Assembly: GCA_014859905.1 (NCBI GenBank)
Contig: JACZKT010000002.1
Coordinates: 1 to 43,393 of the forward strand
Direction: 5' to 3'
Length of the DNA: 43,393 nucleotides
Source: Rubrivivax sp.
GTDB lineage: Bacteria > Pseudomonadota > Gammaproteobacteria > Burkholderiales > Burkholderiaceae_C
Below the pieces are notes generated by a model. That model searched no databases. It was not told where the DNA came from and worked only from the letters and a program-made list of their open reading frames with translations. Shown piece after piece: positions 1 through 43,393 of this stretch. Positions within the stretch are counted from its first letter, which is position 1; every line of letters begins with the position of its first letter. The position numbers were made by a program, and so were the translations under genes.

Positions 1-175
1 ATTGTCGACGATGAGGCCCTTGGCCCACATCTCCACCTACACCGCGCCGACGATCCCAAGCGCCGGGTCGAGCCACGACCAGCCCAGCAGCCTGACCCTG
101 GAGAGCGCGGCAATGGCCGCCATGGACGTCGCTGCTTTGCTTGATAGGTCGCAGAATCTGGACCGGAGGGCCTCG

Positions 176-440
176 ATGCAAACGCTGCAATTCTGGTTTG
201 GCTACCCGAGCACTTATTCCTACTTGTCAGTCGCCCGCATTGATGCGCTTGCGGCAAAGCGTGGCGTCACCGTGCAGCGGCAGCCGTTCTCGCTTCTGCC
301 GATTTTTGTCGCCCAGGGGCGCGGACGCGGGCCATTTGTCCCTATCCCAACAAGCTGAACTACATGTGGCGAGATCTAGAGAGGCGCGCCAAGTCTCTCG
401 GCAACGAGGATCGGCGTCCTGAACCTTATCCACCGAACAC
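176..440 (+). pseudogene. Truncated, frameshifted DsbA-family / 2-hydroxychromene-2-carboxylate isomerase-like remnant
   Basis: MQTLQFWFGYPSTYSYLSVARIDALAAKRGVTVQRQPFSLLPIF in one frame, then NKLNYMWRDLERRAKSLG in another; typical HCCA isomerase/DsbA-like segments split by a frameshift and ended by IS sequence. Confidence 0.55.
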
Positions 441-548
441 GAGAGTCACCACCCGTGTCGGACTTGTAGCGGCTCGGGAAGGCTGGTGCCCCTGGTGGCC
501 ACCCAAACTCCCCCACCCATGGCCACCTCAAATTCCCCCACCCTGACC

Positions 549-2109
549 CAATACTGTTCTATTAGACAAGAATCGCTTACGATACCCGGCATGGCAACTC
601 CACGTTGGGAGGCGGCATGGCGCGAACGAAGGCGGTCCTGGGTTCCGGGGCCCGGCTGAGTGACTACCTGTCGGCCAGCTTGCTGGCTCGTGTCGTTTCC
701 GCCGACGTCGTGCATGCGGTGCTCAACGAGCACGGCCGCAATAGCCAGCGCATCCGCAGTTTTCCCGCCGTGGCCGGTGTCTACTACTGCATGGCGCTGA
801 GCCTGTACCCGGAGGCGGCGTACGAGGAGGTCTTCGCCGTCGTCGCGCAGGGGTTGGCGTGGGCCAGTGGTGCGGCCGAGCCGGCGCTGGTGCGCAAGTC
901 CTCCATCAGTACCCTGCGCAGCCGCATCGGATCGGCACCGCTGCGCGAATTGGTCCTGCGCTGCTGCGTGCCCCTGGCCAACATGGCAGACCATCCCGAG
1001 GCGTTCTACGCCGGCCTGAGACTGGTGGCGATCGACGGAAGCTGCTTCGATCTGCCTGACGAGGCGGACAACGCCGAGACCTTTGGCTACCCCGGCAGCC
1101 GCACCAGCCTGGCCGGGCATGCCGGCTATCCGCAGGCACGCTGCGTCGTGCTGGTCGAATGCGCCACGCACGCCGTCCTGGGTGCCAACCTCGGGCCCTT
1201 TCGCGCTGGCGAGTGGTCGCTGTGCACCGACCTGCTGCCTCGGTTGCAGCCAGGCATGCTGTGCATGGCCGACCGGGGATTCAACGGCTTCGAGCAATGG
1301 CGCGACGCAAGGGCCACGGGAGCCGAACTGCTGTGGCGATGCAGCAGCACCCGCAAGCTGCCGGCGCAACAGCTGCTGCCTGACGGCTCCTTCCTCAGTG
1401 TCATTCGACCCACGGGTGTGGGCCGCGCCGAGGCCACCGAGCAGGCCATCACGGTGCGCGTGATCGAATACGCGATGCCCGGCGTCGATGACGGGCAGCC
1501 GCGATACAGGTTGCTGACGACGCTGCTGGATCCGCAACTGGCGCCGGCTATGGAATTGGCGGCGCTGTACCACCAGCGCTGGGAGATCGAGGCCGTCTTC
1601 GATGAGCTCAAGACGCACCTGCGGCAGGGTCGGCGGGTTCTGCGCAGCAAGACGCCCGACCTCGTACGCCAGGAGTTCTACGGCTGGGTGCTGGCGCACT
1701 ATGCCGTGCGCTGGCTGCTGCACCAAGGCGCCACGTGCCACCGAATACCGCATGCAGAGTTGTCCTTCAAGGGACACGTCGAGTTGCTCAGGCGCGCACA
1801 GCCCCACTCCGGGGCCTTTCCCCCCAGAGCGACCCCGACGGCGACGACGTTGGTTCAGTGAGCTGCTCCAAGCCAGTGCGCACACCCGGGCCACCAGGAC
1901 GATCAACCGACGATCGCCGCGCATGGTCAAGCGTCGAAACTCGCAGTACGCGCCTCACGACCGAACCGCTGCAACCCGAGTCCCCATGGACTGCACGCCG
2001 CTTCCGGCCACCGGCCCACCCGTCCGACCCGCACCGCGAACCCCGCGCAAGAAGCTGTGGTCAACGGAGTGCCCTGCAGGTGACTTTCTTTTCTAACAGA
2101 ACAGTATTG
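549..2109 (+). mobile_element. IS4-family insertion sequence with terminal inverted repeats and 10-bp target duplication
   Basis: Left end CAATACTGTTCTATTAGACAAGAA (549) is a near-perfect inverted repeat of the right end TTTCTTTTCTAACAGAACAGTATTG (to 2109). Flanked by CACCCTGACC at 539-548 and 2110-2119. Confidence 0.9.
617..1861 (+). CDS. IS4-family transposase (C-terminus may be frameshifted near 1800)
   Basis: 418-aa ORF with IS4-type N-terminal domain (RSFPAVAGVYYCMALSLYPEAAYEEV), DGSCFDLPD, MADRGFNG and YHQRWEIEAVFDELK motifs. Overlapping ORF 1602..2096 carries a plausible continuation (MVKRRNSQYAPH). Confidence 0.85.
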   Translation: MARTKAVLGSGARLSDYLSASLLARVVSADVVHAVLNEHGRNSQRIRSFPAVAGVYYCMALSLYPEAAYEEVFAVVAQGLAWASGAAEPALVRKSSISTLRSRIGSAPLRELVLRCCVPLANMADHPEAFYAGLRLVAIDGSCFDLPDEADNAETFGYPGSRTSLAGHAGYPQARCVVLVECATHAVLGANLGPFRAGEWSLCTDLLPRLQPGMLCMADRGFNGFEQWRDARATGAELLWRCSSTRKLPAQQLLPDGSFLSVIRPTGVGRAEATEQAITVRVIEYAMPGVDDGQPRYRLLTTLLDPQLAPAMELAALYHQRWEIEAVFDELKTHLRQGRRVLRSKTPDLVRQEFYGWVLAHYAVRWLLHQGATCHRIPHAELSFKGHVELLRRAQPHSGAFPPRATPTATTLVQ

Positions 2110-2216
2110 CACCCTGACCATGCTTCGATGAGGTGCTGAGCGGGCCGGCGAGGCCGGCTCGTCAGGGCTGAGCAGGACGTTACTTTCCGCCCCTCAATGT
2201 CGAGGGGAAACAAGGA

Positions 2217-2830
2217 GTGAACGTCTTGAAGCCACATCTACAGACAACCGTCTGGACCCTGCTGGAGGCCGGCGCCAGCCAGCGAGAGATACAGCGGGTC
2301 ACGGGGATCGATCGCAAGACGATCCGCGGTTACCAGAAGCGGTTTGCCGCTGCCGCTGCGGTAAATTCCCCCGGGGTGGCCGCCGGAGCGGCGCAGCAAA
2401 TTCCCCCACCCCGGCCACCGGCACCGGCACCGGCACCGGCACTGGTACCGGCAGTGACGCCGACGGCTGTTGCGCCGACGGCATCGGCCCGCGAACCCCA
2501 TCGTGCCTTCATCGAGGCCCAGCTTCGGCTGCGTCGCAACGCCGTGGCCATCTACCAGGACCTGGTAGATCTGCACGGCTACGCCGGCGCCTACAACTCA
2601 GTCAAGCGCTTCGCCAACAAGCTGCGCCACCGCGAGCCCGAGCAGTTCGACCGCCTGGCATTCCTGCCGGGCGAGGAGATGCAGGTCGACTACGGCGAGG
2701 GTGCTCTCACGCGCGTGCCCGGCACCGACCGTTGGCGCAAGCCGCGGCTGTTCGTGGCCACGTTGCGCTACTCGCGGCGCAGCTACCGCTGTGTGGTCTG
2801 GCGCTCAGATAGTCCGCCAGCCGAGCCCCC
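2217..2830 (+). pseudogene. IS21-family transposase IstA, 3'-truncated
   Basis: MNVLKPHLQTTVWTLLEAGASQREIQRVTGIDRKTIRGYQKRF ... EEMQVDYGEG...RKPRLFVATLRYSRRSYRCVVW; GTG start at 2217. Protein stops short of the rest of the integrase core. Confidence 0.75.
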
Positions 2831-2939
2831 GTACCCAGCACTGCCTTGGTTCGTGCCATCGCCTGACGTCGTCGCGATGCCGGCGATTCTGGCAGAACTC
2901 ACTCTAATCTAACAGTATTGTGACCTGACCGACCTGAAG

Positions 2940-3290
2940 ACGGGGTGGCAAGAGACCACGGCTGTGGTGGGCAAGTTGAACCGAGCGCTGCGCGGCTGGG
3001 CGAACTACTTCAATGTAGGGACCACCAGCGGCGCCTACCGGGCGCTCGACAACTACACCGCGCCGCGGTTGCGCCGGTGGCTGCGCAGCAAGCACAAGCT
3101 CAGGCGACGACGGGGCGGGAGCTATCCACTCCAGCACCTTTACGGGTACTTCGGGCTCGTACGCTTGACTGCGCGCGGCCGCAGCCAGCCGTGGGCGAAG
3201 GCGTGAGGTCTTGTCCGAGAGCCGGATGCGGGAAATCTGCATGTCCGGTTCGATGAGGGGGATGTGGAGACGGAGCTACGGCGAGGTTAC
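2940..3290 (+). mobile_element. 3' remnant of a group II intron (maturase C-terminus plus domain V)
   Basis: [44 protein letters not shown] (group II intron maturase C-terminal domain), followed by domain V-like GAGCCGGATGCGGGAAATCTGCATGTCCGGTTC at 3219-3251. Confidence 0.85.
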
Positions 3291-3640
3291 TCGGGCACCG
3301 CCAGACGAAAGGGACGGCAACAGACAAACCGGACCTACTGCCACCGCGCCACATTCCTACTCTACCGAGCGCCGGCAGCCATGAGTGGCGGCAATCTGGC
3401 CACCCAACTTGGCTGTCAGCTGTCTGGCGGTGAGTTCGCGTGCCTGGCCGTCGGTGGCCGACCCTGAGCCGACATCCGCTGTCCTGATCTCGCTGCCCTG
3501 AAGCTGCCGGTCGAGTCCGCACTCAGGCACCCGTTTGAGGCCCCGCAACGGAGGGCACACGCCGGTAGGCGGCACACAGGGCGATTGAGGTGCAGCGCGC
3601 GGCCTGAGACCGTGCGGGCTCACCTCACCGGGAGCCCATC

Positions 3641-3985
3641 GTGCAAGCCATCGGCCGGCAGCCCCAGCGGGCGCCCGATGGCGCCCCGGTCCAATACGAA
3701 CGCCACCGCCCCGAGCAGACCACGCTGCATCGCCTGGTGCAGCAGCATGCGGCCAGCTTCATCGCCCACACCGAGGCCAGCACGGGCGCCGAGTTGCCTC
3801 GATTCGTCAGAGACGAGTTCGAAGCTTTCCTCGAGTGCGGCATTCTGGCCCCCGGCTTCCTGAGGCTGCGCTGCGGCGAGTGCGGCCACGACAAGCTGCT
3901 GGCCTTCAGCTGCAAGCGGCGCGGTTTCTGCCCCTCATGCGGTGCACGGCGCATGTCGCAGACGGCGGCGCACCTGGTGGATCGA
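3641..3985 (+). pseudogene. IS91-family transposase N-terminal fragment (zinc-binding)
   Basis: HRLVQQHAASFIAHTEASTGAELPRFVRDEFEAFLECGILAPGFLRLRCGECGHDKLLAFSCKRRGFCPSCGARRMSQTAAHLVD, abruptly ended. Confidence 0.8.
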
Positions 3986-3987
3986 CG

Positions 3988-4191
3988 CAGGTGTGGTGCG
4001 CCGTGGCCACATACGTGCTCATCGCCATCGTCAGGAAAGAACTTCAACTCGAGGCCTCGATGTACACATGTCTACAGATCTTATCGGTGTCCGTTTTCGA
4101 GAAAACCCAGCTTTCATGCGCCTTTCCAGGCGATGAGTCCACAACCGAACAGTCAGACGACGCTAAGCAGTTGATTTTGTTCGACTTTTAA
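3988..4191 (+). pseudogene. IS4-type transposase C-terminal fragment
   Basis: VWCAVATYVLIAIVRKELQLEASMYTCLQILSVSVFEKTQLSCAFPGDESTTEQSDDAKQLILFDF: typical IS4-family C-terminus, without the rest of the gene. Confidence 0.7.
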
Positions 4192-5559
4192 CCGGACATT
4201 AGTGATGAGCAGGCCATTGCGATCGGCCGGATCTGGTTCTCGACCCAGTTGTTGTCGATCGGCAGGTCGCCGTCGCCGATGAATCGCACGAGCGCTGCCC
4301 AGCGCTTGAGGCTGTAGTCGATCGCCTTGGCCGTGGCTGAACCGTCCGGCACCTTCTGTCGCTGCTGCGTCAGCCACAGGTGCAGGGCATCGGCGATCCG
4401 TTTGCTCTTCTCCTGCCGGACGGCCTTGCGTTCATCGGGTGCGAGTTGCTTGGCTTCGCGCTCGACCTCATACAGCTGTATGAAGAATTTGAGTGCCTGC
4501 TCGCCGACCTGGCTGCCGTGGTTGGCCCACAGCTCGTGGAACTTGCGCCGCGCATGCGCCATGCAGCGCAGCCGACCTCGGTCACGCCCATCTCGAAGCA
4601 GGCCTTGTAGCCGCTGAAGTCGTCGGTGACGAGTTGGCCCTTCCAGCCGGGCTTGTTCTCGCTGCCGGGCAGCCCCAGGAATTCGCGTACATGCTGCCCA
4701 CCGCGGCTGTCGGCGAAGTCGAAGACGACGGCCTTCATCGGATTGAAGCTCGTCGTGAAATAGCTCCACAGGTAGGCCTTGTGTTGCGTCTTGCCGTGGC
4801 CCGGCTTGAGCATCGCCACTGGCGTCTCGTCGGCGTGCAGCACGGTGTTCTTCAGCATCTCGGCGGTGAGCGCGTCCACCAGCGGCTGCAACTGCACCCC
4901 GCACTCGCCCACCCACTGCGCCAGGGTCGAGCGGGCAATCGCCAGGCCAGCGCGCTCGAAGATGTGTTCCTGGCGGTACAGCGGCAGGTGGTCCAGGTAC
5001 TTGGCCACCAGCACCTGCGCCAGCAAGCCGGTGGTGGGCAGCCCCTTGTCGATGATGTGCGGGGCCACCGGGGCCTGCACCAGCTTCTCACAGCAGGCGC
5101 AGACCCACTTGCCGCGTACGTGGCGCTCCACGGTGAACACGCCCGGCTCGTAGTCCAGCTTCTCGGCCACGTCCTCGCCGATGCGCTTCATCGCCTGTCC
5201 GCAGCCGCAGGTGGTGGTCTCGGGCTCGTGGCGGATCTCGCGCCGGGGCAGGTGCGCAGGCAGCGGCTGTCGCTTGGGGGTCTGCTTGTCCTCGGGCGCC
5301 GGCTTCTTCGGTTGCTGGGCCTCGATCTCCAGGGCCAGCGCCGCCAGGTCGGTGTCGATGGTCTCTTCCAGCAGGCTCTTCTGTTCGGCGTTGTAGGCCT
5401 CGGACGTGGCCGCGAACTTCAGCCGCTTGAGCACCGCCATCTCGTGCGTGAGATTGTCGATGGTCGCCTGCTTGAAGGCGATCTCGGACATGAGCGTGCG
5501 CACCGCCTGGCGCAGTTGCTCCGGATCCAGCGTGTCGATGTGTTCTGCGACGATCACGG
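4188..5559 (-). pseudogene. tnpC: IS66 transposase TnpC (frameshifted near 4610, C-terminus truncated)
   Basis: ORF 4370..5686 (EHIDTLDPEQLRQAVRTLMSEIAFKQATIDNLTHEMAVLKRLKF...HADETPVAMLKPGHGKT) continues in ORF 4188..4916 (CMAHARRKFHELW...DNNWVENQIRPIAMACSSLMSG*). Confidence 0.85.
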
Positions 5560-5633
5560 ATCGTGATCGTGCCGGACCCCGCGCCGATGCGCATCGGCAC
5601 ATTCGGCAATTGCGCGATTCGCGCTGACGCGTT

Positions 5634-5966
5634 CTACAGAAGCTTGATGATCCCGGCCTCGCCGATGCGGTGCCACGGCAAGCCAAGTACGAGGGCGTCG
5701 AGCTGCGAACGGGTCAGCGTCAGCGTCGTGCCCGCGTCCTTGGGCCAGACGAATTTGCCGCTGTTCAGTCGACGTGCAGCCAGCCACACGCCGATGCCGT
5801 CGTGCACGAGCACCTTCATGCGGTTGGCACGGCGGTTGGCGAACAGGTAGGCATGGTGCGGGTGTGCCGCGCCGAAGACGTTGACCGCCCGGGCCAGCGC
5901 AGCTTCGGTGCCCGCGCGCATGTCCACAGGCTCGACGGCCAGCCAGACGGCGTCGATGCGGATCAC
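5634..5966 (-). CDS. tnpB: IS66 accessory protein TnpB
   Basis: IRIDAVWLAVEPVDMRAGTEAALARAVNVFGAAHPHHAYLFANRRANRMKVLVHDGIGVWLAARRL. Confidence 0.85.
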   Translation of the reverse strand: MIRIDAVWLAVEPVDMRAGTEAALARAVNVFGAAHPHHAYLFANRRANRMKVLVHDGIGVWLAARRLNSGKFVWPKDAGTTLTLTRSQLDALVLGLPWHRIGEAGIIKLL

Positions 5967-6325
5967 TTCAGGATCTCGCGCGTCCAGGCCGCGAGGTCGG
6001 CGGACGCGGACACGGGCCACGTGATCACCATGGCGGTGGCGCCGCGGCGCAGCTGGATCCGGATGTCGGCTGCCGACGAGGCTGCAGCCACAGGCTCTGC
6101 GGCGAGCGACACGGGCACGAACTCGTTTGTGCATGCGGGAACTGTCGCGCCGGACCCGCGCGCCAGCTGCCGCCAGCGGTGAACGACGTTGGCGTTGATG
6201 CCGTGCGCCATCGCCACCTTGGCCACCGATGCCCCCGGGGCGTCGCACTCGGCCATCACCTGCGCCTTGACCTCGGCGCTGTAGCGCCGCCTCGTTGCGG
6301 GTCTCTCGCTTGCCATCGTGTCCAC
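5963..6325 (-). CDS. tnpA: IS66 accessory protein TnpA
   Basis: MDTMASERPATRRRYSAEVKAQVMAECDAPGASVAKVAMAHGINANVVHRWRQLARG: IS66 OrfA/helix-turn-helix protein. Confidence 0.85.
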   Translation of the reverse strand: MDTMASERPATRRRYSAEVKAQVMAECDAPGASVAKVAMAHGINANVVHRWRQLARGSGATVPACTNEFVPVSLAAEPVAAASSAADIRIQLRRGATAMVITWPVSASADLAAWTREILK

Positions 6326-6626
6326 CTATTTCCTACGTGGACACGATCCTCCCTGCCTTCACAGTTGAACTCAAGACGGGTTCGCCGGACGCTTACGCTG
6401 AAGCAGGTACGGGCTGGTTTCGCGGGCAAGGCGGTTGCCGGCGCGCGGTTGGTTCGTCGCCATCGGTAGCAGCTCTGGCCTTCGCGGCAGGTTACGCCGC
6501 TGAATGTGATCGACTGCAGGGTCGCTTCGCTGCCGTTGCGACTACGCCGGCAGCGCCGAGCGGCAGATCGTTGAGGAGCGGGGAGGCACGGCCGGCGACC
6601 GGGGCGGCCGGCGAGCACCAGTTACA

Positions 6627-7280
6627 TCAGGCATTGCCTTTCGGCCGGTATGACAACACGCCGTCGGCATGGATGATGGAGCGTGCGATGTCTTCGGTCG
6701 TGATGCGCTTGCTCATCGCCTGCTCGCGGATGATGCGGTAGGCCTCGTCGTCGCTGATACTGCGCGTGCGCACCAGGATCGCCTTCGCCTGGCTGATCTG
6801 GTTCGCGCCATGCAGCTTCTGTTGCAGCCTTGCGACCCGCCGCTGCAACTCGTGCCGCTCCTCATGTGTGTGCTTCGCGATCGCCAGCGCCGACAGGATG
6901 CCGGTCGACCGGAGCGGGCTGGCCAGCACGGACAGCGCGCCCATGCGCATCGCCGCGTCGATGATCGTCGGGTTCTCGTAGCTGATCAACGCGATCAACG
7001 GAATCGCCGACTCGGGCACCATCCAGTTGCATTGATTCGCCGAGTGGTCTGGACGTACGGCGCAGAACACCACGTCGACCGTATCGGGCAGATCGGGCAA
7101 CGGGGGCCACATCGTGATGACCTGGCAGCCGATGCGCTGCAGTTGTTGCGTCAACAACTCGCCGTCGGCATCGCGAGGATGGAAGACAAGGATGCGCAGG
7201 TTGCGCAGATTGCGAAGCAGGCTCGGCGTCGAATGCAATGCCCGGCCGGCGACGGCGCGGTTGTTGCCCTCACTATCCAC
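6627..7280 (-). CDS. amiR: AmiR/NasT-type ANTAR-domain antiterminator
   Basis: Degenerate receiver region (LRILVFHPRDADGELLTQQLQRIGCQVITMWPPLPDLPDTVDVVFCAVRPD) then ANTAR-type C-terminus (LQQKLHGANQISQAKAILVRTRSISDDEAYRIIREQAMSKRITTEDIARSII). Start overlaps the amiC stop by 8 nt. Confidence 0.9.
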   Translation of the reverse strand: MDSEGNNRAVAGRALHSTPSLLRNLRNLRILVFHPRDADGELLTQQLQRIGCQVITMWPPLPDLPDTVDVVFCAVRPDHSANQCNWMVPESAIPLIALISYENPTIIDAAMRMGALSVLASPLRSTGILSALAIAKHTHEERHELQRRVARLQQKLHGANQISQAKAILVRTRSISDDEAYRIIREQAMSKRITTEDIARSIIHADGVLSYRPKGNA

Positions 7281-8478
7281 TCGCTTCTCCCAGCATCACC
7301 CCGGGCGCGCTCCAGTCGTCGCTGGCGTGATTCACCAAGTAGGGGTCGGGGTCGACCCCGCAGCGCGACTCGGCACACACGACAAACCGACCTTGCCCAT
7401 CGACGCGCCCGATCCGCGGGTAGAGCCGCGTGTGGTGATTGCTCGCGTCGATGCGCACGCGGCCCTGCGGCGCTTCGAATTCAATGCCGAGCAGGTAGGG
7501 CAGCAAACGGTCGATTTCGTCGGACCCCGACTGCAGCATCGCACGCGCGAACAGGTGCACCTGAAAGTAGGCCGCCTCCCAACACATGTTTGGCTCGTCC
7601 TCGGTGCCAAACTGCGCCCGGAAGCGCGTCAGAACATCAGCGTTGCCCTCCCTGTCGATTGTCTGGAAGTACGTGGCGGAGGTGAAATGCCCGGCCGCAA
7701 CTGCGGCGCCCATCTCTGACACTTCGGCCTCGCACGTGGTGAGGCTGGCAATTGGCATGCGCGAGGAGTCGAGGCCGGCGTTGGCATAGGCCTCGTACAG
7801 CAGCCGGGTCCCCGTTCCGACGACGGTGGAGAAGACGAAGTCGGGTTGCTTGGCCTTGATGTCGCGCACGATCGGCGCGAAGTCCGCTTCCGAAGCGTCG
7901 AGCTTGACGTACCTCTCGCCGAGCTTCACGCCACCGGGACGCTCGAGGACGAAGTCGCTCATGATGCGGTTCGACTCGTAGGGATAGATGTAGTCGCTCC
8001 CCACCATGTAGACGCGGGGGCCGAAGTGGCGTGTCATGTAAGCTGCAAGCGGCGCGCTGTTCTGGTTCGGCGCCGCGCCGGTGTAGATCACGTTGCGCGA
8101 GAACTCGAAGCCTTCGTAGAGTGTCGGGTACATCAACAGCCGCTGCCACTTCTCCACGACAGGAATCACCGCCTTGCGGGTGCTCGACATGTAGCAGCCG
8201 AAAATCACGTTGACCTTGTCCTGTTGCACCAGCCTCGCGGCGAGACTGCGGTAGTGATGTGGCACGCATTGCGGGTCGTGATGTATCGCCTGGAGCTCAC
8301 GACCGTCGATGCCACCGGCTTCGTTGATCTCGCGGATTGCGAAGAGGGTCCCCATCAGCTGGGAGCGTTCTACGCGGGAGGTAATGCCGGCGCACGAGAA
8401 GAGAACACCGACTTTGATGGGATCTTTATTGGGCACGACCGTATTGGAGCGAATGAGCGTGGGCGGACGGCGCCGCAA
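7273..8478 (-). CDS. amiC: AmiC-like amide-sensing periplasmic-binding-fold regulator
   Basis: IKVGVLFSCAGITSRVERSQLMGTLFAIREINEAGGIDGRELQAIHHDPQC...VNVIFGCYMSSTRKAVIPVVEKWQRLLMYPTLYEGFEFS, coupled to amiR. Confidence 0.9.
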   Translation of the reverse strand: MRRRPPTLIRSNTVVPNKDPIKVGVLFSCAGITSRVERSQLMGTLFAIREINEAGGIDGRELQAIHHDPQCVPHHYRSLAARLVQQDKVNVIFGCYMSSTRKAVIPVVEKWQRLLMYPTLYEGFEFSRNVIYTGAAPNQNSAPLAAYMTRHFGPRVYMVGSDYIYPYESNRIMSDFVLERPGGVKLGERYVKLDASEADFAPIVRDIKAKQPDFVFSTVVGTGTRLLYEAYANAGLDSSRMPIASLTTCEAEVSEMGAAVAAGHFTSATYFQTIDREGNADVLTRFRAQFGTEDEPNMCWEAAYFQVHLFARAMLQSGSDEIDRLLPYLLGIEFEAPQGRVRIDASNHHTRLYPRIGRVDGQGRFVVCAESRCGVDPDPYLVNHASDDWSAPGVMLGEASG

Positions 8479-8579
8479 GGATGTGTGGCTTGGACTTGTG
8501 CTTCACTGAGAAAATAAGTCTAACCCGTCTTTCTCAATTTCCCTCTGACACCGCTGCTAAGTTGTTGATTTGACTTGTG

Positions 8580-10435
8580 CGAGGCCCGTAGGTCTCCACT
8601 ACAGCACGAGTTCTGCGGTGGCTTGTCTGGCTTGCGCGATAGTGATCTTCGGTGGCGGCTGGCTCGGCAAGCCCAGCCGCAGCTGGTCCAGCAGGATACG
8701 GTGTTCGGCCTCGGGCTGCGTGTAGCGCGACAGGGTCAGTTCGCGGCCATCGGTGGTGGGCAGATGCACGTCCACCATCTGCATGGTCTTGAACTTGGCG
8801 ATCACCTCACGCGGCGTGGTGCCGCCGGCCTGCGTCCTGAGTTTGGCCTTCAGGGTGACCTGCAGGCAGTAGGCCAGGAAGGCCACGAAGATGTGCGCCT
8901 CGATACGCTCTTCGGTCTTGTGGAAGATCGGCCGGATCGCCAGGTCGTGTTTGGTCTCCTTGAAGGCCTGCTCGACCTCGGTGAGCTGGATGTAGAACGT
9001 CCACAGCTGCGCGGGATCCCCGGCGGTGAGGTTGGTGCGCAGCAGGTAGCGCCCTTCTCTGCGCCGCACCTGGCGCAGCCGCTGGCGATCCAGGCTGAAC
9101 TCCAGGCTCGCCGTGCCGGATGCCTCTTTGGGCCACGTCACCTTCACCAGGCCCGCCGCACGGCCTGCGTCGTGCTTGGCCGCCCCCAGCTTCATCAGCA
9201 GCTGGTCGCGCGTCAGGCACTGGCCTTGCAGCGCCTTCAAGCGCTCGATGTAGCGGCGCAATCGCTTGCGTCGCATGCCGCTTCCTTGTCGATGCGCGCG
9301 TCGCTCTGCGCCAGCACGTACATGTCTTCTTCGGTGGCCAGCCGCTTGACCTGCACACCGTCGCGCACCTGGGCCCATGGCTGGTTCAGGAAGGACTGTT
9401 CCAGCTTCGTCAGCCGGCCCTTGGGTGTGCCCACGAGGTAGCTCGCGCCGATGCTGCGCATCTTGGCCAGGCTGTCCTCGGTGGGGATGCCGCGGTCCAT
9501 CACCCAGATGCGGTTGGCGCGGCCGTAGCGCTTCTCGATGCGGTCCAGGAAGCCGCTCAAGGTGGTCGAGTCGGCGGTGCCCCCACCCATCACCTCGTAG
9601 CTCAGCGGAAAGCCTTCAGGGGTGACGATCAACGCGATGACGACCTGGCGGCAGTCACCGCGCTTGTCGCGGCTGTAGCCGAACTGGCGCGGATCGTCCG
9701 GCCCGCGGTCTTCGTCGGTCTCGAAGTAGGTGCTGGTCAGGTCGTACAGCAGCACGTCGAACTTGGCACCGAAGAGTTCACCCCAGCGCCGCACGAGGAA
9801 CTTGAACAGTTCGTCCTTGTGCTCGACCAGCCGGTCCAGGCAGCGGTAAAGCGTGTTCTTCTCGGCCAGCGCGAAGTCCGATTCCAGCAGGTCGGCCATG
9901 GCGCTGGCGTCGAACCACTGGCAGTGCAGCCGCCACTCCGAGCCAGGGTCGATGAGGCGGTAGGCCACCAGCGTCTTGAGCACCTTCAGCCACGGTGTGT
10001 TGCCTTGCGCCCGCGCAAACCGAGGCCGCCAGAAGCTGTCGAGTTCGAGTTGTTGCCACAACTGCAGAGCCAGCCAGCAGGCGCCCCACTGACGAGGACG
10101 GCGCAGGCTCAGCTCGCTCAGGCGCACGCCGATGGCATCGACGTCGTCCACCGGCATCGAGCCAGCGGGGAATAGCGCCACCTGGCGCCGCGTGCCGGCG
10201 TCATGCAGCTCGATGGTCTTGCGCCACGCCTCGCGCTGGCTGGCGTTGATCTCGCCCAGATACAGCACCTGGCGCTGCACGACGCGGCCGTCGCTGCAGC
10301 GGCGGTTCTCCACCACGCTCCAGTAATCGTGGGTCTTGCCGTCCTTCTTGCGTCGGTTGCAGCGCAGGAACATGGACCCAAATTCTGCGTACCCACCACC
10401 TCGCGCGCAAGGACCAAGGTCTCCACTACAGACCC
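8580..10435 (-). mobile_element. IS1634-like (IS4 superfamily) insertion sequence, frameshifted
   Basis: Transposase in two frames (9237..10373 and 8599..9378 minus). The 15-mer AGGTCTCCACTACAG recurs in direct orientation at 8590-8604 and 10418-10432. Confidence 0.7.
8599..10373 (-). pseudogene. IS1634-type transposase, frameshifted near 9250-9300
   Basis: MFLRCNRRKKDGKTHDYWSVVENRRCSDGRVVQRQVLYLGEINASQREAW...LLYDLTSTYFETDED...YSRDKRGDCRQVVIALIVTPEGFPLSYEVMGGGTADSTTL; continues in the other frame RMRRKRLRRYIERLKALQ...LTEVEQAFKETKHDLAIRPIFHKTEERIEAHIFVAFLAYCL. Confidence 0.85.
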
Positions 10436-10535
10436 TGCCGCCAGGCACCCATTGCGCATCAACGACTTGCGCCGCAGATGACGTTCAACTCACAGGTTAT
10501 CCACGGAAATCTGAGAAAGTCGGGCTAAGCCATAC

Positions 10536-10658
10536 TTGACAGCAGCGCGCGCAGTCCTCTAATCTCTATCCAAAGCAATGCTGTGGTCGCCAGTACCGTC
10601 GATCAGCAGCCGGCATCAACGCCCGATCGGACTTGTTCCGTTCGGGCGTTCTTGTTTT
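10536..10658 (+). promoter_or_regulatory. Leader 1: promoter plus predicted ANTAR-type attenuator upstream of the urt-like/amiE operon
   Basis: TTGACA (10536-10541), 16 nt, TCTAAT (10558-10563). Hairpin 1 TGGTCGCC-AGTACC-GTCGATCA (loop 10592-10597). Hairpin 2 GGC-ATCAAC-GCC (10612-10623) overlaps terminator AACGCCCGA...TCGGGCGTT (10618-10650) plus T-rich tract. Confidence 0.6.
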
Positions 10659-10776
10659 CCGCGCTCTCCATGGCTGGCGCACCCACCCTCGCGGGGGACG
10701 TCGGTCATCGTCTCGACGGCCCGGGCTTCCGGCACGGGCGAATCATATTGTCTGCCAATCCAGAGGAGTGCCCGTC

Positions 10777-11202
10777 ATGACCGATCTGCACAACAAGCTG
10801 TCGGATTCCGTGTCCCGTCGTAGGCTGCTCAAGGCAGGTGCCGCACTGGGCGCCGCCACGGGCGTTGGGGGGCTGAAACCCGCCTCCGCGCAGGAGGTCG
10901 TCAAACTCGGCATCCTGCATTCACTGACCGGCACGATCGCGATCGCCGAGGCATCGATCGTGGACGCTGAAAAGCTGGCGATCGACGAGGTCAACTCGGG
11001 CGGTGGTGTTCTCGGCCGCAAGATCCAGCCGGTGATCGAGGACGGTGCCAGCGATTGGCAGACCTTAGCGGAGAAGACCAAGAAGCTCCTCCAATGGGAC
11101 AAGGTCGCCGCGATTATCGGCTGCTACACGTCGGCCTCGCGCAAGGCGGTGCTTCCGGCGCAGAACCAGCTGCATGGCCGCTTGTACTACCCGACCTACT
11201 AG
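10777..11202 (+). pseudogene. Truncated amide/urea-type ABC transporter substrate-binding protein (UrtA/FmdD-like N-terminus)
   Basis: [141 protein letters not shown]; only 141 aa, with a twin-Arg-type signal. Confidence 0.85.
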
Positions 11203-11256
11203 ATGGACTCGATGCAGGCCGACCCACGGGTGATCGACGTCTACCTCGGCCATTGA
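11203..11256 (+). pseudogene. C-terminal tail of a UrtD-like ABC ATPase fused to the urtA remnant
   Basis: MDSMQADPRVIDVYLGH* resembles the UrtD/LivG C-terminal tail (ADPRVIEVYLGR) and sits directly before urtE. Confidence 0.7.
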
Positions 11257-11257
11257 C

Positions 11258-11947
11258 ATGCTTGATGCTCGCGACCTCGACGTTCGGTATGGAGATAGCC
11301 GGGTGATTCGCGGCACCGCCTGCACGGTGGCCGAAGATGAGGCGGTGGCGATCCTGGGTCGCAATGGCATGGGCAGAACGACCCTGCTGAAGGCGCTGAT
11401 CGGCATGCTCCCGCTGCGCGCCGGCTCGATCCGCCTGCTCGGCCAGGAACTGACCGGTTTGCCCAGCCATCCACGCGTTGCCGCCGGGCTGGGCTTCGTT
11501 CCCCAGGGCCGCATGGTGTTCTCGCAGTTGACGGTCGAGGAAAACATCCTCACCGGCATGGAACACGTGAAGCAATTCATGATTCCCGGGTGGATCTACG
11601 AAACGTTCCCGATGCTGCGCGAGATGCGCCACCGCAGGGGCGGCAACCTGTCGGGGGGCCAACAACAGCAACTGGCGATCGCACGCGCGCTGGTCGGCGA
11701 ACCAAAGCTGCTGATCCTCGACGAGCCGACCGAAGGCATCCAGCCGTCGATCATCAAGGAGATCGGGCGCACCTTGAAGCGGCTGCAGGCCGAGTGCGGC
11801 TTCGCGCTGCTGGTCTCCGAGCAGGTGCTCAGCTTTGCACTCCATCTGGCTGACCGTTTTCTCGTCATCGAGCGCGGAGAGTTCGTGCACGAAGCGCGGT
11901 GCGACACCGTCGACACCACGCGTAGCCAGGCGTTCCTCACCATTTGA
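11258..11947 (+). CDS. urtE: UrtE/LivF-type ABC transporter ATPase with altered Walker A
   Basis: MLDARDLDVRYGDSRVIRGTACTVAEDEAVAILGRNGMGRTTLLKALIGMLPLRAGSIRLLGQELTGLPSHPRVAAGLGFVPQGRMVF...NLSGGQQQQLAIARALVGEPKLLILDEPTEGIQPSII; Walker A reads GRNGMGRTT instead of GRNGMGKTT. Confidence 0.9.
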   Translation: MLDARDLDVRYGDSRVIRGTACTVAEDEAVAILGRNGMGRTTLLKALIGMLPLRAGSIRLLGQELTGLPSHPRVAAGLGFVPQGRMVFSQLTVEENILTGMEHVKQFMIPGWIYETFPMLREMRHRRGGNLSGGQQQQLAIARALVGEPKLLILDEPTEGIQPSIIKEIGRTLKRLQAECGFALLVSEQVLSFALHLADRFLVIERGEFVHEARCDTVDTTRSQAFLTI

Positions 11948-11986
11948 GCGGCGCTGCCATTCCACCCCCACCCCAAGGAGATTGAC

Positions 11987-13027
11987 ATGATTCACGGTGA
12001 TATTTCGAGTAGCAAGGACACCGTCGGCGTCGCCGTCGTCAACTACAAGATGCCACGCCTGCACAGCAAGGCCGAGGTGATCGAGAACGCGAAGAACATC
12101 GCGAACATGGTCGAGGGAATGAAGGTCGGTTTGCCCGGCATGGACCTGGTCATCTTTCCTGAGTACAGCACCCACGGCATCATGTACGACAGCAAGGAGA
12201 TGTACGACACCGCGGCGACGGTCCCCGGCGCCGAGACCGAGATCTTCGCCGCGGCCTGCCGCAAGGCCAAGGTCTGGGGCGTGTTCTCCCTCACCGGAGA
12301 GCGCCACGAGGAACACCCGAACAAGGCGCCCTACAACACGTTGATTCTGATGAACGATCAGGGCGAGATCGTCCAGAAGTACCGCAAGATCATGCCCTGG
12401 GTGCCGATCGAAGGCTGGTACCCCGGCAATTGCACCTACGTCTCGGACGGACCGAAGGGTCTGAAGATCAGCCTGATCATCTGCGACGACGGAAACTATC
12501 CGGAGATCTGGCGCGACTGCGCGATGAAGGGCGCCGAGTTGATCATCCGCTGCCAGGGCTACATGTATCCGGCCAAGGAACAGCAGATCATCCTCTCGAA
12601 GGCGATGGCCTTCGCCAACAACGTCTATGTTGCAGTGGCCAATGCCGCCGGCTTCGACGGCGTCTATTCCTATTTCGGCCACTCGGCGATCATCGGCTTC
12701 GACGGCCGTACGCTCGGCGAGTGCGGCGAGGAAGACATGGGCGTGCAATACGCTGCGCTGTCGAAGAGCCTGATCCGTGACTTCCGCAAGAACGGCCAGT
12801 CCGAGAACCACCTGTTCAAGCTCGTCCACCGCGGCTACACAGGTCTGATCAACTCGCGTGAAGGTGATAAGGGTCTGGCCGCTTGCCCGTACGACTTCTA
12901 CTCCAAGTGGATCAGCGATCCCGAGGGCACGCGCGAGATGGTCGAGGCGTTCACACGAGCGACAGTAGGCACCTCGGAAGCACCGATCGAGGGCATTCCG
13001 AACGAAAAGGATGTGGCGCACCGCTGA
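11987..13027 (+). CDS. amiE: Aliphatic amidase (acylamide amidohydrolase, nitrilase superfamily)
   Basis: 346 aa; [68 protein letters not shown]; catalytic E (FPEYS), K (YRKIMPW) and C (ICDDGNYPE) segments present. Confidence 0.97.
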
Positions 13028-13033
13028 CTCCCC

Positions 13034-13876
13034 ATGATCCCCGCGTCCTTGTTGTCGCGGCCGGCGAGCGGATCCAGCGATCCGCTCGCCGCCTACCGCA
13101 TACCCACCGAGCCCTATTACCGCTCTGTCGGGCAGGAACTCGCGCTGTTCGAGGCGGCGCATGCGCTGCGCATGCCGCTGATGCTCAAGGGGCCGACTGG
13201 TTGCGGCAAGAGCCGCTTCGTCGAGCACATGGCCTGGCATCTGGGCAAGCCGCTGATCACGCTGGCCTGCAACGAAGACATCACCGCAGGCGACCTGGTG
13301 GGCCGCTGGCTGCTCGATGTCGAAGGTACGCGCTGGCAGGACGGCCCGCTGACCCTGGCGGCGCGCCATGGCGCCATCTGCTACCTCGACGAGGTGGTCG
13401 AGGCCCGCGCCGACACAACGGTGGTGATCCACCCGCTCACCGACGCGCGCCGCATGCTGCCGATCGAGAAGCTCAACCAAGTCGTGCACGCGCACCCGGA
13501 CTTCCACCTGATCATCTCATACAACCCAGGCTACCAGAACGTGATGAAGGACCTCAAGACCTCGACGCGCCAGCGCTTCGCGGCGATCGAGTTCGGCTTC
13601 CCGGTGGCGGTGATCGAGACCGAGATCGTCGCCCACGAGGCGGGCCTGCCGCAAGCCATGGCTGCCAGGCTCGTGGCCCTGGGCGAGCGCACGCGGCGCC
13701 TCAAGGGCCACGGCCTAGACGAGGGGGCATCGACGCGAATGCTGGTGCATGCTGGCGCACTGATGGCGCGGGGCGTCGACGTCGTCACGGCGTGCCGGAT
13801 GGCGATCGTGCACCCGATAACGGACGACACGGACATGGCGCAGGCATTAGAGGCGGCGGTGTCGGCGTCGTTTTGA
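13034..13876 (+). CDS. MoxR-class AAA+ ATPase of the CbbQ/NirQ/NorQ type (copy 1)
   Basis: [119 protein letters not shown]. Confidence 0.93.
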
Positions 13877-13890
13877 CCGGCGTTGTCCAT

Positions 13891-16092
13891 GTGACCAGCG
13901 CACCGCGCACTTACCGCAACCCGCTGGCCGCGCTCCGTCAGGCACAGGTGCCAGAAAGCGTCGGGCTCGAGCTCGAGCGCGCGCGCCGTGTGCTCGAGTC
14001 CGTGCTCAGCGACGAGGCCGCCGACACGCTCGCCGAGAGCCTTATCGAGTTGCGCGTGCAAGGTGCCGATGCGGCGCTGCTCGGCGCCATCGTGCGACGC
14101 TTGTCACTGCTGGCACCGCGCCTGTCGGGCTCCGGCGGGCTGACCGCCTGGTTGACAGCGGTGCGCGAGGTGGCGCAGCAGGCGCGTCATTGCACCCTGG
14201 CGTTTCTCGAGAGTTCCGAGGAGATGCTGCGGCATGGTTCGCCGGCCGAACTCCTGATGTGGGCCCGGCTCGGCCTGCGCCACGGCCAGGCTCAGGCCGC
14301 GGTGACCGAAGGCGATGCCACGCTGGCGCACTTCGAGCTGCGCTCCCGCGAGTCGGCACTGGTCGTGACCCCGGGCGGCGAGCGGGTCGACCTGGCATCG
14401 AGCAAGGCGCGACTGGCGCCCTTGCTGCGGGCGCTGTTCGAAGTCACGCCGACCCTGCTGCCGGTAGAGCAGGGGCTTGCCACGCGGCGGCCGTTCCTGT
14501 CCAACCTCGGGCTGCACCTTCCCGAAGTCGGGCGCGCGCTGCGCGGCGCGCAGGCACGCCGCTGGTACGACGCTGCCGCAACCCATGCCGCCGCTCACCT
14601 GTGCCATTCGGAACACAAGTTCGAACGCGGCGGCCTGAAACCGATTCAGATGGCGCTCGTCGGCCTGCTCGAGGACGCCCGTGTTGAGGCCATCGCGAGT
14701 CGCGAGCTCCCCGGGCTGCGCCGGCTCTGGCTCGGGTTCCACACTGCCGAGCCGGCGCACGGCAACACCTTCGTCGTGCTGATGCTGCGACTGGCGCGGT
14801 GCCTGCTCGACCCAGGCCACGACGACCCGCACCCCTGGGTGCTGAAAGCCCGGCGCCTCTTCCTCGAGGCGACCGACGGCGGCCGCTCCGCGGAGACGCT
14901 GGCGCCGACCGCGTTGCGCGACATGGCATCGAGGCTCGGCAACGACATCGGCCAGATGCGCCTGCAGTTCAACTCTCGCGAATACGCTGTCGAGCCCGCG
15001 TACAGGGACGACAACGCGCACCTGTGGCTGCCTGACAACCAGACCACGCCGCAGACGCTCGCCTCTGCCGATACCGTGCCGCTGCCTCCCGAGCGCGATT
15101 CGGCACCCGAGATCGAGCAGGACACAGAAGAGGGTGAGCCCACGCCGAGCGTGCGTCCGGTGCCGGTCGGCGAACCCCACAGCGAGCAGCCGCTGCTGGC
15201 GCGGGTGCAGTACCCAGAGTGGGACCGTCTCGTCGGCGACTACCGCAGTGCGTGGTGCACAGTGCTCGAGGGCCGCCCGCCGCCAAGCGACCCGCGCGTG
15301 CTGCTGGCAGGCATCGAGCGCCACGCCGCGCTGTTGCTGCGTCTGGAACGCGTGCTGCGCGCTGGTCGGCTGCGCGAGCGCGTCAGGCTGCGCTCCCAAC
15401 TGCGTGGCGACGAACTGGATATCGACGCGGCGGTGCGCTCGGCGATCGACCGCCGCAGCCACCACTCGCCGGGCCAGAAGGTGCACCAGCGCTTCGACCG
15501 CCGAGAACGCGACGTCGCCGCGCTGGTGTTGCTGGACAGCTCGACCTCGACCGTCGACCCAGTGGCGGCCGGCGGCGGTAGCATCCTCGATCTGGCGCGT
15601 GAAGCGGCATTGCTAACCACGCTGTCGCTCACGCACGCGGGTGACCACTGCGCAGTCCACGCCTTCTGCTCGAACGGCCGCCACGAGGTGCGCTACGAAT
15701 CGGCCCTGGGCTTCGACGAGGCGCTCGATGCGAACAGCATCGCGAGGCTGGCCGGGCTTCAAAGCCGCTTGTCCACGCGCATGGGTGCTGCGCTTCGCCA
15801 CGCGAGCACGCTGCTCGGCGCCCAGCCGCATCGCAAGCGCCTGCTGCTGTTCATCACCGACGGCGAACCGCATGACATCGACATCCACGACCGCCGCTAC
15901 CTGGTGGAGGACGCGCGACGCGCAGTGCTCGAAGCAGCGCGCAAGGGAATTGCGGTCTTCTGCGTGACGCTGGATGCGGCCGCCGACGAATACGTGCGAG
16001 CCATCTTCGGCAACGGCAACTACCGCGTGCTTGACCGCATCGAGAGCCTGCCGCGCGTGCTGCCGGCAATGGTGCTGCGGCTGACGTGCTGA
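13891..16092 (+). CDS. NorD/CbbO-type von Willebrand factor A protein (copy 1)
   Basis: GTG start VTSAPRTYRNPLAALRQAQVPE...; C-terminal VWA with MIDAS DSSTS (VLLDSSTST) and TDGEPHDIDIHDRRYLVEDARRAVLEAARKGIAVFCVTLD. The upstream part of ORF 12883..16092 overlaps amiE/norQ and is not real. Confidence 0.9.
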   Translation: MTSAPRTYRNPLAALRQAQVPESVGLELERARRVLESVLSDEAADTLAESLIELRVQGADAALLGAIVRRLSLLAPRLSGSGGLTAWLTAVREVAQQARHCTLAFLESSEEMLRHGSPAELLMWARLGLRHGQAQAAVTEGDATLAHFELRSRESALVVTPGGERVDLASSKARLAPLLRALFEVTPTLLPVEQGLATRRPFLSNLGLHLPEVGRALRGAQARRWYDAAATHAAAHLCHSEHKFERGGLKPIQMALVGLLEDARVEAIASRELPGLRRLWLGFHTAEPAHGNTFVVLMLRLARCLLDPGHDDPHPWVLKARRLFLEATDGGRSAETLAPTALRDMASRLGNDIGQMRLQFNSREYAVEPAYRDDNAHLWLPDNQTTPQTLASADTVPLPPERDSAPEIEQDTEEGEPTPSVRPVPVGEPHSEQPLLARVQYPEWDRLVGDYRSAWCTVLEGRPPPSDPRVLLAGIERHAALLLRLERVLRAGRLRERVRLRSQLRGDELDIDAAVRSAIDRRSHHSPGQKVHQRFDRRERDVAALVLLDSSTSTVDPVAAGGGSILDLAREAALLTTLSLTHAGDHCAVHAFCSNGRHEVRYESALGFDEALDANSIARLAGLQSRLSTRMGAALRHASTLLGAQPHRKRLLLFITDGEPHDIDIHDRRYLVEDARRAVLEAARKGIAVFCVTLDAAADEYVRAIFGNGNYRVLDRIESLPRVLPAMVLRLTC

Positions 16093-16105
16093 AGGAAGGA
16101 CCCTC

Positions 16106-16465
16106 ATGAAATATGGATCCGGTGTCACCGAACCGCTGTACGAGGTGCACGTGTTCTGTTGCGTCAACCAGCGGCCGTCCACGCATCGTCGCGGCTGCTG
16201 CGCAAGCAAGGGGGCGTTGAACATGGCGAACTACATGTGCCGGCGCGCGATGGCGACGGCCAACAGCAAGCGCGTGCGCATCAACCTTGCCGGCTGCCTG
16301 AACGTCTGTGAGTACGGCCCGACGATGGTGATCTACCCTGAGGGCGTCTGGTATCGGTACGACAACGACGCCGACATCGAGGAAATTCTTGAGCAGCACG
16401 TGATCCATGGCCGGCGCGTGGAGCGCTTACTGATCACGCCCGATCCGGCGCGCCTGCATCGGTAG
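16106..16465 (+). CDS. (2Fe-2S) ferredoxin, thioredoxin-like fold
   Basis: 119 aa; EVHVFCCVNQRPSTHRRGCCASKGALNMANYMCRRAM...VRINLAGCLNVCEYGPTMVIYPEGVWYRYDNDADIEEILEQHV. Confidence 0.88.
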   Translation: MKYGSGVTEPLYEVHVFCCVNQRPSTHRRGCCASKGALNMANYMCRRAMATANSKRVRINLAGCLNVCEYGPTMVIYPEGVWYRYDNDADIEEILEQHVIHGRRVERLLITPDPARLHR

Positions 16466-16848
16466 AGGACCTCGCGCGGCCCAGGATTTCAACGGTGAAG
16501 GCACCCTTAACCAACGTATTGGATACTGGACGAGATGCAAACAGGCATTGAGGCGAATCCGAAGAATGTCAGGGCGAATGCTTCATCGCGATCCGTGACG
16601 CCCTGATGGACCACGACACCGAGGCCATCGTGAATCACATCCGCGCCGCCCTGGAGCAGTCGAAGGCCGCCGCTGATGTACTGACCCATCAGGTGATCGG
16701 CGAATCCAGAAGAGTTCCGCTGCCCGATCACCGATCGATCGAGATGATGCGCAACCCGGCCGCGCGACACCGCCTGCCGGTTGAAGTCCTGCCGGAGGTG
16801 GCGGTGGGATTCGGGCGGCTTGTCGAAGCCGCCCATGGCATCGGGTGA

Positions 16849-18240
16849 TCAGGCCGCCTCGAGCACCCTGCTGGCCGCATCCAGCTTGCCGAAGCTCGTC
16901 TTGGCTTCTTGGTAGGCGGCGAGGTCGTCTTTGGTCGCGCCGGGCAAGATCACGTTGCCGTAGGCTGTGAGCACGTCGAAGAACTCGTTGCGGAAAGAGT
17001 GGTAGTTCGCATCGCCGTTCTTCAGGTAGCGCGACGTAAGGACCTTCTTGAAGTCCGCATCGATCATGTCCAGTTGCATGTCCCGGGCGGCGTGGATATG
17101 GACCTCGGCGTAATCGGTCTTGAACCTGTCGCTCAGACCGGCGTACTGGGGAACGAATCCGATCCATTGCCGGAGAACGGCATCCCACTTCGAACCCGCT
17201 TCGCCGGGCAGGACCTGCACCCCTGGATGGCTCAGTTTCGCGACGTCGAAAGCGATGCCGTTCCCGCGACCGTGCTGCAGCGCCCGCAGCAGATGCTCCG
17301 AGCCATCGCTTACCGCCCAGCGCATGAATGAATCGGCGACGAAGCGGTTGGTCACCATCTGCTTGAATCGCTGGCGAACCTCCTTCACCCCCGTCGAGGT
17401 GTAGGCCGTCAGACGCTGCCAACTCTGCTCGGATGCGACATAGAAGAAGCCTCCGGTGAATGGATTCCTGTGCAGTCCGTCGGTGGCGCTGTCGTGCAGC
17501 GCATGGTCGACATCCTCGATTGCCATGTATTGCGCCAGGTTGTTGTAGTACTCGCCATCACCGCTGTGGCTGAGTTGCCCCACCCCCGCCACCTGAACCT
17601 TTCCCTGCAATTTCCCGTTTGAGAGATGGCGGGCCAGATCCACGGCCATGCCGCTGCCCGTGCCACCGGCCAGACCGAATGCAATCAGCACGGTCGATGG
17701 CTGCTCGGCCATCAGCACTTGATCGGCAAATCGCTGCAACGCGCCATCGAGCTTGCGCTCACCAAGGAAGTAATTGATCGAATAGATGGCCTTGGCGATC
17801 GCGCGTGGAACGTGCTGACCTTCCTGCGGCATCCGAAAGCCCTTCGGCAGAGTGCCCAGGAGATCGTGCGAATGTTGCCAGCCCTGCTGTTCCTTCCGGA
17901 CGTGTTCACGCGCGGCGTCGAGGTCACGCGCGAAAGCCTTCGCGTCCGGCACGGACAACGAGACCGATTCGAAGTGGAAACGCTCCTGCGGAATGCCACG
18001 GGATTTCAGTCGCTGCTTCAGGGACCGGGCATAGTCGCCGGGGACCTGAATGTCGTCGTCGCCGATGTCGATCAGCAGTGCGGCAAAGGTCGTACCAGGG
18101 GTGGCCAGTCGATCTTCGACTTCGCCGGTCCGGAGCAGGGCCTCGACATACGCGGCCCCTGTGCGTCCGATGCCGATTGCATGGATGCAGTGCGGTTTTG
18201 TCGCGGCATTGGCAATTGCGGCTGTAACTGATGTATTCAT
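16849..18240 (-). CDS. Tubulin/FtsZ-superfamily-like protein 1
   Basis: PHCIHAIGIGRTGAAYVEALLRTGEVEDRLATPGTTFAALLIDIGDDD ... STVLIAFGLAGGTGSGMAVDLARHLS (tubulin signature-like GGTGSG); close relative of 27837..29531. Confidence 0.8.
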   Translation of the reverse strand: MNTSVTAAIANAATKPHCIHAIGIGRTGAAYVEALLRTGEVEDRLATPGTTFAALLIDIGDDDIQVPGDYARSLKQRLKSRGIPQERFHFESVSLSVPDAKAFARDLDAAREHVRKEQQGWQHSHDLLGTLPKGFRMPQEGQHVPRAIAKAIYSINYFLGERKLDGALQRFADQVLMAEQPSTVLIAFGLAGGTGSGMAVDLARHLSNGKLQGKVQVAGVGQLSHSGDGEYYNNLAQYMAIEDVDHALHDSATDGLHRNPFTGGFFYVASEQSWQRLTAYTSTGVKEVRQRFKQMVTNRFVADSFMRWAVSDGSEHLLRALQHGRGNGIAFDVAKLSHPGVQVLPGEAGSKWDAVLRQWIGFVPQYAGLSDRFKTDYAEVHIHAARDMQLDMIDADFKKVLTSRYLKNGDANYHSFRNEFFDVLTAYGNVILPGATKDDLAAYQEAKTSFGKLDAASRVLEAA

Positions 18241-18584
18241 CTCTATCTCCTATGGCTGGAAGAGTTGGAACTTCGGGCGCGGCGCCGCGTTTGCTTGCGA
18301 AGCAGCTCCGGGATTCAATGAGTCGCTAGCGTGCTTTTTATGGAAAGGAATACAAGGCTTCGGCACGTGAACGAACGCCCCGGGTCGAACGGGTTCACGC
18401 ATGGACCTGGGTAAGTGCAAGAAGAGCTGGCGTTGGAGGGGCCTCCACAAGGTCCCACCCGACCTCGTCTTGGACTGGGTGCCGCCGGCACAGCAGACCC
18501 GGCCACGATCAATTACATCCAAGCCGCGAAAATGAACTTGGCAAACCTGGCGCCTGTACCGGCCTTTCGCCGGCCCTGCTTCGA

Positions 18585-19976
18585 TTACATCGGAATGAAG
18601 ATGTATTCCTTGGCCGCTGCTTCGCGCTGAAAGATCTGAACCTGCATGGCGACTTCCTCGGGGCTTAGATCGCCGAAGTGCTGTGTGTTGTAGCGTGCAT
18701 CGGGATGAACCTGCAATGGGGCATAGAAGACTTCGACCCCTGCAGGCAGATGGCGCAGAAATTCCACGGTCTCGCTCACATGTTGGTCATGGAAGCGCGC
18801 GCCGCCGATGCCGGCAATGATGTTCAGACTGACGCCGATCCTTGCCTTGCGAAGCTTTTCGACGGCTTCCAGGCACGCGTCGACCTTCTGACCTCGCTTC
18901 ACCAGATTCAGAATGTCCTGACTGCCAGTTTCTGCACCGATGTTGACGTTCAGCAATCCGCTTTCGCGCAATGAGCTGAGCTCGTCCTGGGACTTCTTGA
19001 TGACGGTCGATGCCTTGGCGAACGCGTGCGCAAAGGGGGCGTCTGCCAGTTCAAAGCGTCGCCGTGCATACGACAGCGTGTGGCCGAGCTGCTGCGCCGG
19101 TACCGTGAGCGCATCCCCCTCAAGCAACACGACCTTAAGAAAGTGATCCAGCTCTTCGCCGAGATAGACGGCCATGGAGTCAATCTGTCTTTCGACGATC
19201 TGGGCTGGAAGAACCCTTATCTTGCGGTCGTAAAGATCGCAAAACGTACAGGGACCGCCGCACCCACCTTGCACCTTAACAGGAATGGCGTGGTAGTGAT
19301 CGAAGGCCAGTTCAGGCGGTTCTACCGAGATCTGCTCGGGGATGTCGAGGATCGTATGGAATCTGCGCGCCTCGTCCAGCAATTGAGCGTGGGACTTGAG
19401 TGGAAGCATCCGCAGGGTGTGCACGATCGCGGCAGCCGCCCCGTTCCATACCGCTTGCGGGCTGTTGATGGCCGCGACGACTTCGTCCAGCACGTGCATT
19501 GACGACTGGTACAGGGGATCATGCTTGGAAACGATCTCGGCCTGATACACCAGCCGACTGTGAGCGTAGCGGTCTGTCCACTTGCCTCGCACCCACGTAC
19601 CACCGATCAGCCTGTGCATCTCCGGGCGATGGCGCGGATAGGACAGCAATCGGAAGTCGTGTTCGAAGGTCGGCGCCGGGATCTGGTACTCGCCCCAGCG
19701 ACTGCCGGTGAAGGAAGCATTCACCATGCGACCCTGGGTGTCGAAATTCAGGAGCCACATGCCGTTGGCGCGCCCCGGGGCACGCACACTCACCTTGTAA
19801 GTGCGCCCGATGCCGAAGGCCTCGAATGCAAGGCCGTTGGACCACAGATCGTACCCGTATTTGCCCTTGTCCCGCGCCGGAATGCGGCCGACCTCGACGA
19901 CCCAGCCATTTGCAAAGGGCCCCAGCGGGATCCATTGGCTCGAATTCAATCCGTCCATCACCTTGCTCATCAGCAT
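18585..19976 (-). CDS. Radical SAM protein with unrecognised N-terminal region
   Basis: 463 aa; C-terminal half VKVQGGCGGPCTFCDLYDRKIRVLPAQIVERQIDSM (CX3CX2C) ... GLLNVNIGAETGSQDILNLVKRGQKVDACLEAVEKLRKARIGVSLNIIAGIGGARFHDQHVSETVEFLR. About 230 aa N-terminal to the cluster. Confidence 0.88.
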   Translation of the reverse strand: MLMSKVMDGLNSSQWIPLGPFANGWVVEVGRIPARDKGKYGYDLWSNGLAFEAFGIGRTYKVSVRAPGRANGMWLLNFDTQGRMVNASFTGSRWGEYQIPAPTFEHDFRLLSYPRHRPEMHRLIGGTWVRGKWTDRYAHSRLVYQAEIVSKHDPLYQSSMHVLDEVVAAINSPQAVWNGAAAAIVHTLRMLPLKSHAQLLDEARRFHTILDIPEQISVEPPELAFDHYHAIPVKVQGGCGGPCTFCDLYDRKIRVLPAQIVERQIDSMAVYLGEELDHFLKVVLLEGDALTVPAQQLGHTLSYARRRFELADAPFAHAFAKASTVIKKSQDELSSLRESGLLNVNIGAETGSQDILNLVKRGQKVDACLEAVEKLRKARIGVSLNIIAGIGGARFHDQHVSETVEFLRHLPAGVEVFYAPLQVHPDARYNTQHFGDLSPEEVAMQVQIFQREAAAKEYIFIPM

Positions 19977-20025
19977 CTCTCCGCATCAAAACGGGAAACA
20001 TGGAACAATCCGGCTCGCCGGCACG

Positions 20026-20328
20026 TCACCAAAAGCCGAGATCCTTGAGCAGGGCGATCGCAATCGTCGGCCTTTCGTCCGAAACGAGTGTCCGATAGTC
20101 GCTGGTCAGGCTGGATGGATCTGGCAGCAGTACCCCCTCGTTGAGCAGTTCGACCGCACGTTCTAGGTTGCAGCGAGAGACGGTTCCCTCGTTGATGACG
20201 GCCCATTTGAAGTAAACCGCATCATCGGCGACCCGGAGGACCTCGAACTTCCTCGAGCCGGTAATGTGCGGCACCATCGTGCCATCCGGATAACGTTGCC
20301 TGACCTGATCCCAATTCAGATTCGGCAT
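20026..20328 (-). CDS. Small conserved protein, partner family of the tubulin-like genes (copy 1)
   Basis: MPNLNWDQVRQRYPDGTMVPHITGSRKFEVLRVADDAVYFKWAVINEGTVSRCNLERAVELLNEGVLLPDPSSLTSDYRTLVSDERPTIAIALLKDLGFW; paralogous to 27390..27722. Confidence 0.75.
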   Translation of the reverse strand: MPNLNWDQVRQRYPDGTMVPHITGSRKFEVLRVADDAVYFKWAVINEGTVSRCNLERAVELLNEGVLLPDPSSLTSDYRTLVSDERPTIAIALLKDLGFW

Positions 20329-20486
20329 GTCTTAACCCTCCGCGTTGAATCTTCCTGTTCGGATGCCGCCGCCATGACCTACTTGAAGCTGCAGCGGCGA
20401 TCGCTGGTCAGTTGGTGCTCGACGGGCGAGCGGTGCTAGTCCGTGTTACTAGAAACGTTCACGCACCCAACGCCATGCTTGAGGAC

Positions 20487-20616
20487 AAAAAAAACTCCGT
20501 CCGGCTAATGCCGGCGGAGAGCTATGTTGCCCTGCGTAGACGCCGGCAATGCTGCCGGTTCCACGCAAATGATGTCTGTGAAGGGACAGGTTAGGCTTGA
20601 CCTGTTGGGGTGTCAA
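20487..20616 (-). promoter_or_regulatory. Leader 4: promoter plus predicted ANTAR-type attenuator upstream of the minus-strand module
   Basis: Minus strand: TTGACA (20616-20611), 17 nt, TAACCT (20593-20588). Hairpin 1 CCGGC-AGCATT-GCCGG (20558-20543). Hairpin 2 AGGGC-AACATA-GCTCT (~20533-20518). Terminator CTCCGCCGGC-ATTA-GCCGGaCGGAG plus U8 (20519-20487). Confidence 0.72.
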
Positions 20617-21629
20617 TAGGGTTGAACCACTCCCGTCCAAGACGGGTTGAGCTTGGAGGTACGTTGAGCCGTCCCGAGGTGTAGGGTAGAGGTGCATCGC
20701 CAAACGCACCCACCCACATCCGGGAGGCTTAACGTGAGAGCACCATGCAGCATGTTCAGTCAGCTGCTCAAGCTGATTCCGCGCGCCGAGTTCGAGAGCT
20801 TGGTCAAGCAGACCAAGGCGCAGTATGCGAGCAAGGGCTTTCCCAGCTGGGCGCAGTTGGTGGCGATGATGTTCTGCCAGCTCGGGCGAGCCCACTCGCT
20901 GCTCGAGGTCGAGGGCGGCCTGACGAGCTGCGAGGGCAAGCTGGCACACCTGTGCATGCAGGCTCCGGCGCGCTCTTCGCTGTCGTAAGCGAATGCGCAT
21001 CGGCCCTGGCAGCTGTTCGAGCAGGTCTTCCACGGTCTGTACGAGAAGGTGTCGAGCAAGGCCACGGGCCGGCGCAAGTTCCGCTTCAAGAACAAGCTCG
21101 TGAGCATCGACTCCACCGTGATCGATGTCGGCCTTTCGATGTTCGACTGGGCCAAGTACCAGCGTACCAAGGACGCGGTCAAGCTGCACCTGGTGCTCGA
21201 CCATGACGGCTACCTGCCGTGCTTCAGGGTGGTCACCGACGGCAAGGTGGCCGACGTGTCGGTGGCGCAGTGGCTGCAGTTCGGCGCCGGCACCATCGTC
21301 GTGGACGACCGAGGCTACAACGACTACGCGCTGTTCGGCCACTGTGGTGCAGCGAGGACGTGTACCTCGTCACCCGCATGAAAAGCGATGGGCGCTACGA
21401 GGTCGTCCGGGAACGGCAAGTGCCGCGGAACCGGAGCATCGTCAGCGACCAGATCATCCGCCTGAGCAGCGCCGGCGCTGCCGACAAGTGCCCCTACGAG
21501 CTGCGCCGCGTCGAAGCCGTGCGCAACGACCGGGGCGAGAACCTGGTGTTCCTGACCAACCTGCACGACCTGGGCGCCAGCACGATCGGGGCGATCTACG
21601 AGGACCGCTGGCAGATCGAGCTGTTCTTC

Positions 21630-24171
21630 GACTGCCTTTCATACTGCACTCCTTCGTATGTTATTGAATATCAAGGGTCATCTGGCCCGAGATGCGAGTT
21701 GACGGGTTTTGCTCAGCTCTGGCGGCGAGGAATTCGTCGAGATCGTCCTGGCGAATGCTCCACGGCGCATTGCGGCAGGCTTGTTTGGCCACGAGGTTCT
21801 TCTGTCGGATCAGGCGCAGCACGGTTGTGTGCGTGACGTGGAGTGCGGCGGCGGCTTCGTCGACGGTCAGCTCACCGCGCTCTTGGCGCTCGCCCTCACG
21901 ATAGGCTGCGATGCCATGTCCCTTGCGGATTGAACACACCCGAGCCGCCGTCCACGTCTGCCCGTGCGCCGTGCGGTGACCCAGTCGATTGATCGTTGCC
22001 GCGATGCGCTCGTCCGGCTGCAGGCGGGCCAGCGAGGTGATCAACTCGATCGTCTCGGCGCTGGTGACGCGGCCATGCCGACCTGTGGGCGCCTTCTTCA
22101 ACCGCAGCTCGGTGTGATCGCCGCCCTGCCAATGCACGATGAAGTGCACCGAGTCGCCATCGGAAGTCACGACGATCTCCTTGACCGCGGTGCGCAAGAT
22201 GCGCTTCTTGACGTCAGGCGAGGTCTCGGGGTGGTCCCACAAGCGCGGCAGGTCCTCGGCCAGTGCAAGCACGGCCTGCTTGGTGTCCGCGCTCAGCGCA
22301 TCGGGCCGTTGCCGCATCAACTCGGCAACCTCCTCTTCAAGCCGTGACTGCATTGCCAACGCTTCGTTCCAGCGCTTCTCCAGCGAGCCAGCGACAAGAC
22401 GGTTTGCCGGGTCCACGGCATCGAACTGTCGCTGCGCGCGGTTGACCTCGTATTGGGCCCGCCGCAGGGCGAGGTGTTTTTGTGCGAGCCGCTCGCCCTC
22501 GACCCCCTGCAAATCCTCGATGGCCTGCAGCGCCGCCTGCAGTGCCTGAGTGTCGAGGCAGCGCAGCACTTGCTCGGCCACCATTCGATCCGCGCCCAAG
22601 CCACCGAACATGACGCAGCAGGCGTGTTCATGGCTGAGGATGCGCGTCGTGCATTGATAGCGAATGCTGGTGGCCCCGGGGTACGCCACGCACAGCTTGG
22701 CCCCGCAATGCCCGCAGCGCAGCAGCCCCGACAACAGCGCGCTGCCGCTCCTGATCGATCCGCGCACGGCTGCGCCACGGCCGTTGGTGTTGTGCGCCAT
22801 CAGTTCCTGATTGCCGCGATACGCGTCCCAGTCGATGTAGCCTTCATGGTGATCGAGGATCATCACGGACCAGTCCTCAGCCTTGCGATGCCGGGTGCGG
22901 ACGACGCGCTTGCGTCCGTTCTCGATGCGCACGCTGGTCTTGCTGCGACCATACGAGTAGACCCCGGCATAGATCGGGTTCTGCAGCAGGCTCAACAGGC
23001 TGTGATAACGCGGCGCCTTCCACTCGACGCGTTCGCTGCTGTCGATGCCGGCCACGACGGGCACGTCGATGCACTGCTCACACAGCCAGAAGTGCAGGCG
23101 CCGCGCACTGCCGAACTCGGCGAACTTGCGGAACACCAAGCCGATGGCCGCGCGCACGCGTTCATCGGGATCCTTCTCGAGCCGGTCGTCGAAGGTGCGC
23201 ACGTAGCCGATGGGCACGCGCATGAACAGCTCACCGCGCTTGGCCTTTTGCTTCATCGCTTCTTGCGCCCGCTGCCTGAAGCTGGCCAGCTCCATCTCGC
23301 TGATCGTGCCCTTCATACCCAGCAGCAGCCGGTCGTTCATCTGCGCGGGATCATAGATGCCATCCGCATCGATGAGCAATGCGCCCACGACGCTGCAGAA
23401 CTCCAGCAGCGTGTGCCAGTCGCGGCCGTTGCGCGCCAAGCGCGAGGCTTCGATGCTCAACACCGCACCGACCTCGCCATCGCACAGCAACCCGAGCAAT
23501 CGGTCGAAGCCCGGGCGCGACGTGCCTGAACCAGATCGCCCAAGGTCGTCGTCAATGACCTCGACCTGCTGCCATCCCAATTGCCGAGCCCGTTCCACCA
23601 GTGCGTACTGCCGGCGTTGGCGCTCGAGGTTGTTCTGCACTTGGTCGGGCGTCGATTGGCGAACGTACACGCAAGCCCGGCGCGACAGATGCTCAGCGGT
23701 GATCTTGTTCATCGGGCGCCTCCTTGTTGATCGCCAGGGCCACGATTTGCATCCACTGCACCATCTGCTGCAGTAGCTGCATCTGAACGTCTTGTGGCAG
23801 TCGCGGTAAGGGTGTTGATTCGGCGTCTTCGAACAACATGGCTTGAGCCATCGGGCGTGGCGGCATCGCGCTCTCCTCTGGGGCTTGTACAGGCCCCACA
23901 GGATAGGAACGTCGACACCCAACGGCGCAGTTCCACCAACGCCGAAAGTGACACGCGCGGCCGCTCGACGATCTGCACATTGCCGGCGGCGATCTCGGTC
24001 ATCCACGCGGGAACCGACACGGTTGATCCGTCGGGCCGACGCACGACATAGCAAGGCTCGTCGTGGACGACGTGCAGTCTTACGACTGCAAGGCATTCAC
24101 CAATGAGAGGATGAAAACGATAGCGGACTACAACGTCACGCGGGACATGTTGACGGGCAGAATGGCGCCCC
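21630..24171 (-). mobile_element. Serine recombinase-encoding element inserted into the IS4 transposase gene
   Basis: Splits the transposase at ...IELFF|FFKALKQN...; the short repeat GTTCTTC is present at both junctions (21623-21629, 24172-24178). Confidence 0.7.
21661..23712 (-). CDS. Large serine recombinase (resolvase/invertase N-terminus, recombinase and zinc ribbon domains)
   Basis: MNKITAEHLSRRACVYVRQSTPDQVQNNLERQRRQYALVERARQLGWQQVEVIDDDLGRSGSGTSRPGFDRLLGLLCDGEVGAVLSIEASRLARNGRDWHTLLEFC ... LLSGLLRCGHCGAKLCV; C-terminal HTH (LTVDEAAAALHVTHTTVLRLIRQ). Confidence 0.95.
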   Translation of the reverse strand: MNKITAEHLSRRACVYVRQSTPDQVQNNLERQRRQYALVERARQLGWQQVEVIDDDLGRSGSGTSRPGFDRLLGLLCDGEVGAVLSIEASRLARNGRDWHTLLEFCSVVGALLIDADGIYDPAQMNDRLLLGMKGTISEMELASFRQRAQEAMKQKAKRGELFMRVPIGYVRTFDDRLEKDPDERVRAAIGLVFRKFAEFGSARRLHFWLCEQCIDVPVVAGIDSSERVEWKAPRYHSLLSLLQNPIYAGVYSYGRSKTSVRIENGRKRVVRTRHRKAEDWSVMILDHHEGYIDWDAYRGNQELMAHNTNGRGAAVRGSIRSGSALLSGLLRCGHCGAKLCVAYPGATSIRYQCTTRILSHEHACCVMFGGLGADRMVAEQVLRCLDTQALQAALQAIEDLQGVEGERLAQKHLALRRAQYEVNRAQRQFDAVDPANRLVAGSLEKRWNEALAMQSRLEEEVAELMRQRPDALSADTKQAVLALAEDLPRLWDHPETSPDVKKRILRTAVKEIVVTSDGDSVHFIVHWQGGDHTELRLKKAPTGRHGRVTSAETIELITSLARLQPDERIAATINRLGHRTAHGQTWTAARVCSIRKGHGIAAYREGERQERGELTVDEAAAALHVTHTTVLRLIRQKNLVAKQACRNAPWSIRQDDLDEFLAARAEQNPSTRISGQMTLDIQ

Positions 24172-24595
24172 GTTCTTCAAGGCGCTCAAGCAGAACGTGA
24201 AGATCAAGACCTTCGTGGGCACCTCGGCCAACGCCGTGAAGACGCAGATCTGGACAGCACTGATCTGCATGCTGCTGCTGCGCTACCTGCAGATGTCGTC
24301 CAAGTTCGGCTGGAGCATGGCCAACCTGGTGGCGCTGCTGCGCATGAATCTGTTCACCCACCGCGACCTGATGGCGTGGATCGAGCAGCCCTTCGCGGCG
24401 CCACCGGACCCAGCGCACGCGCAGGAATCGCCGCAGGCTACGCTGGCGTTCACCTGATGTTGGACAGCACAAGGGGCCACGATTGCCGCACCGCCCACCG
24501 AAACCGTCTCAGTCCCAGGTCAGATCACGCCCGGACAACCCGAGGGCTGGCTGTTTTGGACAGCAGTGGGGTTGAACCCAGATTTTCAGTGAGTG

Positions 24596-24727
24596 TTGAC
24601 ACTTGCGGTCGAAGCGCACACATTTCGCCTTACGCGAAGCAGATTATCCCGGGCCAGCAGCATCGCTGGCTAAGAGGAAGGGCAAAGAAGCCCACCGTCG
24701 GTACCCAATCCGGCGGTGGGCTTTCTG
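24596..24727 (+). promoter_or_regulatory. Leader 2: -35 box plus predicted ANTAR-type attenuator upstream of the DUF1097 gene
   Basis: TTGACA (24596-24601). Hairpin 1 GCCAGC-AGCATC-GCTGGC (24653-24670). Hairpin 2 GGGC-AAAGAA-GCCC (24680-24693) overlaps terminator arm AAGCCCACCG (24688-24697), pairing with CGGTGGGCTT (24714-24723). T-tract weak. Confidence 0.7.
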
Positions 24728-24843
24728 CATTTGGCGGACGGGCGGCATGACCCTGTCGCGCCACGCCGCGATGCGGCGCCCAGGCGCAGCCTGACCCCAG
24801 GCTGGAGCAACACGACCAACCACCAAGAAAGAGGAGACTGGAA

Positions 24844-25326
24844 ATGTCGATACTCATCGCTCTGACCGTTTGCATCGGACTGCTGTCCGTCGTGGCAACT
24901 TGGTTGTTCCTGGGCCCGCTGGCCGCGCTCAATTTCCAGATCTGGCAGGCCTTCCTCGCCTGGGCCAGCTTCTATCACTGCGGGGGCAAGGCCGACGGCC
25001 TCAAGAAGACCGTCATCTGCATGAGCTTCGGAGCCGTGGTGGGCATGCTGTCGGTCATGCTGGCCGGGCAGTTAGGCGCACTCGGCGCCCTCGCTGCACC
25101 GGTGGCGGTAGGCATAGGAGCAGCGGTGATCGTCCAAGCCTCGCAACTGAGCGTGCTGTCGACCATACCATCAAGCGTCTACGGCTTCGGGGCCGTTGCC
25201 GGGTTCATACTGTTGAAGGGCCTTGCGCCGATGGATGCCATCCTGCCAACGATCGGCTCGATCGTGCTCGGCGCGATCTTCGGCTGGCTTTCCGAAGCGC
25301 TCGCCGGCAAGTTGGCCAAAGTCTGA
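24844..25326 (+). CDS. DUF1097-family integral membrane protein
   Basis: 160 aa, hydrophobic; FQIWQAFLAWASFYHCGGKADGLKKTVICMSFGAVVGMLSVML... Confidence 0.75.
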   Translation: MSILIALTVCIGLLSVVATWLFLGPLAALNFQIWQAFLAWASFYHCGGKADGLKKTVICMSFGAVVGMLSVMLAGQLGALGALAAPVAVGIGAAVIVQASQLSVLSTIPSSVYGFGAVAGFILLKGLAPMDAILPTIGSIVLGAIFGWLSEALAGKLAKV

Positions 25327-25489
25327 ACTTCGAAGCGATGAATCTGCCCAGGGAACGAGTGCAGGCAGGCGCGCGCGAGCGCTGCCGTCTCGCTGCACAG
25401 TGCGCAACTACTGCGCCGGGCACCACGCCTGTGCGCATGCCGGGTTGTCGCTTCGGGATAACGAGCATCAGCATTCCGTAGAAACCGCA

Positions 25490-25626
25490 TTGACAGCCCT
25501 TCACGGCGGGGCGATAGTGATGGCTCAGCGAGAAATTGGTTCCGGTCTGGCAGCATGGCCGGCAAGGAAACAGGGCAACAAGAGCCCACCGACGGTGTCA
25601 AAGCCGTTGGTGGGCTTTGTTTTTTT
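25490..25626 (+). promoter_or_regulatory. Leader 3: promoter plus predicted ANTAR-type attenuator upstream of the tubulin-like 2 operon
   Basis: TTGACA (25490-25495), ~18 nt, GATAGT. Hairpin 1 CTGGC-AGCATG-GCCGG (25548-25563). Hairpin 2 GGGC-AACAAGA-GCCC (25574-25588) overlaps strong terminator AGCCCACCGACGG/CCGTTGGTGGGCT (25584-25617) with T-tract to 25626. Confidence 0.72.
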
Positions 25627-25858
25627 GGCTGAGCCAGATCCGATGCGATCTGCCGCGTGACGCGCGATCGCTTGTATCAGCGGCAGAGCGAGCGTCGGCG
25701 GCATGGCCGACAGAGGGACCGCACAGGAAGTGCCGGAGCGGCTTGATTGCCGGGGCGCCGATGGCGCTGCCGGACGGGTTGCGTCGCTGCAGATGTCAAG
25801 CCCGGGCCGACGCCTCGCGTCGGAGCCGGATCCGAAAGTGAATCTTGGATCATCTCGT

Positions 25859-27382
25859 ATGTCTTCAATTGCAGGATTCGACCTTCTCCGTGGACGGCCC
25901 TTGCCGGCCATCGGCACCACCGAAGCCAAGCTGCAGCAGCGCAAGCTCGACGCGCTCAAGCGCGGCGTGCATCGTATTGCCGACGCGGCCAAGCTCCCGT
26001 TCGGCATCCATCTGATCGGCGTCGGCGGCGCCGGGGTGCGCGTCGTCGAGCAGTTCCTGCGCGACGCACCCGCCGATCTCCTCGGCGTGCCGGGCTCGCG
26101 ACTCACTGCGCTGGCGCTCGACATCGGCGAGCACGACCTTGCCGGCGTGCGTGAACTGGCAGGCAGGTTCGGACCAAAGGAATCGCAGGTCGAGGCGGTC
26201 GCGCTGCAGATGCCCACACGGGAGGAACTGGAGGACACGCTCTCGCGCTACTGCGAGTTTCTCAAGCTCGAGTACCCCATGTACCACGTGAACCCCGACT
26301 CGGCGGCGTGGCTTCCCACGGACGCAGTGCCACCGGGCACAGGCAATCCGGTTCCGCGCGCGATCGCCAAGGCAGTCTACGGCCGAGCGTTCTACGACGC
26401 CGAGCGGCCGATGCAGGCGGCTCTGAAGCGCTTTGCACGCAATGTCGAGGCGACGGGCGGGGATTCGCTGGTGTGCATCGTGTTCGGCCTTGCCGGCGGC
26501 ACCGGCAGCGGCATCGCGCTCGACCTCGCGCGGCATCTTTCCTGCGGCCTGTTCGGACGCCGGGTGCTGGTCACGGGCATCGGCATCGCGCCGCATGAAG
26601 AGGATGCGCTCACGCATAGCGGGGCTTCGCTGTTTCCTGTCCTGGCCGAACTTGATTGCCTGTGCGACCAGGAAAAGAACAACGGCATCACGCTGTCCTG
26701 CGGCGAGCAATACAGGAACCCGTTCACCGCCGGATTCATCCTTGTGCCGCAGCCCGGCGGCAGCGGGGTCGAGACCACGCGCGCGGTGGTCAACCGTGAG
26801 CTCGCCTTGCTGTTCATGCAGCGCCGTGGCGCCAACCTGTGGGAGACGCTTCGGTTGCTGAACTGGGTCGCCGCGCCATCCACGCAGCACTCGGCGGCGC
26901 GCACGCCTTGGGGCGCACGCTGGATTCACCTGTACGGCTTCGGTGAGGGCTCGGCGCCGCCCCAAGGCCTCGACGTGCGGAGGGCTCTGGGCCTGCTGCC
27001 GGACTATTCACCCGAGTTCATCGAACTCCGGGCTGCAGAAGGCGCAGATCCGGCGTCCCTGTCGGCATGGGCGAGGACGCTGGACACCGCATTGGCGCCG
27101 GAGGTGCCAGCGCATCAGGTGGGCGGCGGACGCCCGGGATCGATTCAGTTCGTGCTGCCGCGGATCGCCAAGACCGATCTGGCTGTCTTCTTTGCTGCCC
27201 GCGAGGCCTACGACGCCTTGCTGCCCGCTGAACGGCATGGCGCCCATGCGTTGCTGCTTGAGCAGGGTGTGCTGCTTTGCGAGCCGTCAAGCAGGCTCGA
27301 AGGCATGGCTGGCGCCAGCCTCGGCAAGGGTGGCCAGTGGGTCGCTGTCCCGATGGACGCACTGCGCGGCAACGTCGCTTGA
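25859..27382 (+). CDS. Tubulin/FtsZ-superfamily-like protein 2 (divergent paralogue)
   Basis: FGIHLIGVGGAGVRVVEQFLRDAPADLL...LTALALDIGEHD ... DSLVCIVFGLAGGTGSGIALDLARHLSCGLFGRRVLVTGIGIAP; start placed at ATG 25859 (MSSIAGFDLL). Confidence 0.8.
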   Translation: MSSIAGFDLLRGRPLPAIGTTEAKLQQRKLDALKRGVHRIADAAKLPFGIHLIGVGGAGVRVVEQFLRDAPADLLGVPGSRLTALALDIGEHDLAGVRELAGRFGPKESQVEAVALQMPTREELEDTLSRYCEFLKLEYPMYHVNPDSAAWLPTDAVPPGTGNPVPRAIAKAVYGRAFYDAERPMQAALKRFARNVEATGGDSLVCIVFGLAGGTGSGIALDLARHLSCGLFGRRVLVTGIGIAPHEEDALTHSGASLFPVLAELDCLCDQEKNNGITLSCGEQYRNPFTAGFILVPQPGGSGVETTRAVVNRELALLFMQRRGANLWETLRLLNWVAAPSTQHSAARTPWGARWIHLYGFGEGSAPPQGLDVRRALGLLPDYSPEFIELRAAEGADPASLSAWARTLDTALAPEVPAHQVGGGRPGSIQFVLPRIAKTDLAVFFAAREAYDALLPAERHGAHALLLEQGVLLCEPSSRLEGMAGASLGKGGQWVAVPMDALRGNVA

Positions 27383-27389
27383 AGGAGAA

Positions 27390-27722
27390 ATGACGATGCC
27401 ACTCGACTGGAAGACCGTGATCGACAAGTACGGCAAGGGTGCCCAGGTGCCCACCGTGGCCGGTGGCAAGTTCCTCACCGTCGCCCGCGTCGACGACGAG
27501 GCTATCTATATTGAATCGCCGATCTGGAGCGCAAAGCTGCACCGAGTCAACATCGAGAAGGGTGTCGAGCTGATCGAGGCAGGCACGATCTCGCGCGACC
27601 CTGGCCTCTTCGTTGAGGACTACATGCTGTACGTCGCCCACGAGCGCGCGTCCTCCGTCGCGCACATCCTGCGCGACCTCGGCATCCTCGACCGGACCGA
27701 GACTTTCACGATCCGTTGCTGA
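27390..27722 (+). CDS. Small conserved protein, partner family of the tubulin-like genes (copy 2)
   Basis: MTMPLDWKTVIDKYGKGAQVPTVAGGKFLTVARVDDEAIYIESPIWSAKLHRVNIEKGVELIEAGTISRDPGLFVEDYMLYVAHERASSVAHILRDLGILD..; SD GAAGGAGAA; paralogous to 20026..20328. Confidence 0.8.
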   Translation: MTMPLDWKTVIDKYGKGAQVPTVAGGKFLTVARVDDEAIYIESPIWSAKLHRVNIEKGVELIEAGTISRDPGLFVEDYMLYVAHERASSVAHILRDLGILDRTETFTIRC

Positions 27723-27836
27723 GAGAGCCCGGGTGAGCAAATCGAGCCACGAGGGGCAAAGGATACGAGCGCCGCCATGAACGGCGCAAGTAGCCGAATG
27801 CTGTTTGTCCATTCCATTCACCGACAGGAGTTTCCG

Positions 27837-29531
27837 ATGACCACATCTGCATCCATGTATCACAGCGGCACCGGCGTCCAGTCGCCGCACTGCATTCACG
27901 CCATCGGCATCGGCCGGACCGGCATGGCCTACATCGAGGCTCTGCTTCGCACCGGTGAGATCGAGGACCTGCTCGATGACCCGCGCGCGACCTTCGCCGC
28001 GATGGTCGTCGACATCGGTGACCAGGACATGGGCGTGGTCAGCGACTACGCCCACTCGTTCAAGAAGCGCCTCGAATCGCGCGGTATCCCGGCCGACCGC
28101 TTCAACTACCAGGCGATCGCACTGCCGGTCCCGCCGAAAGACGAGTTCTTCGAGGGGATGAACCGCACACGCGAGTACCTGAAGCTCGAGTACCCGCGCT
28201 ACTACTGGAACCCGAACTTCGAGTCTTACGTGCCTCACAAGTATCAGTTGCCGGCGGCAGGCAGTCACTTCCCGCGGGCCGTTGCCAAGGGCATCTACGC
28301 CAACGCCTATTACGCCGGCGAGCGGCCGTTGGACCATGCACTGCGCCAATTCGTCGCCCAGGTCGAGAAGGCCGCATTGCCATCAATGGTGTTGGTCGCG
28401 TTTGGCATGGCCGGCGGCACCGGCAGCGGCATGGTCGTCGACCTCGCCCGGCACCTATCGAATGTCAAGCTCGGACGGCGCATCCCGGTCATCGGCGTGG
28501 GTCAGCTCTCCCACAGTGGAGACCCGGCGGAGTACTACAACAATGCGACGCAGTACACGACGATGAACGACCTCGACTGCATGCTCGACGACGACAAGAA
28601 CGCGGGCGTCACCGCGGTCTGGGGCGACCTGTATCGCAGCCCATTCACCGGCGGCTTTTTCGTCGTGAATCCAGAGCAGAGCTGGCAGCGCCTGACCGCC
28701 TATACGACCACCGGCGAGAAGGAAGTGCGGCAGAACTTCAAGCAGATGGTGACGAATCGCTTTGTCGCCGACTCATTCATGCGCTTCGCAGTGCTCGAGA
28801 ACGGGCGCGTGCTGTTCCGGGCGCTGCGGCCGGCTGGCTTCACCGGCGCGCCGCACGAGACGGTGTCAGCCAAGGCGCGCAACTGGACGCTGTTCGATCC
28901 GGCCAAGCTGACCCACCCGGGCGTCCAGGTACTGCCGGGCGAAGCCGGTTCAAAGTGGGATGCGGTCATCGCGCAGTGGATCGACTTCGTGCCGAAATAC
29001 AGCGGGCTGAAGGACGGCTTCAAGACCGACTATGCCGAGATCCACGTACATGCGTCACGCGACATGAACCCGGAGTTCTTGAGCAAGGCGTTCAATGAAG
29101 TGGTAACGAAGAACTATCTGCTCGATTCGGAGTCGACAGTCCAACTCTACAACCACGAGTTCTTCGACACGCTGACGGCTTACGCGGACATCATCCTGCC
29201 CGGCGTCGCGAAGACCGACCTGATCGGGTTCTGGGAAAGCCAGAAGGTCTACGACAAGATGGATTGGGAGTCCAAGCTCAACGAGCATGCCTGGCTGATC
29301 GACATCGGCCCGATGCTGTCCGAGCCCGCGATCCGCTTCGAGGGCATGGCCGGCGAGTGCATCTGGGGTTGCGCATGCTGGGTCGTGGTGCCTTACGACC
29401 AGCTGCGCGGCGACAAGCTGCCGCCGCCGAACCGCAAGGTGATCATGGAGGAAGGCATCGCGGCGATGACCAAGACCGTGGTCAAGACCCCGGGCGGCGA
29501 CGCGAAGAAGCTCGCCAAGGCGCACGCCTGA
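27837..29531 (+). CDS. Tubulin/FtsZ-superfamily-like protein 3
   Basis: 564 aa; PHCIHAIGIGRTGMAYIEALLRTGEIEDLL ... SMVLVAFGMAGGTGSGMVVDLARHLSNVKLGRRIPVIGVGQLSHSGDPAEYYNN. Confidence 0.82.
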   Translation: MTTSASMYHSGTGVQSPHCIHAIGIGRTGMAYIEALLRTGEIEDLLDDPRATFAAMVVDIGDQDMGVVSDYAHSFKKRLESRGIPADRFNYQAIALPVPPKDEFFEGMNRTREYLKLEYPRYYWNPNFESYVPHKYQLPAAGSHFPRAVAKGIYANAYYAGERPLDHALRQFVAQVEKAALPSMVLVAFGMAGGTGSGMVVDLARHLSNVKLGRRIPVIGVGQLSHSGDPAEYYNNATQYTTMNDLDCMLDDDKNAGVTAVWGDLYRSPFTGGFFVVNPEQSWQRLTAYTTTGEKEVRQNFKQMVTNRFVADSFMRFAVLENGRVLFRALRPAGFTGAPHETVSAKARNWTLFDPAKLTHPGVQVLPGEAGSKWDAVIAQWIDFVPKYSGLKDGFKTDYAEIHVHASRDMNPEFLSKAFNEVVTKNYLLDSESTVQLYNHEFFDTLTAYADIILPGVAKTDLIGFWESQKVYDKMDWESKLNEHAWLIDIGPMLSEPAIRFEGMAGECIWGCACWVVVPYDQLRGDKLPPPNRKVIMEEGIAAMTKTVVKTPGGDAKKLAKAHA

Positions 29532-29636
29532 CGGGTGCGTAGTGGATTGCCGGGGCCGGCCCTTCGGGGTGGCCCCGGCTTCCCGCAGTTTCGGTCGCCC
29601 GAACAGGCGACGGCGGATCCAGGCAATGAGGCACAC

Positions 29637-30617
29637 ATGAGCTCCAGACACGCAGACGGCAAGATTCCGGTGACCGTCATCACCGGGTACCTCGGATCCG
29701 GCAAGACCACCTTGCTCAACCACATCCTGCGCGAGCAGCATGGCCGCAAGGTGGCAGTGATCGTCAACGAATTCGGCGAGGTGGGCATCGACGGCCAGCT
29801 GATCGTGCAGGACGACGACGAGCAGCTCGTCGAGTTCAACAACGGCTGCCTGTGCTGCACCGTGCGCGGCGACCTGATCGAAACCATCGGCCGGCTGCAG
29901 CAGCGTGCCGACCAGCTCGACGCCATCATGATCGAGACCACCGGCCTCGCCGACCCGGCCCCGGTGGCGTCGACGTTCTTCGTTTCCGACGAAGTGCGTG
30001 CGGGGACGCGTCTCGATGCCTTCGTCACCGTGGTCGACGCGGTCAACCTCGCGAAGAACCTTGAGCAGAGCGCGGAGGCGCAGGAGCAGGTCGCCTTCGC
30101 CGACATCGTGCTGATCAACAAGACCGACCTGAGCACCGAAGAACAGGTGGCGCAGGTCGAGCGCGACGTGCGCGCGCTGAACCCGCTGGCGCGCATCCAC
30201 CGCAGCGCGCACGGCGTGGTCGACCTCGGATTGATCATGAACGTCAACGCCTTCCAGCTCGCGGCCAAGCTGCAGGTCGATCCAGCATTCCTTTCCGACC
30301 ACGAGCATGAGCACGACCCGGAGATCAGCTCGATCGTTCTGCGCGAGACCCGCCCGATCGACATGAACCGATTCATGTCCTGGATGGCGCCGATGCTGCA
30401 GGAACAGGGCGATCGCTACCTACGCACGAAGGGCGTCTTCAACGCGCACGGTTTCCGCGAGCGCGTCGTGTTCCAGAGCGTGCGCATGCTGACGACGATG
30501 ACCCGTTTCAATTCCTGGGAGGCCGGCGACGCTAGGCTGAGCGAGTACGTCGTCATCGGCCGTCATCTCGACCGCCAGGCCCTGGAGGCCGGTTTCGCCC
30601 GCTGCGTCGCAGCCTGA
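29637..30617 (+). CDS. COG0523 / CobW-family metallochaperone-type GTPase
   Basis: [45 protein letters not shown] ... [13 protein letters not shown] (CXCC) ... VLINKTDL. Confidence 0.95.
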
Positions 30618-30633
30618 AGTCTCGGGAGACCCC

Positions 30634-31464
30634 ATGAACGTCGAACTGCTATCGACTTCTGGTCTCGTGCTGATGTTCGTCCTTGGGCTGCGGCACGGAT
30701 TGGACCCTGACCACATTGCCTGCATCGACGGCCTGACTTGGCGCGCGCTGAACCAGGCCCACGATCACGCGCACTGGATCGGTACGCTGTTCGCGATCGG
30801 TCACGGTCTTCTTGTGACGGCCATCGCGGTCGGCGTCAGCCGCCTAAGCCACGCCATCGAAGTGCCAGATGCCGTGGTCCTGGTCCTTGAGTGGGTTCCG
30901 ACCGCACTGTTGCTGCTGGTCGGCACGCTCAACCTGCGCCTGCTGCGGCAGCAGGATCAGCCCTTCCAGCCCACTGGCTGGAAGCTCAAGCTGATACCGC
31001 AGCGTCTGCGCAACCACTCGAGCCCCTGGGCGGTGGTGCTGATCGGGGTGATGTTCGCGACCGTGTTCGATACGGCGACCCAGGCCTCGGCCTGGGGCTT
31101 CGTCGCCAGCAACAAGGGCGGTGGCGTGCTGGCCGCGCTGGCCGCCGGCCTGGTGTTCACTGCCGGCATGGTGATCACGGACACGCTCGACGGGCGGCTG
31201 ATCTGCCGCATCAGTTGCAGCGCCGGCGGGGAGGCCAAGGGCCGCCGCTACCGTCGCACGCTCGGCTGGCTGATCGTCGTCATCTCGTACGGCGTGGCGG
31301 CTTACAACATCGGCAAGGCCTTGCTGCCGGCGATCGAACTCGACGATCTCGCCTTCTCGCTCACCGGCTTCTCGCTGATCGCCGTGATGTTGGTCGTCTG
31401 GGGCTGGCTCGCGTTCGCGCGCAGCCGGCGTATTGCGAACGACCCCATCCGGAGCACAGGCTGA
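30634..31464 (+). CDS. NiCoT/HoxN-type nickel-cobalt permease
   Basis: LGLRHGLDPDHIACIDGLTWRAL (RHxxDxDH signature), IGTLFAIGHGLLVT, ATVFDTATQASAWGF; multiple TM segments. Confidence 0.88.
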   Translation: MNVELLSTSGLVLMFVLGLRHGLDPDHIACIDGLTWRALNQAHDHAHWIGTLFAIGHGLLVTAIAVGVSRLSHAIEVPDAVVLVLEWVPTALLLLVGTLNLRLLRQQDQPFQPTGWKLKLIPQRLRNHSSPWAVVLIGVMFATVFDTATQASAWGFVASNKGGGVLAALAAGLVFTAGMVITDTLDGRLICRISCSAGGEAKGRRYRRTLGWLIVVISYGVAAYNIGKALLPAIELDDLAFSLTGFSLIAVMLVVWGWLAFARSRRIANDPIRSTG

Positions 31465-31480
31465 CCAGGAACACACTGCC

Positions 31481-32299
31481 ATGGACGAGCACATCCTTCC
31501 CTACCTCATCGAGGACCAGCCCTATTACCGGGCCGCCGGCAACGAAATCGTACTGTTCGAGGCGGCGATGAAGCGTCGGCTGCCGATGGTGCTGAAGGGT
31601 CCGACGGGCTGCGGCAAGACCCGCTTCATCGAGTACATGGCCTGGCGCATGAAGCGGCCCCTGATCACGATGGCGTGCAACGAAGATATGACAGCGTCGG
31701 ACCTGATCGGCCGCTACCTGCTCGATGTCGATGGCACCGTCTGGCACGACGGCCCGCTGACGATCGCCGCTCGCTACGGCGCCATTTGCTACCTCGACGA
31801 GGTGGTCGAGGCGCGCCAGGACACCAACGTCGTGATCCACCCGCTGACCGACGACCGGCGCATGCTGCCGCTGGACAAGCGGGGCGAGGTCGTGCACGCG
31901 CACCCTGATTTCAGGCTGGTGGTGTCCTACAACCCAGGCTACCAGAGCGTGGCCAAAGACATGAAGCCGTCGACCAAGCAGCGCTTCGGCGCGATCGACT
32001 TCGACTTCCCGGCGGCCGACATCGAAGCTGAGGTCATCGCCCATGAAAGCGGCATCGACCGCGATATGGCGGCCAGCCTGGTGGGCATCGCGCAGAAGTC
32101 GCGCGCCCTGCGCGGTCGCGGGCTGGAAGAGGGCATCTCGACACGCATGCTGATCCACGCAGGGGGCCTGATCACCGACGGCATCGACGTGCACGACGCC
32201 TGCAGACTGGCGATGACTGCGCCGATCACCGACGACGAAGACTTGCTTGCCGCGCTCGACGGCTTTGTCGAGGCCTACTTCGGGCCCCGGCCGGCGTGA
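31481..32299 (+). CDS. MoxR-class AAA+ ATPase of the CbbQ/NirQ/NorQ type (copy 2)
   Basis: [118 protein letters not shown]. Confidence 0.93.
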   Translation: MDEHILPYLIEDQPYYRAAGNEIVLFEAAMKRRLPMVLKGPTGCGKTRFIEYMAWRMKRPLITMACNEDMTASDLIGRYLLDVDGTVWHDGPLTIAARYGAICYLDEVVEARQDTNVVIHPLTDDRRMLPLDKRGEVVHAHPDFRLVVSYNPGYQSVAKDMKPSTKQRFGAIDFDFPAADIEAEVIAHESGIDRDMAASLVGIAQKSRALRGRGLEEGISTRMLIHAGGLITDGIDVHDACRLAMTAPITDDEDLLAALDGFVEAYFGPRPA

Positions 32300-34320
32300 C
32301 GGCGATGGGGCAGCAGGACGACGTCCGCGTCTCCGGCCGGCTGCGCACGCTGCGCGAGACCGATGGGCAGGCGTACGAGGGGTTGCTGGCGGCGTTGCCC
32401 GAAGTGGGGGAAGGGCTGGTCGGCGGCGAGCGACTGGCCGAACTGCTCGACCTGCTGAACCAGACGGCCATCGAGGCCCCCGCGTGCGCCGAGGCACTCG
32501 TCGCGCGGCTGGCGACCCTGCCCTCGGCAGTCGACCTGCCGGCGCTGCGCAAGTGGGCAGTGCGCGGGCTGCAACTGCATGCCACGAATCCGGCCGAGGC
32601 CTTGCGCCACTTCGAGAGGGAAGACCCGCTCGACTTCGTCCGGTCCGACACGGACGACGACGAGCAGTGGGCGCACCGGCAAGGCCAGCTGATGCACTAC
32701 CTGGCCGGCTTCGGCCATCCCGAGATCGGTGTCGAGGTGCACCGGAAGACGACTGGGCGACGCCTGGCGAGGCGGGTGACGCTCGAAGACGGGCTGTTAC
32801 TGCTGCCGCGGCCCTTTGGTCCCGCCGACCCTCGCTCGCGCGGCGACCTGCACCGTGCGGCGGCCGCGCACTCGCTGGCGCATCTGATGTTCTCGCCGCT
32901 GCATCGCCCCGTCGCCAACCGACCGCCGATGCTCCTGGCCCTGATCTCGCTGATGGAGGACACGCGCGTCGAGCGCCTGATGGCGCAGCGCTACCCGGGT
33001 TTGCGCGCACTTTGGCACCGCTTCCACCTCGCGAACCGCGAGTCGGCGGGTTTCGAGTTCAACGGTCTGGCAGCGCGGCTGGCCCGCGCGCTGCATGATC
33101 CCGACTACGTTGACAGCAACGCCTGGGTCAACAAGGGCCGGCTGCTGTTCGAGGAGGTAGCGGCGCAGGGCCTGGGCAATGTCGCCGCGTTCGACCACGT
33201 CGGGCGCGTGCTGACGCGCCAGCTGCTGCGCCTGGGCCTACCGTTCCAGGCTGAGACCTACCGGTTGGAACCACCGTACCGCGACGACAACACGGTGCTG
33301 TGGAATGCCGACGAGCCACGACCGGAGGACGAGCAGCAAGCCGTCGTACGCGACGACTTCGAGCTGCTGGAGGACGAACCGAAGGATGCGCCGCGCTCGG
33401 ACCTCCGGCAGGTCGAAGTGGACATGCGCCGGCGCACGGCCTACCCCGAGTGGGACTTCAAGCTCGAGGAATTGCGCGACGGCTGGGTGACCGTCTTCGA
33501 CGAGACCGAGGCAGGCGATCTGCCAGTCGGTCGGCGCGGCGTGTTGCCGCCCACCCTGCGCAAGACCCCACGACCGCCGGGCCTGGACCGCGTGCCCGAC
33601 CGCTCCATCCGCCTGGCCCGGCTGCACGAGGGCGACGAGCTCGACCTGAGTGCCGCGGTGGACAGCCGCATCCTGCTGCGAGGGCGCGTCGCTCCCGATC
33701 CGCGTATCTTCAGGCGGCACGGGCGGCGGCGGCGCTCCGCAGCGGTCGTGCTGCTGATGGATCTTTCGGCGTCGACCCAGCACTTCGTGCCGGGCAGCTT
33801 CATCAGCGTGCTCGATCTCGAAAAGCGTGCCGCGGCCCTGGTGGCCGAATCGTTCGACGCGTCGCGCGATCGGATCGCGGTGCACGGGTTTCGATCCAAC
33901 GGCCGGCGAGAGGTCAGCTACCTGCACATCAAGGACTTCGACGAGCCGTTCGGCAGCGTGCAGCGTCAGCGTCTGGAGCGTCAGCAGGGTAGGCTTTCTA
34001 CGCGCATGGGCGCCGGGCTGCGGCACGCCAGCGCGGCCCTCGCCGCGGAGCATGTCGATCAGAGGGTGATCCTTTTGCTGACCGATGGCGAGCCTTCGGA
34101 CGTCGACGTGCTCGAGGAAGACTACCTCGTGGAGGACGCCCGCCAGGCCGTGGCTACCGCCGCGTCGCGCGGCATCCGGACCCTCTGCCTCACGCTCGAC
34201 CGCGACGCCGACCACTACGTGCGCCGCATCTTCGGCGAACGTCACTACCTGATCGTCGATCGGGCCGATGCGTTCACGACCCGCCTGGCGCAGACGCTGG
34301 TGCGCACCGTGGCGCACTGA
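32296..34320 (+). CDS. NorD/CbbO-type von Willebrand factor A protein (copy 2)
   Basis: 674 aa; VWA with VVLLMDLSASTQHFVPGS (MIDAS DLSAS), LLTDGEPSDVDVLEEDYLVEDARQAVATAASRGIRTLCLTLDRDADHYVRRIFG. Confidence 0.92.
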   Translation: MTAMGQQDDVRVSGRLRTLRETDGQAYEGLLAALPEVGEGLVGGERLAELLDLLNQTAIEAPACAEALVARLATLPSAVDLPALRKWAVRGLQLHATNPAEALRHFEREDPLDFVRSDTDDDEQWAHRQGQLMHYLAGFGHPEIGVEVHRKTTGRRLARRVTLEDGLLLLPRPFGPADPRSRGDLHRAAAAHSLAHLMFSPLHRPVANRPPMLLALISLMEDTRVERLMAQRYPGLRALWHRFHLANRESAGFEFNGLAARLARALHDPDYVDSNAWVNKGRLLFEEVAAQGLGNVAAFDHVGRVLTRQLLRLGLPFQAETYRLEPPYRDDNTVLWNADEPRPEDEQQAVVRDDFELLEDEPKDAPRSDLRQVEVDMRRRTAYPEWDFKLEELRDGWVTVFDETEAGDLPVGRRGVLPPTLRKTPRPPGLDRVPDRSIRLARLHEGDELDLSAAVDSRILLRGRVAPDPRIFRRHGRRRRSAAVVLLMDLSASTQHFVPGSFISVLDLEKRAAALVAESFDASRDRIAVHGFRSNGRREVSYLHIKDFDEPFGSVQRQRLERQQGRLSTRMGAGLRHASAALAAEHVDQRVILLLTDGEPSDVDVLEEDYLVEDARQAVATAASRGIRTLCLTLDRDADHYVRRIFGERHYLIVDRADAFTTRLAQTLVRTVAH

Positions 34321-34359
34321 CGCCTGCCCGCCACGCCCGCAACCCTGAAGGAGAGCAGC

Positions 34360-34846
34360 ATGACCATCAAGACCGGTGACCGTCTGCCCTCGGCCAGCTT
34401 CAAGCAACTCACCTCCACTGGCGTCGTCGAAGTCGGCACCGACGCGCTGCTGAAGGGCAAGAAGGCTGCCTTGTTCGGCCTGCCCGGCGCCTCACGCCGG
34501 TCTGTTTGGCCAGTCACCTGCCCGGCTGCGTCGAAGACGTCGGCAAGCTACGGGCTGCCGGATTCGACACCATCGCTTGCATCTCGGTCAACGACTCGAC
34601 CCGTTCGGGATGGACGCCTGGGGCAAGGCCCATGGCGCCGACGGCAAGGTGATGATGCTCGCGAACGCCGATGCGACCTTCACGAGGGCCATCGGCATGG
34701 ATGTCGACCTGCCCGCTTTCAGTCTGCTGGACCGCTCACAGTGCTGCTCGATGATCGTCGAGGACGGCGTCGTCAAGCAGCTCGACGTCGAGAAAAGCGT
34801 GCTCGACCACGATGGCACCAGCGCCACTTGCATGCTCGGGTCGTAG
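34360..34846 (+). pseudogene. Peroxiredoxin (Prx5/redoxin-like) carrying two frameshifts
   Basis: MTIKTGDRLPSASFKQLTSTGVVEVGTDALLKGKKAALFGLPGA | TPVCLASHLPGCVEDVGKLRAAGFDTIACISVND | PFGMDAWGKAHGADGKVMMLANADATFTRAIGMDVDLPAFSLLDRSQCCSMIVEDGVVKQLDVEKSVLDHDGTSATCMLGS. Confidence 0.85.
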
Positions 34847-35078
34847 TTCTCATGGTCGTGACCCACAGGCCTCGCCGCTGGCTTCAGCGGGCTTCTCTTT
34901 CGTCCCGGGGCATCGGCCCCGGCGACGCCACAACGACCCGATACCGGGCGCCTCCACGGTTGCGCCCGCTCGGTGTTCGAGGCTGCAGCACTGCTGCCAG
35001 CCAAATTGCCGGCCGCAGCACCGCGGTCGGTGGTTCTTGCCTGCGTTGAACTCCAACCCCTCTTTCCAAGGAGATGCC

Positions 35079-35264
35079 ATGAATACCTCAACAGCGTCAT
35101 TGATCGCCCCGCCGGGCACGCGCAGCTATTCCGTTTTGTCGTCACTGATTGGCGCCATGCTGCTCGGTCTCGTCATCGTCTTCGCAACCGGCTTCAGCGA
35201 CGTAAGCGCCGCCCACAATGCGGCACACGACATGCGGCACGCCAGCGCTTTTCCTTGCCATTGA
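35079..35264 (+). CDS. cbtB: CbtB-like small membrane protein with His-rich C-terminus
   Basis: 61 aa; MNTSTASLIAPPGTRSYSVLSSLIGAMLLGLVIVFATGFSDVSAAHNAAHDMRHASAFPCH; SD CAAGGAGATGCC; directly upstream of cbtA. Confidence 0.88.
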   Translation: MNTSTASLIAPPGTRSYSVLSSLIGAMLLGLVIVFATGFSDVSAAHNAAHDMRHASAFPCH

Positions 35265-35368
35265 ACGGCGCATCCTGAGTCCGCTGCGGCCTCGGGGCAG
35301 CTTGCTTCCGAGGGCCGGCGCCCTGCCGGGCGGCGGCGGCTCGCCCTGTCTTCGATGAGGAGAAAATC

Positions 35369-36160
35369 ATGTTGTTCAAACGTCTGTTCCTGTGCGCGTT
35401 GCTGGTCGGGCTGTTTGCCGGGCTGACCTACAGTGCGATCCAACGTTGGCAGGTCGTCCCGACCATCGTCGCAGCCGAGGTGTTCGAGTCGGCACTCGCA
35501 CCCGAGGCCGCGGCCGATCACCACCCACCGGGCACGGCCGCCCATGTGCATAACGAGGCGGCCTGGGAGCCTAAGGAGGGTGCCGAGCGCCTGTTTTGGA
35601 CGGTCGTCGCCAACGTGCTTGGCGCGACCGGCTTTGCGTTGCTGCTGATTCCTGCCCTGGCCTGGTGGGACCGACAGCGCGGCGGCAACGGGGCCTTGCT
35701 GCGCAGCGGGCTGGTCTGGGGTGCCGCCGGATGGCTTTGTGTGTTTGTATGGCCGGCCCTAGGTTTGGGTCCCGAGCTGCCGGGCCAAGCCGCAGCTGGG
35801 CTGCACCTTCGCCAGGCCTGGTGGTTACTGGCCGTCGTCTGCGCAGCCGGCGGGCTTGCTCTGCTGAGCCTGGTACCCGGCAAGATTCGCTGGCTCGGCT
35901 TGCCGCTGCTGGCGTTGCCCTTCATCGTTGGTGCACCCGATTTCGGCGGGCCGGCCTTCGCAAGCTACCCGGCCGAAGCGGCGGCGCAGATGGAACTGTT
36001 GAGGTCGCGTTTCATCGTCGCAACCTTCATAGCGAGTGCGGTGCAGTGGCTGGTGCTTGGGGCGTTGTGCGGAATCGTGGTCGAGCGCTGGTTGCGCCCG
36101 CTGTTGGCATTGCCGCCGGCCGCCGACGCGCTGCCAGCCGTGATGCGGCCCGCTGCCTGA
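35369..36160 (+). CDS. cbtA: CbtA-like predicted cobalt transporter subunit
   Basis: 263 aa; MLFKRLFLCALLVGLFAGLTYSAIQRWQVVPTIVAAEVFE...; 5-6 TM segments; adjacent to cbtB. Confidence 0.88.
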   Translation: MLFKRLFLCALLVGLFAGLTYSAIQRWQVVPTIVAAEVFESALAPEAAADHHPPGTAAHVHNEAAWEPKEGAERLFWTVVANVLGATGFALLLIPALAWWDRQRGGNGALLRSGLVWGAAGWLCVFVWPALGLGPELPGQAAAGLHLRQAWWLLAVVCAAGGLALLSLVPGKIRWLGLPLLALPFIVGAPDFGGPAFASYPAEAAAQMELLRSRFIVATFIASAVQWLVLGALCGIVVERWLRPLLALPPAADALPAVMRPAA

Positions 36161-36190
36161 CGCTTGCTCCGTGGGCCCGACGTGCGTCAG

Positions 36191-36547
36191 TCAATCACGG
36201 CAGCGGGTCAACCGGTACAGGCTGAGGGCATGGTCGTCGTCGGCATGTTCGACGACGACCAACGCGCCGAAGCTGCGCAGTTGCGCATTCGTGCGACTGC
36301 GATACAGCATCCTGTGGAAGGGCTTGTAGTCTCGGGCAGCGACATCGAGTGTGCCGCGTCCCACACGCTCGAAGTCGCTGAGCAGGAAGCGAAACAGGTC
36401 CGGCAAGGTGAACAACAGATCCTTGTCGTCGAGTCGCACAATGCCGTCGAAGCGACCGACCGAATCGGCCAGTTCCGCATCGCCAGCAAGGGCGCGGGCA
36501 AAGACCTCGCGGATCAAATGAGCGTGGAGGGCCTGCAGGCTGGTCAT
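36191..36547 (-). CDS. Conserved-looking hypothetical protein
   Basis: MTSLQALHAHLIREVFARALAGDAELADSVGRFDGIVRLDDKDLLFTLPDLFRFLLSDFERVGRGTLDVAARDYKPFHRMLYRSRTNAQLRSFGALVVVEHADDDHALSLYRLTRCRD; amino-acid composition looks coding. Confidence 0.5.
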   Translation of the reverse strand: MTSLQALHAHLIREVFARALAGDAELADSVGRFDGIVRLDDKDLLFTLPDLFRFLLSDFERVGRGTLDVAARDYKPFHRMLYRSRTNAQLRSFGALVVVEHADDDHALSLYRLTRCRD

Positions 36548-37844
36548 GGCGTGATGAACCCGGTGACCGTCGAACGCGGCGGAAGGCGGCTGCATTCTCG
36601 ACACAAGTATGTGCGCGCGGGTGACATTCGCGGCGCTTCGGAAGATCACGGGCGACGCCGCCCTACTGGCATGAGCCCGCACACCCTAGGGGCGAATACC
36701 GAAGTGTGCAGCTCAAAGCTATTCCCAGTGAACCTGCTGCCGCGCCATTTTCTCGGATATCGCCGCGCCAAGTCTGCAGGCTGCGCGGTCACATGCGTCG
36801 TCGCACTTCGCGGAGAGTGAACATGATAAACGTTCGGCAGGCGCTGGGCGCCCTCAAGCGGGTCAGGTGCGTTGTTGTGGTGGTCGCTGCCTGGGCGTGC
36901 GGAGACGATGCTCAACTGTCGCTCGAGCGATCAGATGTTTACGGGCGTGTCGACAAAGCCGTCTTGCTGCTAGACGCGCACGACGAAGGTAGCCGTAACG
37001 TCTATTGCCTTGCCGAAAGACGGCTTGGGCAGCAGGTCGGCGCCACCGGAATGCAACTGGAGGACAGCGGCTTCGTCTCCTGGATGGCCAGGATGCAGGT
37101 CACGGATCCCGCCGTGCGCTCACGAACCAGGGCGCGGCACCATCCACACGGCCAGTTGTTCACGTTGAGGCTGGGCACCCCGGGCAACGAGTCGGCTTTG
37201 AGCGACCGCCAGACCGTCGGTTTCGAGCGGCGGCTGCTGACCGGGTCGGGCGGCTGGAGAGCGACTGCCCCGCATGTCGACGACCGCGGCCTCCATCATC
37301 CGCAACACCACCGGATCGGCCTGTTGCATTCAAGACCGCATGGGGTGCTCGCCTTGCAACGAAGTGGCTGCGAACGCCTGCAATGTCCGTTCGTGGCCTC
37401 GGGACGGAGGCGGCGACGACGCGCGTGTAAGTGGGCGTCTGCCGGACGTTCATCGGCCAGCCGCCGGTCTGTGGGATCGTGTTGCATCGGACGCGCGGCC
37501 GCAGCGCCTTGCACAATACCTTCGAGCGCGCACAGCGATCCACGACTCGATCTGGTGGAGACGCGCACCAGCGCCATTCGACAAGGTACTCCGGTCTGCT
37601 CGATCGAGCCCCCACCGGTAGATGTCGACGACACTGCGCATCTTCAGGCCGCCGGCTTCAGCATCGTCGCGCGCCTCGCGGCCAACGCCCCCGTCAGTGC
37701 TCGCAGCGCGCGGCTGCGTCTATCGACGCCGAGTCGCTGGCGGACGATGCAACCAATGTTGTGGTCGCTCAGGTGCCTTTGCAGCACTGGTCCGCTTGTC
37801 CCTTGGCGTTGGCCTCGAGGGCCATCGAGGCCTAGATTTGCGAC

Positions 37845-38538
37845 GCCATTGATCAGCTTCAGTCCCGCGGCGCTCTTTGCTCCTGCCCTTCTTTGCACCG
37901 CGCTTGCTTGCCAGGCAGCCCGGCCGCTGGCGACCGAAGATTCCGACGTTCTCGCCGCAGGCGACTGCGAATGGGAGTCATTCGTGGCCCGCGAGACGCT
38001 CTTGAATAGCCCATCCGTTGACGGCTGGGCGACGCAGGGTGTTTGCGGCGTCGGCTTCATCTCCCAAGTCGGTCTGGCCTACGGCCGCGCCAAGTCCGAG
38101 GGCCCGGCCGTGCAAAGCGTGGCCTTGGTCGGCAAGACCGCGCTCATCCAGCGCGAACACGATGGCCTCGGGCTGGCGCTGGCATGGGCGGTTGGCGGCG
38201 CCAGGGACCCTGATGCTTCCTTCAAGTACCAGTTCACACTACTGAATCTGGCCGCTTCGAAGCAGGTTGCCGAGACCTTGACGTTCTACGCCAATCTCGG
38301 CTGGGTGCGTAGCAGAAGCGCAGGCACCACGACCTGGAACCTGGCCGCCGAACTCGCGCTCGACATCGGCATAGGCTTGGCGGTCGAGGCCTATGGCTTT
38401 GACCGGGGCAAGCCTTGGCTCGGCGCCGGTGTGCGTTGGAACGCTACCGAACAACTAAGCTTCAATGCATCCTACGCCCTGCATTCAGAAACCCAACACG
38501 GCAAGCTCTTGACCGTGGGGTTCAAATTGGCGTTCTGA
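37845..38538 (+). pseudogene. Outer-membrane beta-barrel-like protein (5' region uncertain)
   Basis: FSPAALFAPALLCTALACQAARPLATEDSDVLAAGDCEWESFVARETLL ... ALHSETQHGKLLTVGFKLAF; alternating barrel strands and terminal aromatic F. Upstream part of ORF 36706..38538 does not look coding. Confidence 0.5.
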
Positions 38539-38551
38539 GCATCCCAGGCCC

Positions 38552-39668
38552 ATGAATGTGCCAGGTGTTCGCGGAGAGACGGCTGCGCGTTTCAGGGTGA
38601 ACGGTTGGGTCGGTGCATGGACCCGATCCGCGGAGTCGCTCGGCCGACCGACAGACAACACGCTGGGCTTCGAGTTTCGCCAGGACCGCATCGACCCGGT
38701 AGGGGTATACGCAACGCGCCGTCGCGGTCGCCTTTCCACCACGATAGAGGACAGCGTGGTCGAAGGCAGCCTCGGTCTTTACGCACAGAACGACACGCGC
38801 TGGGCGGACTGGTTCCGATCAATCGCCGGCCTGCGCTACGACACCTACCGCTTCAACGTCACCGCGGGCTACCCCGCGAACTCGGGCAACGTGACCGCCG
38901 GAATCTGGTCACCCAAGCTGTCGCTCGTGTTCGGCCCATGGAGCAAGACCGAGTACTTCGTCAATGCCGGCTCCGGCGTCCATAGCAACGACGCGCGCGG
39001 CGAGACGATTAAATCCGACCCGGAAATCGGCGAACCGGTCGATCCGGCGACACCACTGGTGCGCAGCAAGGGAGCCGAACTCGGCCTGCGCACCGAGGCC
39101 GTACCAAACCTGCAATCGTCGCTGGCGCTGTGGTACCTGAAGCTTGACAGCGAACTCGTGTTCGTCGGGGACGGTGGCAACATCGAGGCCGGGCGCCCGT
39201 CGCAGCGCTATGGCGTCGAATGGTCGAGCCGCTGGAGGCCGCAGCCGTGGCTGCTTGTCGACTTCGACCTCGCCTGGAACCACGCGCGTTTACTCGGCAC
39301 AGTGCCTGAAGGCAACTACGTGCCCCGGGGCGCCGGACGTGGTGGCCTCGGCCGAAGCCGCGGTCGAACGCTACGGGCCTTGGTCGGGCGCGCTGTTCCT
39401 GCGCTACATCGGCTCCTACCCGATGATCGAGGACAACCGCCTCTGCGCCGAGCCACGGACACTGTTCGATGCGCAAGTGGGCTATGAGTTCAGGCCCAAT
39501 GTCAAGCTGCGACTGGACGTGTTCAATCTGTTCAATCAGCAGACCAACGACATCACCTACTACTATCAGTCGCGGCTCCCGGGCGAGCCGCCGGAAGGCA
39601 TGGGCGACACGCATGTGCATCCGGGCGAACAGCGCAGCTTTCGTGTTTCGCTGTTGTACCGTTTCTGA
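38552..39668 (+). pseudogene. TonB-dependent receptor, C-terminal barrel only, frameshifted near 39330
   Basis: GFEFRQDRIDPVGVYATRRRGRL...GLYAQNDTRWADWFRSIAGLRYDTYRFNV...TEYFVNAGSGVHSNDARG; continues in ORF 39144..39668 with APDVVASAEAAVERYGPWSGALFLRYIGSYPMIEDN...LRLDVFNLFNQQTNDITYYYQSRLPGEPPEGMGDTHVHPGEQRSFRVSLLYRF. No plug domain. Confidence 0.85.
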
Positions 39669-39999
39669 GCTGGCCGCCAGGCAGCCTGCAACGATGACAG
39701 CGGTGTGAGACTCTTGCCCAGCGTTGATGGCCGACATCGTGCGTGCGGGCGACTTCTCCGGGGTCGGTGGTCGAGGTTGCCCCGATTTCGCGGAGTTTTC
39801 ATCGGCTTGGACGAAGCCGGTGCCGTGGACGCGCCGCGCCCGCTGCCCGACCACCGACGCTGGCTGAGCAGTACAGTTCAGCGGGAGAGGAGGATCGCCT
39901 CGTGCGCAAGGTGGAGCCACGAAGCTGTAGCCAGTTGGTACCGCAGCGACCGAGCTTCTTCCATCGCCTATCGACACATAGCCGGAGTCGAAGTAGGAA

Positions 40000-41900
40000 T
40001 GCCAGTTACCCAGCACCCCCTTCGCAGATCCGTACGTGCGGCACTACCGCATACGGCTCCTGCCTTGGGTCGTGACGATCAGACGCTGGTTCGGGTACGG
40101 GTGGCAAATGCGTGAAGACGACAACCAGTGAGCGACGATCTTGCGGATGCGCTTCCAGCTCAGGGGCTTGGCCTGACTGCGGCGGCACAGCGTGCGGTGC
40201 CACAGCCGGCCCACCCGGAAGCGGAAGGCCTGCACCCGCGCCCCGTTGCAGGGCACGGCGAAGTAGCGGCCATGGCCGGCTACCACCGAGCGCAGGTAAC
40301 GCCCCTGCGCGGCGATAGGTTGGTGCATGTGCTTTCGCAACTCCGTCTTGACCCCCAGCAGCTTGGCGCGCAGGCGCTTGACGCTGGTGAGTCTCAACAC
40401 CATGAACTTGCCCTTGCGGGTCTTGCCGCAGCAATGCGTGAAGCCCAGGAAGTCGAAGGTGTCGGGTTTGCCTTGTCCCCGGCGGCGTCGGTTGTCCCGG
40501 GCGAAGCGCCCGAACTCGATCAGCCGCGTCTTCTCGGGGTGCAGCTCCAGCCCGAATTGGCCCAGCCGGTCGGCCACCGCGCGCCCGAAGCGCTCTGCGT
40601 TGTCCCGGTACTGGAACCCGGCAACCCAATCGTCGGCATACCGCACCGCGATCATGTCGCCCCGGGCTTGGCGTCCCCGCCATTGCTCTACCCACAGGTC
40701 GAACGCGTAGTGCAGGTAGATGTTGACCAGCAGCGGACTGATGCTGCCGCCTTGCACCGTACCCAATTCACTTTGCGTCAACCTGCCATCTTCCAGCAAG
40801 CCCGCGTGCAGCCACTTCTTGATCAGCCGCACCACGCGCGTGTCAGCTACGCGGTGCTCGATGAACTTGATCAACCAGTCGTGTTCGATGGTGTCGAAGA
40901 ACTTGCTGATGTCTGCAACGAGAGCGAAGTTCACGTTCTTCATGCTCACACCCACCGCCACGGCGTCCAGCGCGTTGTGCGCGCTGCGCCCGGGCCTGAG
41001 GCCGTAGCCGAACCCGACGAAGTCCTGTTGATAGATGGCTTTCAGGACTTCGACCGATGCGCGCTGGACGATCTTGTCCTCCAGCGCGGGCACGCCCAGG
41101 GGGCGCTTACTCCCGTCGGCCTTGTCGATGTACGCCCGCTTCACAGGCTGGGGCCGATAGCCCCCTCGGGCCAGCCGGTCGGACAAGTCCAGAAGGTTTG
41201 CTTCCAGTTCCTATCCGTACGACCGCCAGTTCTGGCCGTCCCGCCCGGCGGCCGCGTCGCGTTTGACCGCGAGGTAGGCCGCCCGCAGGCGTTCGACCGC
41301 GTAGATGTGGTGCAGCAGTCCGCTGAACCTCGCATCGCGACGGCCCCTTGCCGTCTGTCGTATGCCATCGAGCGCCGTTCCCATGTCGTAGACCCGGCTC
41401 GAGCGCCGGGACATGCGCGCCGCGAGGACATTCCCCTTGGCTCGCAGCCTTCCCTCCACCGCCTCCGCCGCCGCAGGAACTTCCCCCGCAGCCTTGTTCG
41501 ACAGCTTCTTCGGTACTACGCCGCGATGCGACTTCCCGCGTCCGTGACTCATCGCTGTACGCCCTTGGGCTTTTCGATGCGCTCTGCAGTAAACGCCTCC
41601 CGGCGGGCCACAGAAGGACGCGGGATTTCCCGGTTCCCGAGCAAGGTGCTTGCGCGCGTGCGCGGGGTCTCTGACTGCGCGGGGTCCTTGCCTGCCTCGC
41701 CAATGCGGCAGGCACGGTGTGGCCTTCGGTGTGTCTCCACCACCTCGGCACCCCGGACATCCCCGACCTCTCGGCCCGGGGCATGGATTACGCAGCTCAA
41801 TACCCGGCCCGCGCGTCCCCCTGTCAACGCTTCGCCCACACCCTTGCGAGTGTGCACGCATGACTCGGGGCCGCCGTAGCTGGCTAAGCCTTCAACGTAT
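40000..41900 (-). mobile_element. Group II intron (boundaries approximate)
   Basis: Reverse transcriptase ORF on the minus strand followed by domain V-like GAGCCGTATGCGGTAGTGCCGCACGTACGGATC (minus, plus coordinates 40059-40027). Confidence 0.85.
40044..41560 (-). pseudogene. Group II intron-encoded reverse transcriptase/maturase with in-frame amber stop at 41211-41213
   Basis: N-terminal ORF ends ...AAGRDGQNWRSYG* and the same frame continues ELEANLLDLSDRLARGGYRPQPVKRAYIDKADGSKRPLGVPALEDKIVQRA...AVRYADDWVAGF. Confidence 0.88.
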
Positions 41901-41954
41901 GAAACTTCCATTCACAACACCTCGCCGGTTTTGAGCGGCGCACGGAGACATGCC

Positions 41955-42932
41955 ATGAACGACACCGTCTTCGTCGGCGCTCACGACCACCGTTTCGGCC
42001 TGCAGCGCGTCATGCCCGGGCAGCAACGTGCGGCCCTGGTGTTCGGGCTGACTGTGGTCACGATGGGGGTCGAGATCGCGGCCGGGCTGGCCTTTGGTTC
42101 GGTCGCATTGCTGGCCGACGGCCTGCACATGGGTTCGCACGCGGCCGCACTCGGTGTCGCCTGGCTGGCCTACACGCTGGTACGTTCCCATGCCGGCGAT
42201 TCGCGCTTTAGCTTCGGGACCGGCAAGATCAACGCGCTCGGCGGCTTCGCCAGCGCCTTGCTGCTGGCCGGCTTGGCGCTGCTGATGGTGTTCGAGTGTC
42301 TACAACGCTGGTGGTCGCCGATAGCCATCTCGTTCGATCAGGCGATTGCGGTGGCCGTCGTCGGGCTGGCAGTGAACGGGCTGAGCGCATGGCTGCTGAC
42401 GGGCGCGTCGGAGGCCGATCGGCAGCGCCGCGACGGACACAGGCACGATCACGATCATCTGTCTCATCATCACGGACTCCGCCACCATCGTCCTCATGAC
42501 GACCACAACCTGCGCGCCGCCTACCTGCACGTGCTGGCCGATGCGCTTACATCGGTCCTGGCGATCGCCGCGCTGCTCGGCGCCAAGTACGCCGACGCAG
42601 TGTGGATGGATCCGGCGATGGGGATCGTCGGAGCGCTGATCGTGCTGCGCTGGTCCTTTGGGCTGTGTCGCGAGAGCAGTCGGGTGTTGCTGGATCGGCA
42701 GGCCGACGCCGAGAAGGTGGCGGCATTGAAGGCGGAGATTGAGATGACACCGGACGACCGAATCGTCGATCTTCACCTCTGGTGCATCGGACCAGGGCTG
42801 TGGGCCGCCGAACTGGTGGTCGCCAGCACGCGGCCATTGCCACCGGAACGCTACAAGGCGCGCATTCCTCCGCGCCTGAACGTGGTGCATGTGGCGGTGG
42901 AAGTGCACGAAGTCCCGGCGCACTGCACGTGA
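41955..42932 (+). CDS. dmeF: CDF-family cation efflux transporter, DmeF-like (His-rich loop)
   Basis: MNDTVFVGAHDHRFGLQRVMPGQQRAALVFGLTVVTMGVEIAAGLAFGSVALLADGLHMGSHAAALGVAWLAYTLVRSHAGDSRFSFGTGKINALGGF; loop HRHDHDHLSHHHGLRHHRPHDDHN. Confidence 0.88.
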   Translation: MNDTVFVGAHDHRFGLQRVMPGQQRAALVFGLTVVTMGVEIAAGLAFGSVALLADGLHMGSHAAALGVAWLAYTLVRSHAGDSRFSFGTGKINALGGFASALLLAGLALLMVFECLQRWWSPIAISFDQAIAVAVVGLAVNGLSAWLLTGASEADRQRRDGHRHDHDHLSHHHGLRHHRPHDDHNLRAAYLHVLADALTSVLAIAALLGAKYADAVWMDPAMGIVGALIVLRWSFGLCRESSRVLLDRQADAEKVAALKAEIEMTPDDRIVDLHLWCIGPGLWAAELVVASTRPLPPERYKARIPPRLNVVHVAVEVHEVPAHCT

Positions 42933-43245
42933 AAGTGGTGCCGATGATCGCAAGCTGTTGGCGCCTGTTATGTCCGCCGCAATCCGGGGGCCATGAGCGT
43001 CTGATGTCCGTCGGTCTTTTCGGGCGTTGGTGAGAGCGCCGCCGGCTTCATCGCGGGACGTTGCACCAACAAGATAGGCCGGTGCTCCGTTGTTATCGTG
43101 GGTTATCGAAGCACACGGAACAACCGAGACCGGCCTATGGATCGCATTGTAGGAAGCATCACCCTAAGTACCGCAGTTGAACCTGCGCGCTGGCCGTTTT
43201 CTTCAACGCTGGCGCGGGTTTGAGTCTGTTTGGCACACTCACCCG

Positions 43246-43393
43246 ATGGGTAAAGCTAACGAACCGAAGAAGACCGTGCTGGCGCAGGCCAGCGAGGACG
43301 CGATGGTGGTCGACACGATGGGCGGCCGTGTGCACGTGCGCTGGGACGAGACAGCCCAAGCCACGCCCCACGGACAGATCGTGTTTTTCGCCG
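43246..43393 (+). CDS. Start of an IS transposase, runs off the window
   Basis: MGKANEPKKTVLAQASEDAMVVDTMGGRVHVRWDETAQATPHGQIVFFA; typical transposase N-terminus. Confidence 0.6.
   Translation, partial: MGKANEPKKTVLAQASEDAMVVDTMGGRVHVRWDETAQATPHGQIVFFA

Follow-up and report, generated by a model that had tools for sequence, protein, structure and literature searches.

The 43,393-nucleotide stretch of Rubrivivax sp. contig JACZKT010000002.1 analysed here (the window) very probably carries a mobile nitrile-degradation island, built around a predicted enzyme of the acetonitrile hydratase (ANHase) type with two subunits, Anh1 and Anh2, and with AnhE as a putative cobalt supplier. This core system has already been published as the ANHase of Rhodococcus jostii RHA1, an unusual cobalt enzyme converting nitriles to amides, and the cluster is a variant of it, whereas the first-pass annotation of the window recognised no published system of this composition. 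The interest of the cluster lies in a predicted tubulin-fold metalloenzyme rather than in a new system. If the Anh family is a cobalt nitrile hydratase, a tubulin fold has been turned into a metalloenzyme, and ANHase would gain a fold and a probable metal site, along with residues that can be tested.

The core trio and its relation to acetonitrile hydratase

The core consists of three plus-strand genes. Anh1 (25859–27382) is a predicted tubulin-fold subunit in which the cysteine motif is replaced by ASLGKGGQW; its open frame reaches upstream to 25703, the start at 25859 being inferred from the Agrobacterium homologue. It is 50–74% identical to Anh1 of other loci, with which it forms a clade supported by an SH-aLRT value of 98. 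The gene for an AnhE-type cobalt metallochaperone (27390–27722, 79% identical to the Agrobacterium gene) lies between the two subunit genes, and is followed by Anh2 (27837–29531), a predicted tubulin-fold subunit with the motif ECIWGCACW, a candidate cobalt site.

The ANHase genes of RHA1 are ordered alpha–AnhE–beta, with AnhE acting as a cobalt metallochaperone (PMC3680314, PMC3511329). In line with this, the pRHL2 locus of the strain contains three genes homologous to the trio and in the same order (RS41530, RS41535 and RS41540; computed masses 55.8, 11.1 and 63.0 kDa), which adjoin genes for an AmiC-like protein and an aliphatic amidase. From their order, size and location, RHA1_RS41530, RHA1_RS41535 and RHA1_RS41540 are most likely anhA, anhE and anhB. 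In both organisms, two paralogous large subunits flank AnhE, and an AmiE amidase, an AmiC-type sensor and a Ni/Co transporter are found nearby, with Anh2 and AnhE being 50% and 38% identical, respectively, between the two. The cysteine motif, however, is encoded by the first subunit gene in Rhodococcus and by the second (Anh2) here, so that subunit roles are not simply transferable. The Rubrivivax cluster also differs in its additional CobW, NorQ/NorD, CbtAB, AnhS, AnhE2 and radical SAM proteins, and in having AmiR/ANTAR in place of the MarR encoded at the RHA1 locus.

Because of this homology, the gene order and the linked amidase, the tubulin-like proteins are most likely the ANHase-type enzyme itself, and not, as first annotated, polymer-forming GTPases serving a separate cobalt enzyme. 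The small partner proteins noted at that stage are present, and their predicted identity is that of the already described AnhE. The AnhE model (pLDDT 82) gave no PDB match at E ≤ 0.001 in structure searches, and no link to nitrile hydratase activators or beta subunits. A search of the PDB with the AnhE profile returned three weak matches, which we judged to be due to chance; the best of them (E 2.7e-4) was to an entry with the name tau, in which no single stretch passed individually.

A predicted tubulin fold with a candidate cobalt claw

Profile searches and predicted structures confirmed the tubulin fold that had been proposed for these proteins. The AlphaFold2 model of Anh2 (pLDDT 89.5, pTM 0.90), like the other structure models computed from alignments that omit rows from plasmid records, matched FtsZ at E 1.3e-9 in Foldseek, and all of the best 50 PDB matches listed for it belong to the tubulin superfamily. 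The best Pfam tubulin-family E values were 6e-8 for Anh1 (Tubulin_2), 2.3e-6 for Anh2 and 2.1e-6 for the minus-strand paralogue at 16849–18240; Tubulin_2 was matched by 73/77 Anh homologues. Furthermore, an Anh family profile retrieved 43 PDB sequences at E ≤ 1, every one of them FtsZ, TubZ or an Asgard tubulin. The superfamily match is well beyond chance.

Tubulin is the building block of microtubules, and proteins of its superfamily are known as polymer-forming GTPases. Anh proteins have in common with FtsZ, TubZ, CetZ and tubulin (PF13809, PF00091) the fold, the T1 motif G-x-G-x-x-G, the T2 Asp and the T4 motif G-G-T-G-S-G. The T1 loop and the glycine motif are kept throughout the Anh family, and the nucleotide-motif residues G24, G26, G29, D59, G194 and G196 are invariant in 72/72 aligned rows; inspection of these sequences by eye revealed no catalytic T7 motif of the FtsZ kind. 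What sets the Anh proteins apart is their length (~560 residues), a C-terminal loop with three cysteines and an operon context of the enzyme type. The database name ‘tubulin-like domain-containing protein’ can accordingly be corrected, as the protein is most likely an enzyme. We found no relevant paper joining the tubulin/FtsZ superfamily with nitrile hydratase, no solved ANHase structure, and no Anh relatives in the phage collection. Archaeal relatives (25–33% identity), which have neither the cysteine motif nor the partner genes, were set aside.

The sequence E-C-x-x-G-C-A-C-W is identical in all 53 aligned rows that bear the motif; its cysteines in Anh2 are C508, C512 and C514 (numbered from the start at 27837). 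Among loci with both subunits aligned, the motif is present in both subunits in 16, in only one in another 16, and in neither in none. Mapped onto the tree, this pattern takes three independent changes, the motif being lost from one subunit and never from both. We regard the loop as a candidate cobalt claw, reminiscent of the C-x-L-C-S-C of classical nitrile hydratases. The metals reported for ANHase are one cobalt, two copper and one zinc (PMC3766881), and a single cysteine motif leaves the copper and zinc unexplained.

Classical Co/Fe nitrile hydratases (PF02979) resemble the predicted enzyme in the expected reaction, cobalt, a Cys-x-Cys loop and a dedicated metallochaperone, but they have another fold and no sequence relation to Anh, and their motif is spaced C-x2-C-x-C rather than C-x3-C-x-C. 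Neither NHase_alpha/beta domains nor C-x-L-C-S-C were found in the Anh proteins, whose Pfam matches are to tubulin families only; a true classical alpha subunit is encoded on another contig of the same genome. We think it probable, if with less assurance than for the island as a whole, that ANHase is a tubulin-superfamily metalloenzyme, an alpha/beta-tubulin-like heterodimer in which the nucleotide pocket has been kept and a cobalt claw (C-x3-C-A-C) has arisen independently of that of classical nitrile hydratase. Bound nucleotide may control pairing, metal loading or catalysis, and the duplicated active sites would have been lost three times, from one or other of the subunits.

Accessory genes, distribution and mobility

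As first annotated, the trio is accompanied by genes for cobalt import and maturation, consistent with a cobalt-dependent enzyme system as predicted from the genes. Downstream on the plus strand lie a CobW/COG0523 GTPase probably involved in metal delivery (29535–30617; Pfam cobW, 1.1e-61), a NiCoT/NicO-type Co/Ni transporter (30634–31464; NicO, 7.7e-18), a NorQ/CbbQ AAA+ ATPase (31433–32299; CbbQ_C, 4.3e-30), a NorD/CbbO-like VWA protein (32296–34320; VWA, 2.3e-7), and the cobalt transporter subunits CbtB (35079–35264; CbtB, 1e-19) and CbtA (35369–36160; CbtA, 1.9e-39). These gene classes stood at or near the positions first assigned to them, except that the peroxiredoxin-like gene (34360–34846, +) is not intact: three-frame translation revealed two frameshifts, or draft-assembly errors. 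A second pair of CbbQ_C-type ATPase (13034–13876, +; 1.9e-31) and adjacent NorD-like VWA protein (13873–16092, +; VWA, 2.3e-7) is found in the window, together with a (2Fe-2S) ferredoxin-domain-like protein (16106–16465, +), which has no Pfam match and is 57% identical to QYR00_24495 of Agrobacterium.

The control by amides proposed in the first-pass annotation is borne out by the presence of an AmiC/UrtA-like amide-binding sensor (7273–8478, −; Peripla_BP_5, 1.7e-132) and an AmiR-like ANTAR antiterminator (6627–7280, −; AmiR_N, 1.4e-33; ANTAR, 1.5e-13). An AmiE-type aliphatic amidase, predicted to convert amide to acid and ammonia, is also encoded (11987–13027, +; CN_hydrolase, 4.9e-49; 84% identical to an Agrobacterium aliphatic amidase). 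The linked amidase and sensor are 12–20 kb from the subunit genes, outside the range of 16849–36160 to which the system had been assigned.

The Anh1–AnhE–Anh2 trio occurs in about 48 loci from five bacterial phyla, which would widen the range of ANHase well beyond Rhodococcus and be of use in biocatalysis and nitrile clean-up. Two plasmid matches (L007 and L011), consisting of a C-terminal Anh2 remnant and AnhS only, were left out of the full clusters. Neighbourhoods were counted in the 42 loci that span 11 kb or more. Among these, the trio and AnhE are each present in 41, an amidase in 34, an AmiC-type sensor in 33 and some cobalt importer in 30, whereas CobW is found in 17, NorQ/NorD in 8 (all Pseudomonadota) and a radical SAM protein in 2. 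Contrary to the initial proposal, MoxR/VWA, CobW and radical SAM genes are not consistently found with the tubulin-like genes, since the latter occur elsewhere without them; the association with the small protein persists, as usually does that with cobalt importers.

None of 60 related genomes, of which 36 belong to the same genus, has the cluster, and elsewhere it is borne on plasmids, which suggests that it is mobile. Its nearest annotated relative is a plasmid locus of Agrobacterium tumefaciens MWF001 (CP129670.1, QYR00_24470–24560; Anh2 80% identical), with AmiC, ANTAR, CobW, ferredoxin, CbtB, CbtA, two NorQ/NorD pairs, AnhS and amidase in common, but without the radical SAM/AnhE2 pair. 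The annotation of this locus calls its genes hypothetical or ‘tubulin-like’, and we know of no study of it.

Proposed pathway and alternative readings

The homology, gene order and conservation of the predicted ANHase, together with its predicted fold, suggest the following scheme. Cobalt would enter via NiCoT and/or CbtAB and be handed on by CobW and AnhE, with AnhE delivering it to the enzyme formed jointly by the paralogues Anh1 and Anh2, while NorQ/NorD (AAA+ plus VWA) may remodel the apo-enzyme so that metal can be inserted. The most likely place for the metal is the Anh2 loop E-C-I-W-G-C-A-C-W, where it could be held in a claw made up of Cys thiolates and Cys-Ala-Cys backbone amides, convergent with the C-x-L-C-S-C of classical nitrile hydratases. 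The enzyme would then hydrate small nitriles to amides, to be hydrolysed by AmiE and sensed by AmiC/AmiR.

That polymers of tubulin-like GTPases instead provide a scaffold or compartment for maturing a separate cobalt enzyme seems very improbable: the tubulin fold and the universally retained nucleotide-binding motifs (72/72 rows) would suit such a role, but the neighbourhoods show no conserved gene for a separate metalloenzyme, the genes share homology and order with those of the ANHase subunits, and the invariant cysteine motif lies within the tubulin-like proteins themselves. It is less far-fetched, if still unlikely, that the substrate of a divergent ANHase-like enzyme is something else (a different nitrile, isonitrile, cyanide or thiocyanate), and that the amidase either processes the product or just happens to lie nearby. 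With an identity of ~50% to the RHA1 subunit, the substrate could have changed, and the classical nitrile hydratase elsewhere in the genome means that the locus could serve other nitriles; against this, the neighbourhood of ANHase has conserved genes for an aliphatic amidase and for AmiC/AmiR-type proteins, in RHA1 likewise.

The minus strand encodes AnhE2 (20026–20328), a divergent AnhE of a radical-SAM-linked clade (60% identical to AnhE2 of locus L023), a radical SAM protein (18585–19976; Pfam, 8.6e-13) whose N-terminal domain is specific to its family, and AnhS (16849–18240), a shortened Anh2 paralogue without the cysteine motif (55% identical to Anh2). Of the two convergently composed modules first described, both indeed contain an Anh-like and an AnhE-like protein (AnhE and AnhE2 are homologous, with 35% identity), but the minus-strand Anh is this shortened paralogue. 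We consider these three proteins most likely to act on ANHase maturation or assembly; that they form an independent enzyme, which has cofactor chemistry of its own and only borrows ANHase-derived parts, is doubtful. The latter would fit with AnhE2 being a distinct clade (support 100/99) confined to the three genomes with a radical SAM protein of this type, and with AnhS being a fast-evolving, Cys-less paralogue. ANHase, however, is also present in 3/3 of these genomes, including the two others with full-length radical SAM relatives; the AnhE2–radical SAM pair of L023 directly follows the ANHase operon; and no full-length relative was found in 398 other genomes of the same phylum. Moreover, loci L005, L015, L017 and L052 have AnhS but lack the radical SAM protein, so that AnhS is no fixed part of the module.

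The radical SAM cluster motif C-x3-C-x2-C (CGGPCTFC in the window) is conserved in the three family members, and the protein scores far below every cut-off of the NCBIfam equivalogs. In the tree, AnhS branches within proteobacterial Anh2, together with its L015 and L052 homologues. Translation beyond its stop codon yields no Anh C-terminus, and we rejected the idea of a mere TGA-cut pseudogene, as shortened Cys-less AnhS proteins recur in the four loci named above. An open reading frame directly after AnhS in the same frame (16507–16836, −) has no Pfam match and was not counted as a small partner.

Identity and predicted fold of the tubulin-like proteins

A tblastn search against plasmids returned 15 records, 12 of them from Rhodococcus. 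On pRHL2 of R. jostii RHA1, an amidase gene is followed by genes for a 514-aa tubulin-like protein, a 99-aa protein, a 568-aa protein and a nickel transporter; the masses computed at this locus are 55.8, 11.1 and 63.0 kDa, and the mass published for AnhE is 11.1 kDa. The acetonitrile hydratase (ANHase) genes of RHA1 are ordered alpha-AnhE-beta, and AnhE acts as a metallochaperone for cobalt rather than as a subunit-swapping chaperone (PMC3680314, PMC3511329). From the gene order and computed masses we conclude that the pRHL2 locus probably represents anhA-anhE-anhB, and that the window carries its homologue as Anh1 (25859-27382), AnhE (27390-27722) and Anh2 (27837-29531), all on the plus strand. 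The first-pass annotation had cast the tubulin-like proteins as polymer-forming GTPases used in the maturation or compartment of a cobalt- or nickel-dependent assembly; this was most probably wrong, as by homology and gene order they would be subunits of a described cobalt enzyme. The cluster represents the proteobacterial version of a system already described.

The tubulin fold proposed for these proteins was borne out by structure prediction and by the family profile. Single-protein Pfam scores for tubulin families are modest; Tubulin_2 was matched by 73 of 77 homologues and Tubulin by 69 of 77. Searched against the PDB, the family profile found 43 sequences with E<=1, every one of them an FtsZ, a TubZ or an Asgard tubulin; the lowest E-value was 3.3e-5. 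An AlphaFold2 model of Anh2 built from 72 sequences (mean pLDDT 89.5, pTM 0.90) had FtsZ as its top Foldseek match in the PDB (E 1.3e-9), and the 50 matches listed were all FtsZ, tubulin, TubZ or CetZ, with TM-scores of about 0.5-0.6 by target length. These predictions support a tubulin fold for the Anh proteins. Some family members are already labelled 'tubulin-like' in databases; the literature searched, which covers subscription journals poorly, yielded no link between this cobalt enzyme and the tubulin superfamily. The most notable implication is that the tubulin superfamily would take in a described cobalt enzyme.

A classical nitrile hydratase (NHase) alpha subunit, adjoined by an amidase, a NicO transporter and CobW, is encoded on contig C456 of the same genome (locus L075, 4274-9045), which therefore holds two unrelated nitrile hydratase systems.

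Candidate metal and nucleotide sites

Near the Anh C-terminus, a loop modelled with high confidence by AlphaFold2 (block pLDDT 90-93) carries the motif E-C-x-x-G-C-A-C-W, its motif residues identical in all 53 rows that carry it. In a tree computed without the motif columns, Anh1 and Anh2 form two old clades (SH-aLRT 98 each), on which the motif changes three times: it was lost from Anh1 in one proteobacterial clade, to which the window belongs, from Anh2 of the Rhodococcus/Gordonia/Williamsia/Mycobacterium type, and from Anh2 of Paenibacillus and an Alicyclobacillaceae MAG. Where both subunits could be aligned, the motif occurs in both at 16 loci, in Anh2 only at nine, in Anh1 only at seven and in neither at none. 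Such loss from one or other subunit, never both, is what would be expected of a duplicated active site. Ligands like those of the classical NHase claw (C-x-L-C-S-C) could be provided by C-x3-C-A-C, and we infer that this candidate site binds cobalt.

Residues G24, G26 and G29 (T1), D59 (T2), and G194 and G196 (T4) are invariant in 72 of 72 rows, the Cys-less paralogue AnhS among them, so that the predicted nucleotide pocket is likely to be retained.

Distribution, neighbours and putative maturation genes

When the genomes of 84,980 species were scanned, clear relatives were found at 42 bacterial loci in Pseudomonadota, Myxococcota, Cyanobacteriota, Bacillota and Actinomycetota; there were also ten weak hits, all but one of them archaeal. 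The archaeal tubulin-like ORFs (L054-L063 except L056; about 570-900 aa, 25-33% identity to the Anh N-terminal domain) have neither the Cys motif nor the partners. Neighbours were counted at 42 loci of 11 kb or longer, a set that includes the window and six plasmid loci; these counts vary with the reference set, flanks are mostly 10 kb and related genomes do not represent independent cases. The Anh1-AnhE-Anh2 trio is present at 41 of the 42, an aliphatic amidase at 34, an AmiC-type sensor at 33 and a cobalt importer of any of three unrelated kinds (NiCoT, CbtAB, CbiMQ) at 30; cobalt import and amide use are the constant features. CobW occurs at 17/42 loci, NorQ/NorD at 8/42, exclusively in Pseudomonadota, and the radical SAM protein at 2/42. 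Extra AnhE paralogues in actinobacterial loci L029, L034, L035, L036, L039 and L051, near 4.6-5.0 kb or 11.7-13.2 kb, fall into two further clades, one of them on a long branch.

NorQ/NorD and CbbQ/CbbO pairs activate metalloenzymes, and the adjacency of CobW and NorQ/NorD suggests a maturation role here. The Rhodococcus loci have neither. CobW-family (COG0523) GTPases mature Fe-type NHase and cobalamin, and Co-type classical NHases apparently need no such GTPase (PMC9164220).

On the minus strand, AnhS (16849-18240) is a shortened paralogue lacking the Cys motif, and the tree places its origin inside proteobacterial Anh2; it occurs in at least five further loci (L005, L007, L015, L017, L052), every one with NorQ/NorD. 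The radical SAM protein (18585-19976) carries a family-specific N-terminal domain that is also conserved in two further ANHase-bearing genomes; its relatives in another 398 genomes from the phylum and in the plasmid collection share the generic radical SAM core alone. Its AnhE partner, AnhE2 (20026-20328), groups in one clade with its counterparts from these two genomes (support 100/99), and in one of the two, a Myxococcota MAG, the AnhE2-radical SAM pair directly follows the ANHase operon. These three cases are only suggestive of a tie to ANHase, and the role in ANHase maturation that we expect for the minus-strand module is a guess.

Gene content and mobility of the cluster

The first-pass gene list was right in composition: Pfam matches in the window include the three tubulin-like proteins, radical SAM protein, CobW, NicO, CbbQ/NorQ, VWA proteins, CbtB and CbtA, and the two small proteins, which matched no family in the libraries tried, align with each other. 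Further members of the same set lie outside the range it covered: another NorQ/NorD pair, a ferredoxin-like protein, an amidase of the AmiE type, a binding protein resembling AmiC/UrtA and an ANTAR regulator resembling AmiR. Its 'Prx' is a peroxiredoxin-like gene (34360-34846) with two frameshifts, reflecting either gene decay or draft-assembly errors.

The cluster genes were absent from all 60 related genomes examined, 36 of which belong to the same genus. Genes for transposases and recombinases lie around them, and these two findings mark the cluster as mobile. A large serine recombinase with an HTH domain (21661-24096) lies between the two Anh modules; along with the transposases (IS4, IS66 and others), it is suggestive of a composite mobile island. 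At 10777-11947, a Tat-signal binding-protein gene, ended by TAG after 141 aa, is followed immediately by an UrtE-like ABC ATPase; the two are what is left of an amide/urea ABC transporter after an internal deletion. Finally, a TonB-dependent receptor fragment (38552-39487) and a cation-efflux (CDF) protein (41931-42932) are encoded downstream; they may belong to the same island and serve to import and export metal.
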